DNA from: Bacteroidales bacterium
Lineage (GTDB): Bacteria > Bacteroidota > Bacteroidia > Bacteroidales > UBA932
DNA length: 58,458 nt
Reading direction: 5' to 3'
Assembly (NCBI GenBank): GCA_017454905.1
Contig: JAFTCB010000026.1
Coordinates: forward strand, 1-58,458
The notes beneath the pieces are model-generated. The model was not told the DNA's origin, searched no databases, and saw nothing but the letters and a program-made list of their open reading frames with translations. Positions 1 through 58,458 of this stretch are shown one piece after another; position 1 is the stretch's first letter; every line of letters starts with the position of its first letter. Made by a program: the position numbers and the translations under genes.

Positions 1-260
1 GACTAATAAGTCCGCAGGACTTTGAGGTCATCCTCTTTTCTATTAGTCGTCCGGTCAGCCACAGGCATCCGGGCTGACGTCGGGAAAGGGCGGGTCTGTC
101 CGCTTCGTTTGCTGGACGGCTGACTCCTCCTTCTTAGCCGGGCCTCCTGGCCCGTCTAACAGTCGTCGGACACACGCCGTCCTGCTTGCAGCACCGCTGC
201 TCTCAGCGGGCCCCGCTGATCCTTTCCCTCCTAATCGCCCGGACGCCCGTGGCTGCCATG
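1..260. other. Gene-free, hairpin-dense region; possible structured RNA of unknown class
   Basis: No convincing gene is seen here. The DNA is packed with short perfect inverted repeats. Positions 1-8 pair with 41-48 around two hairpins (8-13/17-22 and 24-27/32-35). Further stems are 54-60/72-78, 139-144/149-154, 188-192/196-200 and 203-209/213-219. A long-range stem, 48-54 with 239-245, could close the whole set, and 115-120 can pair with 176-181. I could not match it to RNase P RNA, tmRNA, SRP RNA, 6S RNA, rRNA or a group II intron domain V. It could be a structured non-coding RNA or the end of a mobile element. The strand is undetermined, and the window edge may cut it. Confidence 0.3.
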
Positions 261-261
261 G

Positions 262-304
262 ACAAAAAATAGCTATTCTTTTGATAATCAAAAGAATAGC
301 TATT
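262..304 (-). terminator. Perfect inverted repeat with T run on the minus strand
   Basis: Positions 268-304 form a perfect AT-rich inverted repeat with 17-18 bp arms and a 1-3 nt centre. On the minus strand the stem is followed by six Ts (complement of 262-267), the layout of an intrinsic terminator. It lies downstream of the GH43-GH27 operon. Its low GC content and perfect symmetry would also fit a transposon scar or a protein-binding palindrome. Confidence 0.4.
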
Positions 305-398
305 GCTTTTCTGATAAATAATTACTATCTTGTAGTTGCGAAATAAAAGAAAATAAACTATCACAGAACAGCAATGGCAAAGGTAATCTTTAAATCTT

Positions 399-452
399 AG
401 GTGAATTCTAAATGTTAAACCTTATAATAATCGTCCACAACTTTTAGTGGAC
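399..452. repeat. Possible insertion-sequence scar: shared 13-mer and hairpin
   Basis: The 13-mer AGGTGAATTCTAA at 399-411 recurs at 31032-31044, beside the IS30 relic, in an AT-rich context in both places. It is followed by a perfect hairpin (433-438 with 447-452). The AT-rich stretch 305-480 contrasts with the GC-rich surroundings. No transposase reading frame is present, so this is at most the end of a lost element. Confidence 0.25.
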
Positions 453-527
453 AGCAAATAGTCTTTTAACCGAGGGGAGTACTTTGAACCTCCTCCACGT
501 GTTCTTCATCCATGGTATGATTGACAT

Positions 528-1865
528 TCATCGGGCAGCGACCGGGCTGAGCCGGTAGGCGATGACGTCGTGGGAGGGGATGGTGACGTCCCGTTTGGCA
601 GTGACCAGGCGGCCGCGCTGCTTGCCGGTGCCTTTGGCGAGGGTGCGGAAGGGCTTGGCGGCGGGGTTCCAGAGGTCGCAGACCTCATAATTGACCGTGT
701 CGAAGCGGGTCTTGCGCCCGCTCAGCTTGTCGTCCACCTCCAGGGCGGACCAGTCGAGGGTGACGGTCGCAGCCTCTTCTCCCGTATTCATCACGCAGAA
801 GGCCCAGTCGCCGTTCACGAGCGGCTTGAACCAGTATTGGAGGTCTCCCTTTTTCTTGAGGCGGAGTCCCTGGATACCCAGCGGATCCTGGTCCACGGCA
901 ATCATCTCCTTGTTCTTGATGATGGCGAGCGTCTCCTCCGAGATGCTCCGCAGGTCGTTGCCGAGGATCAGCGGAGCGGCCATCATGCACCACATCGTGA
1001 AATGCGCGCGGTCCTCGCTCTCGGTCATATCGTAAAAGATGCCGTCCACGGTGCTGCTGTTGCCGACTTCGAGCATGTCCGGGTCGTTCCAGTGCCCGGG
1101 TCCGGCGTAGGCGCGCAGGGGCTCGTTGCGGTCGATGATCTCGAGCACGCTCATGGGCTTCCAACGCCGTTTGCCATTCTCGTCGTAGCTGACCGGGACA
1201 GGTGCGAAGGCCGGACCGATGTCGCCCGTGGTGCGCCAGGAGTGGCCGACATCCTGCGCCCACTCCCAGGGCTTGTTGGAGCCCCATTCGCAGATGCTGA
1301 AGAAGATGGGCCGGCCAGCCTTGCGCAGGGCGTTGCGCATCAGGGTATAGGCGCCCTGGGGGTTGACGTTGTTGGTGAAGCACCAGTCGTATTTGAGGTA
1401 GTCCACGCCCCACTGGGCATAGGTGTAGGCGTCCTGATATTCGTGCCCGAGGCTGCCGGAGTAGCAGGCGCAGGTGAAGTTGCCGGCGTCGCTGTAGATG
1501 CCCAGCTTGAGCCCGCGCGCGTGCAGATAGTCGGCGAGTGCCTTGATCCCGGAAGGGAATTTCGTGCGGTCCTCCCGGATGAAGCCGCGCTCGTCGCGCT
1601 CCCCGTGCCAGCCGTCATCGAGGTTGAGGTAGATGTAGCCGGCGTCCACGAGACCCAGCTCGACCATCGCGTCCGCGATGGCCTTGATCTGCGTCTCGTT
1701 GATGTCGGTCATGAAGCAGTTCCAGGAGCTCCAGCCCATCTGCGGGGTGTCGGCGACGCCTTCCCATTTCGGAAGGTCGGCGGACGGGCGCCGCGGCTGG
1801 GCGGTCGTGAGGGGTGCTGCGGCCAGCAGCAGGAAGAGGGCGGACAAAAGTATGGATCGTTTCAT
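528..1865 (-). CDS. GH27 alpha-galactosidase, secreted
   Basis: A glycoside hydrolase family 27 enzyme that would release terminal alpha-linked galactose (some family members act on alpha-N-acetylgalactosamine or beta-L-arabinopyranose) from plant polysaccharides such as galactomannan. The 445-aa protein begins with a signal peptide (about residues 1-22). The family core is clear: the PQMGWSSWNC entry near residue 41, the YLKYDWC nucleophile motif with Asp160, WRTTGDI with the predicted acid/base Asp215, and GHWNDPDMLEVGN around 258-269. A beta-sandwich C-terminal domain follows. The gene overlaps the end of the upstream GH43 gene by 4 bp, so the two are translationally coupled and probably attack the same glycan outside the cytoplasm. 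The family call is secure; exact substrate is not. Confidence 0.93.
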   Translation of the reverse strand: MKRSILLSALFLLLAAAPLTTAQPRRPSADLPKWEGVADTPQMGWSSWNCFMTDINETQIKAIADAMVELGLVDAGYIYLNLDDGWHGERDERGFIREDRTKFPSGIKALADYLHARGLKLGIYSDAGNFTCACYSGSLGHEYQDAYTYAQWGVDYLKYDWCFTNNVNPQGAYTLMRNALRKAGRPIFFSICEWGSNKPWEWAQDVGHSWRTTGDIGPAFAPVPVSYDENGKRRWKPMSVLEIIDRNEPLRAYAGPGHWNDPDMLEVGNSSTVDGIFYDMTESEDRAHFTMWCMMAAPLILGNDLRSISEETLAIIKNKEMIAVDQDPLGIQGLRLKKKGDLQYWFKPLVNGDWAFCVMNTGEEAATVTLDWSALEVDDKLSGRKTRFDTVNYEVCDLWNPAAKPFRTLAKGTGKQRGRLVTAKRDVTIPSHDVIAYRLSPVAAR

Positions 1866-3370
1866 CTTGCGGAGTCTAAGGGAAGGTTGGAGAAAACAGG
1901 GGTAGCCACGGCGGCGCTGTCATAGCCGTCCGGCCAGCCGAATACGGTGAAATCGATGATGCCGAGCGGGGTCTCCTTCGGCCAGCCCGTGACCGTCAGG
2001 CGCACGAAGCGGCAGTTGACCGGTGCGAACTCGTCCCAGACGGTGTCGCGCGCTGTCGCGTTGCGCGTGCGGTCCACCACGGTCACGAATTGCTCCCCGT
2101 CCTGCGAGACTTCGAGTTTATATTGGAATACGGGCAGGGAGGCGGGGGCGCCGAACCTGCGGCGGGCGCCGCTGAACAGGATGCGCACACCGTCCACCGT
2201 GAAATGCTGCACCACATCGAAGCGGGTGGCGGGGGAGAGTTCGACCGTGAGGGTCGGCTGCGCGTCATCCGCGGCGGGCATCCACACGGTCCCGCTGTAG
2301 TTGTCCACGGCGTAGGCGGCCGGGAAGCCCGGCTGCTCGGAAGAGCATTTCGACAGGGCGTTCATTGCCACCATCTTGTTGATGGTCACGGGGATGGAAG
2401 CGGGTGCCTGCGGATCCGCCTGCGTGCCGGGGGCGGGCTGCGGCGTGTCGGTGACCGCGCAGGACATCAGGCCGTCGGCGTCGAAGCGGACGCGGTCCAT
2501 GCCGATCCGGCGGCCGCCCGGCGGGTTGGACAGGACGATGGTGTAGAACTGCCACCACTCATCCGTGCCCTTCAGCCGGACGATGGAGCCGTGGGCCGTG
2601 CCGGTCACGAGCCCCTCGGTCTTGCGCAGGAGCGGGTTGTTGGGGGCATAGCTGTAGGGCCCGAGCGGGGAGGTGGCCGTGTAATAGCCTTCGGCGTAGG
2701 TCTTCCACTGGGTGCCGGAGGCGGAGTATTCGAGATAGTAGATGCCGTTCCGCTTGATGATCCAGGGCCCCTCGATCCAGGCGACCGTGGGGTACTCGTT
2801 CATCTCGCCGTAACGCTCCCAGGCGTGCATCGGATTGAAGCCGAAGAGGTGCACGGGCTCGCCCGCGAACTCGGTCAGGTCCCGGGGGTTGAGCTTGACT
2901 CCGTAGATGCCGCTGATGCCGCGTCCCGGCCAGAACAGGTAGGGCTGGCCGTCGTCATCGACAAAGATCTTGGTATCGAACCCGCCGTTCCAGCCTTTCT
3001 CGATGGGGCCGGTGTTCTTGAACAGGCCGAGGTCGGTGTAGGGGCCGAGCGGATGGTCGGCGACGAAGACGTGGTCGGAGTTGCCGGTGAGGTAGAATCG
3101 GCCTTCGTATTTGACCAGGTCCGGGGCTACGGGGATGTGCTCGACGGCATGGAACTCCCAGTCCAGCAGGTCGTCGGACACCCACATGCCGCCGCCGGTG
3201 CAGCACATGTAGTATTTGCCGCCCTCTTCGAGGACAGTGACATCGCCGGAGGCGTTGCCTCCCGGGCCGATCGGCATCGGGAGCGGGTTGCAGTAGCGTT
3301 TCCCCTGGGCGGAAGCCGTCAGGACGGCCGCCATGGCAAGTGCGGAGAGAAGCAGTTTTCGGGCTGACAT
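1862..3370 (-). CDS. GH43-type glycosidase with C-terminal discoidin-like domain, secreted
   Basis: A five-bladed beta-propeller glycosidase of the GH43 type; this family typically removes arabinofuranose, xylose or galactose from hemicellulose or pectin. The 502-aa protein has a signal peptide (about 1-22). The three expected carboxylates are visible: Asp43 in SGDVTVLEEG as base, Asp132 in FDTKIFVDDDG as pKa modulator, and Glu200 in AWIEGPW as acid. After a linker, residues of about 350-490 resemble an F5/8 type C (discoidin, CBM32-like) module, ending in VNCRFVRLTVTGWP and a TVFGW-like strand, which suggests carbohydrate binding. It is the first gene of a two-gene operon with the GH27 enzyme. 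The subfamily and therefore the exact linkage cannot be set by eye. Confidence 0.85.
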   Translation of the reverse strand: MSARKLLLSALAMAAVLTASAQGKRYCNPLPMPIGPGGNASGDVTVLEEGGKYYMCCTGGGMWVSDDLLDWEFHAVEHIPVAPDLVKYEGRFYLTGNSDHVFVADHPLGPYTDLGLFKNTGPIEKGWNGGFDTKIFVDDDGQPYLFWPGRGISGIYGVKLNPRDLTEFAGEPVHLFGFNPMHAWERYGEMNEYPTVAWIEGPWIIKRNGIYYLEYSASGTQWKTYAEGYYTATSPLGPYSYAPNNPLLRKTEGLVTGTAHGSIVRLKGTDEWWQFYTIVLSNPPGGRRIGMDRVRFDADGLMSCAVTDTPQPAPGTQADPQAPASIPVTINKMVAMNALSKCSSEQPGFPAAYAVDNYSGTVWMPAADDAQPTLTVELSPATRFDVVQHFTVDGVRILFSGARRRFGAPASLPVFQYKLEVSQDGEQFVTVVDRTRNATARDTVWDEFAPVNCRFVRLTVTGWPKETPLGIIDFTVFGWPDGYDSAAVATPVFSNLPLDSAR

Positions 3371-3389
3371 AGTCTTTGTGGTTGGTTGG

Positions 3390-3432
3390 TATAAAAATAG
3401 CCATTTCCCGGACAGGGCTTTGCCGGGAAATG
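3390..3432 (-). terminator. Intrinsic terminator at the end of the 12-gene cluster
   Basis: A 10-bp perfect stem (3402-3411 with 3423-3432) and an 11-nt loop are followed on the minus strand by GGCTATTTTTAT. It lies just after the last gene of the large cluster, so it likely ends that transcript and separates it from the GH43-GH27 operon. The A-rich stretch around 3392-3399, one base off a minus-strand TATTTTTG box, could also belong to the GH43 promoter. Confidence 0.65.
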
Positions 3433-3475
3433 ACTAAAAGCTATCAAAAATCGGTCAGCCGCGTGCGGCGGGAAG

Positions 3476-4522
3476 TTATTTCCGGAGTGCTCCGCCGACC
3501 GCTCCCTGATAGGCGCCGACCAGCCGGGAGAGCATCTCCTCGCTGTAGGCGATCGCGCAGCCGCCGACGACGGACCCGTTCACCAGCGCGGTTTCCGCGT
3601 GGCAGGAGAAGGATTTGCCGTGGTCGTCCCTGCCGGTGAAATTGACATAGGAAATGGGATAGAGGCCGTCATCATCAAAACGGACACGATAATCCTTGCT
3701 GATGCCGAAGTTGTTCGCCACGGCATCGGCCAGTTTGCGCGTCGAGTCGGTCAGCAGTTGGGTTACCCGCTCGGCCGGGACGTTGTCCGCCCCTTTCAGA
3801 ATGTCCGGGAGCAGGATCAGGTACAATTGATCGTCCCCGCCGTCCACCGGAACGATCAGGAAGGTCTCTTCGGACTGCTGGGCGATCCGGAAGTCTGCAT
3901 CCATGTCGAAGGAGATGCCTGCGGCTGTCACCGGTCGTGTAGAAACCATGCCTTGCGCGATATCGCCGGATTCTGTTGCGCCGACGACGGCTTCCTGATA
4001 GACGGCGACCAGGTCGTCAAGCGGTCCCTTGCCCATGGCGATGGCACAGCCGCTGACGATGACGCCGTTCACCAGGGCCGCTTCTGCGTGGAGCATGAAG
4101 GGATTGCCCTCCTTGTCCGTGCCGCTGAAGCTGGTGTAGGCATTGGGGCAGTGTGCGTCGTCCTCGAAATGGATACGGTAGGCCTGGTCCAGCTTGAAAC
4201 CGGACTTTTTCTCCGGGTTGGCGATTACGCCGGCCTGCTGGTCCACGGCGTTTTTCAACATGTCGGCGAGCTCCTCGGAGGTAAGCCCGTCGATGCCCGC
4301 GAGGGCATCCGGGTAGATCCGCAGGACCAGCCGGTCGTTGTCGGGATTGACCTTCGGGCTGATCAGGATGGCCTCGGAGTCGGAGAGTTGCTGCCGGCCG
4401 GCGACTTGGAATTCATCGGCGAGCAGGAAGGTGACACCGCCTGCGGTGACGGACTGCTGGGCCCGGGCGGACGTGGCCAGGGCGGACAGGCAGCACAGAA
4501 ATACAAAGATTTTTTTCATCAT
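3476..4522 (-). CDS. Secreted protein with two tandem copies of an unrecognised ~150-aa domain
   Basis: I do not recognise this family. The 348-aa protein has a signal peptide (about 1-22) and two related halves, roughly residues 25-182 and 197-346. Each half has the pattern aGGhtFxhxxxF, a central hydrophobic strand pair, an ELAD/RVTQ helix, Y-x-h-F-x-D-D, an AYTSFSG- or SYVNFTG-like strand, LVNGxVVxGCAIA with a conserved Cys, and a closing Y-x-x-AV helix. Single copies of the same domain form the C-termini of the proteins at 8493-9671 and 9674-10831. The layout recalls PsbP/MOG1/DcrB-like alpha/beta folds, but that is only a guess. It is the last gene of the 12-gene cluster, 25 bp after a giant gene, and is predicted periplasmic or extracellular. 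No catalytic motif is evident. Confidence 0.6.
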   Translation of the reverse strand: MMKKIFVFLCCLSALATSARAQQSVTAGGVTFLLADEFQVAGRQQLSDSEAILISPKVNPDNDRLVLRIYPDALAGIDGLTSEELADMLKNAVDQQAGVIANPEKKSGFKLDQAYRIHFEDDAHCPNAYTSFSGTDKEGNPFMLHAEAALVNGVIVSGCAIAMGKGPLDDLVAVYQEAVVGATESGDIAQGMVSTRPVTAAGISFDMDADFRIAQQSEETFLIVPVDGGDDQLYLILLPDILKGADNVPAERVTQLLTDSTRKLADAVANNFGISKDYRVRFDDDGLYPISYVNFTGRDDHGKSFSCHAETALVNGSVVGGCAIAYSEEMLSRLVGAYQGAVGGALRK

Positions 4523-4547
4523 ATTATTCGCGTGTTATCATGAATCA

Positions 4548-7500
4548 TCAACACCAGTCTGAATCGTTTTCCAGTTTCTCATGGAAGCCGCCTTTGATGG
4601 ACTGGACAACAGCCCACTCCATGTCTTCTTCCCTGATTCTGATATAATTGGAAGGGTCGGGGCCTTTCGCGATGATCTCGTCCACCTCCGTGATGAGCGA
4701 GAAGGCTTTCTCCGCTTCCTTGCCCAGGGATTTGCCGTCCATCTGGTAGGAGGCATAGAGTTCGACCAAGGCCTGGCTGTCGCCCTCGCTGGTGCGGGAA
4801 AGCATGTGTTCGATCCGTCCACGGAGTTCGTAGGCGGCACGGAGTTTCTCCGGATTGAGATTGTCGAGTTTACCCCAGTCCGCGACCACGTTCAGTTTGC
4901 TTTCCAGGGTGCGGTCCATGCCCTTGGGCAGCTGCCGGCAGGCATCGCGCAGTTTCATCAGTGCTTGTGCTTCAAGCACTTCCTTAATCCGGGGATCCGT
5001 GGCAAGAGCGGCCTCCTTCATCTTTCGTTCAAATTGTTCGAGCGGCTCCTGGATTTTGTAGGTCTGGACCTTCTGGACCAGCTCCGGATTATCAAAAGCT
5101 TGTGTGGCGGTCCCCTTGGGATCGATCACTTTCTTGACATCACTGGGCCCGAAGGACTCGGGGCCGGTGGAGGAGACGGCGGTCTGTTCGGCCTGGTAGC
5201 CCAGGTAGTCCGCATCCCAGGGGGAGATCATCCGGTCTCCGGTGGCCTGGTAGCAGTATTCGTCGTTCCAGTAGCGGCCGGCCACTTCCTCAGGGAGGTC
5301 TTTGCCGTTCACGCGGATGGTGTAGTCGTGGTCCATGCCGATCTTCTTGCAGTTGACGGCATTGACCTTGGTCGCGTTGCCCGTGGCCTCGAAGAAGGTG
5401 ATCTGCGACTCGTGCACGCCGAAATCTTTGGCCAGCTGCTTCTTGAGCGCCCGCTTCACGTTCTCGTGCAGGATCGTGTTCTCCGTGGTGAAGCGGAAAC
5501 GGTACTTGTCGATGACCTTGGCGGAATTGAGGTAGGTCTTGGCGAAATGGTCGCACTGGATGGAGAGCACCAGTTTCTTCAGCTCTTCGGGTGAGATGTT
5601 CGGGTCGTTGCAGGCCTTGATGAACTGCTTGACCTTGGCCTCGCCCAGCTTCTGGGCCCGTTCGGCGATGGCTTTGAGCTCCTTCAGATCGGGAGAAGAC
5701 TCCATCTTGAACTTGCCGATTTCCAGCTTTTTCTGGCCAAGCAGGCGTCCGTCGATCTTCATCTTGGCCAGTTTGCGGCCGTTGCGGGCCAGCTTGCTGA
5801 CGAAGTTGATGGACGAATAGTTCTTGCAGAGACTCCGCTCGACGGACCGGATGTCCCGGTGGATCTCGTGGGCCATCTCCTTGAGCGCCTGGCCGAACTG
5901 GGTGGAAGAAATCTCGCTCATAGCTCCGCCGATCACTTTCTGCCCGGCCCAGTTCTGGCAGGCCTCGAAGTAGGCGAATTTGGCGCCGACGGCGAAATTG
6001 TCGAAGAAGTTGCTGTCGTAGTTCTCGCCGGCTTTCTGACATTCGAGCAGGAAGCGTTTCGGCGTGTAGTAAAGGATCTCCGAGTAGCCCAGCGTGACGA
6101 TGCCGAGCAGGATCCGGCCCATGACGGTCTTCGGTTCGTGCTCCTCAAAGGTCTCCATGCACATGTTGAAAGCATCCCCGAAATACACTTCTTCCCAGGA
6201 ATACGTGTGCTCGGCGACATACAGGGGACCGATCTCGCCCCGCATCGTGCGCAGGTAGAGTGACTTGGCCGTGTAGAAGTCCGGCATATAGAATCCGAAG
6301 CGCTCGTCGAATGAGTCGAGCATCAGGCGGCATTTGCAGATCAGGGCGTTGAACTGGGGTGCTTGGGGCAGGTTCGTCAGTTTGGTAATCATCATCACCA
6401 GCCTGTCCTGGACCTGCGCATCGAATTTCATCATGTTGGTCAGGGACTGCATGTCCGGGGCGTATCGCATCGGCATCGAGATGACCATCAGCGTCTGCTT
6501 GTCCTCGAAGGTGCGTCCTTCGTAGGAAGCGGTGGCCGTGATGGCGACCTTGCAGCGGTTGGGCGGCACCATGATGGCCGAAGGGATGATCTCATAAACA
6601 TAGGTCATCGTGTGTCCCGACACGTCGGAACGCTGGCTGATCGGTCGGGAGTCGATGCCGAACTGTTCCACCTTGAAGCCCAGCGCCCGGACCGGCTCGG
6701 TGATCTCGGCGCCTTTCTTGCCGAACCATTCCAGCGACTCGCTTACATCCTCGAAAACGATGCTGACATCCCGGGGCGAGGGCGAGCCGATCATGTTTTT
6801 CTCTTTGTTCCAGGCAAAGAGCGTCAGCTCCAGCCGGGTGTGGGCGGGGACGATGGACACGTCGCTCTCGTCCCAGTCCGCCATCCCCTTGAGGCTCTGG
6901 TTCTCCCGCAGGGTCTGGTCCTGGCTCTTGAGGATCTCCTCCGTGCAGTTGATGGACTCGGTGCCCGCCACGACGGCGTAAGCCTTGACGTGGTCGACGA
7001 CCATGCGCAAGCCTTCGTAAAAGCGGTGGACGGGCAGGCGTTCGGTAATCTCCCGCTCACCGTCCTTGAGGATCTGTTTGGCCGTGATGGCGAGATAGCA
7101 GTTGTCCATGTTGCCGGCCATCTGCTCGGGGATCTCCGTCAGGCGGTCCTTCAAGTCCACGCTCCAGGACCCTTCCTTGTCAGGCCGGACGTGGGAGATG
7201 ATCTCAAAGGATTTATTCTTGTCATCCTCCAGCCTGACATCGAAGACGGGTTCGTTGCCGAGGCCGACTACGTAGAAATAGACGGTCTCAGCGCTCTGGT
7301 GCCCGGCTACGAAGGTGATGTTCTGCTGGGTGAAAACGATTCTCTTGCTGTCTTCGATATAGAATTCCACGTGGTTGCGCAGGATGCCGGTGGGAGTCTC
7401 GAAGTAGAAGATGACCGTTCCCTTGGGCGGGATAGCCGACTGCTTCGGCTCCGGCACGCAGATGGATCCGGACATATATTTGCCGTCAAAACCCGTGGAG

Positions 7501-8471
7501 AGCAGCTGGATGTTTTCGCCTTCGAGGATGCGGATCGTGCGGGACAGGTCCGGCCGCTCCACGATCCGTCCGTCGTGGGTCTGCTCTTCGATGCGGGCGC
7601 CTACGACTTTCGGCTCGGCGCCTACCGTCAGCGTGTCGCCGAACTCCTTGTAGAGGACCATCCGGAAGGTGCTGGGATGCTTTTCGGGCTTCTCTTCCTC
7701 CGGTTCGGGATCCTTGCCGTCTTTTTTCTTTTTCTTCTTCAGACCCTTGCGGATCTCGTTTGCCCCGATGACTCCCACCAGGGTGCCGCCGATCCAGAAG
7801 AGGGCGGGCGGGATCTTGGTTTTCCCGAATTCGCCGGGCTTGACCGTGCCTTCGTTCTTTACATCGTAAATGGGTTTGTCCCCTACATATTTATAAATAT
7901 AGGTCCTGCCTCCGACGAGTCCGGAAACCGATTTCCCGTCGATGGTGATGGGCGTGTTGAGCGAAGCGACGACCGTGATGGTCAGGATGGATTCTGCCGT
8001 GGGGGTGAAGTACTCCTCCCGCATATCCACATCCGGCCTGCGGGTCACCATGCCGCTCTCGGTCACTTCCGTCCGCCATTTGAACGGGTTGTTGTCCTTC
8101 GTGTAGTCCGCACATTCATACGGGTCCCACATCTCGACCGTGACGGTCAGGCTCATCATCTTCTGGTTCCGCATCAGCCGGGTCGTCGCCGGATCGAGAC
8201 AGTTGATCTCGACCGGGAACCCAAGCTTGGCCTCGTCACCGAACTTGATCTCGTCGGCGGGGTCCACCCAGGTGAATGTGGTGCCGTTCGCCGATCCGGT
8301 GGAGACCACGGTGGCGGATGCTTTCCCGACCTTGAAATGGAAGGCTTTGGGGCCGGACCCGCCCAAAACGTTGTTTTTCTGCAGAACCCACTTGCCCTCG
8401 TTCGCCAGAAGCGGCAGGGTGACAAGAAGGCCCAGCAGGACCAGGAGGAAAGGAAGGACTTTTCGGTTCAT
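4548..8471 (-). CDS. Giant membrane-anchored protein, class A (copy 1), C-terminal nucleotidyltransferase-like motif
   Basis: A 1307-aa protein of unrecognised family. Visible parts are: signal peptide 1-23; ectodomain 24-218 ending in TYIYKYVG and KPGEFG; a membrane span about 220-239; a lysine run 245-250; a beta-rich middle from STFRMVLYKEFGDTL (267) through VGARIEE (289) and VPPNRCKVAI (635); a hydrophobic motif GIVTLGYSEILYYTP (790-804); a helical region about 860-980 with CNDPNISPEELKKL (954-967); and a C-terminal module with FEATGNATK (1027-1035), KIGMDHDYTIRV (1043-1054) and VIDP (1115-1118). The basic tract after the span implies a cytoplasmic C-terminal 1050 residues unless the 785-805 segment crosses back. 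It is a close paralogue of the protein at 14910-18779, nearly identical around the DHD motif but divergent in the ectodomain. ATG start directly before the signal peptide. Function unknown. Confidence 0.6.
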   Translation of the reverse strand: MNRKVLPFLLVLLGLLVTLPLLANEGKWVLQKNNVLGGSGPKAFHFKVGKASATVVSTGSANGTTFTWVDPADEIKFGDEAKLGFPVEINCLDPATTRLMRNQKMMSLTVTVEMWDPYECADYTKDNNPFKWRTEVTESGMVTRRPDVDMREEYFTPTAESILTITVVASLNTPITIDGKSVSGLVGGRTYIYKYVGDKPIYDVKNEGTVKPGEFGKTKIPPALFWIGGTLVGVIGANEIRKGLKKKKKKDGKDPEPEEEKPEKHPSTFRMVLYKEFGDTLTVGAEPKVVGARIEEQTHDGRIVERPDLSRTIRILEGENIQLLSTGFDGKYMSGSICVPEPKQSAIPPKGTVIFYFETPTGILRNHVEFYIEDSKRIVFTQQNITFVAGHQSAETVYFYVVGLGNEPVFDVRLEDDKNKSFEIISHVRPDKEGSWSVDLKDRLTEIPEQMAGNMDNCYLAITAKQILKDGEREITERLPVHRFYEGLRMVVDHVKAYAVVAGTESINCTEEILKSQDQTLRENQSLKGMADWDESDVSIVPAHTRLELTLFAWNKEKNMIGSPSPRDVSIVFEDVSESLEWFGKKGAEITEPVRALGFKVEQFGIDSRPISQRSDVSGHTMTYVYEIIPSAIMVPPNRCKVAITATASYEGRTFEDKQTLMVISMPMRYAPDMQSLTNMMKFDAQVQDRLVMMITKLTNLPQAPQFNALICKCRLMLDSFDERFGFYMPDFYTAKSLYLRTMRGEIGPLYVAEHTYSWEEVYFGDAFNMCMETFEEHEPKTVMGRILLGIVTLGYSEILYYTPKRFLLECQKAGENYDSNFFDNFAVGAKFAYFEACQNWAGQKVIGGAMSEISSTQFGQALKEMAHEIHRDIRSVERSLCKNYSSINFVSKLARNGRKLAKMKIDGRLLGQKKLEIGKFKMESSPDLKELKAIAERAQKLGEAKVKQFIKACNDPNISPEELKKLVLSIQCDHFAKTYLNSAKVIDKYRFRFTTENTILHENVKRALKKQLAKDFGVHESQITFFEATGNATKVNAVNCKKIGMDHDYTIRVNGKDLPEEVAGRYWNDEYCYQATGDRMISPWDADYLGYQAEQTAVSSTGPESFGPSDVKKVIDPKGTATQAFDNPELVQKVQTYKIQEPLEQFERKMKEAALATDPRIKEVLEAQALMKLRDACRQLPKGMDRTLESKLNVVADWGKLDNLNPEKLRAAYELRGRIEHMLSRTSEGDSQALVELYASYQMDGKSLGKEAEKAFSLITEVDEIIAKGPDPSNYIRIREEDMEWAVVQSIKGGFHEKLENDSDWC

Positions 8472-8492
8472 TGACAGCGGGATTGGATCATA

Positions 8493-9671
8493 CTAGCGGT
8501 CAGCGGCGGCGGAAACGACTTTTCCATAAATACCCCGCATTCCGGAATGTATATTCTTGTCGGATGCGATGGCGCAGGAGGAAACGACACTCCCGTTCAC
8601 CAGTTTGCTCTCCACGCGGCAGGAGATGGGGTTCCCCTTGGCGTCCTTGCCGCTGAATTCGGTGTAAGCGGTCGGATACCGGCCGTCCATGTAGTAGCTG
8701 ATGTCAGTTTTTTTGGTGACTTCATAACTGTCGGCCGCCGTGTCGAAGAGTTTTTTCGCGGCAGTCTTCATCAGATCCGACAGTTTCTCGGCAGGGAGAT
8801 CTTCCACTTTGACGCCGGAGAGCACATCCGTGTTGAGGATTAGAAACATCCTGTCGTTGGCGCTGCTTTTTCCTTTCGGGACGATCACCAGGGTCTCTCC
8901 TGGATTCAGCGGAGACCTTTCCGAAATGGTGAAATCACTGTCCAGGTCGAAGGTAAGGCCTCCTGCGGACACGCGCTTGACGGCTTCCTTGTCGGTCTCA
9001 TAACGATAATAATGATCGATGACATAGCTGCTGCGCCATTCTTTCTCTTCATCGTAGTTATCCAGGGCAAATCCGCCGAAATCAGCGATGATGCGCAGGA
9101 CGAGCATCCATTTCCCGTCTGTCTCATCGATCTTGTAGAAGCTGAAGTCTTCGCCTGACTGGATCAGGGGGATCGCCGGGCCCGATGCCGACCCCCATGC
9201 GGGCAGATCGGGCATATATCTCCATTCCGGATTCTGATAACCCGATCTCCCGTCCACCCGCGTGAGCGTCAGCCGGATGTCGAGGCCGAAGCCCGGAGTC
9301 GGACGGAGGCGCCGGTAGTCCTTGTCTTCGTACAAGGACGGCGAGGTCTCCAGGTTGTAGCTGATCTGGAGTTTTCCTTCCTCGGTGGTTTTGATGACGG
9401 GCGGAGGAGCTCCCCACGACAGCTTGATGGTCACGACATCGGAGACGCGATGCTCCTTGAGTTCTCCGCCCTCGCGGTTGTAATATGAATAGCTTTTGCT
9501 GTTCGTGTACAGAACCGAGTTGGGGGTGTAGCTGAAGTCCGGACTACCGGACTTGTTGATGACTTTCACATCATACATGACCCATTTGCCTCCCGGCTTG
9601 ATCTGGGCGAAGGAGGGGAGGACCGTGGGGAGGCACAGGGCCAGCGCGGTGAGGATCAGGAACTTTCTCAT
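8493..9671 (-). CDS. Secreted fusion of a giant-type ectodomain and the cluster's ~150-aa secreted domain
   Basis: A 392-aa protein with signal peptide 1-22. Residues about 28-225 resemble the ectodomain of the class B giants: a KWVMYDV start (YWVLDRV and YWVLDHV in the giants), then DGKWMLVLRI (DGSWTLIIEI in the giants), and a final aromatic strand HYYRYE (RYYYRF, RYWYRF). Instead of a membrane span it continues into one copy of the secreted domain (about 233-390: SAGGLTFDLDSDF, AYTEFSGKDAKGNP, LVNGSVVSSCAIA). This links the giants and the secreted proteins as parts of one system. The gene starts 2 bp after the upstream gene's stop and precedes the class A giant by 21 bp, so the genes are co-transcribed. 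No enzymatic motif is seen; a soluble partner or competitor of the giants is inference. Confidence 0.6.
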   Translation of the reverse strand: MRKFLILTALALCLPTVLPSFAQIKPGGKWVMYDVKVINKSGSPDFSYTPNSVLYTNSKSYSYYNREGGELKEHRVSDVVTIKLSWGAPPPVIKTTEEGKLQISYNLETSPSLYEDKDYRRLRPTPGFGLDIRLTLTRVDGRSGYQNPEWRYMPDLPAWGSASGPAIPLIQSGEDFSFYKIDETDGKWMLVLRIIADFGGFALDNYDEEKEWRSSYVIDHYYRYETDKEAVKRVSAGGLTFDLDSDFTISERSPLNPGETLVIVPKGKSSANDRMFLILNTDVLSGVKVEDLPAEKLSDLMKTAAKKLFDTAADSYEVTKKTDISYYMDGRYPTAYTEFSGKDAKGNPISCRVESKLVNGSVVSSCAIASDKNIHSGMRGIYGKVVSAAADR

Positions 9672-9673
9672 GG

Positions 9674-10831
9674 CTATTTCCCGGCGGCGGCGTTGACGGC
9701 ATCGACATAGATGTCGGTGAGCGCTTCGAATTCTTTCTTGTCGGCCGCGATGACGCAGCCGGCGGTGATGGTGTTCTTGTTGATCAGCGTGGCTTCTGTG
9801 TAAATATCGACGTTTCTTCCCTGCGCATCCTTTCCCTTGCCGTAGGAATAGGCGTGGGGATGGTAGTAGCCGTCCGAATTGTCGTCGTAATAAATCTTCG
9901 GCTCTCCGTTCATCCGTACGCCCGGCATCACGGTGTTCAGGAACTCCACCCGGGTGGCGAGCAGGTCGCCCACCTGGTCGGAACTGAGGTTGCGGACGTT
10001 GGACAGGCCCTCTTTCTGGACTTCCAGGTAGAGCTGGTCGTTCGAATTCGGGCGGTTGATCTGCATGCTCTGTCCGCCGCCCAGGTTCTGCCGGGCTTTG
10101 GCCTTGTAGCCGGGGGCCACATTGAACGAAACGCCGCTCACGGTGGCGCGGGTGCTGCCACTGCTGCTGCCGCCGCTACCGCTACCGCCTCCGGCAACCG
10201 TGCCGAGGGAAATGCCGTTCTCATAATTGATGTGGACGGGTTCGTTGGTGCCGGTGGGCATGCGCAAGGTGTTGCCGCCGCCGGAGGGGCCGGAACTGAT
10301 GGCGCCCTTATAACCGTTGGATAGGTCCAGGGTGACGGTAAACGTGATCGGGACGGCTTCGTTCTGGCCGCTGATCTTGTACGGAATCCGGATATTCAGC
10401 GTAACGCTCTTGCCGTCGCTGATACCGGAGCCTGGCGCATTGTAGACGGAGGAGCGCTGGACTTTCGTAAGGCGGGATGTCTTGTCGACCATTTTGCCGG
10501 TGGACGGATCTTTCTCCCGGGTCCCGACCGTGAAATCAGACCAGTCGGTGAGTTGGAAAGACCATACGGCGCCGCTCGCAGAAAGATTCTGGCTCTTGAC
10601 GGAAGGCATCTTGCCTTTCCAGGTGAAACCGCCCACGCGTCCGCCGTTGCCTTTGGATGTGAAGGAGAAATCTCCCGTGGTGTTGTCCACGGTAAAGGAA
10701 ACGGGTGCCGAGGATTCACTGCCCATAGCGCAGGAGACGCGACCGGTAAAGGTTTCCCTGGCGGGCCGCTGGGCCAGCAGGGCCGTGCCGCAGAGCAGCA
10801 GGCCGGCAAGGAGTAATGCAAGTCTTTTCAT
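9674..10831 (-). CDS. Secreted two-domain protein with C-terminal cluster domain
   Basis: A 385-aa protein from the ATG at 10831; an upstream in-frame ATG at 10858 would put nine extra polar residues before the signal peptide and is not preferred. After a signal peptide ending near LLAQ, a beta-rich domain of about 170 residues follows (FTGRVSCAMG, FSFTSKGNGG, VTLNIRIPYK) that I do not recognise. A Gly/Ser linker (GGGSGSGGSSSGS) leads into one copy of the secreted domain shared with 3476-4522 and 8493-9671 (GVSFNVAPGYK, DDNSDGYYHPHAYSYG, AGCVIAADK). It lies between a class B giant (58 bp upstream) and the ectodomain fusion gene (2 bp downstream). Probably exported and co-expressed with the giants; role unknown. 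Confidence 0.6.
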   Translation of the reverse strand: MKRLALLLAGLLLCGTALLAQRPARETFTGRVSCAMGSESSAPVSFTVDNTTGDFSFTSKGNGGRVGGFTWKGKMPSVKSQNLSASGAVWSFQLTDWSDFTVGTREKDPSTGKMVDKTSRLTKVQRSSVYNAPGSGISDGKSVTLNIRIPYKISGQNEAVPITFTVTLDLSNGYKGAISSGPSGGGNTLRMPTGTNEPVHINYENGISLGTVAGGGSGSGGSSSGSTRATVSGVSFNVAPGYKAKARQNLGGGQSMQINRPNSNDQLYLEVQKEGLSNVRNLSSDQVGDLLATRVEFLNTVMPGVRMNGEPKIYYDDNSDGYYHPHAYSYGKGKDAQGRNVDIYTEATLINKNTITAGCVIAADKKEFEALTDIYVDAVNAAAGK

Positions 10832-10889
10832 TTCAGTGTTATTTAGTTTATGAATCAATATACAAATAGAATACCGAAAAATACTTTAT

Positions 10890-13800
10890 CTACAGTGAGT
10901 TGTTGACGTCGATGACGGCCTGGGCGCATTCTTCGACGACGTTTTCAATGGTGGTGCCGAACTTGTTCTCCAGGATGGACCGGGCTTGCTCCAGCGTGAC
11001 AGAGGGGACGCCCTTGGGCGGCGGGTTGCCGAGGCCCTCGAGGATGCGGATCTTGGCCATTAGTTTGGTATAATCCAACTTGGCGCCCTTGGCGACCGCT
11101 GCTTCGATGCGGGGGACAAGGATGCGGTTGAACTGCTTGACGTTCTGGCGGACGCCTTCTTCGATCAGGGCCTCTCCGTATCCGAGGACGTGCAGGGCTT
11201 CTTCTTCGTAGCCGTACTTGAGCAGCTGCTCGGCGGTTTCGTGTGCTTTCTGGCCCCGTCCCAGCCATTCCTTGCACTTGTAGAGATAGGTTTCGGCGAT
11301 GCGGTTGGCATCGGTCAGCTTCTCTGTCTGCCGGCTCGGATCGATGATGCGGGCGAGGTCGTCGCCGTAGGATTCCAGGCCGAATTTACCGTTCACCACG
11401 GCCTGGTCGGCCTTGATGATGGTCTTGAGACGCTCGAGCTTGTCGCCCGGGATGAACTTGTACTGCATCTCGTTGAAGGCTTCGCTGTAGGCGTCCTCCA
11501 TCAGTTGCTCGTTCAGATCATACCACTTGCCGTCGGATCCCTTGAACTGGTAGGTGACGTCGCGGTCGGCACCGATCTTGCGGCCGAGCTGCAGGTCGTT
11601 GCCGGCATTGCCCGTCGCTCCCTTGAATACACGGATCTCGGGGGGCTGGGTGCGGTTGCCGCCCGCAATGATCTTCTGCTGCAGGCGCTTGATCACCACC
11701 GGATCCAGTTCGTCGTAGATCTGCTGCATCTGGGCGTTGTAGTTGGCCCGGAGCATGTCGGAAGGGTTGGTACGCAGCAGGTTCTGCGCGGTCTTGTTGC
11801 CCTGCAGGGCCAGGGTGGCGCGGCGCATCTCTTCCTTGGTCGCCGTGGGGTTGTTCATCACGCGGCGGAAGTCGTCCAGGATCTTCTGCGCATCCTTCTT
11901 GGCGGCTTCGGCCCCCTTCTTCCGCAGTTCCGACGTGATGAGCGACCCGGTCTGCTTGCCGGTGCTGCTGCCGGTGCTTCTGATGGCGTCGTCGGCCATC
12001 TCCTGGGCGTTCTTGAGCGTTTCCTTGACCTTCTTGGCGGTCGAGCCGACCTTGTCGGCCTGGGAAGCGCTGCTGTAGCCCGGCCGGTTGCCGAAGGCCT
12101 GGTTGACCTTGGCATTGTGCGCGGCCTTTTCCGCGCTCGCGCCGATCTTCTTGGTCTGGGCGGCCAGTTTCTGCACCTTGGCGGCCCGGTCGGCGCGCCA
12201 CTGCTTGATCTTGCTGAAGCCCTTGCCGAGCCCGGCGAAGAGCAGCTCCATGGCGATGATCTTGATGCTGATCTGCGCAAATCCTCCCCAGACGCTGTCG
12301 CCTCCCTTGTCCACGTATTCCTTCATCTCCGCCAGGGCGCTGATCGGGGTCAGGACGACCTCGGAGACACCGCCGGTCACGATGGCCAGTCCGATGCGGC
12401 AGATGATGACCGGGATGGACCTGTCCATCGTGGCGATGGTGGCGACGACGGCGTCGAAGGTCTCGTCGTCGGGCGAGACGGTCTGCTTGACCGCGAAATA
12501 AGTGCCGATCTCCCCGCTGGTGAACTGCTTGAAGATGTGCATGATGTTCTCGTAGTCCCGGTCGTCGAAGCCGAAGGCCTTGTCGTGTCCTTCGATCATC
12601 ACAGCCACCTTGTAGAACAGCGGACGGAGTTCGGCGAAGCGGCGGTCCATCACAATCTTGCGGCGCAGGTCGATGAGATTCTCCTTGCGTTTGAGGTCCT
12701 CGTTATCGTACTTGGCCAGGGCGCGCATCAGGTCTCCGCCTGGCGGGATGTCCACGATCCGGTAGGGCTGGGAGTTGACCGGGACGCGCAGCTCTTCCTT
12801 GAACTCCTGTCCGTGCCAGGTCATCGTGACCGTGACCTTGGCGAAACTGCGGTTGGGCGGCACCAGGAAGCCCCCGGTGGCCACGATGACCCCGTAGAAG
12901 GCACCGTCGGGCATCCAGTCGCGGAATTCGTAGCGGAATTTCAGCAGCTCGCAGGGCGAGGGGACGTTCTCGCCGGTGAAATCCCGGAAGAACAGGTTCT
13001 CGTACATGGCCAGGTCTCCCGCGGACGGGACATATCCGGCGGCATCGCCCTTGGGCTTGTCGGTGAAGAGCGCGCTGCCGCGGAAGTCGTCTTCGAACTT
13101 GAAGACGGGGCCCTTGTCCGGCTTGACGGGACCGATTTTCCCCGGATGATTCGGATCGCTGTCGTCCACGACGACCAGCTGCATGTCCACGCGGCTCTCG
13201 GCGGGCTTGAGCCGCCGCTTGTTGCCGATGGGCGGGAGGAAGTCATGGTCGGGCGTACTCTCCAGCTCTACGAGGAAGCCCTTGAGGGCACGCAGCTCCA
13301 CGCGCAGGCCAAGGTGGATGCGGTTGATCTTGAAGGTCTCGGTGACTTCCGGACGTTCGCCCCGGGGCTGTACCCGGATGGTGCAGTCGTAACTCTCGAT
13401 GGTGCCGGCCCGTTCCTTGGCTTCGCCGAATTCGGTCAGGTGGATCCGGAAGAGGTCCGGATTCTGGTCGCTCTGCTCCAGTTCGGCCTTGAAATGCTCA
13501 TATCCCGCTTCTTCGAGCGTGACCTCCAGCCCTTCGGGCGACTCGGCGGCGCCGTAGAGGTAGAACTCCATGAACAGGGTCTTGCCCTGTCCGGCGGCGA
13601 AGGTGATGGAAGGCTCCACGAGAATGGTGGCCGCATCGTCCACCTTGAACTCGATGCGGTTGAGGAAGCGTCCGGCGGGGGCGTTCAGGGCGAAAGTGAC
13701 CTGGGCCATATCCGGGCAGCTGCCGTCCGCTTCACGCTCGGCCGTGACCATACCCATCATATAGATGCCTTCCATCTTCTGGCTGTGCACCTTGGCGTGG

Positions 13801-14891
13801 ATGGTCCCGGAGATGGAAATCAGCTTCGCGAGGTCCGGGCGGTCGATGGGATCCCCGTCGGGGGTGATCTCCTCGATGCGCGCGCCGACCTTGACCGGCG
13901 GATCGTCCAGCACCAACGTGTCATCGAAATCTTTCCAGATGACCATCCGGTAGGTGCTGACACGTTCTTCTTCCTCTTCCTCCTCCTCTTCATCTTCGTC
14001 GTCATCCGGCTTGTCGGATTCTTCTTCCTCTTCCTCCTCCTTTTTCTTCTTTTTATTGCGGTTCTTGATGACACGCCAGCCCACATAGGCTCCGGGCGGA
14101 ATCAGGAAGATCTCCCAGGGGATATCGCTCCCGTTATCCTCGCCTGGGGTCTTGCTGGCGGGCTTGACATTCTCCTCCTCCACGAAAGCCTGGCCGTGGA
14201 AACGGTAGTAATAGCGGGTGGAAGCGACGAAGAAATTTTTGTAATGCGTGTCGGACATGGGGTCGGACGAGCCGAATCCGTCCTGGCTGGATACATCGGT
14301 TTGGATCTCGATGATCAGGGTCCAGGAGCCGTCCGGGAGGAAATATTTCATCGACTCCTGAAGCGCATCGGTGTGAATCGTGTCAAATGAGCCGGAGGCG
14401 TTGCCGTAGCAAGGCGTGACGGTCGCTTTTTCGAATACCCAATACGGCTCGTAGATTACCCCGCTGCGTTCTACGCCATGCTGGGTATATATGGACGCGC
14501 TGATCGTCCAGAGCGAGGGAACATTCATCAAATAGATGTCCATCTGGCTTTCGAAGGTGGGGGTGGAAGTCAACGTCCATCCGATGCGCACCTTGTCCTC
14601 TTTCAAATAGGGAATCTTGTTCGGAACGTTCCAGCTCGCGTGGATGTTCACCTCCGCCGTACGCTTGGCGTAGTGCGAGTATGGTTCCTGGGCTTCGACG
14701 TGTCCGTCGTGCACGTGGTTGTAGGTGAGGGAGTTCTCGGATTGCGTGAAATAGGGAATCTTCTCGCTGCGGGAAGTCTCGACCCGGTCCAGGACCCAGT
14801 ACAATTCATCATCCTGCTCCTGGGCCAGCAGGGTGCTGCCGGACCACAGGACCAACAAGGTGAGTAAAACAAGATGAAGCGGTCGTCTCAT
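10890..14891 (-). CDS. Giant membrane-anchored protein, class B (copy 1), C-terminal nucleotidyltransferase-like motif
   Basis: A 1333-aa protein from the ATG at 14891; the frame is open to a TTG at 14909, but the ATG puts MRRPLHLVLL, a proper signal peptide, at the N-terminus. The order is ectodomain (about 25-240, ending RYYYRFHG), a weak membrane span about 258-275, KKKKK and then a long Glu/Asp tract, and STYRMVIWKDFDDTL with VGARIEEITPDG. VPPNRSFAKV follows, then the hydrophobic motif RIGLAIVTGGVSEVVLTP, a helical region with NNPTATKEEMRRATLALQG, and the module ATGNA (1092-1096), KIGADRDVTYQF (Asp1109, Asp1111) and RIIDP (1181-1185). A helical C-terminus closes it. It is a paralogue of 18812-22876 and a more distant homologue of the two class A giants. 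It lies 18 bp after the class A gene at 14910-18779. Function unknown. Confidence 0.6.
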   Translation of the reverse strand: MRRPLHLVLLTLLVLWSGSTLLAQEQDDELYWVLDRVETSRSEKIPYFTQSENSLTYNHVHDGHVEAQEPYSHYAKRTAEVNIHASWNVPNKIPYLKEDKVRIGWTLTSTPTFESQMDIYLMNVPSLWTISASIYTQHGVERSGVIYEPYWVFEKATVTPCYGNASGSFDTIHTDALQESMKYFLPDGSWTLIIEIQTDVSSQDGFGSSDPMSDTHYKNFFVASTRYYYRFHGQAFVEEENVKPASKTPGEDNGSDIPWEIFLIPPGAYVGWRVIKNRNKKKKKEEEEEEESDKPDDDEDEEEEEEEEERVSTYRMVIWKDFDDTLVLDDPPVKVGARIEEITPDGDPIDRPDLAKLISISGTIHAKVHSQKMEGIYMMGMVTAEREADGSCPDMAQVTFALNAPAGRFLNRIEFKVDDAATILVEPSITFAAGQGKTLFMEFYLYGAAESPEGLEVTLEEAGYEHFKAELEQSDQNPDLFRIHLTEFGEAKERAGTIESYDCTIRVQPRGERPEVTETFKINRIHLGLRVELRALKGFLVELESTPDHDFLPPIGNKRRLKPAESRVDMQLVVVDDSDPNHPGKIGPVKPDKGPVFKFEDDFRGSALFTDKPKGDAAGYVPSAGDLAMYENLFFRDFTGENVPSPCELLKFRYEFRDWMPDGAFYGVIVATGGFLVPPNRSFAKVTVTMTWHGQEFKEELRVPVNSQPYRIVDIPPGGDLMRALAKYDNEDLKRKENLIDLRRKIVMDRRFAELRPLFYKVAVMIEGHDKAFGFDDRDYENIMHIFKQFTSGEIGTYFAVKQTVSPDDETFDAVVATIATMDRSIPVIICRIGLAIVTGGVSEVVLTPISALAEMKEYVDKGGDSVWGGFAQISIKIIAMELLFAGLGKGFSKIKQWRADRAAKVQKLAAQTKKIGASAEKAAHNAKVNQAFGNRPGYSSASQADKVGSTAKKVKETLKNAQEMADDAIRSTGSSTGKQTGSLITSELRKKGAEAAKKDAQKILDDFRRVMNNPTATKEEMRRATLALQGNKTAQNLLRTNPSDMLRANYNAQMQQIYDELDPVVIKRLQQKIIAGGNRTQPPEIRVFKGATGNAGNDLQLGRKIGADRDVTYQFKGSDGKWYDLNEQLMEDAYSEAFNEMQYKFIPGDKLERLKTIIKADQAVVNGKFGLESYGDDLARIIDPSRQTEKLTDANRIAETYLYKCKEWLGRGQKAHETAEQLLKYGYEEEALHVLGYGEALIEEGVRQNVKQFNRILVPRIEAAVAKGAKLDYTKLMAKIRILEGLGNPPPKGVPSVTLEQARSILENKFGTTIENVVEECAQAVIDVNNSL
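13970..14055 (-). repeat. GAA/GAG-rich microsatellite coding for the acidic tract of the class B giant
   Basis: On the minus strand the DNA is almost purely GAA, GAG, GAT and AAG codons, giving KKKKK, then runs of Glu and Asp just after the membrane span. Such low-complexity DNA is prone to length change by slippage; in-frame changes would alter the length of the juxtamembrane linker. Confidence 0.5.
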
Positions 14892-14909
14892 AGGCGGATT
14901 GTGTGTCAA

Positions 14910-17900
14910 TTACCAAATGTCTTTTTCGCCGGTTATGGTATCTTCTCCCACGTTCTTCAGTGTCAGGGCCGTCTTCCAGTCTACGTTGTCCGGCAGGCTG
15001 GGTCCGTTGCCGATCAGCGAGTCCACCTCGGTGATGAGCGAGAAGGCTTGGCGGCTCTCATCGGCGAGGGACTTGCCCTCGGCCTTGTAGGAGGCGTAGA
15101 ATTCAATCAGGGCCTGGCTGTCGCCCTCGCCGGTGCTCGCGAGCATCTCTTCGACGCGCCCGCGCAGTTCCTTGGCCGCCCTGAGCTTGGAAGGGTCGAT
15201 CTTGTCGCCGAGCCCCATCTGATCCAGCAGCTTGATTTTTTCCTCCATCGTGCGGTCCATGCCCTTGGGAATCTGCCGGCCGGCTTCACGCAGGTTGTGC
15301 AGCGCTTCCTTCCGGTAGGTTTTCGCCCAGGCGGGATCCGTCTCTGCCGCAGCCTTCTTCATGAATTCCTCGAATTTCCTGAGTGGCTCCTCGACCTTGT
15401 AGGTCTGCACGTCCTGGACCAGCTGGGCGTCGTCGAACTTCACACCGGCAGATGCCTTGGGATCGATGACCTTGTTGACGTCCGTCCGGAAGGATTCGGG
15501 CCCGTCGAACGAGACGGCGGTCTGTTCGGCCTGTTCGCCCAGTTTCCCCGCGTCCCAGGGCGAGAAGTTCTTGCTTCCGGTGGCCTGGTAGCAGTATTCG
15601 TCGTTCCAGTAGCGGCCGGCCACCTCCTCGGGCAGGTCCTTGCCGTTGATCCGGATGGTATAGTCGTGGTCCATGCCCACTTTCTTGCAATTGCAGGCGT
15701 TGACCTTGGTCGCATTGCCCGTTGCCTCGAAGAAGGTGATCTGGGACTCGTGCACGTTGAAATCCTTGGCCAGCTTTTTCTTGAGCGCATCCTTGACACG
15801 GGAGTTGAGAATCGTGTTCTCCGTGGTGAAGCGGAAGCGGTATTTGTCGATGACCTTGGAGGAGTTGAGGTAGTTCTTGGCCCAGCGGTCGCACTGGATG
15901 GAGAGCACCAGGGCCTTGAGCTCCTCTTCGGAGATATTGGGATCGTTGCAGGCCCGGATGAACTGCTTGACTTTCTGCTCGCCCAGGGCCTGGGCTTCCT
16001 TGGCCAGGTCGCGAAGTTCCTGCATGGCCGGGGATTTCTCCAGCAGTTCCTTGCCGGCCTGCATTTTCTTCTTGCCGAGCTTGCGGAAGTCGATCTTCCA
16101 CTGGAGAACCTTGTTCGCGTTGTGGGCGAGCCGGCTGACGTAGGCGATGGAGGAGTAGTTGTTGCACAGGGTCTGCTCGATGCCTTTCAGGTCATTCTTG
16201 ACGAGGTCGGCCGTCTCGGCGAGCGCCTGGCCGAACTGGGTGGTGGAGAGCTTGTTGAGTCCCCACTCCATGCCCTTCTTCATGAGTGCCGCCTCGAGGA
16301 TTTCGAGCGAGGCGAACTTGGCGCCCACGTAGAAGTTGTCGAAGAAGGTGTTGCTTTCGTTTTCGGAGGCTTTCTTACACTCCAGAAGGAATCGCTTCGG
16401 GGTGTAGTAGAGCACTTCCGAGTAGCCGAGCGTGACGATGCCGAGCAGCAGGCGGCCCATCAGGGTCTTGGGCTCCCGCTCGGCCATCGCGGCCATGCAC
16501 ATGTCGAATCCGTCGCCGAAATACACTTCTTCCCAGACATAGGCACTCTCGGCGACGTACAGCGGGCCGACCTCGCCGGTCATCAGCTTCAGGAACAGTT
16601 TCTTGGCGTTATAGAACTCCGGCATGTAGAAGCCGAAGCGTTCGTCGAACGACTGGAGCATGATGTCGCACTTATAGATCAGGGCAGCCAGCTCGGGAGC
16701 CTGCGGTCTGGAGACGAGCACGTTGCGCATGTGCGTGAACTTCTCGCGGACCTGCTCGTCGAACTTCTGCATCTTGTGGAGTTCCGCCAAGTCGGAGGGG
16801 ACGCGCACCGGCATGGAGAGGACCATCGAGGTCTGCTCCGCCTCGAAGGTGCGGCCGCGGTACGTGGCCGTGGCCTTGATGGCAGCTTTGCATCGGTTGG
16901 GCGGCACCATGATGGCGGACGGGACGACTTCGTAGATGTAGGTGCGGGTGCAGATGCCTTCGATGACCGGACGGCAGTCCACAGCGAAATCCTGCAACTG
17001 GAAGCCCAGGCTGGCTACCGGATTATGAATAGGCTCGTCCTTGCGCTTGCCGAACCACTCCAGCGACTCGGGGATGTCCTCGAACGTGACTTCCATGCTG
17101 TCGGGAGCGGGGCTGCCGATCTTGTTGGACTTCTCGTCCCAGACGAAAAGCGTGAGCTCCAGGCGCGTGTGGGCAATGGCGAGCGGATGCTCGTAGTCCT
17201 GGGGCTGCTGCTCCGTCATGGTGATGCTCTCCGTGCCCTTGACGACCGGGTATGCCTTGAGGTGTCCGACTTGCAAGCGCAAGCCCTCGTAGAAGCGGTG
17301 GACGCTCAGGCGCTCCTTGACCTCGCGCATGCCGTCCCTGACGGGCTCGCTGGCCTTGACGACCAGGTAGCAGCTGTCCACGTCGCCGGCCATCTTTTCC
17401 TTGACCGCATCGTCCGGGAGGCAGTCGGCGAGATCGACGCTGTAAGAGCCCTCTTTGTCCGGACGGACCTTGGACAGGGAGAAGGTCTGCTTCTTGTCGT
17501 TCTCGAGCGAGGCTTCGACCTTCGCGTTTTCCGAGAGGCCCTGGACATAAAAATAAACGGTCTCCGAACTCCGCTTGCCGGCCACGTAAGTGACGTTGTC
17601 CTGGCAGAAGAGGATCCTGAGCTTGTCTTCAATCTTGAAAATCACTTCGTTGCGCATCATTCCGGAAGGGCCTTCGAAGGAGAAGATGACGGAGCCCTTG
17701 CTGGGGATGTGGGTGGTCTCCGGATCCGGTACCCGGATGCTTCCGCAGAAATATTTGCCGTCAAAGCCGGTAGAGAGCAACTGGATGTTGTTGCCCTCGA
17801 TGATGTGGATGGTGCGGGTCAGGTCGGCCCGCGGGACCTTCTCCCCACCGGGCTTGATCTCTTCGATCCGGGCACCCACGACCCGGGGTTCGTCGCCCGT

Positions 17901-18779
17901 GCGGAGCATGTCGCCGAATTCCTTGTAGAGGATCATCTGGAAAGAGCTGGGGCCTTCCGGCTCGTCCCCGTCGTCTCCGTCTTCCTCTTCTTTCTTCTTC
18001 TTTTTCCGGTTCCCGGCTATCCGGCTGACGGCGACGGCGACGCCGGCGGCGGCCAGGGGCCCCCAGAAGATGACGGGCGGAATCTTCTTCGTGCCGAATT
18101 CACCGGGCTTGTCCGTCGCATCGGTCTCGTAGTTGTATACCGGATCGTTACCGACAAATTTGTAGACATAGGTCTGGGTAGCGGTGGACTCCCAAACGGC
18201 AGAGTGCCAGCCCGGGCTGTTGGCATCAGGTCCGCCGAGACGGTAGAGCCGCACCTTTACGGTGATATAGAGGCGGGAGGTCCGATCCGGGGAGAAGATA
18301 TCCATGTGCATGTCCTGGTCCGGGGGACGGCGCAGGGTGGCGGTGACGTGCGTACCCTGGGAGGTCCAAGTGTGGACCTGGGCGCTGTGCTGTCCAGTCT
18401 CTTCAAAAAAATAGGATTCGGCCTGCCCGGTGTACTCGGCCGTGACCGTGACAGCGGCGCCCGGGGCAAAGGCTTCCAGGTTGGGGTTCGAGTCCCCGAT
18501 CCTGTGCGTTCCGTCCCCGGAGAGGACCTGGATATGGAAGGTCAGGTCCTCCTCCTCGCCGAAACGGATCTGCTTGGGTGGGGAGTCCCAGGTGAAGCAG
18601 GTCCCGTTGTCCTTGAGCGTGGCACTGTTGGGCTTGACTTTCCACTGGAGTTTCTTGCTTTTCTCGGTCTGGCTGGAATTGACGGAGGAGTCCTGCAGGA
18701 CCCAGTAGCCGTCTGCGAGGCATACCTGTCCGCTCAGGACGAACAGGCTCAGAAGGGAAAGTAAGATGGGTTTGCGCAT
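14910..18779 (-). CDS. Giant membrane-anchored protein, class A (copy 2), C-terminal nucleotidyltransferase-like motif
   Basis: A 1289-aa paralogue of the protein at 4548-8471. Signal peptide 1-22; ectodomain about 23-228 with GYWVLQD, NGTCFTW and TYVYKFVG; KPGEFG then KKIPPVIFW leading into a span about 233-256; KKKKK at 259-263. The middle begins SSFQMILYKEFGD and includes VGARIEE and VPPNRCKAAI. GIVTLGYSEVLYYTP precedes the helical region with CNDPNISEEELKAL. The terminal module has FEATGNATK, GMDHDYTIRI with Asp1037 and Asp1039, RYWNDEYCYQATG, and VIDP at 1104-1107. The C-terminal region is almost the same as its paralogue's, while the ectodomain is strongly diverged, which suggests a fixed intracellular job with changing external input. 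It sits between the two class B genes, 32 bp after one and 18 bp before the other. Function unknown. Confidence 0.6.
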   Translation of the reverse strand: MRKPILLSLLSLFVLSGQVCLADGYWVLQDSSVNSSQTEKSKKLQWKVKPNSATLKDNGTCFTWDSPPKQIRFGEEEDLTFHIQVLSGDGTHRIGDSNPNLEAFAPGAAVTVTAEYTGQAESYFFEETGQHSAQVHTWTSQGTHVTATLRRPPDQDMHMDIFSPDRTSRLYITVKVRLYRLGGPDANSPGWHSAVWESTATQTYVYKFVGNDPVYNYETDATDKPGEFGTKKIPPVIFWGPLAAAGVAVAVSRIAGNRKKKKKEEEDGDDGDEPEGPSSFQMILYKEFGDMLRTGDEPRVVGARIEEIKPGGEKVPRADLTRTIHIIEGNNIQLLSTGFDGKYFCGSIRVPDPETTHIPSKGSVIFSFEGPSGMMRNEVIFKIEDKLRILFCQDNVTYVAGKRSSETVYFYVQGLSENAKVEASLENDKKQTFSLSKVRPDKEGSYSVDLADCLPDDAVKEKMAGDVDSCYLVVKASEPVRDGMREVKERLSVHRFYEGLRLQVGHLKAYPVVKGTESITMTEQQPQDYEHPLAIAHTRLELTLFVWDEKSNKIGSPAPDSMEVTFEDIPESLEWFGKRKDEPIHNPVASLGFQLQDFAVDCRPVIEGICTRTYIYEVVPSAIMVPPNRCKAAIKATATYRGRTFEAEQTSMVLSMPVRVPSDLAELHKMQKFDEQVREKFTHMRNVLVSRPQAPELAALIYKCDIMLQSFDERFGFYMPEFYNAKKLFLKLMTGEVGPLYVAESAYVWEEVYFGDGFDMCMAAMAEREPKTLMGRLLLGIVTLGYSEVLYYTPKRFLLECKKASENESNTFFDNFYVGAKFASLEILEAALMKKGMEWGLNKLSTTQFGQALAETADLVKNDLKGIEQTLCNNYSSIAYVSRLAHNANKVLQWKIDFRKLGKKKMQAGKELLEKSPAMQELRDLAKEAQALGEQKVKQFIRACNDPNISEEELKALVLSIQCDRWAKNYLNSSKVIDKYRFRFTTENTILNSRVKDALKKKLAKDFNVHESQITFFEATGNATKVNACNCKKVGMDHDYTIRINGKDLPEEVAGRYWNDEYCYQATGSKNFSPWDAGKLGEQAEQTAVSFDGPESFRTDVNKVIDPKASAGVKFDDAQLVQDVQTYKVEEPLRKFEEFMKKAAAETDPAWAKTYRKEALHNLREAGRQIPKGMDRTMEEKIKLLDQMGLGDKIDPSKLRAAKELRGRVEEMLASTGEGDSQALIEFYASYKAEGKSLADESRQAFSLITEVDSLIGNGPSLPDNVDWKTALTLKNVGEDTITGEKDIW

Positions 18780-18811
18780 GGATGCCCGGGATTAAGTGTC
18801 AAAAAACGTGG

Positions 18812-21800
18812 CTATAATACTGCATTGACATCGCGGACAGCCTGGCCGCACTCTTCAATTACTTTTTCTATGGTGGTCCCGAACTGTGTCTCCAAGGTGA
18901 CGCGGGCTTCTTCCAGGGTAATGGAAATAGCCCCCGCAGGCGGCGGGGTTCCCATACTCTCCAGTACGCGCATCTTGGCCATCAGTTGGGTATAGTCTTT
19001 CCCGACACCGTTCGCGGCAGCGGCTTCTATGCGCGGGACCAGGATGCGCTTGAACTGTTTGACGTTCTGGCGCATGCCCTCCTCGATAAGCGCATCACCA
19101 TAACCGATGATGTGCATAGCCTCGTCGCGGAACCCCTGTTCCAGCAGTCTCTCGGCCTGGGCTTTTGCTTCGGCGCCCTGCTTCAGCCATTCCTTGCATT
19201 TGTACACATAAGCGTCAGCGACGCGGTTGGCGTCCAAAAGCTTTTCCGTGGCCCGGGTCGGGTCGATGATGCGGCCGAGATCGTCTCCGTACGATTCCAG
19301 TCCGTAGGCTCCGTTGACCAGGGCCTGGTCGGACTTGGTCAGGGTCTTGAGCATCTCCTTCCGGTCGGTCGGGATGAAATTGTATTGCGTCTGGTTGAAC
19401 GCTTCTCCGTAGGCGTCCTTCATCACTTCTTCATTCAGGTCCACCCACTTGCCCTTCTTGTTCTTGAACTGGAAGGTGGCGTCGCGGTCGGCGGCAATTT
19501 TCCGGCCCTGCAGCAAGTCGTCCCCGGCGTTGCCGGTGGCGCTGCTGATGCGGATCTCGGGATTCTCAACGCCCATGACCTTGAGCCGCTCCTTCAGGCG
19601 CTTGACGGCAACCTCGTCCACCTCCTTGTAAATGCTCCTCATCTCGGCGTTGAAAGAGGCCCGGAGCATATCGGACGGCTGGCTGCGCAGGATGTTCTGG
19701 GCGGTTTTGTTGCCCTGCAGGGCCAGGGTGGCGCGGCGGACCTCCTCCTTGGTGGCCGTGGGGTTGTTCATGACGCTCTTGAAATTGTCCACAATCTTCT
19801 GCGCATCCTTGCGGGCTTCCTTGGCGCAGGTCTCGGCAAAGATCGATTTCGAGGAGAGGGGTTTGCTGCGCATATTCTTGATGGCGTCGTCACCCATCTC
19901 CGTGGCCGTCTTGACCATGTTTTTGGTCTTGCTCGCGCCGGCGGCGATCCGGTCGGCCTTTGGCGCGCTGCTGTACGGCTTGCGGCCGGCCAGGGACCGG
20001 TTGGCCTTGGCGGCATCGTGTGCTTTGGAGGCGTTTTCTCCAAGGATGCCGAGTTTTCTTCCGAGATCTTTGAGTTTCTCGGCGCACTTCTGCTTTAACC
20101 GCTGTGCCAATTGGGTCTTGGCGACTTTCTGGAGGACCTTGCCGGCAATGGCGAAGCCAACTTCCCAGCTGATGATCTTGACACTTACCTGTTTGAATCC
20201 GCCCCAGACGCTGTCACCGCCACTGTCCACGTACTCTTTCAACTCCGTAATGGCGCTGAGCGGGGTCAGGACGACCTCGGACGCTCCGGCGGTCACGATG
20301 CCGAGCCCGATGCGAAGGACGATGACCGGGATGGAGCGGTCCATCGCGGCGATAGTGGCAAGGGCCGCATCAAGGTCCTCGTCGCCTGTCGAGGCCAAAT
20401 CCTTGACGGCAAAGGCATATCCGATCTTACCCTGGCAGTAGCGGTCGAAGATGGACATGATGCCGTTGTAGTCGGCATCGTCGAAACCGAACGCCACGTC
20501 GTGTCCCTCGATCATCACGGACAGTTTGTAGAACAACGGGCTCAGGCCGCGGAAGTTGGTGTCGAGGACGATCTTTCGGCGGATATCGACCAGGTTCTCC
20601 ATCCGCCGGAGGTCTTCGTCTTCATAACGGGCGAGGGCGCGGGTGATATCGCCGCCCGGCGGCACATCGACGATGCGGTAAGGCTGGGAGTTGAGCGGGA
20701 CGACAAACTCCTTCCTGTACTCTTGTCCGTGCCATTCCATCCGGACCGTGACCTTGGCATGGCTGCGGTTGGGCGAGACCAGGAATCCTCCGGTGGGACG
20801 GATGACGCCCCAGAACACCCCGTCCTTCGTCCAGTCGCGGAATTCGTACTTGAAATCGAGTGTCTGGCAGGGAGAGCCGATATCCTTCCCTTCCGGGTCC
20901 CGGAAGAAGAGATTCTCATATAGGTAGAAATCCCCGGAACTGGGGACATAATCGGCATGCGGATTCTTCGTGAAGAGCGTGCTGCCCTGCAATACGTCTT
21001 CAAAGGTGAAGAAGGGCCCTTTGTCGGGCTTGACGGGTCCGATCTTGTTGTCGTGCTCCTCGTCCACCACGACCAGCTGCATGTCGATGCGGCTTTCAGC
21101 TGGCTTGACGCGGCGCGAAGAGCCTCGGGGCGGCAGGATGTCGTGGTCAAAGGTGCTCTCCAACTCCACGGCGAAGGCCTTGAGGGCCTGCAGTTCGACC
21201 CGGAGGCCCAGGTGGATCCGGTTGATGTGGAAGGTTTCCACGACCGGAGCCCGTCCCATGCGTGGCGTCACCTCGATGCGGCAGAGGTAATCCTCCACGG
21301 TGCCGGGGAGGTCTTCGTCCTTGCCGAATTCAGTCAGGTTGATGCGGAAGAGATCCGGGTCATTCTCATCCTGTTCAAGTTCTGACGTGAAATGCTCATA
21401 CCCCTTCTGGTCCAGCGTGATCTCCACACCTTCCGGTGACGAGGCCGCCCCATAGAGCAGGAACTCCATGAAAAGGGTCTTGCCTTCTCCGGCGGCGAAA
21501 GTGATCTGCGGCTCGATCAGGATGGCGGCGGCATCCTCGACCAGGCAGTGGACGTGGGTAAGCAGGCGGCCCTTTGTGGCATTCAGGCTGACGAGTATCG
21601 TGGCCGTCTCCGGGCAACTCTTATCCGGGTTGCGCAGCGCAGTGACCTTGCCCGTCATATAACGGCCATCGAACTTTTGCCCGGTGACCTCACAGTGCTC
21701 TTCGCCGCTGATCCAGATGTTGCGTGTCATATCGGGCCGCTCTTTGTGGACGCCTTCCGGCGTGATCTCTTCGACGCGGGCGCCTATGACCACGGGCGGA

Positions 21801-22876
21801 TCGTCCAGTACGAGCGAGTCCTCGAAATCCTTCCAGAAGATGATCTGGTAGGTGCTGGGCGGCTGGTACGGCTCTTCTTCCGCGGGCTTCTTCTTGTCGT
21901 CCTTCTTTTTGTTGCCCTTTTTCTTTTTCTCTTTCTTCAGCCCGGAATCCGGAGTGGTCTTTCGCAGGACAGCTTGGTCGAAGTTCTTCGGCCGCCGTTT
22001 CCGGCTCACGATGAAAGCGGCGCCCGCCGTCAGCCCCAGGATGGCCAGGGGAATGAGTAGCCCGTTGAATTCGCCTTTCTCACCGGTGCCTGTGATATGC
22101 TCTTCGATGATTTCATGGTCCGGCCCTTCGAATCGGTACCAGTAGCGCCGGGTGATCTCGAGGTTGGACTTGTACTTGCCGTAGTCCTCGCTGTAGAGCT
22201 CGTCAGCGCCGAATTTGTTGTCGTCAAAGATGCTTGTCCAGACATAGACCAGCATCTGCCAGCTGCCATCCGGGTGGTAGTTCGAGTTGTCGGAGAGGTA
22301 TAGCTGCAATTGGGACGCCGTGGGCGTCTTGTCCATCTTCAGTGTGCCGCGCTCGGAGGTGGACCTTTCGACAAACGGCGTGAAGGACACATTGTCAGAG
22401 CTCCAGACGAAACGGACGGCTTCGAGGGCCGGGTTGGACACGATCGCGGAGAGAGCTACCTGATACCGCAGCGCGTTGCGGTGGTTGTATTCATCCAGCC
22501 CCGGGGAGGAATTGAAACCGTAATCGACGGAGATCTCGCCCTCCTTTCCGTACTCGATGCGTTCGGGCGGGGAGGACCAGGATTCGTTGACCAGGAAGTT
22601 ATCCGTCGAACGGATAGAATTGACCATGGCGCCGTGCTCGTTGGGTACGAGTTTGCTCCATGTGCTCGTGCGTGAGTAGACAGTGCCGTTCTCGGAGACG
22701 ATGACGCACGGAATGTCCTGGCTCTTGACCGTCTCTACATGGTCCAGAACCCAGTAACTCTTCTGCTCCTCCTTCGTGTGCCTGCCGGACTGCGCTTCAC
22801 CGGCCGCTGCGGTTAGCAGCAGGCAGCAAAGCATCCAGGCCGTGCGTCGGGCAGCGCGTGTCGTTCCGGGGTGCAT
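18812..22876 (-). CDS. Giant membrane-anchored protein, class B (copy 2), C-terminal nucleotidyltransferase-like motif
   Basis: A 1354-aa paralogue of the protein at 10890-14891, and the first giant in transcription order. The ATG at 22876 gives a long basic n-region before the signal peptide (cleavage near residue 28); Met15 is an alternative start. The ectodomain runs to about 265 with YWVLDHV and RYWYRFEG. A clear span at 271-290 is followed by SRKRR and a Lys-rich tract to 330. The middle has STYQIIFWKDFEDSL and VEEITPEG; RIGLGIVTAGASEVVLTP and MNNPTATKEEVRRATLALQG follow. The terminal module contains SSATGNAGDDLLQGRKIAAD, Asp1130 and Asp1132 of ADRDAT, and RIIDP at 1202-1206. This copy best matches the Gly-x(13-15)-Asp-x-Asp layout of tRNA-nucleotidyltransferase-like head domains. 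It starts 6 bp after the zinc-ribbon gene upstream, so it is probably translationally linked to it. Function unknown. Confidence 0.6.
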   Translation of the reverse strand: MHPGTTRAARRTAWMLCCLLLTAAAGEAQSGRHTKEEQKSYWVLDHVETVKSQDIPCVIVSENGTVYSRTSTWSKLVPNEHGAMVNSIRSTDNFLVNESWSSPPERIEYGKEGEISVDYGFNSSPGLDEYNHRNALRYQVALSAIVSNPALEAVRFVWSSDNVSFTPFVERSTSERGTLKMDKTPTASQLQLYLSDNSNYHPDGSWQMLVYVWTSIFDDNKFGADELYSEDYGKYKSNLEITRRYWYRFEGPDHEIIEEHITGTGEKGEFNGLLIPLAILGLTAGAAFIVSRKRRPKNFDQAVLRKTTPDSGLKKEKKKKGNKKKDDKKKPAEEEPYQPPSTYQIIFWKDFEDSLVLDDPPVVIGARVEEITPEGVHKERPDMTRNIWISGEEHCEVTGQKFDGRYMTGKVTALRNPDKSCPETATILVSLNATKGRLLTHVHCLVEDAAAILIEPQITFAAGEGKTLFMEFLLYGAASSPEGVEITLDQKGYEHFTSELEQDENDPDLFRINLTEFGKDEDLPGTVEDYLCRIEVTPRMGRAPVVETFHINRIHLGLRVELQALKAFAVELESTFDHDILPPRGSSRRVKPAESRIDMQLVVVDEEHDNKIGPVKPDKGPFFTFEDVLQGSTLFTKNPHADYVPSSGDFYLYENLFFRDPEGKDIGSPCQTLDFKYEFRDWTKDGVFWGVIRPTGGFLVSPNRSHAKVTVRMEWHGQEYRKEFVVPLNSQPYRIVDVPPGGDITRALARYEDEDLRRMENLVDIRRKIVLDTNFRGLSPLFYKLSVMIEGHDVAFGFDDADYNGIMSIFDRYCQGKIGYAFAVKDLASTGDEDLDAALATIAAMDRSIPVIVLRIGLGIVTAGASEVVLTPLSAITELKEYVDSGGDSVWGGFKQVSVKIISWEVGFAIAGKVLQKVAKTQLAQRLKQKCAEKLKDLGRKLGILGENASKAHDAAKANRSLAGRKPYSSAPKADRIAAGASKTKNMVKTATEMGDDAIKNMRSKPLSSKSIFAETCAKEARKDAQKIVDNFKSVMNNPTATKEEVRRATLALQGNKTAQNILRSQPSDMLRASFNAEMRSIYKEVDEVAVKRLKERLKVMGVENPEIRISSATGNAGDDLLQGRKIAADRDATFQFKNKKGKWVDLNEEVMKDAYGEAFNQTQYNFIPTDRKEMLKTLTKSDQALVNGAYGLESYGDDLGRIIDPTRATEKLLDANRVADAYVYKCKEWLKQGAEAKAQAERLLEQGFRDEAMHIIGYGDALIEEGMRQNVKQFKRILVPRIEAAAANGVGKDYTQLMAKMRVLESMGTPPPAGAISITLEEARVTLETQFGTTIEKVIEECGQAVRDVNAVL

Positions 22877-22882
22877 GATGGT

Positions 22883-23647
22883 CTAACCAAAGATTTTGAG
22901 AAGATAGTAGATAATCCAGATGACCAGGAGGGCGACGATCAGCCAGAAATACCATTTGCGCTTCGGCTTGACTGCGGGCGCGGCATTTGGCTGGGCCGGT
23001 TTCTTCTGGAACCGGCCGAGGACGTCGTTCTTGCTTTTGTTGAGCGCTTGCTTGAAGGTCATCGGGCCGTTTGCAGCCGGTTGCTGCGGAGCCTGCTGAT
23101 AGGGTTGCTGCCGGGGATACTGCGGAGCCTGCTGATAAGGCTGCTGCGGGTACTGCGGCTGCTGATAGGGCTGCTGCGGGTACTGCGGCTGCTGTGGATA
23201 CTGCGGCTGCTGATAGGGGTGCTGATACTGCGGGGGCTGCTGGTTGGCAGGCTGCTGATAGGACGGTTGCTGCGGTGCCGCGGGGGCCTGGGGTTGCGGG
23301 GTCTGCTTTTTGGGGGAGGACCAGCTGGCGACGACGAACTCGCCCTTTTCGGCGGGGGCGCTGGTGGAAGCTTCCGTCGGCGGGACGTCATCGGAAATCG
23401 TCACTGTCGCGTCCGCGGGAGCATCGATCACGACACCCCTGGGTGGCTCTGCGGCTGGTCGCGGCGTGGGCCGGGGCTGGACAGGCTGGTTGTATTGCGG
23501 TGCCTGGGGCTGAGGGGCCTGTTGGACAGGCGCCTGCGGCTGGGGAGCCGGGTTGACGGTGGGTGCGGCGGCAACCGGTGTGCCGCAGCTGGTGCAGAAT
23601 CTGGCGCCGTCGGGAAGCTGGGCGCCGCAGTGGGTGCAGAATGCCAT
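22883..23647 (-). CDS. Tail-anchored zinc-ribbon protein with long Pro/Gln repeat
   Basis: A 254-aa protein. CTHCGAQLPDGARFCTSCG (4-22) is a four-Cys zinc ribbon. It is followed by about 200 residues of low-complexity Pro/Gln/Tyr sequence with repeated QQPYQQPQYP-like units, a short basic segment (KPKRKWYFW) and one C-terminal membrane span (about 232-253). There is no signal peptide, so the ribbon and repeat should face the cytoplasm with the C-terminus in the membrane. It lies 6 bp upstream of the first giant gene, where it could be a cytoplasmic partner. Its ribbon is shared with three neighbours. No enzymatic motif is seen and the role is unknown. Confidence 0.65.
   Translation of the reverse strand: MAFCTHCGAQLPDGARFCTSCGTPVAAAPTVNPAPQPQAPVQQAPQPQAPQYNQPVQPRPTPRPAAEPPRGVVIDAPADATVTISDDVPPTEASTSAPAEKGEFVVASWSSPKKQTPQPQAPAAPQQPSYQQPANQQPPQYQHPYQQPQYPQQPQYPQQPYQQPQYPQQPYQQAPQYPRQQPYQQAPQQPAANGPMTFKQALNKSKNDVLGRFQKKPAQPNAAPAVKPKRKWYFWLIVALLVIWIIYYLLKIFG
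23129..23235 (-). repeat. Tandem ~30-bp coding repeat (Pro/Gln/Tyr)
   Basis: Two near-perfect 30-bp units at 23129-23158 and 23159-23188, then an 18-bp and a 27-bp partial unit. The repeat lies in frame inside the zinc-ribbon gene and encodes PQYPQQPYQQ-type sequence. Repeat number could vary between strains without breaking the frame. Confidence 0.75.
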
Positions 23648-23679
23648 AGTTTGGAGGTGTTTGATGATATACGTGAAAG

Positions 23680-23946
23680 CTACCAGCCCATCTTCATCGC
23701 CACCATGGCGACGCCGACCAGGATCGCGACCACCCAGCCCACGATGGACCGCTTTTTCCCCTTCACGGGGGCGTCCTGCTGCGGATACTGAGGCTGCTGC
23801 GGATACTGGGGCTGTTGCTGATAAGGTTGCTGCTGATAGGGCTGCTGCTGATAGGGCTGCTGAGGCGCGCCGAACCGGGCGCCGCAGGCAGGGCAGAACA
23901 TGGCGTCGTCAGAGAGCTGGGCTCCACAGTTGGGACAGTACTTCAT
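23680..23946 (-). CDS. Small tail-anchored zinc-ribbon protein
   Basis: An 88-aa protein: CPNCGAQLSDDAMFCPACG zinc ribbon (4-22), a short QQPYQQQPYQQ repeat, a basic KGKKR patch and one C-terminal span (about 66-86). It is the compact version of the 254-aa protein downstream and very like the 92-aa protein at 24620-24898. Gaps to both neighbours are tiny (3 and 32 bp). A cytoplasm-facing membrane adaptor is the most that can be inferred. Confidence 0.65.
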   Translation of the reverse strand: MKYCPNCGAQLSDDAMFCPACGARFGAPQQPYQQQPYQQQPYQQQPQYPQQPQYPQQDAPVKGKKRSIVGWVVAILVGVAMVAMKMGW

Positions 23947-23949
23947 GTC

Positions 23950-24618
23950 TTATTTGGCTTTGGGACAGTGTTGACGGATGAAATCCAGAACGAAGTCGAA
24001 GTCCTCTTTCGGGACATAGACCTGGTTGCGGTCGAGCAGTTTGTTGACCTTGATGAGTTCCATCAGACGGCGGGGCTTGATCCGCCGGACGTTGGCGAAA
24101 TCGGAGGTGGAGGTGGTGCGGGCGGTGGAGAGCATGCCGGCGCCTACCGTGGAGGGCCGCTTGGCGAGGATGCCCACGAGGACGGTCAGCAGGCCGAGTT
24201 TGCGCGCCCGCTGGACCTGGGCGGGTTCCTGATCGTGGATGACGCACTGCTCGTCCAGGGTGAAGTGCACGATGTACTTGCCGCCGTACATCCAGGCGAT
24301 GATCAGGTAGGAGATCAGGATGAGGACGGCGAAGACGGCCATCACGACCAGCCAGACCTTGGGATTGCTGCCGCTCCACAGGCGGTCGTTCCATTCCTTC
24401 TGCAATTCGCCCTTGGAGGCGAGGCTGATCACGTTGATCAGGAAAGGGATGCTCAGCAGGACGCCGAAAATCTTGTACACCACCAGGATGATGGCGGGAT
24501 TCTTCAGCATGTTGAACTCGTAGGTCCAGCGGTATTTCCCGTCCTGGCAGAGACGGACGCGCGGACCTTCGTAGCCGGTGCTCTCTAACTCCCCGGACGG
24601 GGTGATGACCGGGTCCAT
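23950..24618 (-). CDS. Two-span membrane protein, PH-like C-terminal region, no zinc ribbon
   Basis: A 222-aa protein. After VRLCQDGKYRWTYEFNM (near 21-37) come two hydrophobic segments (about 44-66 and 88-110), then a soluble C-terminal half with GGKYIVHFTLDE, GAGMLSTAR, FANVRRIKP, NQVYVPKEDFDFVLDFI and HCPKAK. The protein at 24902-25681 has the same layout and matching motifs but with a zinc ribbon at its N-terminus, so this one is a paralogue without the ribbon. The two-span plus small beta-rich domain plan resembles bacterial PH-like membrane proteins; that is inference. It is co-transcribed with separate ribbon proteins on both sides. Confidence 0.6.
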   Translation of the reverse strand: MDPVITPSGELESTGYEGPRVRLCQDGKYRWTYEFNMLKNPAIILVVYKIFGVLLSIPFLINVISLASKGELQKEWNDRLWSGSNPKVWLVVMAVFAVLILISYLIIAWMYGGKYIVHFTLDEQCVIHDQEPAQVQRARKLGLLTVLVGILAKRPSTVGAGMLSTARTTSTSDFANVRRIKPRRLMELIKVNKLLDRNQVYVPKEDFDFVLDFIRQHCPKAK

Positions 24619-24619
24619 G

Positions 24620-24898
24620 CTATGACAGGCCTAAAGGGTTGAACTGGATCAGGAGATAGGTCCCGATGCCGATCAGGGCCCACATCCACCACTTGATCTG
24701 GCCTTTTTTCTGCTTCTGCTCCTGGCGGGCCTGGCGGACCCGGTCCATGTAGGTCATCTTCTGGGGCTGCTGGTATTGCGGCTGTTGGTACTGGGGTTGC
24801 TGGTAATTCTGCTGGGGAGCGCCGAAACGGGTGCCGCAGACGGAACAGAAATTGGCGTTGTCGGGGAGCTGGGCTCCGCAGTTGGGACAGTACTTCAT
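24620..24898 (-). CDS. Small tail-anchored zinc-ribbon protein
   Basis: A 92-aa protein with zinc ribbon CPNCGAQLPDNANFCSVCG (4-22), repeats of QYQQPQ, a charged RQARQEQKQKKG linker and one membrane span near the C-terminus (about 68-88). Its start lies 3 bp after the stop of the upstream ribbon protein, and its stop is 1 bp before the ribbon-less membrane protein at 23950-24618, with which it may act as a split version of the fused ribbon-plus-membrane protein upstream. Confidence 0.65.
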   Translation of the reverse strand: MKYCPNCGAQLPDNANFCSVCGTRFGAPQQNYQQPQYQQPQYQQPQKMTYMDRVRQARQEQKQKKGQIKWWMWALIGIGTYLLIQFNPLGLS

Positions 24899-24901
24899 GG
24901 C

Positions 24902-25681
24902 TTAGTTTGCTTTGGGACAGTTGGAACGGATGAAATTCAATACGAAGTCGAAGCCTGCGTCATCGATATAGATCTGGTTGGCTTTCAGCGTGCCGTTGAG
25001 TTTGATGATGTGCCGGGCCGGGTCGGGCTTGATGCTGCGGACGTCCTTGAAGCGTGAGGTCAGCTTGTTGCGGCTGGCGGCCAGGATGCCGGCGCCGGTG
25101 GCTACCGGGTTGCCGGCGATGGCGCCCGCCAGCATGGCGATCCAGCCGGCCACCTGCGCTTTCTTGAACTGGGCCGGCAGCTGGATGTGGGCGATCTCGT
25201 TCTCGTTCATCTCGAAGAGGACGCAGTATTTGCCGCCGTTGATGGCCGCTACGATCAGGTAAGCGAGCAGGCTCAGTACACAGATACCGGCGAAAACGGC
25301 CAGTATCACCAGGGTGAACTTACCGAAATCTTCGAACCCGTTCATGATGCAGATCAAGAGCCAGACCACGCCGACGGAGATACCCAGCACCTTGATGAGC
25401 GTGCCGAGGATGGCCATGCTTTTGAACATGTTGAGTTCGTACACCCAGCGGTACATGCCGTCTTCGCAGAGGCGGACGGTGCCGTCGGCCTGCGCGGCAT
25501 AGTCCGGAGCCGGACCGGGCTGGGCGGCCGGGGCCGGTTGGGTGAAATTGCCGGCAGGGTTCGGATACGTTTCCTGTGCGGGGGCAGGTGCCGGTTGGAC
25601 AGGATCGGCCGGGGTCCCGCATTCGGGGCAGAACCGGGCTTCGTCGGAGAGCTGTGCTCCACAATTCTTGCAAAATTTCAT
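24902..25681 (-). CDS. Zinc-ribbon membrane protein with PH-like C-terminal region; first gene of the cluster
   Basis: A 259-aa protein from the ATG at 25681, which puts CKNCGAQLSDEARFCPECG (4-22) at the N-terminus like its neighbours. The open frame extends to 25747 through the panE terminator, so that start is rejected. A Pro/Ala linker leads to VRLCEDGMYRWVYELNM, two hydrophobic segments, and a C-terminal half with GGKYCVLFEMNE, GAGILAASR, FKDVRSIKP, NQIYIDDAGFDFVLNFI and NCPKAN. It is a paralogue of 23950-24618. As the first gene of the 12-gene run it lies next to the presumed promoter, but only a weak TATTTTAA box is seen in about 25699-25708 on the minus strand, overlapping the panE terminator tail. 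Confidence 0.65.
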   Translation of the reverse strand: MKFCKNCGAQLSDEARFCPECGTPADPVQPAPAPAQETYPNPAGNFTQPAPAAQPGPAPDYAAQADGTVRLCEDGMYRWVYELNMFKSMAILGTLIKVLGISVGVVWLLICIMNGFEDFGKFTLVILAVFAGICVLSLLAYLIVAAINGGKYCVLFEMNENEIAHIQLPAQFKKAQVAGWIAMLAGAIAGNPVATGAGILAASRNKLTSRFKDVRSIKPDPARHIIKLNGTLKANQIYIDDAGFDFVLNFIRSNCPKAN

Positions 25682-25699
25682 ACGCGTGCGTTTAGTGGT

Positions 25700-25737
25700 G
25701 TTAAAATACAAAGAAACCCGCCTCATGGAGGCGGGTT
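25700..25737 (-). terminator. Intrinsic terminator after panE
   Basis: A perfect 10-bp GC-rich stem (25715-25724 with 25728-25737, loop ATG) followed on the minus strand by a T-rich tail (complement of 25700-25714). It ends panE and marks the upstream border of the 12-gene cluster. Confidence 0.8.
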
Positions 25738-25764
25738 GGACTGTCATTCCGTGTAAACGGACTT

Positions 25765-26772
25765 TCAGAAAGTGAAAAGTTGCAAATTGTCGAAAGAAGG
25801 AGTCAGTTTCCCCGCTTCAATCCGGTGGATGATCTCCACGACCCTGTCGTTCGCCGGGGTGGGGCAGCCGACCTTCCGGCCATAGGCGCAGACGGCGCCG
25901 TTGATGGCTTCAACCTCGGTCTTCTTGCCTTTCTCCAGATCCTGGAGCATGCTGGCCTTGAGCAGGGCGTGCTTGCGGATGGCGATCGGGATGATGAAGT
26001 AGGAAAGGGCTTTCTTGACGGGACCCTGGTAGTCCAGCAGTTTGACGATGTCCTTGCCCTGGACGGGCTCGATCCGGATGCCGCCCTTGGCGCAGACGTC
26101 GATGCATTCCTTGATCAGGGCCTGGATGATCCTGCGGGATTCCTTGTCGGCGGCGGCCTCCCCGAAGGTGCCGCCGGTCACGGCGCTCATTCCGGAAAAG
26201 GCGGCGTTGATCAGGAGCTTGCTCCAACGGGTGCCGATAAAGTTGGCTTCCAGGTCCACCGGTCCCATCAGGGACAGCAGGCGCTTGACTTCCAGCAGGT
26301 GCGGATGCGGCTTCGCGGCGAAGGACCCGAGCGAGAACGTCAGGCTGTCCGGCTCGCTGGTGAGTTCGCACACGCCCGGCTCCAGCAGGGTCGCGCCCCA
26401 GGCTACGGTGCAGCCCAGCACGCGGTTCTCTCCGACGATCTCACCGATCTGCAGTTCGGGAAGACCATTCTGCAGGGTCACGATGACGCCGTCCTCTGCG
26501 AGGAAATCCTTGAGGAAGGTGACGACTTGGGCATTCTGTTGCTGCTTGGTCATCAGGAAGATGATGTCATAGCGGCCGGACATTTCCTCCGGCGTGTAAG
26601 CCGTGACGGGTTGGGTGAACTGCACGGTACCCGTCACGCGGGCGCCATGCTCCTGCAGGGCGGCGACGTGGGCCTTGTTGCGGTTGACGAGCTCGATCTG
26701 CCCGCCGTTCTTGGTGATGAATGCGCCGAGGATGGTCCCGAGGGAACCGGCGCCATAGATTGCTGATCTCAT
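25765..26772 (-). CDS. panE: 2-dehydropantoate 2-reductase
   Basis: Reduces ketopantoate to pantoate with NADPH in pantothenate and CoA synthesis, in the cytoplasm. The 335-aa protein starts with the Rossmann motif AIYGAGSLGTILGA (GxGxxG at 7-12). LQNG (Asn102) and TRWSKLLINA with the expected catalytic Lys185 match the ApbA/PanE family, and the length fits it. The ATG at 26772 is chosen because the Rossmann strand begins at once; an upstream in-frame ATG at 26799 would reach into the promoter. It has its own minus-strand promoter and terminator and is therefore a single-gene unit. Assignment within the ApbA/PanE family is by motif. Confidence 0.88.
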   Translation of the reverse strand: MRSAIYGAGSLGTILGAFITKNGGQIELVNRNKAHVAALQEHGARVTGTVQFTQPVTAYTPEEMSGRYDIIFLMTKQQQNAQVVTFLKDFLAEDGVIVTLQNGLPELQIGEIVGENRVLGCTVAWGATLLEPGVCELTSEPDSLTFSLGSFAAKPHPHLLEVKRLLSLMGPVDLEANFIGTRWSKLLINAAFSGMSAVTGGTFGEAAADKESRRIIQALIKECIDVCAKGGIRIEPVQGKDIVKLLDYQGPVKKALSYFIIPIAIRKHALLKASMLQDLEKGKKTEVEAINGAVCAYGRKVGCPTPANDRVVEIIHRIEAGKLTPSFDNLQLFTF

Positions 26773-26774
26773 GT

Positions 26775-26807
26775 TGCAAAAATACAGCATCCGCTGCATT
26801 TTTGCAA
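26775..26807 (-). promoter_or_regulatory. panE promoter inside an imperfect palindrome
   Basis: Minus-strand TATTTTTG box at 26777-26784 with TTG of the -33 element at 26805-26807, a 20-nt spacing typical of Bacteroidetes promoters. Only four bases separate the box from the panE ATG. The region is also an imperfect palindrome (26775-26789 against 26793-26807) that could be an operator or the terminator of the DUF4380 gene. Confidence 0.6.
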
Positions 26808-26810
26808 TCC

Positions 26811-27695
26811 TTACCGGACGATGCGGCGGGCCTTCTTCAGCAGGGCCTTGGAAGGCGTGAGGGCGCCGTCATAGGGCAGCAGGTACCAGCGGACGGTCCA
26901 GCTGACGGAGGCACCGTCCTCGAGGGTGGTATAGGGGCCCTGCTCCTCGACTTCGACGAAAGTCTTGCCGGGGTTGGCGTAGATCTGGATTTCCGCTTCT
27001 GCGGGGGCTTCCTCGCCGGCCTTCAGGTCCTGGAATTTCTTGATGAACAGGAGCTTGCCGTTGGCGAAAGCCAGCCAGCCGGTGCCGTCGGCGTTGATCT
27101 TGCGGTTCTCTTTGGCTTCGTCCATGACGTACCAGGCGCCTTTCTTCTCGAAGGTGAAGGGGAGTCCGGCCATATTGTTGGCCGGTTCCACGCTTTTGGC
27201 CTCGAAGAAGAGCAGGCCTCCGTTGGCCACGCGGGAGATCTCCCAGGGGGCCACCTTCCGGGTCTGCCCGGATTCGTTGAGGATGGTGTAGGTGATGACG
27301 AAGGCGCCGTCCTTGGGGTCGGTGCTGAATTCTTTGCGGATGCGGTAGCCGAAACGCTCGGACTTCTGCCCGTTCAGCACCAGGCGGCCGTCCTGGACGG
27401 AGGCCTCGAAGGGTTTGGTGTCATATTCCGCCACCGGCGGCCAGTTCCATTCGGACTGCGGGCTGGTCCAGAAGGTGCTGCCGAAAGAGTTCGGGAAGCG
27501 GCCCTGGTTGAGGATCTCCTCGTCGCCGAGCCGGAAGGAAAGAATCTTGCCGCCGCGGCCGGCATCGACGGTCATCGTGACGTCGCCGGCGCTGAGGCTG
27601 TATTTGGAATCATCCAGGGTCTGTACGGATTGGGCGGAGGCTGCAGCGCCTGCCAGCAGCAGGGCGGAGAGCAGCAGGAGAAGGTTTCTTTTCAT
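26811..27695 (-). CDS. Secreted DUF4380-type, mutarotase-like beta-sandwich protein
   Basis: A 294-aa protein with a signal peptide (about 1-21). The sequence from SLSAGDVTMTVDAGRGGKI, through WTSPQSEWNWPP and VAPWEISRV to YLLPYDG, fits the DUF4380 family, whose fold resembles galactose mutarotases. Such proteins probably bind or act on sugars, but no reaction is established and I see no certain catalytic pair. It is exported and lies divergently from the GH9 glucanase gene, so a part in glycan use is plausible. A minus-strand TATTTTTG box lies 28 bp upstream. Confidence 0.75.
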   Translation of the reverse strand: MKRNLLLLLSALLLAGAAASAQSVQTLDDSKYSLSAGDVTMTVDAGRGGKILSFRLGDEEILNQGRFPNSFGSTFWTSPQSEWNWPPVAEYDTKPFEASVQDGRLVLNGQKSERFGYRIRKEFSTDPKDGAFVITYTILNESGQTRKVAPWEISRVANGGLLFFEAKSVEPANNMAGLPFTFEKKGAWYVMDEAKENRKINADGTGWLAFANGKLLFIKKFQDLKAGEEAPAEAEIQIYANPGKTFVEVEEQGPYTTLEDGASVSWTVRWYLLPYDGALTPSKALLKKARRIVR

Positions 27696-27723
27696 GGTAT
27701 GCGGTTTTCTTTGTTTCTAAAGA

Positions 27724-27731
27724 CAAAAATA
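27724..27731 (-). promoter_or_regulatory. -7 box of the DUF4380 gene
   Basis: Minus-strand TATTTTTG, a perfect TAnnTTTG, 28 nt before the ATG. No clear -33 TTG at the right spacing. Confidence 0.5.
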
Positions 27732-27872
27732 GCAAATCCGCCGGGCCGGCTCTGACGTCCGCGGCTCAAATGCTTTCAGAAATAAGTCAAACTCAACCCG
27801 GGACCCTGTCCGGACCGGCGGGAATACAGACTTTTTTGTATCTTGCACATCAGGAAAACTATTACCGTTAAT

Positions 27873-30476
27873 ATGAAAAAATTCGTCTTTTTCGGCATCA
27901 CAGTCCTTTCGGCGGCCTTTGCCGTGGGTGCGAGAGCCCAATCTTTAAAACTCAACGACCTCGGGTATTTCGAGGCGCGGGGCACGAATGTACTCGTGTA
28001 CAACAACATCTACAACGGAGGTTTCTACGATGAGAAATTCGCCGGTCTGGAGATCATCCAGCGGGGCGAGCGCATCGCTACCGGCGGCGGCGTCCGCCTG
28101 ATGAACACCCCGGAGCAGTGGGATATCTTCGGCGTGGTGAGCCCGCGCAAGATCGACAAGGATGAGAGCAGCGTGGAAGTGTCGCTGACTTATGAGGATT
28201 ATGGCTTCGCGCCCCGCCTCAAGGTCCTCCCCAAGGACAAGGGCGTGCTGGTCCAGATCTGGCTGGACAAGCCGGTCCCGCAGGAACTGGTCGGAAAGGC
28301 GGGCATGAACCTCGAGTTCTTCCCGGCTTCCTACTTCGGACACAACTACCTGGTGGACGGCATGGCCCGGATCCTGCCCAAGTATCCGATGCACGATACC
28401 GAAGTGCATCCCGTCTCCGAGAAGATCCCGCAGTATTTCGGGGAATCCACCTTCGACGACCGCGGCCGCGGCGACTTCCTGGTGGCGCTGCCGATGTCCA
28501 CCGGACACCAGATCGTCCTGGCGCCCGAGGATGACGCGCTCCGCGTCGGCGTGACGTCCGATCTCGAGATCAGCATCTATGACGGCCGCCACCTGGCCCA
28601 GAACGGCACCTTCGTGCTCCGTTCCCTGCTGCCCGGCGGCAAGACCGGCAAGGTCCTCGAGTGGTACCTGGAGCCGAGCGTGTCCAAGGACTGGATCCGT
28701 CCGGCCAATATCGGTTTCTCCCAGGTCGGTTATTCTCCCGCCCAGAAGAAGGTGGCCGTCGCCGAATTGGACAGGAACGATACGCCCGCTGCGACCGCGC
28801 GCCTGCTGAAGGTGCAGCCGGACGGCACCAAGACCGTGGCCAAGACCATTCCCGCCAAGGTCTGGGGCGTGTACCACCATCGCTACAACTATGTCCAGCT
28901 GGACTTCTCCGACGTGCGTGAGCCGGGCCTCTATGCCATCGAGTACCAGGGGGTCGAGACCAACGCTTTCCCGATCGATAAGGACATCTACAATGACAAG
29001 TGGCATCCCACGATGGACATTTCGCTCGTCGTGAACATGGACCACATGGAGGTCAACGAAGCCTACCGCATCTGGCACGGTCGCGCCAACATGGATGACG
29101 CCCTCCAGGCGCCTGCCAACGTCCGCCTGCATGACGGTTATTATCAGGGCGACGAGACCAATACCAAGTACAAACCGCTCGAGCACATCCCCGGCCTCGC
29201 GGTCGGCGGATGGTACGATGCCGGTGACTTCGATATCCAGGCCAACTCCGTGCTCAATACGACCGAGGACCTGGCCGTCATCTGGCGTGATTTCAAGCCC
29301 CTGCGCGACCAGACGCTCATCGACGAGAAGACGCAGTACGCCGACATCCACGTCCCGGACGGCATTCCCGACAACGTGCAGCTGGTGCTCCACGGCACGC
29401 TCAACATCAACGCCCAGGTGGAGAACATCGGCTTCGTGGCGCAGGTCATCGGCCAGCCGGACATGCACCACTACCACCATCTCGGCGATGCGATGACCCT
29501 GACCGACGGTCTGGTCTACGATCCTTCCCTGGCCCGCTATGAGGTGAAGGGCAACCGCTCCGGCACCCCGGACGACCGCTTCGTGTTCACCAGCCGCTTC
29601 AGCGCCGCCGGCGTGATGCAGGACATCGTCTCCCTCGCGGCCGCTTACCCTGCCCTCAAGGACTACTACCCGGAGGAAGCCGAGCGCTCCCTGAAGAACG
29701 CCAAGATGCTGTGGAATAAGTATTTCGCGGATGCCGATCCGGCCAAGAACCCGCAGCAGGGCCGCTGGGGCATGGGCATGGGCGATCCGCGCCTGAATGC
29801 CGCCATCGAGCTGTGGTTTGCCACCGGGGACAAGGAGTACAAGGATTTCTTCCTGCCGATCGTCGAGAAACAGCTGGAGGCCCGGCCGGCAGTGACGCGG
29901 GCGAATGCCCCCGTGCAGAACGGCATGTTCTCCACGATGTACGGCGGCGGCCCCAATCTCACCGCAGCCCTCAAGATCTATCCCTACATGGACAAGAAGT
30001 TCCAGGACAAGGTCAAGGCGGCCGTACCTGCCTACGTGGAGATGCTCACGCGGGGCGGCCAGGACAATCCTTACGGCGTATCCATCGGCGGCGCCAGCTG
30101 GGCCGGAAACGCTTCCGTGATCAATACAGCGTACAACTGCTACAAGGTCTGGAAATACTTCCCGGACATGATCGATCCCGAATACGTGCTCGCCGGACTC
30201 AACTTCGTCTTCGGCTGCCACCCGTACAGCAATGTCTCCTTCGTGACGTCCGTGGGCGTCAACACCAAGAAGGTCGCCTATTCCAACAACCGGGCGGACT
30301 ACTCGGTCATCCCGGGCGGCATCGTCCCCGGCCTGATCGTCAAGGAAGACTTCTTCGAGAACAAGGATGACTACCCGTTCCACTGGGGTGAGAACGAGTG
30401 CTGCATCAACACCGCGCCGCAGTATATCCGCCTCTGCCTCGCCGCCGAGGAGATCACCCGCGCGCTGAACAAGTAG
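27873..30476 (+). CDS. GH9 glycoside hydrolase (endoglucanase-type), secreted
   Basis: An 867-aa enzyme of glycoside hydrolase family 9, which cuts beta-1,4-glucans such as cellulose or mixed-linkage glucan by inversion. The ATG at 27873 gives a signal peptide (MKKFVFFGITVLSAAFAVGA). A large N-terminal beta region (about 22-285) precedes a CelD_N-type Ig-like domain (IGFSQVGYSPAQKKVAV onward). The (alpha/alpha)6 catalytic domain follows, with GGWYDAGDF (445-453; Asp449 and Asp452) and, near the end, CHPYSNVSFVTSVG and WGENECCINTAP with Glu840 and Glu842 as acid candidates. It is monocistronic, with a near-consensus TATCTTGC box at 27839-27846 and a strong terminator behind. The extra N-terminal region is larger than in simple GH9 enzymes and its role is unknown. 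Confidence 0.9.
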   Translation: MKKFVFFGITVLSAAFAVGARAQSLKLNDLGYFEARGTNVLVYNNIYNGGFYDEKFAGLEIIQRGERIATGGGVRLMNTPEQWDIFGVVSPRKIDKDESSVEVSLTYEDYGFAPRLKVLPKDKGVLVQIWLDKPVPQELVGKAGMNLEFFPASYFGHNYLVDGMARILPKYPMHDTEVHPVSEKIPQYFGESTFDDRGRGDFLVALPMSTGHQIVLAPEDDALRVGVTSDLEISIYDGRHLAQNGTFVLRSLLPGGKTGKVLEWYLEPSVSKDWIRPANIGFSQVGYSPAQKKVAVAELDRNDTPAATARLLKVQPDGTKTVAKTIPAKVWGVYHHRYNYVQLDFSDVREPGLYAIEYQGVETNAFPIDKDIYNDKWHPTMDISLVVNMDHMEVNEAYRIWHGRANMDDALQAPANVRLHDGYYQGDETNTKYKPLEHIPGLAVGGWYDAGDFDIQANSVLNTTEDLAVIWRDFKPLRDQTLIDEKTQYADIHVPDGIPDNVQLVLHGTLNINAQVENIGFVAQVIGQPDMHHYHHLGDAMTLTDGLVYDPSLARYEVKGNRSGTPDDRFVFTSRFSAAGVMQDIVSLAAAYPALKDYYPEEAERSLKNAKMLWNKYFADADPAKNPQQGRWGMGMGDPRLNAAIELWFATGDKEYKDFFLPIVEKQLEARPAVTRANAPVQNGMFSTMYGGGPNLTAALKIYPYMDKKFQDKVKAAVPAYVEMLTRGGQDNPYGVSIGGASWAGNASVINTAYNCYKVWKYFPDMIDPEYVLAGLNFVFGCHPYSNVSFVTSVGVNTKKVAYSNNRADYSVIPGGIVPGLIVKEDFFENKDDYPFHWGENECCINTAPQYIRLCLAAEEITRALNK

Positions 30477-30486
30477 CAAGCCAGAT

Positions 30487-30527
30487 TGCGCCCCGCGTCC
30501 CATTCTCGGGAACGCGGGGCGCATTTT
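30487..30527 (+). terminator. Intrinsic terminator of the GH9 gene
   Basis: A perfect 12-bp GC stem (30487-30498 with 30512-30523) with further inner pairing, followed by TTTTT. A degraded second copy of the right arm (CTCGGGGACGCGGGGC) occurs about 30 bp downstream. Confidence 0.85.
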
Positions 30528-30603
30528 TCGCACTTATTGCTCCCTGCGGGCTTCTCTCGGGGACGCGGGGCACACCGGCCCTGTTGCAATGCCCGGGCCT
30601 ATG

Positions 30604-30969
30604 TCAGGATTGACCTGCCTTTTTCAAGGAATCGCAGGTTTCCGAAAGCCACTCGTGATAGTGATCATAGGGGGCCTGGGTCCACCAGTCCAGGAGCTTG
30701 TTCAGAGACTTGACATCCTCTTCGATACGGGTGCATCCGTACTGTTCCGGGTCTCGGTTGACCGTTACGATATGACGGTTATCTTCCTTAAAGTCAATCT
30801 GGTAAATGCAGTATCCCGTCCAGCTGCGGTGTGCCCAGAGAGTGGCTCCCTCCATATACCAGAACCACTTGTCCTCCATGGCCTGCGGAATATTGCCGCG
30901 ACGGAGTACATCCATTTCCTGATCGCTGACAGACCTCTCGAGCACGAAGGTCTCATGCTGCCTGGGCAT
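30604..30969 (-). CDS. Conserved-looking small cytoplasmic protein of unknown function
   Basis: A 121-aa protein with no signal peptide or membrane span. It has an ordered, tryptophan-rich sequence (EDKWFWYMEGATLWAHRSWT, CIYQIDF, NKLLDWW), so it is likely a real folded protein. I do not recognise the family. It stands alone beside the IS30 relic, in a pocket of accessory DNA between the GH9 terminator and the tRNA-Met gene, which hints at recent acquisition. The ATG at 30969 is the only good start. Confidence 0.5.
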   Translation of the reverse strand: MPRQHETFVLERSVSDQEMDVLRRGNIPQAMEDKWFWYMEGATLWAHRSWTGYCIYQIDFKEDNRHIVTVNRDPEQYGCTRIEEDVKSLNKLLDWWTQAPYDHYHEWLSETCDSLKKAGQS

Positions 30970-31031
30970 GGGCTCGGTTCTCCAGTCTGCGCGTTGGGCA
31001 ATGTTTTTTTCGATAAAATGCGCTATATTTA

Positions 31032-31333
31032 AGGTGAATTCTAATTAGAAGTGCAACACACTTCAAAAGTCAAAATTAAATAATTGTTTACAATATTCCA
31101 AAGGCGTCCTGTAACCAAGTGACTTACGGGGCCTGTGGTATCCTCTCATGTCACAGTTCCTACGGATCTCACGGCTTACCATACCTGTACTGACCCCGAT
31201 CACTTCTCCTATCTCCCTCAGGCTCATCGGTGTCTGCAGCAACGCATCTATCGTATATCGCTGCTCCTTAGTCAAATGCTTGTATCCCATCCTCTGTCGC
31301 TTTTCTATTTATGACAGTAAAGTTATACTGTCA
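31032..31333 (-). mobile_element. Internally deleted IS30-family element (miniature remnant)
   Basis: A roughly 300-bp segment holding a shortened IS30 transposase frame, bounded by AT-rich palindromes: TTCTAATTAGAA at 31039-31050 and a hairpin 31312-31319/31326-31333 with 8-bp arms. AGGTGAATTCTAA at its left edge recurs at 399-411. The ends are not exact inverted copies of each other by eye, so the true boundaries are uncertain. Confidence 0.55.
31063..31290 (-). pseudogene. IS30-family transposase with internal in-frame deletion
   Basis: Only 75 aa remain of a transposase that is normally above 300 aa. The N-terminal helix-turn-helix is intact (GYKHLTKEQRYTIDALLQ, then SLREIGEVIGVSTGMVSREI) and runs straight into the usual C-terminal end (RKSLGYRTPLEYCKQLF). 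The whole DDE catalytic core is missing, yet the frame is preserved and ends in a normal stop. It cannot transpose by itself but might still bind IS ends and act as a repressor, or be moved by a full-length relative elsewhere. Confidence 0.75.
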
Positions 31334-31443
31334 CGCTTCAAAGCGTTCAGAGTAGAATCCAGCGGTCGGGAGCCGCGGGGTAGCGAACGAAATGAAATGG
31401 AGAGAGCGGGTAAGGGGGCAGCGCCCCCCTCCAGGCGGAGAAA

Positions 31444-31476
31444 CAAGAAAGCCAGTCAATCTGACTGGCTTTCTTG
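31444..31476 (-). terminator. Terminator of tRNA-Met
   Basis: A perfect 15-bp stem (31444-31458 with 31462-31476, 3-nt loop), 5 bp after the tRNA 3' end on the minus strand. Confidence 0.8.
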
Positions 31477-31481
31477 CTTCG

Positions 31482-31554
<73 letters not shown>

Positions 31555-31567
31555 GTGTTTGGGACTG

Positions 31568-31598
31568 CAAAGGTAGCAATTATTTTTAAGAATCCAAA
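31568..31598 (-). promoter_or_regulatory. tRNA-Met promoter
   Basis: Minus-strand TTTG (31595-31598), 19 nt, TACCTTTG (31568-31575): a full Bacteroidetes promoter 13 bp before the tRNA 5' end. Confidence 0.7.
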
Positions 31599-31599
31599 T

Positions 31600-33366
31600 T
31601 TATTTGATCCGGATGTCGTTGTCCATGCGGGCAAGGATCTGCGGGCTGGTGAAGCGCTTGAATGCCGCGACCAGGGCGTTGTCGTTGCCGGAATTCTTGC
31701 CGATCGCATCGAACAGCTGCTCCATCATGGACGGCGGTGCGGGATAGCCCTTGACATTCCACTGGGCGAGGTCGGGATCGCCGGCCGCGACGGCGGCATA
31801 GCGGATCGCGTCCTCGAGCGTGCCGATCTCATCCACCAGGTTGATCTGCAGGGCGTCGGCCCCGGTCCAGACACGCCCCTGGCCGATGGCATCCACGGTC
31901 TCCTTGGGGATGCCGCGGCCTTCGGATACGGTCGTGGTGAAGCGGTCGTAGATCGTCTCGATGGAAGCGAGCATGTAATTGTATTCGTCGCTGTCGAACG
32001 GGCGCATCAGGGAGTACATGTCCCCGTGCTTGTGGGAGGTGACGCTCTCCACGCCCACGTGGGCGAAATCCTTGATGGTCTTGGACAGGTCGGGAATCAT
32101 CCCGAACACGCCGATGGAACCGGTCAGGGTGGTGGCGTCGGAGTAAATCTTCTCGCAGTTGTTGGAAATCCAGTAACCGCCGGAAGCGGCATAGTCGCCG
32201 TAGGAAGCGACAATCGGCTTGTCGGCCTTGAGCAGGTCGAGTTCGGCCTTGATCTTCTCGGAAGCGAACACGCTGCCGCCCGGGGAATTCACGCGCAGGA
32301 CGACGGCCTTGACCGTAGAGTCGGCGCGGACCTTGGAGATGACGGAGGCGAAGCGGTCGCCTGCGACATTGGATTTGGCGGAGCCGTCGATGATTTCGCC
32401 GTCAGCATAGATGACGGCGATCTTCTGCTTGGCCTTGGACGGGACGAGCTTGGCCTCCACGTAGTCGGCGAAGCTGATCCACTTGATATCCTCGAATTTA
32501 TCCACGACGGCCAGGGTGGCGAGCTTGTTCTCCAGGCCCTCGCGGTCCAGCAGTTCGTCCGCCAGTTTGCGGTCGATGAGGTCCTGCGGGAAATTGATTT
32601 CCAGGCCTTCGATCATCCGGTCCAGCTCTTCCAGGCTGATGCCGCGGGCTTCGGCGATCTGCGTCCCGATGGTCTCCCAGATGGAGTCGATCATCCGCTG
32701 GTTCTGCTCCCGGTTCTCCGGGCTGGAGGTGGCGCGGGTATACATCTCCCCGGCGGATTTATACTTGCCGTGGCGGATCAGCTGCACGTTGACGCCGAAA
32801 CGGTTGAGGAGGTCACCCAGGAACATCATCTGCGAACCGACGCCGGTGATCCTGGGGCTGGCGCCGAGGTAGGAAGACATGTAGATCTTGTCCGCCACGG
32901 TGGCGAAATAATACTCGCCCGTGCCGGGATTCTCCATATAGGCCACGACGGGCTTCCCGCTGTCGGTGCGGAACTTGCTGAGTGCTTCGCGGACCTCGCC
33001 GAGCGCGGTCACGCTGGAGACATTGTCATCCGTGCGGAGATAGATATATTTGACGGCGGGGTCTTCTGCCGCTGCGTGGATGGCCTGCACGGCGTCCCAG
33101 ATGCCGATGGTCTGGGCGGTGGAGCCGCCGCCGGACATCAGCGAAGAGGCGTCCATGCCGCTGAGGGGATTGTCCTCCAGGGTCTGCTCGCCGAAGGCGA
33201 CCTTGGACAGGTCGATCTTGAGCACGCCGGACTTGGGCAGGGAAGGGGTGCCGCTCCCGGATGCGATCGCAGCGCCGAGGAAACCCATGCTCAGGATGAA
33301 GCAGAGAATACCGATGATAAAGAAGCCGCAGATCACGGCCAGAACCATTTTGACAAAATCTTTCAT
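31600..33366 (-). CDS. sppA: Signal peptide peptidase SppA, 67K type
   Basis: A membrane serine protease that clears cleaved signal peptides. The 588-aa protein starts at the ATG at 33366, which gives an N-terminal membrane anchor (about 8-30). It has the tandem-domain long form of Gram-negative SppA. The catalytic Lys203 lies in GKYKSA of the first half and the nucleophile Ser395 in DYAASGGYWIS of the second, matching the E. coli Lys/Ser dyad. LRVNSPGGSV and TLTGSIGVFG are also conserved. An upstream in-frame ATG (33432) lies inside hisS and is rejected. It is divergent from hisS. Confidence 0.93.
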   Translation of the reverse strand: MKDFVKMVLAVICGFFIIGILCFILSMGFLGAAIASGSGTPSLPKSGVLKIDLSKVAFGEQTLEDNPLSGMDASSLMSGGGSTAQTIGIWDAVQAIHAAAEDPAVKYIYLRTDDNVSSVTALGEVREALSKFRTDSGKPVVAYMENPGTGEYYFATVADKIYMSSYLGASPRITGVGSQMMFLGDLLNRFGVNVQLIRHGKYKSAGEMYTRATSSPENREQNQRMIDSIWETIGTQIAEARGISLEELDRMIEGLEINFPQDLIDRKLADELLDREGLENKLATLAVVDKFEDIKWISFADYVEAKLVPSKAKQKIAVIYADGEIIDGSAKSNVAGDRFASVISKVRADSTVKAVVLRVNSPGGSVFASEKIKAELDLLKADKPIVASYGDYAASGGYWISNNCEKIYSDATTLTGSIGVFGMIPDLSKTIKDFAHVGVESVTSHKHGDMYSLMRPFDSDEYNYMLASIETIYDRFTTTVSEGRGIPKETVDAIGQGRVWTGADALQINLVDEIGTLEDAIRYAAVAAGDPDLAQWNVKGYPAPPSMMEQLFDAIGKNSGNDNALVAAFKRFTSPQILARMDNDIRIK

Positions 33367-33388
33367 GACGAAAAAACGGAATATTTGA

Positions 33389-33406
33389 CAAAAGTAGGTA
33401 AATTTG
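33389..33406. promoter_or_regulatory. Divergent promoter pair for sppA and hisS
   Basis: A minus-strand TACTTTTG (33389-33396) and a plus-strand TAAATTTG (33399-33406), two bases apart, lie in the 59-bp gap. Both are perfect TAnnTTTG boxes; -33 elements are not clear. Confidence 0.6.
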
Positions 33407-33425
33407 CAAAATAATTCAAATAACG

Positions 33426-34778
33426 ATGGCACAGAAACCTTCTATTCCCAAGGGTACCCGCGACTTCGGTCCCCGGGAGACGGCAGAACGCAACTATATT
33501 TTCGATACGATCCGTTCGGTATTCCGGACATACGGCTTCGCCCAGATCGAGACCCCGGCGATGGAGAACCTTTCCACCCTGCTGGGCAAATACGGCGAAG
33601 AAGGGGACAAACTCCTCTACCGCATCCTCAATTCCGGCGACGCATTCGCCGGGGTGGATCCCGAAAAGCCGCTGACCCCGCAGGTCTGCGAGAAGGGACT
33701 GCGCTACGACCTCACGGTCCCTTTCGCCCGTTTCGTGGTCCAGCACCAGAACGAGCTGTCCTTCCCCTTCAAGCGCTTCCAGATCCAGCCGGTCTGGCGG
33801 GCGGACCGCCCGCAAAAGGGCCGCTACCGCGAATTCTACCAGTGCGACGTGGATGTCATCGGCTCCCGCAGCCAGCTCTGTGAGCTGGAACTGGTGCAGA
33901 TCGTGGACAAGGTCTTCGAAAAACTGGGCGTACGCGTGCTCGTCAAGATCAACAACCGCAAGGTGCTGACCGGCCTTGCCGAGATCTGCGGCTTCCCGGA
34001 CAAGGTGGTGGACATCACCGTGGCCATCGACAAGCTGGACAAGATCGGCCTGGACGCCGTCAAGGACGAGATGCGGGAGAAGGGCCTGACCGAAGCGGCC
34101 ATCGCCGTGCTGGAGCCTGTCCTGACGCTCAGCGGCACCAATGCGGAGAAACTGGCGACGATGCGTACCGTGATGGGCTCCTCCGCGACCGGCCTCAAAG
34201 GCCTGGACGAGCTGGAAGAACTGTTCGGATACATCGAGGCCGCCGGCATCCGCACGGAGGCGGAGATCGATCTCTCCCTGGCCCGCGGGCTGAACTACTA
34301 TACCGGAGCCATTTTCGAAGTCAAGGCGCTCGACTGGCAGATCGGAAGCATCTGCGGCGGCGGCCGCTACGACAACCTGACCGGAATCTTCGGCCTGCCC
34401 GACATGTCCGGCGTGGGAGTCAGCTTCGGTGCCGACCGCATCTATGACGTGCTCAAGGGGCTGGACAAGTTCCCGAAAGACCTGGGAAGCGCCACGCGCC
34501 TGCTGTTGGCCAACATGGGGCCGGACGAGGTCCGCTACCTGCTGCCCGTGGCCGCCGCCCTGCGTGCCGGAGGCGTGTCCGTGGAGATCTATCCCGATGC
34601 CGCCAAGCTCAAGAAGCAGTTCGACTATGCGGACCGCAAGGCCATCCCGTTCCTGTCCATCACGGGCGCTTCCGAGATGGAGCAGGGGATCGTGAATCTC
34701 AAGAACCTTGCCTCCGGCGAACAGCAATCCTTCGCGAAGGACGACCTCGCGGGGATGAAAGCCTTCTTAGAGCAATAG
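33426..34778 (+). CDS. hisS: Histidine--tRNA ligase
   Basis: Charges tRNA-His with histidine in the cytoplasm; class II synthetase. The 450-aa protein has PKGTRDFGP at the start, motif 1 around IETPAMENL, motif 2 around [17 protein letters not shown], the histidine-specific GLNYYTG, motif 3 at [13 protein letters not shown], and the C-terminal anticodon-binding domain. Length fits the family. The 3' end overlaps the convergent membrane-protein gene by 12 bp. Confidence 0.96.
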
Positions 34779-35828
34779 CATTACTGCGAAAACATAGAGC
34801 AGGAAAGCCTGCAGCTTGATACGGTCGCTGTTGTTCTCGGACAACAGCGATTCCGTTACATCCGTGCCGGAGACTTCCATGAGCTTCTCATGGTCCGGCA
34901 GGCGCCGGACGCTCCATTTCTTGACGATCAGACCGTCGTCGATATACGTCGCCCCGCCGTTGGAGCGGTTGAGGGTGAGGAGTTTCTTGCGGTCCGCGAA
35001 ATACGTGGAAGCAAGGATCTCCGGAGAACTGACGAGGCTCTCCATCATCGCGGGCGTCGCCGCAGCGAGGATCATGGGCGTATAGCCCAGCGGAGGGCAT
35101 TCGCGCACGAGGGTGCCGATCTTTTCCCAGCGGGCGGGGGAGATCTTCTCCGGCTCATAGACGGAAATGACCATCAGGTTCCCGTTGATCAGCATCTCGT
35201 CCACATAGTTGCCGGCGGCATCGCTCAGGGACAGGGTAGGCGTCCGGTCGTCCGTGGGGTCGTCGATGTCTTCGGGCAGCATCAGTTCGGCGCCGGGCTT
35301 GAACGGCGTGAAGTCCACCAGGGGGATGGAAAGCGAAGAGAAGAGCAGGAAAAGGCAGACGGAGACAGCTGCAATGGGGAAACTCACGTATTTGACGCGC
35401 CGGGTCTGCTCCTGCTTTTTCAGCGGGAAGCAGGCCAGGGCCCACAGGCCCAGCAGCACCAGGTTCTTCAGCAGGCTCTGCAGGTGGGTCAGATGGATGG
35501 CCTCTCCGAAGCAGCCGCAGTCCATGGGCGGATTCTTGAGGTAGAGCAGGAGGGTCAGCAGGGTGAAAAAGCCGAGGAGCACACCCGTCACCACGGCCGT
35601 GACTTTCCGCCAGACGCCCGTGATCAGGGCGGCACCGAGCAGGGTCTCCAGCAGCGCCATCCCGGAGCCGATCAGCCCGGAAATCCCCAGCAGGAATCCC
35701 AGATGGAGGAATTTGAGGTACTCCTCCACGACCAGTTTCGCGCCCACCGGATCCATCAGTTTGAGGATGCCGGAGAGGAAGAAAACGAAACCGATCAGGA
35801 CGGCGCTAATCCTTCGGATAACTCTCAT
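34767..35828 (-). CDS. DoxX/MauE-like multi-span membrane protein
   Basis: A 353-aa inner-membrane protein from the ATG at 35828. It has four or five hydrophobic spans in the first 180 residues with the MauE-like [13 protein letters not shown] motif in a loop, a soluble domain of about 150 residues, and a last hydrophobic helix at the C-terminus. This layout is known from Bacteroides conserved proteins of the MauE/DoxX type; in methylamine utilisation MauE is linked to disulfide and redox maturation, so an extracytoplasmic redox role is possible but unproven. It overlaps the end of tmk by 23 bp, suggesting a tmk-led operon, and overlaps hisS convergently. Confidence 0.75.
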
Positions 35829-36489
35829 AGACGGCTTTGATCTTGTTGAAAATGGCATCGGGCGCCAGCATCTGCCCTTCGGCGTCGCTGCAGTCCACGG
35901 GGATGAAATGCGGGTCGAGTGCAGCCTGCCTGCGGTACATGTCCCGGACCCGCCGCTGGAAGGCGATGTCCGCTTCGTGGATATCCTGCTGCCCGTGCAG
36001 GTAGCCGCGGTCGGATCCGCCCCGCTGGGCGGTCAGGCTCTGCTCCACGAAACCGATGGGAACGTCGAGGAAGATATTGAGGTCCGGCCGGGGAAGGCCG
36101 AAGTGCCCGTATTCGGTGTTGTTGATCCATTCGCGCAAGTCCTCAGCCTCTTCGCCGGAGCTGAGCTTGGCGCACTGGTAGGCAATGTTGGAATAGACAT
36201 ACCGGTCCAGCAGGACCGTCCCGCCTTCGCGGAGCACCTGCCGGATCTGCGGGGCCGCATCCCGGCGGTCTTCCGCAAAAAGCAGGGCGACGAGCTGCGG
36301 ATGGACGCTCCCGATCGAGCCGAAACCGCCGCGCAGGAACTTGCCGATCAGTCCGCCATAGACCGGTGCGTCATAGCGGGGGAAATGGATGTATTCCAGT
36401 CTGGGGCAGATACTTCCGAGGTATTCTCTGAACAATCTGACCTGGGTGGATTTGCCGGCTCCGTCCAGGCCCTCCAATACGATTAGCAT
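35806..36489 (-). CDS. tmk: Thymidylate kinase
   Basis: Phosphorylates dTMP to dTDP in the cytoplasm. The 227-aa protein has a P-loop at the N-terminus (LEGLDGAGKST, residues 5-15), the DRYVYSNIAYQ motif for the nucleotide monophosphate site, and a LID region with ERRVRDMYRR-like basic residues. A perfect minus-strand TATCTTTG box lies 7 bp before the start. It is divergent from folP and is followed by an overlapping membrane-protein gene. Confidence 0.93.
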   Translation of the reverse strand: MLIVLEGLDGAGKSTQVRLFREYLGSICPRLEYIHFPRYDAPVYGGLIGKFLRGGFGSIGSVHPQLVALLFAEDRRDAAPQIRQVLREGGTVLLDRYVYSNIAYQCAKLSSGEEAEDLREWINNTEYGHFGLPRPDLNIFLDVPIGFVEQSLTAQRGGSDRGYLHGQQDIHEADIAFQRRVRDMYRRQAALDPHFIPVDCSDAEGQMLAPDAIFNKIKAVYESYPKD

Positions 36490-36496
36490 ATCTTCA

Positions 36497-36525
36497 CAAA
36501 GATATGGAAAAAATCTCTAATTTTG
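36497..36525. promoter_or_regulatory. Divergent promoter pair for tmk and folP
   Basis: Minus-strand TATCTTTG (36497-36504) and plus-strand TAATTTTG (36518-36525) share the 40-bp gap. The plus box ends four bases before the folP ATG, so the transcript would be nearly leaderless. Confidence 0.6.
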
Positions 36526-36529
36526 CGCT

Positions 36530-37276
36530 ATGGCAAAGATCATGGGCATCGTCAACCTGACGCCGGATTCTTTTTTCGCGCCGAGCCGCGTGCATGCAGG
36601 ACAGGCACGGGAGCGGATCCGGGCGCTCTGCGAAGAAGGCGCGGACATCATCGACCTGGGAGCCGTATCGACCCGCCCGGGCGCCGCTCCCGTATCGCTC
36701 CGGGAGGAATGGCGCCGGCTCTCGCCGGTCGTCCGGTCCTGGGATGCGCCGGCGCTCCTGTCCGTCGATACGACCCGTGCAGAAATCGTGAGGCGCGTGT
36801 ACGACTGCGCGGGCACATTCCTCGTGAACGACATCTCGGCGGGGGAAGACGACCCGGAGATGCTGCAGACCGTCGGCGAACTGGGGCTTCCCTATGTCGC
36901 CATGCACAAGCGCGGCGATCCCCGCACGATGGATTCACTCTGCGCTTACCCGGAGGGTATCATGCCCGCGCTGACGGACTATTTCCGCGCATTCTCGCGG
37001 AAGGCGGAAGCGTACGGTATCACCGGATGGGTGCTCGACCCGGGCCTGGGTTTCGCGAAGACGGCGGAACAGAACTGGGAGATCCTGGAAAGCCTTGACT
37101 GCCTGCGCGTCTTCGGACGGCCGATCCTGATTGGTGCGGCGGACAAGCGCTTTACCGGAGGCGATACGGAGAAAGCGCACCGCCTCGCGCTCCGGCACGG
37201 CGGCGCCATCCTGCGCGTGCATGACGTGGCCGCTGCGCGCCGTACCCTCGAAAACTTCCATGCCGATGAAAGATAA
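36530..37276 (+). CDS. folP: Dihydropteroate synthase
   Basis: Joins p-aminobenzoate to dihydropterin pyrophosphate in folate synthesis; the target of sulfonamides. The 248-aa protein has both signatures: MGIVNLTPDSFF (5-16) and ADIIDLGAVSTRPGA, plus GWVLDPGLGFAK and the C-terminal ILRVHDV strand. It is about 20-30 residues shorter than usual, by trimmed loops rather than a missing core. Its last 11 bp overlap the start of the GH127-type gene. Confidence 0.93.
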   Translation: MAKIMGIVNLTPDSFFAPSRVHAGQARERIRALCEEGADIIDLGAVSTRPGAAPVSLREEWRRLSPVVRSWDAPALLSVDTTRAEIVRRVYDCAGTFLVNDISAGEDDPEMLQTVGELGLPYVAMHKRGDPRTMDSLCAYPEGIMPALTDYFRAFSRKAEAYGITGWVLDPGLGFAKTAEQNWEILESLDCLRVFGRPILIGAADKRFTGGDTEKAHRLALRHGGAILRVHDVAAARRTLENFHADER

Positions 37277-39686
37277 TCTTAGAACGCTGCTCTCCGTCGC
37301 ATGCCTCTGCGGCGTCTGCCTGCTGGCCGCCCTTGCCGTCCCCGGCGGCCGGACCATCCGCAGTGTCGCTCCCGTTTCCGTGGAAACCCCCGCGGGGACG
37401 GTCCCCGTGCTGCCCTGGCAGTTGCGCGTCACGTATGCGGACCGCTCCCGCGAATGGCGGCAGGTGCGGTGGGAGGATTGCTCCCGGGAGGCGGAGGAGG
37501 CGAACGCCGGCCGGCCCGCCGGGACGCATTATCAGGTGCAGGGATACATTCTCGGCGACAGCTCCACAGACACGGGCTTCCCGGTCACCGCGGAAATCCG
37601 CGTGACGGAAACGGCTTCGCGGCCGGCTCCGGTCCTCGTGGCACGGCCCCTGCCGCTCCGGGATGTCCGGCTGACCGGGGACAACCGCCTGACCGGCAAC
37701 CGCGACCTGGACGTGCGGCAGCTCCTGGCGATTGACATCACGCGGATGCTCTACAACTACCGCGAAACCTACGGACTGCCGACGGAAGGATATGCCCCGC
37801 CGGAGGGCTGGGATTCGACGGACACCAAACTCAAGGGCCACGGCACGGGCCACTACCTCTCCGCCCTGGCTTTCGCCTATGCGGGCACGGACGATCCCGA
37901 TCTGCGCGCTGCGCTCCGGGAGCGGCTTGTGCGGATGGTGGACGAACTCCGGGCCTGCCAGGAGCGCACCTTCGTCTGGTCGGAGCCCCTCGGCCGCTGG
38001 CGGGAGGCGCGCGACCTCGCTCCCGGGGCGGAACTCTATGCCTTGAAAGGCAGCTGGGAAGCCTTCGACCGCTACAGGAAGGACTGGCGGAATTACGGCT
38101 ACGGCTATCTGAACGCGATTCCCGCCCAGCATCCCGTCCTGGTGGAAGCGTACCGCCCCTACAACAACCGGGACTGGGTCTGGGCGCCGTATTATACCAT
38201 CCACAAGCAGCTTGCCGGCCTGATCGACATCGTGGAAAACGTAGACGAGCCGCAAATTGCGGACAAAGCGCTGCTGATAGCCCGGGACATGGGCCTGTGG
38301 GTATGGAACCGCCTGCACTACAGGACTTTCGTGCAGGAGAAGGGGACACAGGAGGAACGTCGCGAGCGGCCCGGCAACCGCTATGAAATGTGGAATATGT
38401 ACATCGCCGGCGAGGTGGGCGGCATGCAGGAATCGCTTGCCCGGCTCTCCGGCCTGGTCACGGACCCGGAGGACCATGCCCGGCTCCGCGAGGCGGCCGG
38501 CTTCTTCGACGCCCCGGCCTTCTACGGTCCGCTTGCGCAGGGGATCGACGACATCCGGGGCCGCCATGCGAACCAGCACATCCCGATGACCGTCGGGGCC
38601 CTGCAACTGTACGGGAAGACCGGCGAGCCGCGCTACTATGCCGTGGCCCGCAATTTCTGGGAACTCGTGCAGGGCCGCTACGCCTATGCGACGGGCGGCG
38701 TGGGCAACGGGGAGATGTTCCGCGAACCGTACACGCAGATGCTGAGCCTCAATACCAATGCCCATACGGACCGGCAGGGGACCGTGCATCCGGATCCGGA
38801 CATCAACGAGACCTGCTGCGCCTACAATCTGGCCAAGCTGACGAAAGACCTGAACGGCTTCGATCCGGATGACGCCCGCTATATGGACTACTACGAACGC
38901 GTCCTGTACAACCAGATTGTCGGATCGGTCCATCCGGAACACTACGGAGTGACCTACCAGTATGCCGTGGGCCTGAATGCCGCCAAGCCTTTCGGCAACG
39001 AAACGCCGCAGATTTCCTGCTGCGGCGGCACGGGAGCCGAGAACCATGTGAAATATCAGGAAGCGGCTTATTTCGTGTCCGACAATACCCTGTGGGTGGC
39101 GCTATACCTGCCTACAACGGCGGTCTGGGCGGAGAGAGGCGTGTCTTTCCGCCAGGACTGCGCCTGGCCGGCGGAATCTTCGGAGATCACCATCGAACGG
39201 GGCGGCCGTTTCTCCATGAAGCTGCGGGTGCCGTACTGGTCCGGCCGGGACTTCGAGATCCGGCTCAACGGCCGCCGCATCGCCCGTTCTTTCAAGCCCT
39301 GCTCGTACGCGGAGATCCCCGAACGGGACTGGAAGGCGGGGGACCGGGTGAGTATCCGGATGCCGTTCGGCACGCATCTTTTCTTCGGCCCGGACAAAAT
39401 GGAGGCGGCTGCGACGGAAGGGCAGGCACAGACCCCCTTCAGCCCGATGTGGGAAGGCGCCCTGATGTACGGGCCCCTGGTGATGGCTTCGCCGGACATT
39501 ACCAGCTGGGAGCAGGCGGAGTTCTCCCTGGATGCCGACCTGCACGAAATCGTCCCCTGCGGCGCGGACGCCGGCGAGGGGACGATGGGTCATGTCTATA
39601 CGCTTTCCCTGGACGGGAAGACTTTTTATCCGGATTACTGGCTGACCGGGCCCGGGACGCATTACCTGCGCCTGGACCTGCGCTGA
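37266..39686 (+). CDS. GH127/GH146-type beta-L-arabinofuranosidase, secreted
   Basis: A roughly 806-aa enzyme of the DUF1680 (GH127/GH146) group, which removes beta-L-arabinofuranose from pectin side chains or arabinosylated proteins. The ATG at 37266 gives a signal peptide (LLSVACLCGVCLLAALA); longer frames into folP are rejected. The barrel carries GHGTGHYLSALA, the zinc-binding INETCCAYN (Glu515, Cys517) and ISCCGGTG with Cys585 as predicted nucleophile and Cys586, matching the Cys/Zn mechanism known for the family. A beta-sandwich C-terminal part follows. It is translationally coupled to folP by an 11-bp overlap, an odd pairing of a housekeeping gene with a secreted glycosidase. Confidence 0.88.
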   Translation: MKDNLRTLLSVACLCGVCLLAALAVPGGRTIRSVAPVSVETPAGTVPVLPWQLRVTYADRSREWRQVRWEDCSREAEEANAGRPAGTHYQVQGYILGDSSTDTGFPVTAEIRVTETASRPAPVLVARPLPLRDVRLTGDNRLTGNRDLDVRQLLAIDITRMLYNYRETYGLPTEGYAPPEGWDSTDTKLKGHGTGHYLSALAFAYAGTDDPDLRAALRERLVRMVDELRACQERTFVWSEPLGRWREARDLAPGAELYALKGSWEAFDRYRKDWRNYGYGYLNAIPAQHPVLVEAYRPYNNRDWVWAPYYTIHKQLAGLIDIVENVDEPQIADKALLIARDMGLWVWNRLHYRTFVQEKGTQEERRERPGNRYEMWNMYIAGEVGGMQESLARLSGLVTDPEDHARLREAAGFFDAPAFYGPLAQGIDDIRGRHANQHIPMTVGALQLYGKTGEPRYYAVARNFWELVQGRYAYATGGVGNGEMFREPYTQMLSLNTNAHTDRQGTVHPDPDINETCCAYNLAKLTKDLNGFDPDDARYMDYYERVLYNQIVGSVHPEHYGVTYQYAVGLNAAKPFGNETPQISCCGGTGAENHVKYQEAAYFVSDNTLWVALYLPTTAVWAERGVSFRQDCAWPAESSEITIERGGRFSMKLRVPYWSGRDFEIRLNGRRIARSFKPCSYAEIPERDWKAGDRVSIRMPFGTHLFFGPDKMEAAATEGQAQTPFSPMWEGALMYGPLVMASPDITSWEQAEFSLDADLHEIVPCGADAGEGTMGHVYTLSLDGKTFYPDYWLTGPGTHYLRLDLR

Positions 39687-39688
39687 GA

Positions 39689-40588
39689 TTATTCGTCGAA
39701 GAGCGCGTGCACCGGGTCCATGTTGCCGGCTTCGTGCTCCTGGGGGATCCGGCGGAATGCGTTGATGATCAGGACGATCATCAGGAGGCAGGCGGTGAAG
39801 ATCACCCAATAGCGCGCTCCCGGCAGTACATCCAGCCAGGATTCCACGTCCTCGAATGCCTCCACGTTGCTCATCACCAGCGAGAAGGTGTTGTTGGTGA
39901 AGTGCATCAGCATCGTGAGCTTCAGCGACCCCGTCTTGTAATAGACGAAACCGAACAGGCAGCCCAGCAGGAAGGCCGGCACGGCCTGCCAGGGGTTGAG
40001 GTGGATCACGGCGAAGAAGACGGCCGAGATTACGATGGCCCAGACCGGTTTCACCTGGTTGCCGAGCAGTCCGCGGAGCACCATGCCCCGGCAGAGCCAC
40101 TCCTCGAAGAATGGAGCGAAGATGCTCACCATCAGGAAATTCAGCCAGAAGTGGTCGCCGGAGGTCATCCCTTTGAGCGTTTCTTCCAGCCAGTCCGGCA
40201 TCTCCGGCATCGCCGAGAGGATGGCGTCCGAGCAGAACGCGGCCCCCAGGGTCGCCAGAATGACGAACAGGACGCAGAGCGCTGCCCCCAGCGGTTGGAA
40301 ATGATTGCTGTCCAGCAGCAGGCCGCTCCTGACGAAACTGTTGTTGCGGCTCTTGATGCTGGCATACATCATCGCAGGGATGAACATTAGCGGGTAGGAA
40401 ACCAGCATGCCGTACTCCATTCCGGCTTCCCGGCCCAGCACGGCGACGAATCCGAGGGAAACGATGTTGCCCAGCAGGGCGCCGACCAGCAGGAACGCCA
40501 GCAGGATAAACATGTCCGCCACGCCGGGGACGTAGTAATTGAATTTCTCCAGGAAACCGAAATTCCTGGGCTTGGCCCTCTTCGTCAT
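39689..40588 (-). CDS. CPBP-family intramembrane metalloprotease
   Basis: A 299-aa multi-span membrane protein from the ATG at 40588. The CPBP/Abi (CAAX protease) motifs are present: FEEWLCRG (EExxxR), FFAVIHLNPWQAVPAF with the second-motif His, and TMLMHFTNN with the third. Family members cut membrane substrates or act in bacteriocin protection; the substrate here is unknown. It lies 4 bp after the sugar nucleotidyltransferase gene, so the two form an operon. Its stop is 2 bp from the convergent arabinofuranosidase stop. Confidence 0.85.
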   Translation of the reverse strand: MTKRAKPRNFGFLEKFNYYVPGVADMFILLAFLLVGALLGNIVSLGFVAVLGREAGMEYGMLVSYPLMFIPAMMYASIKSRNNSFVRSGLLLDSNHFQPLGAALCVLFVILATLGAAFCSDAILSAMPEMPDWLEETLKGMTSGDHFWLNFLMVSIFAPFFEEWLCRGMVLRGLLGNQVKPVWAIVISAVFFAVIHLNPWQAVPAFLLGCLFGFVYYKTGSLKLTMLMHFTNNTFSLVMSNVEAFEDVESWLDVLPGARYWVIFTACLLMIVLIINAFRRIPQEHEAGNMDPVHALFDE

Positions 40589-40592
40589 GGGA

Positions 40593-41528
40593 TTACTTGT
40601 AAAGCGGGCTGGGGTAGACTCCGTCTGCGGCCAGCTGGGCGAATTTTGCGACCACGGCGGGGCGGTCCTCCTTGTACGTGACACCGAACCAGTGGGAAGG
40701 GGTGGAGAGGACGTCGCACTGGGCGCTGCCGTCCTTGATCATGCAGTCGATGGCGTAAGGGATGTAGAACTCCTTCTTGAGTTCCTGGCTGTTCTGCTCC
40801 AGGAAGCTCTCGAAGATGGCCGCGCTCTTGGTGAAATAGTCAGGGGTGAAGCCCCACATGTTCATTGAGCAAAGGTCTTTGCCCCGCAGGTCCACATGTT
40901 CGCCGGTCACGGAATTGTCTCCGCGCACGACACCGTCGGCATCCTTGATGATGTTGAGGTGCTCGACCACGTCGGTCAGGTGCTGCTGCGCGTCATAGTG
41001 GCAGATGCCGCGGGATACGCCGCCGGACTCGCTCAGGGTGTGGTCCAGTTCGAAGCCGACGATGGCGAAGACGCCCTGGCTCTGCGCATGGGCGCGGCAC
41101 CAGTCGCCCGCGATGCGGAAGGACTCCTTGCCGTAGTAGTCGTCGCCGTTGATCACGACAAACGGCTCCTTGATGACCTCGGCGGCCATCAGCACGGCGT
41201 GGGCGGTGCCCCAGGGTTTCTGGCGCTCCGGGTTGAGGGGGAGGAAACGGGCCGGGATCTTGTCCAGCTCCTGGGTGACGAACACGAACTCGAGGGGCGT
41301 GCCGTCAGTGCAGGTGACATGGCTGTACTTGCGGGCGACCGTCTCCTTGAACTGCTCGAGGAAATACTCGCGGACGATGTAAACGACTTTGCCGAATCCG
41401 GCCTGTACGGCATCATAGATGGAGTAGTCGATGATGGTCTCGCCGTTGGGACCGAGTCCGTCCATCTGCTTGAGTCCGCCATAGCGGCTGCCCATGCCGG
41501 CAGCCAGAACCAAAAGTGTAGGTTTCAT
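40593..41528 (-). CDS. Sugar-phosphate nucleotidyltransferase
   Basis: A 311-aa cytoplasmic enzyme that should transfer NMP to a sugar 1-phosphate. The N-terminus LVLAAGMGSRYGGLKQMDGL is the nucleotide-binding signature, VINGDDYYG the metal-binding Asp motif, and KPWGTAHAVLMA the conserved sugar-side segment. It is nearest to the short, glucose-1-phosphate-type enzymes, but the sugar cannot be fixed by eye. It is first in a two-gene unit with the CPBP protease. A minus-strand TATTTTTG box is 25 bp upstream. Confidence 0.82.
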   Translation of the reverse strand: MKPTLLVLAAGMGSRYGGLKQMDGLGPNGETIIDYSIYDAVQAGFGKVVYIVREYFLEQFKETVARKYSHVTCTDGTPLEFVFVTQELDKIPARFLPLNPERQKPWGTAHAVLMAAEVIKEPFVVINGDDYYGKESFRIAGDWCRAHAQSQGVFAIVGFELDHTLSESGGVSRGICHYDAQQHLTDVVEHLNIIKDADGVVRGDNSVTGEHVDLRGKDLCSMNMWGFTPDYFTKSAAIFESFLEQNSQELKKEFYIPYAIDCMIKDGSAQCDVLSTPSHWFGVTYKEDRPAVVAKFAQLAADGVYPSPLYK

Positions 41529-41553
41529 ATTGTGGATAGATTAGATTCTTTCG

Positions 41554-41571
41554 CAAAAATAACTATTTTTG
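41554..41571. promoter_or_regulatory. Mirror-image divergent promoter boxes
   Basis: Minus TATTTTTG (41554-41561) and plus TATTTTTG (41564-41571) are exact inverted copies separated by two bases. They serve the nucleotidyltransferase gene and the DivIC/FtsB-like gene (ATG 8 bp after the plus box). Both cannot be bound fully at once, so the two promoters may compete. Confidence 0.65.
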
Positions 41572-41579
41572 TACAAATT

Positions 41580-41903
41580 ATGGCAAAGTACACCAAAGAC
41601 ATCTGGAACCGCGAGAAGGACGGCACCCACAAGGAGCAGCGTTCTTTCTTCCGCTATGCCATCGTGGCCACGGTGCTTTTCCTTCTTTTCCTCTTCCTGA
41701 AAAAGGACAATATCATCACCTGGGTCCAGGCCGGATTTACCTTGAAGCAGCAGGACCGGCAGATCGAGAATCTCGAGCGCGACAACGCCGCTCTGGACGA
41801 GAAGATCCGGATGATGAAAGGGAACCGGGATACGCTCGAGCGTTATGCCCGCGAGCAGTTCTATTTCGCGGAACCCGGCGACGACGTCTATATTATCGAG
41901 TAG
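41580..41903 (+). CDS. DivIC/FtsB-like septum formation initiator protein
   Basis: A 107-aa bitopic membrane protein: short basic cytoplasmic N-terminus, one span (about 25-41), then a coiled coil (LKQQDRQIENLERDNAALDE) and the typical ERYAREQFYFAEPGDDVYII ending. This is the plan of FtsB/DivIC division proteins that bridge FtsL and FtsQ at the septum. The ATG at 41580 follows the promoter box by 8 bp. The stop overlaps the convergent tilS end by 11 bp. Confidence 0.85.
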   Translation: MAKYTKDIWNREKDGTHKEQRSFFRYAIVATVLFLLFLFLKKDNIITWVQAGFTLKQQDRQIENLERDNAALDEKIRMMKGNRDTLERYAREQFYFAEPGDDVYIIE

Positions 41904-42795
41904 GAGCGAGCAGTGAACGGCGGATGACCAGCCGGCAGCCCGTCCCTTCGAAGGTCTTGCCTCCGATGGTGACGGTGCCGCGGGGTTCTTCCCGGTAGCG
42001 GCGCAGCAGGCACACCAGTTTCTCGAAAGTGGGCCCGCTCAGCCCGTAGCCCTCCACCAGCCGCCACAGGACATATTCCCAATGCTCCAGGGCCAGCACC
42101 GCCGGGATCCGGATGGCGCCGGCGGGTGTGGTCAGCCCTTCCCGCACGGAGCGGAAATAGCTGTCCGCGATGTCGTCCACCCGTGCGATGCGCCGCATGT
42201 CGTCTCCGAGCGTGCGCACGAACGAAGGATTGATCCGGGCGAAGACGGGGAAGACCTCGTTGCGGATGCGGTTGCGTTTGGGGGTGTTGTCGGCGTTGGT
42301 GCTGTCCTCGCGCCAGGCGCAGCCGTGCTCCTGCATCCAGGTGCGGATCTCGGCGCGGGTCGTGTCCAGCATGGGACGGACGATGCCGTCCCGGTCTCCC
42401 ATTCCGCGCAAGCCGCGGGTACCCGTGCCGCGCAGGAGGTTCAGGAGCAGGGTCTCCGCATTGTCGTCGGCATTGTGCGCCACGGCCACGGCGTCGAAGC
42501 CCCGGGTTTCCAGCAGGCGGGCGAACCAGGCATAGCGCAGTTCCCGCGCCGCCATCTCGATGCTCAGGCCGTGTTCCGCGGCGAAGGCACGCGTATCGAA
42601 ACGCTCCACGAAGCATTCCAGCCCGTTTTCCACGCACCATGCCCGCACGAAGGCTTCGTCCGCGTCCGATTCGTCTCCGCGCAGGCCGAAATTGCAGTGC
42701 GCGACGGCAAACCGGGCTCCGGGAAACAGTTCCGGGGCCCGGTTTGCCAGGTACATCGAGTCGATGCCTCCGCTGACGGCGAGCAGGATCCGCAT
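41893..42795 (-). CDS. tilS: tRNA(Ile)-lysidine synthase, short form
   Basis: Modifies C34 of the AUA-reading tRNA-Ile to lysidine, an essential step. The 300-aa protein has the ATP-pyrophosphatase loop AVSGGIDSMYLA (SGGxDS near 8-13), AHCNFGLRGDESD, VAVAHNADDNAETLLLNLLRG and REDSTNADNTPKRNRIRNEV. It is much shorter than the 420-450 aa Bacteroidales or E. coli forms; the C-terminal tRNA-binding domains are reduced to a short tail, as in the Aquifex-like short type. Last gene of the proS-DUF3078-tilS run. Confidence 0.9.
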   Translation of the reverse strand: MRILLAVSGGIDSMYLANRAPELFPGARFAVAHCNFGLRGDESDADEAFVRAWCVENGLECFVERFDTRAFAAEHGLSIEMAARELRYAWFARLLETRGFDAVAVAHNADDNAETLLLNLLRGTGTRGLRGMGDRDGIVRPMLDTTRAEIRTWMQEHGCAWREDSTNADNTPKRNRIRNEVFPVFARINPSFVRTLGDDMRRIARVDDIADSYFRSVREGLTTPAGAIRIPAVLALEHWEYVLWRLVEGYGLSGPTFEKLVCLLRRYREEPRGTVTIGGKTFEGTGCRLVIRRSLLAPTR

Positions 42796-42800
42796 GGGGA

Positions 42801-43820
42801 TTATTTCTTCTTGCCGAGCGTGTAGGTGAAGTTGAAGGAGAAGAACTCCTTGAACTGGACGCGCTGGGTGGGATTCTGGCCGGCCTTGTCGGTGATCAGC
42901 ACGATCGGGTCATAGATCAGCCAGGTGTCGAAGGCGAGCTTGATGTACTTGCCGACGAGCAGGGAGAGCTTGTTGTCCCAGTTGACGCGGTTGTACTTGA
43001 ACGGATGGTTGAGGTAGTCCGTGAAGAGGATCAGCTGCGTCTCATAGGTGAAGATGTCGTTGACCGAAGCCTTGAGGTTGGCCTTGATCTGGGCACCGAG
43101 CTGGAAGAGCTGGCTGTTGTAGTTGGAGCCGATGAGCGGGTCGAGGGACGGCTCGCGCAGCTGCATACCGTAACCCTTGCGGAGCTCGGGGATGGAGCAG
43201 AAGGTGAAGCCGCCGGTGACCGGCGAAAGGTTGAGGCTGAACCACGGGGCCGGGTCCCAGGCCATACCGACGCCGAAGGTCATGTAACCCGGGGCGAAGA
43301 AACCGGACTTGAGCGTCCCGGACCATTTGCCGTCCGCACCCTGGACGTAGGTGTCATAGCTGTTGGAGAACTGGCTCCGCATCGTGAAGTCCGCGGTGTA
43401 CTTCCAGAAGCTTTCCGGGGAGGTCTGGTAGCCGAAGCGGCTCTCGAACTGGAGCAGGTCGGCGCTCTTCTGGATAAGATTCTCCTTGTCGGCCGACCAC
43501 AGGAAACCGTACATCATCTGGAGCCGGTTGGTCCAGGTAGCCATTTCTTTGGCATAGTTGGCATTGAGGTCGATCCCGATGCGCAGCGTAGCTGTATTGT
43601 AGCCGCCGGACGCCCAGCTCCAGAGCGCGGTCTGGTTGAAGCCGAGATCGAAAACGGCATATTTGGTCCAGTAACTGGGTTTCTCCACCGGGACTTCTTC
43701 CTGGGCGGACTCGGAAAATGCGGCCGCCGCTTCGGCCGTCGCTTTCAGGAGGTCTTCCTGGGCGGAGGCGGTGGCAAAGGCTGTGATGAACGCAGCGAGA
43801 ACGAGCGTAATCTTCTTCAT
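42801..43820 (-). CDS. DUF3078 outer-membrane-type protein
   Basis: A 339-aa exported protein with a signal peptide (about 1-20) and many alternating aromatic beta strands (WSWASGGYNTATLRI, FGVGMAWDPAPWFSLNL), ending in FSFNFTYTLGKKK. It fits the DUF3078 family of Bacteroidetes, thought to form an outer-membrane barrel; function unknown. It lies 17 bp after proS and 5 bp before tilS, so all three are co-transcribed. Confidence 0.85.
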   Translation of the reverse strand: MKKITLVLAAFITAFATASAQEDLLKATAEAAAAFSESAQEEVPVEKPSYWTKYAVFDLGFNQTALWSWASGGYNTATLRIGIDLNANYAKEMATWTNRLQMMYGFLWSADKENLIQKSADLLQFESRFGYQTSPESFWKYTADFTMRSQFSNSYDTYVQGADGKWSGTLKSGFFAPGYMTFGVGMAWDPAPWFSLNLSPVTGGFTFCSIPELRKGYGMQLREPSLDPLIGSNYNSQLFQLGAQIKANLKASVNDIFTYETQLILFTDYLNHPFKYNRVNWDNKLSLLVGKYIKLAFDTWLIYDPIVLITDKAGQNPTQRVQFKEFFSFNFTYTLGKKK

Positions 43821-43837
43821 GGTAGGTCAATCATTGG

Positions 43838-45316
43838 TTAATACGAAATCGCAAATACCACCCTGCGGTGGGAAGGCTTGCCGGAGAAGATGTCCGTTCC
43901 TTCCTCTTCGCAGACGTAGCTGTCAATAGGGATGCAGCGGATGGTGGCTTTCGTTGCATCCTTGATGGCCTGTTCGGTCTCGACCGTGCCGTCCCAGTGG
44001 CAGAGCAGGAACTTGCCGGTCTGGATCTTTACTTTGAATTCCTCCCAGCTGTCGCACTTCTCCACGTTGGCGTCACGGAACGCGAGGGCCTTGTCGTAGA
44101 TGCTCTGCTGGATGTCGTCGAGCAGGCTGGCAATGTGCTCCGCGATGCCTTCGAGCGGCATCGTCTCCTTGGTGAGCGTGTCGCGGCGGGCTACTTCGAC
44201 CGTGCCTGCGGCGAGGTCGCGTGCACCCATGGCGAGGCGCACGGGGACGCCCTTGAGCTCCCATTCCGCGAACTTGAAGCCGGGACGGACCGTGTCGCGG
44301 TCATCCACCTTGACGCTGTGGCCGAGGGCTTCCAGTCCCTGGCGGACTTCCTCCATCTTGGCCAGGACGGCGTTGCGCTCCTCGTCGGTCTTGTAGATCG
44401 GCACCATCACGACCTGGATGGGGGCGAGCTTCGGGGGCAGGACGAGGCCGTTGTCGTCGCCGTGGGCCATGATGAGCGCGCCCATCAGGCGGGTGCTGAC
44501 GCCCCAGGAAGTGGCCCAGACATATTCCTGCTTGCCTTCCTTGTTGGTGAACTGCACGTCGAAGGACTTGGCGAAGTTCTGCCCGAGGAAATGGGAAGTG
44601 CCGGCCTGGAGGGCCTTGCCGTCCTGCATCATCGCCTCGATGGTGAGGGTGTCGATGGCGCCGGCGAAGCGCTCGTTGGGGCTCTTGTGCCCGACGATGA
44701 CCGGCAGGGCCATCACGTTGCGGGCGAAATCGGCATAGACATGCACCATCTCATTGGCCTTGGCTTCTGCTTCCTCCGCCGTGGCATGGGCTGTGTGCCC
44801 CTCCTGCCAGAGGAATTCCGCGGTGCGCAGGAACAGGCGCGTGCGCATCTCCCAGCGGACCACGTTGCACCACTGGTTGCACAGGATGGGAAGATCCCGC
44901 CAGGAGGTGATCCAGTTCTTGTAGGTACTCCAGATGATGGTCTCGGAGGTCGGCCGGACGATCAGTTCTTCTTCCAGTTTCGCATCGGGATCGACGACCA
45001 CGCCCCCGCCGTCGGGGTCGTTCATCAGGCGGTGGTGGGTGACCACGGCGCATTCTTTGGCGAAGCCGGCCACGTGCTCGGCCTCACGGCTGAAAAATGA
45101 TTTGGGGATGAACAGCGGGAAATAGGCGTTCTGGACGCCTGTGCGCTTGAACATCGCATCCAGCGTGCCCTGCATTTTCTCCCAGATGGCATAGCCATAG
45201 GGCTTGATGACCATGCAGCCCCGGACGGCGGACTGCTCTGCCAGATCGGCTTTAAGTGCCAGATCATTATACCATTGGGAATAGTTCTCGGATCGTTTGG
45301 TAACCTCTTTTGCCAT
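43838..45316 (-). CDS. proS: Proline--tRNA ligase
   Basis: Charges tRNA-Pro; class II synthetase of the archaeal/eukaryote-like short type common in Bacteroidetes, without the bacterial insertion domain. The 492-aa protein has [28 protein letters not shown] (motif 1 region), [20 protein letters not shown] (motif 2) and the GWSVSTRL-like [11 protein letters not shown] (motif 3), then the anticodon domain and a C-terminal tail ending in Tyr, as in this type. Minus promoter TATCTTTG at 45395-45402. Confidence 0.94.
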
Positions 45317-45394
45317 ATTCTTCTTGAAAAACTGCGTTTTTTTTCGAAATTTGCATCTAATAAGTGATGATTTCAGGCATCATACTTGCATTTG

Positions 45395-45402
45395 CAAAGA
45401 TA
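45395..45402 (-). promoter_or_regulatory. -7 box upstream of proS
   Basis: Minus-strand TATCTTTG, a perfect box, about 78 nt before the proS ATG. No clear -33 element is seen. Confidence 0.45.
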
Positions 45403-45431
45403 AAACTTTTTTATTGATAGGAGACGAAAAT

Positions 45432-46478
45432 ATGAAACGGAGCACGACACTTTTACTGCCTTTGGCCGCCCTGCTGGCCCTGGCATCCTGTGGTACCACT
45501 GCTCAGTATTCACAGCAGCGGTTCCAGGACGGACTTTATCTGAATCCGGGAGAAGAGCCTGCAGTCGTCCGCCTTTATACCGAAGAAGAATTCGAAGCGA
45601 TGGCGGCTGCAAATATCGCCCGCAAGCAGCAGGGGAGCCGTGACACCCTCGTAGTCGTCCTGGACGACCCCTGGGGCTATTCCTGGCGTTACCCTTATTC
45701 TTACTATTCCCCCTGGGTCTGGGGCGGCGTGGGATTCGGTTCTTACTATTGGGGCCGCTGGGGCCGCTGGGGTTGGTATGACCCCTGGTATGCCGGCTGG
45801 TACGATCCCTGGTATTACGATCCCTGGTATGGCGGCTACGGTTACGCCTGGTATGACCCCTGGTACTATGATCCGTGGTATGGCGGCTATGGCTGGTACG
45901 GACACCGCTACGGCTGGTACGACCATCCCTATTACTATGGCGGCGGCTGGGCCGGCGGACGCTACCGCGGCAATACGGTCTATACGCCCCGCGCACTGAC
46001 GGAGAGCGGCAGAAGCCGCACGTCACGCCCCGGCAGCGGCATCAATTACCGCTACGGCGGCACGGCAGGATCCGGTGGCAGCTCCATCATCCACGGCGGA
46101 CAGGGCACATCCGTGCGCCGTTCCGGCACCACCACGAGAAGCAGCGGTTCCGCTTCTTCCACTTCCCGCAGCAGCGGATCCTCCGGCTACAATTACTCCC
46201 GCAGCCGCGAACAGGGCTACAACTACTCCCGCGGGTATGGCAACGGCAACTCCGGCAGTTCCTCTTCCGGCAACCGCAGTTCTTCCGCGCGCAGCTCTTC
46301 TTCCGGCAGCAGCTCTTCCTATTCCCGCAATTCCTCGTCCGGCAGCTATAGCGGCTCTTCCCGCAGCTACGGTGGCGGCGGTGGCGGATATAGCGGCGGC
46401 GGTGGCGGCGGATACAGCGGAGGCGGCGGCTCCCACAGCAGCGGCGGTGGCGGCGGCAGCCACGGCGGACGCAGATGA
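45432..46478 (+). CDS. Lipoprotein with WYDP aromatic repeats and a Ser/Gly tail
   Basis: A 348-aa protein from the ATG at 45432. The N-terminus has a lipobox (LLALASCG), so it is a lipid-anchored envelope protein. Residues about 110-180 are a run of YDPWY/GGYG/WYGH units extremely rich in Trp, Tyr, Gly and Asp. After YTPRALTESGR the rest is low-complexity Ser/Gly/Arg ending in many GGGGG blocks. No enzyme domain is seen. Similar low-complexity lipoproteins occur in Bacteroides, where their role is unknown; surface adhesion or a matrix role is a guess. It stands upstream of the FadL-like gene. Confidence 0.75.
   Translation: MKRSTTLLLPLAALLALASCGTTAQYSQQRFQDGLYLNPGEEPAVVRLYTEEEFEAMAAANIARKQQGSRDTLVVVLDDPWGYSWRYPYSYYSPWVWGGVGFGSYYWGRWGRWGWYDPWYAGWYDPWYYDPWYGGYGYAWYDPWYYDPWYGGYGWYGHRYGWYDHPYYYGGGWAGGRYRGNTVYTPRALTESGRSRTSRPGSGINYRYGGTAGSGGSSIIHGGQGTSVRRSGTTTRSSGSASSTSRSSGSSGYNYSRSREQGYNYSRGYGNGNSGSSSSGNRSSSARSSSSGSSSSYSRNSSSGSYSGSSRSYGGGGGGYSGGGGGGYSGGGGSHSSGGGGGSHGGRR
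45775..45935 (+). repeat. Tandem coding repeat for WYDPWY units
   Basis: Repeated TGGTA(T/C)GA(C/T)CCCTGGTA- and GGCGGCTA-type blocks, in frame inside the lipoprotein gene. Copy number could change by slippage or recombination. Confidence 0.65.
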
Positions 46479-46488
46479 CAGGGTTGAT

Positions 46489-46505
46489 GCCCGGGTGCCC
46501 CGGGC
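46489..46505 (+). terminator. GC hairpin after the lipoprotein gene
   Basis: A perfect 7-bp stem (46489-46495 with 46499-46505), 3-nt loop, 10 bp after the stop. Only a weak T tract follows, so it may be a partial terminator or an mRNA 3' stabiliser. Confidence 0.4.
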
Positions 46506-46578
46506 TTGAATTTCCCACCTTCCGGCTATGTCCCGGATCCTACCAGAAACCATCAACCATTTCAAACAGACGGAAACA

Positions 46579-48291
46579 ATGAAAAAGATATTGGCAGCAG
46601 TGACGCTCCTGGCCTTCGCGGCCGGTGCAGGCGCACAGAATATGTACGATGCCATCACCTTCAGCCAGAACCACTACTTCGGCACGGCCCGGAGCATGGC
46701 GATGGGCAATGCGGTGACAGCGCTCGGCGGTGATCTCGGCTCGGCCGTGATCAACCCGGCCGGCTCCGCGGTGGCGGGCTTCGGACAGTTTGTCATCACC
46801 CCGGGATTCACCCTTTCGGCGGTCAACTCCGCCTGGTCTCCCGAGGGGGAGAATTCCTACAGCCCGTCCACCGGCCTTACGCAGACGCGGATGAACATGC
46901 CGAATATCGGCCTTTCCATGGAATTCAAGACCGGACGGCGGCAGGGCGTGAAGAGTTTCAACTTCGGCGTCATCTCCACGCAGACCAACAACTACAACTT
47001 CGCTTCGGATGCCTTCGGCACCAACAGCCGTACCTCCAAGCTCGCGGAATTCGCCGATGCGGCTTTCGGCTATCCCGAGAGCACCCTGGCCAACTCCGGT
47101 TCGTTCCAGAACAGCGACGCACCCTGGGACCTGCTGACGGCCTATCAGGGCGGCATGTACGGCCCTTACGGCTGGGACGGCGAGTATGCCGGCGTGACCG
47201 AGACCATCTCGGATGACGGCTCGTATCACTATGTCCCCGGACCTCTTTCCCAGACCTCGTCCCGGACCAAGCGGGGCAGCAAGAACGACCTGATCTTCAA
47301 CCTGGGACTCAACATCTCCGACCGCGTGTATGTCGGCTTCAATGTCGGCCTGCCTACGGCCCGCTACCGCTACAGCGAGAACTTCTACGAGTCGGCGGTG
47401 GATCCTTCCCAGTTCCCGATCATCTACGAAGACATGGACGCGGACTACCTCACGTATTTCAACCGCGGCACCTACAGTTATGATTATCTGGCGGACCTGG
47501 CAGGTATCTATGCCAAGATCGGCGTCATCGTCCGTCCGATGGAGGGCCTGCGCCTCGGCGCCACCTTCCAGACGCCGACCGCATACACGGTGTCCGAGCG
47601 CTGGCAGCACTATGCCTCCACGACCTTCAGCGACAGCTATTACGATGACAGCCAGTATTCTCCTGAAGGTGAATACGAGTACTCCATGCGCTCTCCGTAT
47701 CGCGCGTCCTTCGGCCTGGCCTATACGATCGGCAAGTCGGGCGCCGTCAGCGTGGATTACGAGCTGGCCGACTACAGCGTGATGCGCTTCAGCGAGCTGC
47801 ATCGCAACCGGATGTCCTCCGACGCCTTCCTGGTCCAGAATATGACCAACCGCTACTTTGCAGGCGTGGCCCATTCCGTCCGCCTCGGCGGCGAATTCAA
47901 GGTGACGCCCGCATTCGCCGTGCGTGCCGGATACACCCTGGCCACCTCGCCTGAACGCTACTGGACCGACAGCGCCGGAATGACCGTGACGGCTGACGAC
48001 TATGCCGATGCGTTCTATGATTATTACGACAGGGCCAGGAACCTCGTCACCCCGCATTACTACAAGGACAGGACGCAGTCCTTCGCATTGGGCTTCGGCT
48101 ATTCTTCCGCGGGCTCTTTTTTCCTGGATGCGGTGGCGCGCCTGACGCGGTATCCTGCCTCGACGTTCGCGCCTTATTTCGACTATGACAGCTATGACCA
48201 GGCCGGCAACCTGCAGTCCGTGCTTTCTCCCAGGGTGTCCGACGACCGGAGCCTCTGGAACGTTGCCGTGACCTTCGGCTGGAGATTTTAA
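46579..48291 (+). CDS. OmpP1/FadL/TodX-family outer-membrane transporter
   Basis: A 570-aa outer-membrane barrel protein with a signal peptide (MKKILAAVTLLAFAAGAGA) from the ATG at 46579. FGTARSMAMGNAVTALGGDL followed by AVINPAG is the characteristic N-terminal hatch of this family in Bacteroidetes, and alternating aromatic strands run to the C-terminal TFGWRF. Family members take up hydrophobic compounds such as fatty acids; the ligand here is unknown. It lies 3 bp before lpxD, so the two are co-transcribed. Confidence 0.87.
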   Translation: MKKILAAVTLLAFAAGAGAQNMYDAITFSQNHYFGTARSMAMGNAVTALGGDLGSAVINPAGSAVAGFGQFVITPGFTLSAVNSAWSPEGENSYSPSTGLTQTRMNMPNIGLSMEFKTGRRQGVKSFNFGVISTQTNNYNFASDAFGTNSRTSKLAEFADAAFGYPESTLANSGSFQNSDAPWDLLTAYQGGMYGPYGWDGEYAGVTETISDDGSYHYVPGPLSQTSSRTKRGSKNDLIFNLGLNISDRVYVGFNVGLPTARYRYSENFYESAVDPSQFPIIYEDMDADYLTYFNRGTYSYDYLADLAGIYAKIGVIVRPMEGLRLGATFQTPTAYTVSERWQHYASTTFSDSYYDDSQYSPEGEYEYSMRSPYRASFGLAYTIGKSGAVSVDYELADYSVMRFSELHRNRMSSDAFLVQNMTNRYFAGVAHSVRLGGEFKVTPAFAVRAGYTLATSPERYWTDSAGMTVTADDYADAFYDYYDRARNLVTPHYYKDRTQSFALGFGYSSAGSFFLDAVARLTRYPASTFAPYFDYDSYDQAGNLQSVLSPRVSDDRSLWNVAVTFGWRF

Positions 48292-48294
48292 AAT

Positions 48295-49284
48295 ATGGAA
48301 CTGACAGCAAGACAACTGGCTGAAGTCCTCCACGGAACAGTGGAAGGGGATCCGGAAGCCAAAGTGAGCACTTTTGCGAAGATCGAGCACGGGAAACCCG
48401 GCCAGCTCTGTTTCTACGCCAATCCCAAATACGAACAATACGTCTATACCAGCAGGGCTTCGGTCCTGCTGGTTAATGCTGATTTCCAGCCCAAGGCGCC
48501 GGTCGCCCCGACCCTCGTGCGGGTGGAGAATGCCTACAGCGCCCTGGCCGACCTGCTGAAATACATGTCGGAGCAGAAGAAGAAATACCGCCGCCGCAGG
48601 AGCCTGCGTTCCCGGATCGCGTGGAGCGCGAAACTGGGCGCGAAAGTGAATGTGGGTGATTTCGTCACCATCGGCAAGGACTGCCGGATCGGGGAGTGCA
48701 CGGTCATCCACGACAATGTCACCATCGGCGCCGGGACGAAGATCGGCTCCCATTGCATCATCTATCCCGGCGTGCATATTTTCCCGGGGATGGTGATTGG
48801 CGACCGGGTGATCCTCCACGCGGGCTGTATCATCGGGGACGACGGCTTCGGCAATGCTCCCCAGCCGGACGGCACCTGGCGCAAGATCGAGCATCTGGGC
48901 AACGTGATCATCGGCAATGATGTCGAAGTCGGATCCAATACGACCATCGACCGTGCACCGATGGAGTCCACCATCATCGCGGACGGTGTGAGGATCGACA
49001 ATCTCTGCCAGATCGCGCACAATGTCGTCATCGGCAAGAATACGGTGATGGCGGCGCAGAACGGCATCGCGGGTTCGACCCAGATCGGAGAAGGCTGTAT
49101 CCTGGCCGGTCAGGTGGGCATTGTGGGGCACATCAAGATTGCCGACCATACGACCATCGGGGCCCAGGCCGGCGTCATCGGCAATATCCGCAAGCCAGGA
49201 CAGGTGTACTTCGGGACACCTGCCATCCTGCACAAGAACTTCCTGAAATCTTATGCCAAATTCAAGCAGGCAGGCGAAGAATAG
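48295..49284 (+). CDS. lpxD: UDP-3-O-acylglucosamine N-acyltransferase
   Basis: Third step of lipid A synthesis: adds the second hydroxyacyl chain to the glucosamine amine. The 329-aa protein has the LpxD uridine-binding N-terminal domain (about 1-100) and then a left-handed beta-helix of hexapeptide repeats (VTIGAGTKIG, NVIIGNDVEV). The catalytic His242 lies in CQIAHNVVIGKN. The order lpxD-lpxC-lpxA matches the Bacteroidetes gene order. Confidence 0.95.
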   Translation: MELTARQLAEVLHGTVEGDPEAKVSTFAKIEHGKPGQLCFYANPKYEQYVYTSRASVLLVNADFQPKAPVAPTLVRVENAYSALADLLKYMSEQKKKYRRRRSLRSRIAWSAKLGAKVNVGDFVTIGKDCRIGECTVIHDNVTIGAGTKIGSHCIIYPGVHIFPGMVIGDRVILHAGCIIGDDGFGNAPQPDGTWRKIEHLGNVIIGNDVEVGSNTTIDRAPMESTIIADGVRIDNLCQIAHNVVIGKNTVMAAQNGIAGSTQIGEGCILAGQVGIVGHIKIADHTTIGAQAGVIGNIRKPGQVYFGTPAILHKNFLKSYAKFKQAGEE

Positions 49285-49304
49285 CATTATCAAAGATTAT
49301 TTTG

Positions 49305-49312
49305 TATCTTTG
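49305..49312 (+). promoter_or_regulatory. Internal promoter for lpxC
   Basis: Perfect TATCTTTG box 8 bp before the lpxC ATG, giving a very short leader. No good -33 TTG. It would let lpxC-lpxA be made separately from fadL-lpxD. Confidence 0.55.
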
Positions 49313-49320
49313 CGGCCCGG

Positions 49321-50226
49321 ATGAACCAACAGACACTCATAAAGGAATATTCGTTCGAAGGCCGTGGCCTTCATACGGGTAAATATGCACACCTGACCCT
49401 GAAGCCCGCTCCCGCCGGGTACGGAATCCGTTTCGTGCGGACCGACCTGGGCGTGGAGATCCCGGCCATCGCTTCCAAGGTGACCCGGACGGACCGCAGC
49501 ACGACCATCTCCGAGGGTGAGGTCTCCGTGATCACGATCGAGCACCTGATGTCCGCGATGACCGGTCTCGGGGTGGACAATGCCTGCATCGAGATTGACA
49601 ACGATGAAGTCCCGATCCTGGACGGAAGCGCCGAACGCTATGTGCGCGCCATCGCGCCGGACGGACTGCAGGAACAGGATGCCGAGCGGGTGTACCTTGA
49701 GTTTGCGGAGCCTTTCGAGATCCGGGATGAAAAGACCGGTTCCTGGGTCCGCGTGGTCCCGTCGGACAAGATGTCCTTCGAAGTGACGGTGGATTTCAAT
49801 TCCAAAGTCCTCGGCGTGCAGTCCGCCCGCTGGTCGGAGAATGCCGACTATGTGGGACAGATTGCCCCGTGCCGCACGTTCGTGTTCTTCCATGAGCTGG
49901 AGTTCCTGGCAGCCCGCGGGCTGGTGAAGGGCGGCGACGTGGACAACGCGATCGTGATCGTGGAGCATCCTGCGTCCCGGGAGCAGATCGACAATATGTG
50001 CAAACTTTTCGGGCAGCCCCACCTGGCCGTGACGCCGCAGGGTTACCTGAGCAATATCAAACTCCATTTCCCCAATGAATGCGGCCGGCATAAGCTGCTG
50101 GACCTCATCGGGGACATGCGTCTGATGGGCGGCTTCCCCAAGGCGGCCATCAGCGCCTATAAACCCGGCCACACGATCAACAGCCTGGCTTCCCGTGCGG
50201 CGCTCAACAAAATCAAAATCAAGTAA
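49321..50226 (+). CDS. lpxC: UDP-3-O-acyl-N-acetylglucosamine deacetylase, unfused form
   Basis: Committed step of lipid A synthesis, a zinc deacetylase. The 301-aa protein shows the zinc and catalytic residues: Glu74-His75 in TIEHLMSAM, His257 and Asp261 in RHKLLDLIGD (plus Asp265), and His284 of GHTIN. Many Bacteroidetes have LpxC fused to the dehydratase FabZ (about 460 aa); here the gene stops after the LpxC domain and lpxA follows after 2 bp, so there is no fused FabZ. Confidence 0.95.
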   Translation: MNQQTLIKEYSFEGRGLHTGKYAHLTLKPAPAGYGIRFVRTDLGVEIPAIASKVTRTDRSTTISEGEVSVITIEHLMSAMTGLGVDNACIEIDNDEVPILDGSAERYVRAIAPDGLQEQDAERVYLEFAEPFEIRDEKTGSWVRVVPSDKMSFEVTVDFNSKVLGVQSARWSENADYVGQIAPCRTFVFFHELEFLAARGLVKGGDVDNAIVIVEHPASREQIDNMCKLFGQPHLAVTPQGYLSNIKLHFPNECGRHKLLDLIGDMRLMGGFPKAAISAYKPGHTINSLASRAALNKIKIK

Positions 50227-50228
50227 TT

Positions 50229-51041
50229 ATGGTGAATATCCATCCTTTGGCGACCGTCCATCCCAATGCCAAACTTGGCGAAGGTGTCGAAGTCGGCCCG
50301 TATGCTTTCATTGATGAGAATGTGGAGATCGGGGACCATTGCAAGATCTATCCCCATGCGACCATTTTCCCGTATGTCAGGATGGGCGAAGGCTGCCAGG
50401 TTTTCCCCGGTGCCGTCGTCGGCGCCATCCCGCAGGACCTGAAATTCGACGGGGAAGTGACCTATGTGGAGATCGGGGACCGCGTGACCATCCGCGAGTG
50501 TGCCACCATCAACCGGGGTACCCGCGCCAGCGGCAAGGGCGTGACCAAGGTCGGGAATGATACGCTGATCATGTCTTACGTCCATATCGCGCATGACTGC
50601 CGGGTCGGCAACCACTGCATCCTGGTCAGTTACGTGGGTATTGCGGGCGAGACGGACGTGGACGACTGGGCCATCATCGGTGGCAACACGGCGGTGCACC
50701 AGTTCTCCCGTATCGGAGCCCATGCGATGGTCGGCGGCTGCTCGGCCGTCAACAAGGACATCCCGCCTTATTCCATCTGCGGACGTACCCCCATCTGCTA
50801 CGCCGGCATCAACCTGGTCGGCCTGCACCGCCGCGGTTTCGATTCCGAAGTGATCCGCAACATCAAGGACATCTACGATACGATCTATTTCCAGGGCTAC
50901 AATATTTCCGACGGCTGCGCCAAGGTGGAAGCCGGATTCCCGCAGTCCGTGGAGCGTGACACCATCCTCGATTTCATCCGCAATTCCAAGCGCGGCATCG
51001 TCCGTGCCATGGAAGTCGGGGTCAAAGGCGCCATTGAGTAG
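50229..51041 (+). CDS. lpxA: UDP-N-acetylglucosamine O-acyltransferase
   Basis: First step of lipid A synthesis. The 270-aa beta-helix acyltransferase has IHPLATVHPNA at the start, PQDLKFDGEVTYVEIGD, and the catalytic His122 in VHIAHDCRVGN, with the HQFSRIGAHAMVGGCSAV segment and the helical C-terminus. It lies 2 bp after lpxC, and its stop overlaps the GTG start of the next gene. Confidence 0.95.
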   Translation: MVNIHPLATVHPNAKLGEGVEVGPYAFIDENVEIGDHCKIYPHATIFPYVRMGEGCQVFPGAVVGAIPQDLKFDGEVTYVEIGDRVTIRECATINRGTRASGKGVTKVGNDTLIMSYVHIAHDCRVGNHCILVSYVGIAGETDVDDWAIIGGNTAVHQFSRIGAHAMVGGCSAVNKDIPPYSICGRTPICYAGINLVGLHRRGFDSEVIRNIKDIYDTIYFQGYNISDGCAKVEAGFPQSVERDTILDFIRNSKRGIVRAMEVGVKGAIE

Positions 51042-51640
51042 TGGCCCCGGTCCTGACGATAGCATATTTCCCTCCGGTAGAATACTTTGCGCTGCTCGCA
51101 AAGTATTCTTCGGTTTATGTGGAGGCCTGCGAGAATTACCAGAAGCAGTCCTGGCGCAACCGCTGCCGCATCTACACGGAAGGCGGGCCGCAGGACCTCA
51201 ATTTCCCGGTGAAGCACCGGGACGGGACCTTCAAGTTGCCGATCCGGGAGATCGAGGTGGACTATTCCACCCCGTGGGTGGCCAAGACGGAGCGCTGCAT
51301 CGAGACGGCTTACCGTTCGTCGGCGTTTTTCGATTATTACCGGGACGAGCTGTTCTCCATCCTGGATGCGCAGCCGCGTACGCTCTGGGAGCTGGACCTG
51401 CGCATCATCCGGTTTTTCCTGGGGAAGATCGGGCTGAAGACGGAACTGCTCCCCACGGAGCGGTTCGCGGAGGAGCATGTGGATATCCATCCGAAAAGGC
51501 CGAACGCAATCCTGTCGGAACTTGGATTGGATCGGCCTTATTATCAGGTTTTCGCGGAGCGGTTCGGGTTCGTGCCGAACCTCTCGGTGATGGACCTTCT
51601 GTTCAATGAAGGCCCGGCGTCGCTGGACTATCTCCTATAG
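51041..51640 (+). CDS. WbqC-like family protein
   Basis: A 199-aa protein of the WbqC-like family, found in surface polysaccharide and lipid A neighbourhoods and of unknown biochemical role. The start is the GTG at 51041, overlapping the lpxA stop by one base; AYFPPVEYFALLAKY and SWRNRCRIYTEGGPQDLNFPV follow, as usual for the family. The 3' end overlaps a convergent lipoprotein gene by 6 bp. Confidence 0.8.
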   Translation: MAPVLTIAYFPPVEYFALLAKYSSVYVEACENYQKQSWRNRCRIYTEGGPQDLNFPVKHRDGTFKLPIREIEVDYSTPWVAKTERCIETAYRSSAFFDYYRDELFSILDAQPRTLWELDLRIIRFFLGKIGLKTELLPTERFAEEHVDIHPKRPNAILSELGLDRPYYQVFAERFGFVPNLSVMDLLFNEGPASLDYLL

Positions 51641-52033
51641 ATCGTCGTCCCCGCCTTCGGGTTTGCCCTGCCATCTGACATAGGCAACCGGGACGTTCGT
51701 CTTGTCTCCGGTCATGTTCAGCATCAGCTGGACGATGTCGTTTTCATCATCCAGGATGGACAGGATCAATGCTTCATCGATGGTCTGGATATCTTTGGCG
51801 AATTGTTCTGCACCCATGTTCCAGGCTTCGCTGTATTCGCCGCGGCGGACGAAATTGGAGTGCGTATCGATGAAATCCCCGAAATAATCTTCGATGGCTG
51901 TTTTCTGCTCTTCGGAAGATAATTCATAGAGCACCTGATAGGAGAATGCATAATCCTGCAGGGAACTGAGGTTGCAGGAAGAGACGCAGAACAGGGCTGC
52001 GGCGGCTGCGAGAGCGGTAAAAAACTTGCGCAT
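51635..52033 (-). CDS. Small lipoprotein of unknown function
   Basis: A 132-aa protein with a lipobox (LFCVSSCN), then a soluble domain: FSYQVLYELSSEEQKTAIED, NMGAEQFAKDIQTIDEALI and PVAYVRWQGKPEGG. I do not recognise a family. It is envelope-attached, monocistronic, and transcribed divergently from rimP with a perfect TAAATTTG box 16 bp upstream on the minus strand. Confidence 0.7.
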   Translation of the reverse strand: MRKFFTALAAAAALFCVSSCNLSSLQDYAFSYQVLYELSSEEQKTAIEDYFGDFIDTHSNFVRRGEYSEAWNMGAEQFAKDIQTIDEALILSILDDENDIVQLMLNMTGDKTNVPVAYVRWQGKPEGGDDDL

Positions 52034-52044
52034 AGGTTGATTGT

Positions 52045-52076
52045 TTTGGCAAATTTACAAAAAATTCCTATATTTG
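52045..52076 (+). promoter_or_regulatory. Promoter of the rimP-nusA-infB operon
   Basis: TTTG (52045-52048), 20 nt, TATATTTG (52069-52076): a full consensus promoter. A minus-strand TAAATTTG box (52050-52057), serving the lipoprotein gene, lies inside it, so the two directions may interfere. Confidence 0.75.
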
Positions 52077-52093
52077 CGGATGTGAATGTGTGA

Positions 52094-52119
52094 GAAGGCC
52101 CGCGGAGGTCTTCTTTTTT
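52094..52119 (+). terminator. Leader hairpin with T run before rimP (possible attenuator)
   Basis: GAAGGCC (52094-52100) pairs with GGTCTTC (52107-52113), one G-U pair, followed by TTTTTT. A terminator-like element between promoter and first gene suggests attenuation of the nusA operon; NusA is known to act on its own operon in other bacteria. Confidence 0.5.
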
Positions 52120-52126
52120 ATTGGAT

Positions 52127-52399
52127 ATGGACAGGACAGAATTTGAAAAAGTAGTGGAGAAAGCCGTCGCGGAGCGCGGCTGCACCCTGGTTGACATCAT
52201 GTTCAACGACGACGACAACGTGTTCGAGGTGACCATTGACAAGGCGGATGCCGATGTCGATCTGGCGGACTGTGAATACGTGCACCGCGCCGTCCTCACC
52301 GCCTTCGACCGCAACATCGAGGACTATGCCCTGACCGTCGGCTCCGTCGGGATCGACGCCGCGGAAGCAGACGAAATGCTGAAGACAATCAACGAATAG
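52127..52399 (+). CDS. rimP: Ribosome maturation factor RimP, shortened
   Basis: RimP helps assemble the 30S subunit. Only 90 aa are present (ATG at 52127; a TTG at 52121 is a poorer start), against about 150 in the usual form. The N-terminal domain is recognisable (FEKVVEKAVAERGCTLVDI, VTIDKADADVDLADCEYVHR), but where the C-terminal SH3-like domain should begin, residues differ and the protein ends at LKTINE. The identity rests mainly on the N-terminal pattern and on the rimP-nusA-infB order. Confidence 0.75.
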   Translation: MDRTEFEKVVEKAVAERGCTLVDIMFNDDDNVFEVTIDKADADVDLADCEYVHRAVLTAFDRNIEDYALTVGSVGIDAAEADEMLKTINE

Positions 52400-52409
52400 A
52401 AAATATAGA

Positions 52410-53678
52410 ATGGAAAAGGAAAAAGTTATTACGCTCATCGACGCGTTCAAGGACTTCAAGGAGGAGAAGAACATCGACCGGCCTGTGATGATGCAGGTCC
52501 TCAAGGACGTGTTTCTGACCCAGATCGCCAAGACCTATGGTTCGTCGGACAATTTCGACGTGATCGTCAACGTGGACAAGGGTACCTGCGAGATCTACCA
52601 GAATTTCGACGTAGTGGAAGAAGTGGAGAATCCCCATGCTGAGATCACCCTGGAGGGGATCCGCGAGGACGGCGGCGACGCCGACGATTACGAGATCGGG
52701 GACCAGTACACCAAGAAGCTGCCGCTGGCCGCGTTCGGTCGCCGCGGTATCCTGAACATCCGTCAGAACCTGCAGGGACGCATCATGGACATCGAGAAGG
52801 CAAACGTGTTCAAGAAGTATTCCGACAAGGTGGGCGAGCTTTTCTATGGCGAGGTCTATCAGACCTGGTCGAAGGAAGTGCTGATCCTCGACGAGGATGG
52901 CAACGAACTCCATATCCCGAAGAGCGAGCAGATCCCCGGCGAGCGCTTCAAGAAGAGCGATTCCGTCAAGGCTGTCATCAAGAGCGTGGAGATGAAGAAC
53001 AATACCACGCCTTACATCACCCTGAGCCGCGTCTCCAACGACTTCCTCGAGCGTCTTTTCGAGCAGGAGGTGCCGGAGATCGCCGACGGCCTGATCACGG
53101 TCAAGAAAGTGGTCCGCGTCCCGGGCGAGCGCGCCAAGGTGGCGGTCGAATCCTACGATGACCGCATTGATCCGATCGGCGCCTGCATCGGTGTCAAAGG
53201 CAGCCGCATCATGGGTATCGTGCGCGAGCTGCGCAACGAGAACATCGATGTGATCCAGTGGTCGCAGAATCCCAAACTGATGATCCAGCGCGCGCTCAAC
53301 CCCGCCGTCGTCTCCTACATCGAGATGGGTGAAGAGGCGGATGACAAGGTGAAAGTGTTCATGCAGCCGGACCAGGTCAGCAAGGGTATCGGCCGCCATG
53401 GTGTCAACATCCAGCTGGCCGGCATGCTGGTCGACCGGGAGATCGAGGTCTACCGTGAGCTCCCGAAGGGCGAGAGCAGCGAGGAGGAGGACGTCCTGCT
53501 CAGCGAGTTCTCCGATGTGATCGACCAGTGGATCATCGACCGCCTCGAGGCGATCGGCTGCGATACCGCCAAGGGCGTGCTTGCCCTCTCTCCCGAGGAC
53601 ATCGCCAAGCGTGCCGATCTCGAGGACGAGACCGTGGAAGAAGTCCGTAACATCCTTAAAGCAGAATTCGAAGACTAG
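52410..53678 (+). CDS. nusA: Transcription elongation/termination factor NusA
   Basis: Binds RNA polymerase and nascent RNA to control pausing, termination and antitermination. The 422-aa protein has the N-terminal polymerase-binding domain (about 1-130), the S1 domain, and two KH domains ([16 protein letters not shown], then [19 protein letters not shown]), plus a short acidic helical end. It lacks the long C-terminal repeats of E. coli NusA, as is normal in Bacteroidetes. 10 bp after rimP and 5 bp before infB. Confidence 0.96.
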
Positions 53679-53683
53679 AAAGA

Positions 53684-56434
53684 ATGGCAGAAATCAGACT
53701 CAATAAGCTTTTAAGACAATATAACATCGGCCTCGACGACCTGGTGGAGTTCCTCCACAAGCAGGGCTTCGAGGTGGATGCAAACCCCAATGCGAAGGTC
53801 TCGGACGAGGTCCTTCCCGCCCTTAACAAGCAGTTCGGCAAGGATCTCGAGTTGAAGCAGGCCGCCGACAAGGTGGAGGTCAAGATCACGGAGATCCTGG
53901 AGAAGAACAACAAGCAGAAGAGCCGGGAGGAGGTCGAAGAGGAAGAGCCTGAGCGTGAGACCATCATCAAGAGCAATACCTTCATCAACGTCAAGAAGGA
54001 AAGCCCCGCCGCCGTGACGGAGCCGGAGATTCCTGAGGAGAAGCCGGAAGAGCCTGTGGTGGCGGAACCCGCCCCCGTGGAGCCGGAGCCCGAGGTCCCG
54101 GCCGAGCCGGAGTCCGAACCCGAGCCGGAAGAGCCGGCCGCCCCCGAGGAGCCCGAGGCCGTTGACGAGCCGGTGGCCGCTCAGACGCCGGAGCCCGAAG
54201 AGGAGCCGGAAGAGCCCGAGGAACCGGAGCAGCCGGAAGCCTCCGATGAGCAGCCTTCCGCTCCTGCCGCCGATGCCAGCGGGGCTCCTGCCCTCAAGGT
54301 CGTGGGCAAGATCGACCTCAGCCAGTTCGACCGCAAGCCCAAGAAGCGCGAGCGCATCAACAAGGGTACCCAGAAGGTCGATGTGGCCAAGGCCGGGGCC
54401 AATATTGAAAAGAATCCCAAGAAAGACCCGCGCCAGCAGCAACAGCAGCAGTCTTCCGGCAAGGGACGCAAGCGTGACCGCGACCGTTTCAAGCCGGCCC
54501 TGACTGAAGCGCAGCAGGAAGAGCTCCAGAAAGAGATCCAGAAGCAGGTCAAGGAGACCTACGCCAAGATGAACGAGGGCAAGAAGAACAACTTCGGCGC
54601 GAAGTACCGCAAGGAGAAGCGCGAGGCTGCCGCCCAGCGTACGCAGGAGGAGATGGCGGAGGCGATGGCCGAGCAGAAAGTGCTCAAGGTCACCGAGTTC
54701 GTGACGGTCAACGACCTGGCTACCCTGATGAACAACACGCCTGTCGTGAAGGTCATCGGCGCCTGCATGAGCCTGGGCTTGATGGTGTCCATCAACCAGC
54801 GTCTGGATGCGGAGACCCTTGTGCTCGTGGCCGAGGAGTTCGGCTACCAGGTCGAGTTCGTGACCGCGGAGATTTCCGAGGAGATCAGCAACACGGAGGA
54901 GGCCGACCGTCCGGAGGATCTCGTTTCCCGTCCCCCGATCATCACGGTGATGGGACATGTCGACCATGGCAAGACCTCCCTGCTCGACTATATCCGCAAG
55001 TCCAACGTGATTGCGGGCGAGGCCGGCGGTATCACGCAGCACATCGGCGCTTACAACGTGAAGCTGCCTGACGGACGCCGGATCACCTTCCTGGATACTC
55101 CGGGACACGAAGCCTTTACGGCCATGCGTGCCCGTGGCGCCCAACTGACTGACCTGGCGATCATCATCGTCGCGGCCGATGACGCCGTGATGCCGCAGAC
55201 CGTCGAGGCCATCAACCATGCCCAGGCGGCCAACGTCCCGATGGTGTTTGCCATCAACAAGATCGACAAGCCCGGTGCCAATCCGGATACCATCCGCCGC
55301 CAGCTGTCCGAGATGAATATCCTCGTGGAGGACTGGGGCGGCAAGTACCAGTGCCAGGAGATTTCCGCGAAGCAGGGCATCAATGTGGACAAACTGCTGG
55401 AGAAGGTGCTCCTGGAGACCGATCTGCTCGATCTCAAGGCCAATCCGAACAAGAAGGCGGTCGGCGCCGTCATCGAGTCTTCGCTGGACAAGGGCCGGGG
55501 CTATCTGGCTACCGTGCTCGTCCAGGAGGGTACGCTCCATCCGGGCGACGTGATGCTTTGCGGCAGTTATTACGGCCGTGTCAAGTCCATGTTCAATGAG
55601 CGCGGGCAGAAGATCACCGAAGCCGGTCCTTCGACGCCGGTTTCCGTGCTCGGTCTGAACGGTGCGCCTGCAGCCGGTGAGAAGTTCAACGTGCTGGCGG
55701 ATGAGCGTGAGGCCAAGAGCATTGCGGCCAAGCGGGAGCAGCTGCTCCGCATCCAGGGCATCAAGACGCAGAAGCACATGACCCTGGAGGAGATCGGCCG
55801 CCGTATCGCGATCGGCAATTTCAAGGAGCTCAACATCATCGTCAAGGGCGATGTGGACGGTTCCGTGGAGGCGCTGTCCGATTCCCTCATCAAGCTTTCT
55901 ACCGAGCAGGTCCGCGTCAATGTCATCCACAAGGCTGTCGGCGGCATTTCCGAGTCCGATGTCCTGCTTGCAGAGGCATCCGACGCCGTGATTGTCGGCT
56001 TCCAGGTCCGTCCTACGCCGGAGGCCCGCAAGGCGGCTGACCGCGAGGGTATCGAGATCCGTCTCTACTCCGTCATCTATGACTGTATCAATGAGGTCAA
56101 GGATGGTATCGAGGGTATGCTCGAGCCGGAGAAGAAGGAGGAAGTCATCGCGACCGCCGAGATCAAGCAGACGTTCCGCATCAGCAAGGTCGGCACCATC
56201 GCCGGCTGTATCATGCGCGACGGCAAGATGGTCCAGAAGTCCAAGGTGCGTCTCATCCGTGACGGCATCGTCATCTATACCGGAGAGCTGGGTTCTCTCC
56301 AGATCGGCAAGGATGCCGTGAAGGAGGTCGGCGCCGGCAAGGAATGCGGTATGTCCATCGCGGGCTACAACGACATCAAGGAAGGCGACATCATCGAAGC
56401 CTTCCAGATCGTCGAGATTAAGCGCACGCTGTAA
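53684..56434 (+). CDS. infB: Translation initiation factor IF-2
   Basis: GTPase that brings initiator tRNA to the ribosome. The 916-aa protein starts with an IF2-N helix domain, then a long Glu/Pro/Ala-rich linker (about 105-205) and a Lys/Arg-rich stretch, and then the GTPase core with G1 GHVDHGKTS (from residue 424), DTPGHEAF (G3) and NKIDKPGAN (G4). The C-terminal domains II-IV end in [14 protein letters not shown]. Third gene of the rimP-nusA-infB operon, followed by two hairpins. Confidence 0.96.
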
Positions 56435-56453
56435 AGTCGGCTGATGCCGACTT
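56434..56453 (+). terminator. First hairpin after infB
   Basis: Perfect 8-bp stem (56434-56441 with 56446-56453) starting in the infB stop codon. It lacks a T run, so it may stabilise the mRNA end or help the stronger terminator behind it. Confidence 0.4.
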
Positions 56454-56478
56454 CGCTTCGCTCGGAGCAAAACAGGCA

Positions 56479-56507
56479 AAAAAAGCTGGCGAATCGCCAG
56501 CTTTTTT
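56479..56507. terminator. Bidirectional terminator between infB and tRNA-Gln
   Basis: An 8-bp GC stem (56485-56492 with 56494-56501) flanked by six As on the left and six Ts on the right. It can end infB on the plus strand and tRNA-Gln on the minus strand. Confidence 0.85.
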
Positions 56508-56510
56508 GCG

Positions 56511-56581
56511 TTGAGGTACCAGGATTCGAACCTGGGCAGACAGAACCAAAATCTGTAGTGCTACCATTACACCATACCTCA
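56511..56581 (-). tRNA. tRNA-Gln (TTG)
   Basis: A 71-nt cloverleaf on the minus strand with anticodon TTG in the loop TTTTGGT, a perfect 7-bp acceptor stem (TGAGGTA with TACCTCA), and the T loop GGTTCGAATCC. The CCA end is not encoded. Confidence 0.93.
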
Positions 56582-56591
56582 ATTCCGGGTG

Positions 56592-56599
56592 CAAAGATA
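56592..56599 (-). promoter_or_regulatory. -7 box for tRNA-Gln
   Basis: Minus-strand TATCTTTG, 10 bp before the tRNA 5' end and within the 23-bp gap after tadA. Confidence 0.6.
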
Positions 56600-56604
56600 G
56601 TAAA

Positions 56605-57039
56605 TTATCGTTTGCTTTTGAAATATTCTTTGACGAGCGTGCTACATTCGCCGGCGAGGGTGCCGGAGCTGATTTCCGTGCGGGGATGGAGCAGGGAAGG
56701 GGAGAAGAGGGAGTAGCCGCGGCGCGGGTCGGGGGCGCCATAGACGAGGCGGCCGAGTTGCGCCCAGCACAGGGCTGCGGCGCACATCGGACAGGGCTCC
56801 ACCGTGACGTACAGGGTGCAGTCGTCGAGGTATTTGCCGCCCAGGGCTTCCGTGGCCGCGGTCAGTGCGATCATTTCGGCGTGAGCCGTCGGATCATGCA
56901 GGCGCTCGGTCATGTTGTGCCCGCGGGCGATGATGCGTCCGCGGCAGACGACGACGGCGCCGATGGGCACTTCGTCCTCCGTCCCGGCCGCCCGGGCCTC
57001 ACGCAGGGCCTCCTGCATGTATTTCTCGTCAGCGTCCAT
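56605..57039 (-). CDS. tadA: tRNA-specific adenosine deaminase
   Basis: Converts A34 to inosine in tRNA-Arg (ACG); a zinc deaminase. The 144-aa protein has the catalytic HAE (53-55, Glu55 as proton shuttle) and the zinc-binding EPCPMCAAAL (Cys83, Cys86). Length fits TadA. It starts directly after the stop of the hydrolase gene upstream, so the two are co-transcribed. A related guanine or cytosine deaminase is possible but less likely. Confidence 0.88.
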   Translation of the reverse strand: MDADEKYMQEALREARAAGTEDEVPIGAVVVCRGRIIARGHNMTERLHDPTAHAEMIALTAATEALGGKYLDDCTLYVTVEPCPMCAAALCWAQLGRLVYGAPDPRRGYSLFSPSLLHPRTEISSGTLAGECSTLVKEYFKSKR

Positions 57040-57945
57040 TTACAGTTGTGCGAGAACGTCGTCCCAGACCTGCTGCCTGTCCGTTTCGTTGAGGATTTCG
57101 TGGCGCATGCCCGGATAGAGCTTGAGGTCAACGTGGCGGTAGCCGACCCGGCGCATCTTCTCCACGGCATCTTCCAGCGCCTTGTCCGAAACGCGGCAGG
57201 GATCTTCCGCGCCGGAGATGAAATGCACCGGAAGGTCCGGCCGGGAGACCTTCCAGCCCTTGGCGGAATAGCAGTCCTGCATCAGGCCCATCAGTCCCTG
57301 GAATCCGTTGGCCGTGAACTGGTAGGTGCAAAGCGGATCCTTGTGGTACTCGACGAGGATCTCGTCATTGGAGCAGACCCAGGCGGCGGGCCATCCTTCC
57401 TTCTCGAAGGGCTTGTTGAAGCTGCCGAAGGACAGCTGCTGCAGGAGTTTGGGCCGGTAGTGTCCTCCCTTGATGCGGCTGAAGCAGGTAGCCAGCGCCT
57501 TGCCTACGCTTTTGGCGGGGTTGTCTGACGGACATCCGCAGACAAACAACCGGTCCAGCCGGTCGTCGTAGCGTTTGGCGAAAGAACGGACGACCATCGA
57601 GCCCATGCTGTGCCCGAAGAGGGTGCAGGGCAGCCCCGGCCATTGCTCCCGGATCCAGTCCGAGACCACGCGCACGTCCTCCACCATCGCTTCCCAGCCG
57701 CCTTCGTAAAGGTAGCCCAGGTCGCGCTCCTCCTTGATGGACGCGCCATGGCCGCGGTGGTCGTGGATAACGCATACATAGCCGTTGGCGGTCAGGAATT
57801 CCATGAAGGGTATGTAGCGCTCTTTGTGCTCGCACATGCCATGGACGAACTGCACGACACCCCGCGGCGCTGCTTCCGGGACACTGACAAGCATGGCCAA
57901 CGCGAGATCGTCGGCGGATGCAGGAAGGGACATTTGTTTCATCAT
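57040..57945 (-). CDS. Alpha/beta hydrolase, lysophospholipase/monoacylglycerol lipase type
   Basis: A 301-aa serine hydrolase from the ATG at 57945; the next Met codon directly after it is equally possible. VQFVHGMCEHKERYIPF holds the oxyanion-hole HGM, HDHRGHGAS the family's second motif, and LFGHSMGSMV the nucleophile elbow (Ser113). SGAEDP and MRHEIL supply Asp and His. This combination is typical of lysophospholipase L2/monoglyceride lipases, which cleave one acyl chain from glycerol lipids. No signal peptide, so cytoplasmic. First gene of a unit with tadA; a near-consensus TATCTTCG box lies just upstream. Confidence 0.85.
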   Translation of the reverse strand: MMKQMSLPASADDLALAMLVSVPEAAPRGVVQFVHGMCEHKERYIPFMEFLTANGYVCVIHDHRGHGASIKEERDLGYLYEGGWEAMVEDVRVVSDWIREQWPGLPCTLFGHSMGSMVVRSFAKRYDDRLDRLFVCGCPSDNPAKSVGKALATCFSRIKGGHYRPKLLQQLSFGSFNKPFEKEGWPAAWVCSNDEILVEYHKDPLCTYQFTANGFQGLMGLMQDCYSAKGWKVSRPDLPVHFISGAEDPCRVSDKALEDAVEKMRRVGYRHVDLKLYPGMRHEILNETDRQQVWDDVLAQL

Positions 57946-57973
57946 ACTGCGAAGATACGATTTTTTACTGCAC

Positions 57974-58008
57974 AAAAAAAGGGAGGCGTCCTATACAGGA
58001 GGCCTCCC
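57974..58008 (-). terminator. Terminator of the SusD-family gene
   Basis: Stem of 7 bp (57981-57987 with 58002-58008) extended by an inner TCCT/AGGA pair, followed on the minus strand by seven Ts. Confidence 0.85.
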
Positions 58009-58055
58009 ACCCACTAATCAAATTAATTCGTATGACGCGAATTAATTTTTTTCTA

Positions 58056-58458
58056 TTACTCCCAACCCGGGTTCTGAACCATGTTCGGGTTCTTGTCCAT
58101 CACGGACGTCGGGAACGGGAAGAACTCGTGCTTGCCAGCCTTGAAGCCGACGGTGTAGCCGGCATCGATGGCCTCGTGCGTAGCGACGGTGTAGAAACGG
58201 CTGGCAGCCTCGGTGCCATGCTCCCAGACGACGGTCTCGCCGGACTTCGGCTCCCTGTGGAGCTTGTCGAAGAGCTTCGGCACGGCCTGGCCGGCCTTCT
58301 GCACGCGGTCGGTGTCACCCCAGCGGAGGAGGTCCAGCCAGCGGCTGCCCTCGAGCCAGAGCTCATAGCTCTTCTCCTTCTTGAGGACGTTCATGTCCAC
58401 GCTGGCCAGTTCGGCCAGGCCGGCACGCTTGCGGATCTCGTTGACGGCCCAGGCGCCC
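58056..58458 (-). CDS. SusD/RagB-family outer-membrane lipoprotein, C-terminal part
   Basis: Only the last 134 codons or so are in the window; the gene continues past the right edge. NEIRKRAGL, ELWLEGSRWLDLLRWGD and FPFPTSVMDKNPNMVQNPGW are the standard C-terminal signatures of SusD-like glycan-binding lipoproteins, which partner a SusC TonB transporter on the cell surface. A SusC gene would be expected upstream, outside the window. The likely partner substrates are the plant glycans served by the hydrolases in this window, which is inference. Confidence 0.92.
   Translation of the reverse strand, partial: GAWAVNEIRKRAGLAELASVDMNVLKKEKSYELWLEGSRWLDLLRWGDTDRVQKAGQAVPKLFDKLHREPKSGETVVWEHGTEAASRFYTVATHEAIDAGYTVGFKAGKHEFFPFPTSVMDKNPNMVQNPGWE

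Follow-up and report, generated by a model that had tools for sequence, protein, structure and literature searches.

We describe here, from a gut-type bacterium, an operon whose set of giant, zinc-ribbon and secreted proteins matches no family of known function and probably builds one membrane-spanning complex. It lies at 3476-25681 on the minus strand of the window, i.e. the whole stretch of 58,458 nt of Bacteroidales DNA that was analysed; several other, unrelated gut bacteria also carry giants together with zinc-ribbon proteins.

Layout and protein parts of the operon

Translation gave 12 intact ORFs. The first starts at 25681, at an internal ATG of P0012 (codon 23 of the ORF as listed), and the last gene ends at 3476. 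As the first-pass annotation had claimed, the 12 run from a zinc-ribbon membrane protein to a duplicated secreted protein and comprise four homologous giants of about 1300 aa, three secreted proteins and five small membrane proteins (Table 1). The gaps between genes, computed from the coordinates with the ATG starts 14891 (P0005) and 10831 (P0004), were 3, 1, 3, 32, 6, 32, 18, 58, 2, 21 and 25 bp, all within the 60 bp first proposed. The terminator-like hairpins reported on both sides were also recovered, with arms 100% complementary and a T-rich tail upstream (25715-25724/25728-25737) and arms 93% complementary downstream (3398-3411/3423-3436), each folding better than 200 of 200 shuffles. 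For the 11 operon genes with an orthologue compared (P0009 left out) dN/dS was 0.16-0.52, which, with the recurrence of the set elsewhere, argues that the gene set is real and not due to chance. Glycoside hydrolase genes surround the operon within the window.

Table 1. Features of the operon in transcription order, with the flanking hairpins
Feature	Position	Strand	Basis or remark
Terminator-like hairpin upstream of the operon	25715..25737	-	Arm complementarity and shuffle folding
P0012, zinc ribbon, two membrane spans and C-terminal domain; first gene	24902..25681	-	Pfam, hydropathy
P0011, small zinc-ribbon protein, C-terminal hydrophobic segment below hydropathy cut-off	24620..24898	-	Pfam, hydropathy
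P0010, P0012 paralogue without zinc ribbon, two membrane spans	23950..24618	-	Homology, hydropathy
P0009, small zinc-ribbon protein, one C-terminal span	23680..23946	-	Pfam, hydropathy
P0008, zinc ribbon, P/Q-rich linker with GEFVVASW, C-terminal span	22883..23647	-	Pfam, hydropathy, motif
GEFVVASW codons of P0008, candidate docking strand	23321..23344	-	Motif comparison
P0007, giant, class B	18812..22876	-	Translation, homology comparison
P0006, giant, class A	14910..18779	-	Translation, homology comparison
P0005, giant, class B	10890..14891	-	ATG start; TTG at 14909 possible
P0005 tandem Ig-like region, predicted cytosolic side	12759..13964	-	Residues 1-402 of modelled fragment
P0005 C-terminal domain	10893..11939	-	Model mean pLDDT 92.3
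Invariant D-x-D of C-terminal domain, P0005	11559..11567	-	Conservation among giants
P0004, secreted; secreted domain at 9677-10153	9674..10831	-	Translation, domain comparison
P0003, secreted; secreted domain at 8496-8978	8493..9671	-	Translation, domain comparison
P0002, giant, class A	4548..8471	-	Translation, homology comparison
P0001, secreted; two domain copies (about 3971-4456, 3479-3937)	3476..4522	-	Translation, domain comparison
Terminator-like hairpin downstream of the operon	3398..3436	.	Arm complementarity and shuffle folding

We used hydropathy as the sole criterion for spans and signal peptides, and four segments fell short of the cut-off: the internal spans in P0002 and P0005, the N-terminal one in P0007 and the C-terminal one in P0011. 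The giants (1289-1354 aa) form one family, P0002, P0005 and P0007 being 25-56% identical to P0006, and their sequences indicate that the paralogues are long-lived. Each giant begins with a signal peptide and an ectodomain, followed by a glycine-rich span, a lysine stop, Ig-like domains and a C-terminal domain; we predict that the ectodomain lies outside the inner membrane, that the span is single and that about 1000 residues are in the cytosol. A Lys/Arg-rich segment followed the span in 49 of 51 giant rows (the exceptions were the second L068 row and the L075 fusion) and span hydropathy was below 1.5 in 17 of 51; both counts include the second L068 row and L074, in which the span was wrongly placed, and are of non-independent events, rows and loci being partly from the same genome. 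Cysteine was slightly more frequent after the span than before it (10.8 vs 8.6 per 1000, a weak difference). Positive-inside statistics put the tandem Ig-like domains in the cytosol, as a prediction only and with a weak span in some rows.

Bacterial tandem Ig-like domains are extracellular as a rule. The region modelled here has the tandem Ig-like fold of bacterial Ig-like surface/S-layer proteins (pTM 0.42, with 197 residues at pLDDT <50), and its best structural matches include S-layer proteins (SbsC, Sap), a fimbrial adhesin (CfaE) and cadherins. For the C-terminal domain model of P0005 no PDB match was found at E<=0.001, and none of the sequence or fold matches searched indicated an activity. 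Besides the invariant D-x-D, this domain has conserved E, D, K, R and K residues. In the nucleotidyltransferase (polymerase beta-like) superfamily, the motif hG[GS]-x(9-13)-Dx[DE] stands on a helix-strand-helix-strand core. The D-x-D domain is not universal in the family, since of the 971 profile positions the L073 giant matched no more than 2-114, and a giant from G837 no more than 2-289.

Four of the five small membrane proteins (P0008, P0009, P0011 and P0012, but not P0010) matched Zn_Ribbon_1 (PF13240) with 38.6-43.1 bits against a curated cut-off of 25; P0009 and P0011 are of 88 and 92 aa, respectively. The ribbon and linker of the zinc-ribbon membrane proteins are predicted to be cytosolic. 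A GE[FV]..xSW motif was present on a zinc-ribbon partner in Bacteroidales and Coriobacteriales loci. The search for it was negative in L071-L075 (all five clostridial) and in L098-L101, and some Bacteroidales zinc-ribbon genes (L044, L050) lack it, so that docking through this motif cannot be general. The three secreted proteins each start with what resembles an ordinary signal peptide and share, as first annotated, a domain of about 160 aa, with two copies in P0001 and one each in P0003 and P0004; the N-terminal part of P0003 (about 8988-9668) is homologous to the ectodomain of the giants.

Occurrence, linkage and searches for known families

Giants were found in 27 of 400 genus genomes and the secreted domain in 12 of the 400, all 12 giant-positive; it was missing from 15 of the 27 giant-positive genomes, which are MAGs, so that some absence may reflect incompleteness. 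By a regular expression combined with a hydropathy cut-off, 24 of 35 loci had a zinc-ribbon membrane gene at <=4 kb from the giants, and 178 kb of outer flank had none. In seven of the 11 loci missed by this simple test, the available sequence ended within about 1 kb on one or both sides; L057, L060 and L064, where the flank was ample, gave no such gene. Giants occur in records of three phyla and in 4 of 200 genomes of the family around a Lachnospiraceae genome, and the linkage to zinc-ribbon genes is kept in MAGs that carry the labels Bacteroidales, Clostridia and Coriobacteriales. Thus, the genes did not prove to be unlinked in relatives. A single Lachnospiraceae MAG and a relative have a giant fused to a zinc-ribbon membrane protein, which argues for a physical complex of the two. 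The P0010/P0012 family was also present in 17 of 373 giant-negative genomes; no giant stood beside the solitary relative in the 8 of these 17 whose surroundings were examined, and at one locus (L134) a zinc-ribbon membrane gene lay near such a relative.

The first-pass annotation had taken all 12 genes for one multi-part envelope machine. The linked and co-inherited genes and the predicted topology from outside to cytosol favour such a machine, and the fusions a complex of giant and zinc-ribbon protein, but an obligate set of 12 parts does not agree with the frequent absence of the secreted domain and with the P0010/P0012 family occurring without giants. For this reason we considered the giants and zinc-ribbon proteins as the core and the rest as accessory; the secreted and two-span parts are best read as lineage additions.

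Searches of the system proteins against Pfam, NCBIfam, PHROGs and PADLOC returned zinc ribbons and weak noise only, and nothing credible came from PDB sequence searches with profiles of the C-terminal, secreted and two-span domains. At E<=1, PADLOC gave no family for ten proteins (P0009 and P0011 left out) and Pfam no GTPase family among the matches for fourteen proteins (for P0009 the best 25 of 41, for P0011 the best 25 of 26). Profile searches recognised no ATPase or channel among the operon proteins, and the literature searched contained no description of such a system. Hence the view that no characterised system has this content was borne out in the libraries searched, where no match put the giants in a known, unrelated family.

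As regards a mobile origin, which we rejected, P0006 had no relative in phages, P0005 had none in plasmids and no viral contig matched the giant alignment. The flanking genes scanned were ordinary where matched and differed from locus to locus; among 20 scanned with Pfam none belonged to an integrase or defence family, 4 of the 20 being without any match. The dS values of three system genes (0.22-0.34) vs those of two flanking genes (0.79-0.87) give signs of an exchange of system genes between species.

A proposed mechanism and its alternatives

We tentatively read the operon, with a confidence somewhat short of even, as a transmembrane complex, accessory and receptor-like, made up of giants and zinc-ribbon adaptors, with Ig-like docking and a C-terminal enzyme or switch. 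In this complex, several paralogous giants and the zinc-ribbon membrane proteins would form the core, the giant ectodomains would bind or sense something outside, and secreted proteins with a related ectodomain (P0003) or with the common secreted domain may assist them. The signal would travel via the span to the stack of Ig-like domains on which, in the Bacteroidales lineage, the GE[FV]..xSW strand of a zinc-ribbon protein would dock by strand addition, most likely on the first Ig-like domain; in clostridia, which have no such strand, a different contact or direct fusion may serve instead. The C-terminal domain, with its conserved residues, would then be a metal-dependent enzyme or a switch. 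Since the distribution is patchy, defence or competition would be a likelier task than housekeeping.

The giants could instead lie wholly outside the inner membrane, with the hydrophobic segment buried or re-entrant, as an Ig-like S-layer- or adhesin-like scaffold of the surface or envelope, with the zinc-ribbon proteins as inner-membrane biogenesis factors. The S-layer and adhesin proteins among the best Ig-like matches, the rows of low span hydropathy and the glycoside hydrolase neighbours speak for this arrangement, which the Lys/Arg-rich segment after the span, the fusions to zinc-ribbon membrane proteins and, weakly, the cysteine frequencies make distinctly unlikely. An export apparatus or an envelope-stress sensor handling the secreted proteins of the same operon appears highly improbable: the confinement of the secreted domain to giant-positive genomes and the ectodomain relative on P0003 would suit it, but signal-peptide-like starts make a dedicated exporter unneeded, more than half of the giant-positive genomes are without the domain and the operon has no recognised ATPase or channel.

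Anti-phage or other immunity, with attack sensed by the zinc ribbons or by the part that faces outward and the C-terminal domain as effector, draws on the patchy presence within the genus and the Lachnospiraceae-related family, the spread over three phyla, the signs of interspecies exchange and the zinc-ribbon and membrane parts of predicted conflict systems (PMC7159879). We judged it unlikely, given the lack of a PADLOC match for the ten proteins, of an integrase or defence family in the flanking genes scanned and of fast effector swapping among paralogues that look long-lived.

Comparison with known systems and significance

In eukaryotes, the Ig-like domains of filamin or VAP bind linear motifs of membrane proteins. 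As for these, the Ig-like domains here would be cytosolic and near the membrane, and the membrane partner carries a linear motif that is conserved and in which hydrophobic residues alternate; unlike for these, docking is proposed only by analogy and the clostridial loci have no motif. With SbsC, Sap, CfaE and cadherins the giants share the Ig-like fold, but in those proteins the domains are extracellular, whereas here they come after a predicted span and a lysine-rich stop.

Predicted GTPase-centred prokaryotic conflict systems, as described in PMC7159879, contain zinc ribbons and transmembrane components and are likewise multi-gene, with zinc ribbons joined to membrane parts; no GTPase was recognised in the 12 genes here, and the giants have an ectodomain and an Ig-like stack. 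In PMC12419801, single-TM zinc-ribbon proteins are coupled to Skillet-2 Lipocone proteins: in both cases a single-TM protein with a cytosolic zinc ribbon (here predicted) is the gene neighbour and presumed partner, but the partner is a Lipocone-domain protein there and a giant receptor-like protein here.

It is rather unlikely, yet conceivable, that the receptor-like complex stands for a bacterial transmembrane signalling assembly of a new class, common to distant rumen and gut phyla. The cytosolic Ig-like stack of its paralogous giants would hold zinc-ribbon adaptors, by the linear strand motif in Bacteroidales and Coriobacteriales and by fusion or other contacts in clostridia, and would link an event outside the cell to a D-x-D enzyme of unmatched fold. 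The system lends itself directly to testing, through its conserved motif, its D-x-D residues and the fusions that occur in nature. If true, this reading would give gut and rumen bacteria a hitherto undescribed kind of machine in the membrane. Its docking logic, in which a cytosolic Ig-like domain would bind a linear motif, is known mainly from eukaryotes, and the searches found no significant structural relative of its C-terminal domain.

Operon and giant family

All twelve minus-strand ORFs were recovered, from the ORFs and their translations, in the order and with the close spacing that the first-pass annotation had stated, and the hairpins that it placed on both sides of the operon each folded better than 200 of 200 shuffles. 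The window is a single contig from a 2.4-Mb genome that is 82% complete and is perhaps of the genus Cryptobacteroides. The upstream neighbours are a ketopantoate reductase gene (P0013) and P0014, with a DUF4380 match below the cut-off; the downstream ones are GH43 and alpha-galactosidase genes. Long ORFs are also present on the opposite strand, one of them facing P0006; homologues elsewhere match the minus-strand frames, as against these plus-strand ORFs, which are probably a codon-usage artefact.

The four giants (P0002, P0005, P0006 and P0007) align with one another over their full length. The family plan consists of a signal peptide, an ectodomain, a glycine-rich hydrophobic segment, often with IP at its start, a lysine run and ~1000 residues. 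The segment was weak in 17 of 51 giant rows. In the 15 residues flanking it, the mean K/R count over these rows was 1.5 before and 6.8 after, the latter being the higher in 49 of 51. Because of this excess, the large part that follows the segment is predicted to be cytosolic, which is the likely topology.

A giant fragment was modelled with AlphaFold2 from a 42-row alignment, giving Ig-like domains; local confidence was mostly good at about 1-400 of the fragment and poor at 486-640, and the structural matches shown for the model were chiefly Ig-like, cadherin, pilin and S-layer domains. Conservation between Bacteroidales and the other phyla is highest in the first Ig-like domain (31% identity, versus 17-24% for the other parts), which the shortest relatives also retain. 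The C-terminal 349 residues gave a predicted fold (mean pLDDT 92.3, pTM 0.87) with no PDB or viral match at E<=0.001. Across 37 rows (Bacteroidales, Clostridia and one Coriobacteriales MAG) D125 and D127 are invariant, and A51, L55, R64, A108, E189, D194, K221, R264 and K268 nearly so, a pattern that would fit an enzyme handling metal and phosphate. Since the C-terminal half of a Ruminococcus giant is unmatched by the giant profile, this effector end may be exchangeable.

Partner proteins

A zinc-ribbon membrane gene was near a giant (same strand, <=4 kb) in 24 of 35 loci, and none was found in 177,573 bp of outer flank. Among the loci without one, L057, L060 and L064 are real misses by the same test, seven further misses have sequence ending short on at least one side, and in L065 an ORF combines ribbon and motif but no span was detected in it. 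In L075 (Lachnospiraceae) a polytopic zinc-ribbon protein is fused to the N-terminus of a giant (1598 aa), and free-standing relatives of the zinc-ribbon part adjoin giants in L071, L072, L073 and L074. The same fusion (1736 aa) occurs in L100, from a genome of the same family, and the L099 giant has a polytopic N-terminal part without a ribbon. Such fusions are a classical type of evidence that two proteins work together.

The motif GE[FVIL][VIL]..[SA]W was found in the linker of zinc-ribbon proteins in twelve loci, with two such proteins in L051. All 13 of its matches in 4855 open segments were in zinc-ribbon proteins, and in 12 of 13 the ORF directly adjoined a giant. Near variants occur in L043, L045, L047, L053 and L061; the motif was not found in the listed zinc-ribbon genes of L044 and L050, nor in the clostridial loci L071-L075 and L098-L101. 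We propose that it would dock on the first Ig-like domain of the giants, because of the conservation of that domain and its retention in the shortest relatives.

The domain common to the secreted proteins P0001, P0003 and P0004 was found in 12 of 400 genomes of the genus, all 12 within the 27 giant-positive ones (in the other 15 of which it was not found), and the N-terminal half of P0003 is related to the giants' ectodomain (E 8e-11, giant profile built without P0003). Given this confinement and this kinship, the three proteins are, in this lineage, part of the system. Relatives of the 2-TM proteins P0010 and P0012, some of them partial matches, occurred in 17 giant-negative genomes of the genus (G067, G074, G081, G109, G115 and 12 more), and no giant was beside the solitary relatives in the eight surroundings read.

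Coordinates of the features considered
Sequence	Coordinates	Strand	Feature
Window	3476-25681	-	Operon, P0012 (first gene) to P0001 (last)
Window	528-3370 and 27843-30476		Glycoside hydrolases (alpha-galactosidase, GH43, GH9) flanking the operon on both sides
Window	14874-18764	+	Opposite-strand ORF, 1296 aa
Window	3476-27695		Interval of the synonymous-divergence comparison
L073	4863-9398		Ruminococcus giant; span and first Ig-like domain kept
L075	6032-8194		Large zinc-ribbon membrane protein adjoining giant, 720 aa; weak transglutaminase-like match (E 0.0038)
L055	282-3161		Large zinc-ribbon membrane protein adjoining giant, 959 aa
L134	7954-10305	other strand than the 2-TM relative	Zinc-ribbon membrane protein, 779 aa, near solitary P0010/P0012 relative; no giant

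Distribution and evolution

Giants were present in 27 of 400 genomes of the genus (of the better ones, 11 of 150), in 1 of 296 across the phylum, the window's own, and in 4 of 200 genomes of the family surrounding one Lachnospiraceae genome, itself included. GTDB contigs held 34 giant loci; six of these (L068, L071-L075) come from records whose label is neither Bacteroidales nor Bacteroidia/Bacteroidaceae. The records with names are either MAGs or uncultured-isolate assemblies, and misbinning could affect a short contig like L068; the occurrence in Lachnospiraceae is based on several genomes. A ruminant host or gut site is named in 12 of the 34 record titles, and others carry RUG or RUI codes, which we take to mean rumen.

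In the giant tree, in which the placement of long non-Bacteroidales branches is unsure, the window's four giants fall in separate, well-supported orthologue groups; the paralogues are therefore old and kept, as would be expected for a heteromeric assembly. Relative to the related genome G014 (comparison against L042/L048), dS was 0.22-0.34 for P0010, P0002 and P0005, 0.51-1.04 for six other system genes (P0008 the highest, at 1.04), and 0.87 and 0.79 for the flanking P0013 and P0014. This unevenness suggests that blocks of the operon were swapped between species. The dN/dS values of 0.16-0.52 in the eleven system genes compared indicate that these are maintained.

Proposed function

Homology, linkage, fusion and motif are observed features of the system, which is most likely a receptor-like transmembrane complex. 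In the docking, signalling and catalysis that we infer, an event outside the cell would act on the giants' ectodomain, their Ig-like domains would form a cytosolic scaffold holding the zinc-ribbon adaptors (in this lineage via the strand motif), and the C-terminal domain would be an enzyme or a switch. The system was undescribed in the profile libraries (Pfam, NCBIfam, PHROGs, PADLOC) and in PDB sequence and literature searches, and it could not be assigned to nucleotidyltransferases, GTPase-centred conflict systems or known defence systems. The Ig-like fold and the zinc ribbons are old parts; what appears new is the way they are combined, along with the giant family and the C-terminal domain. 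Both its scattered distribution and the exchange between species suggest a role in conflict (with phage, rival or predator) or in a niche function, rather than in housekeeping.
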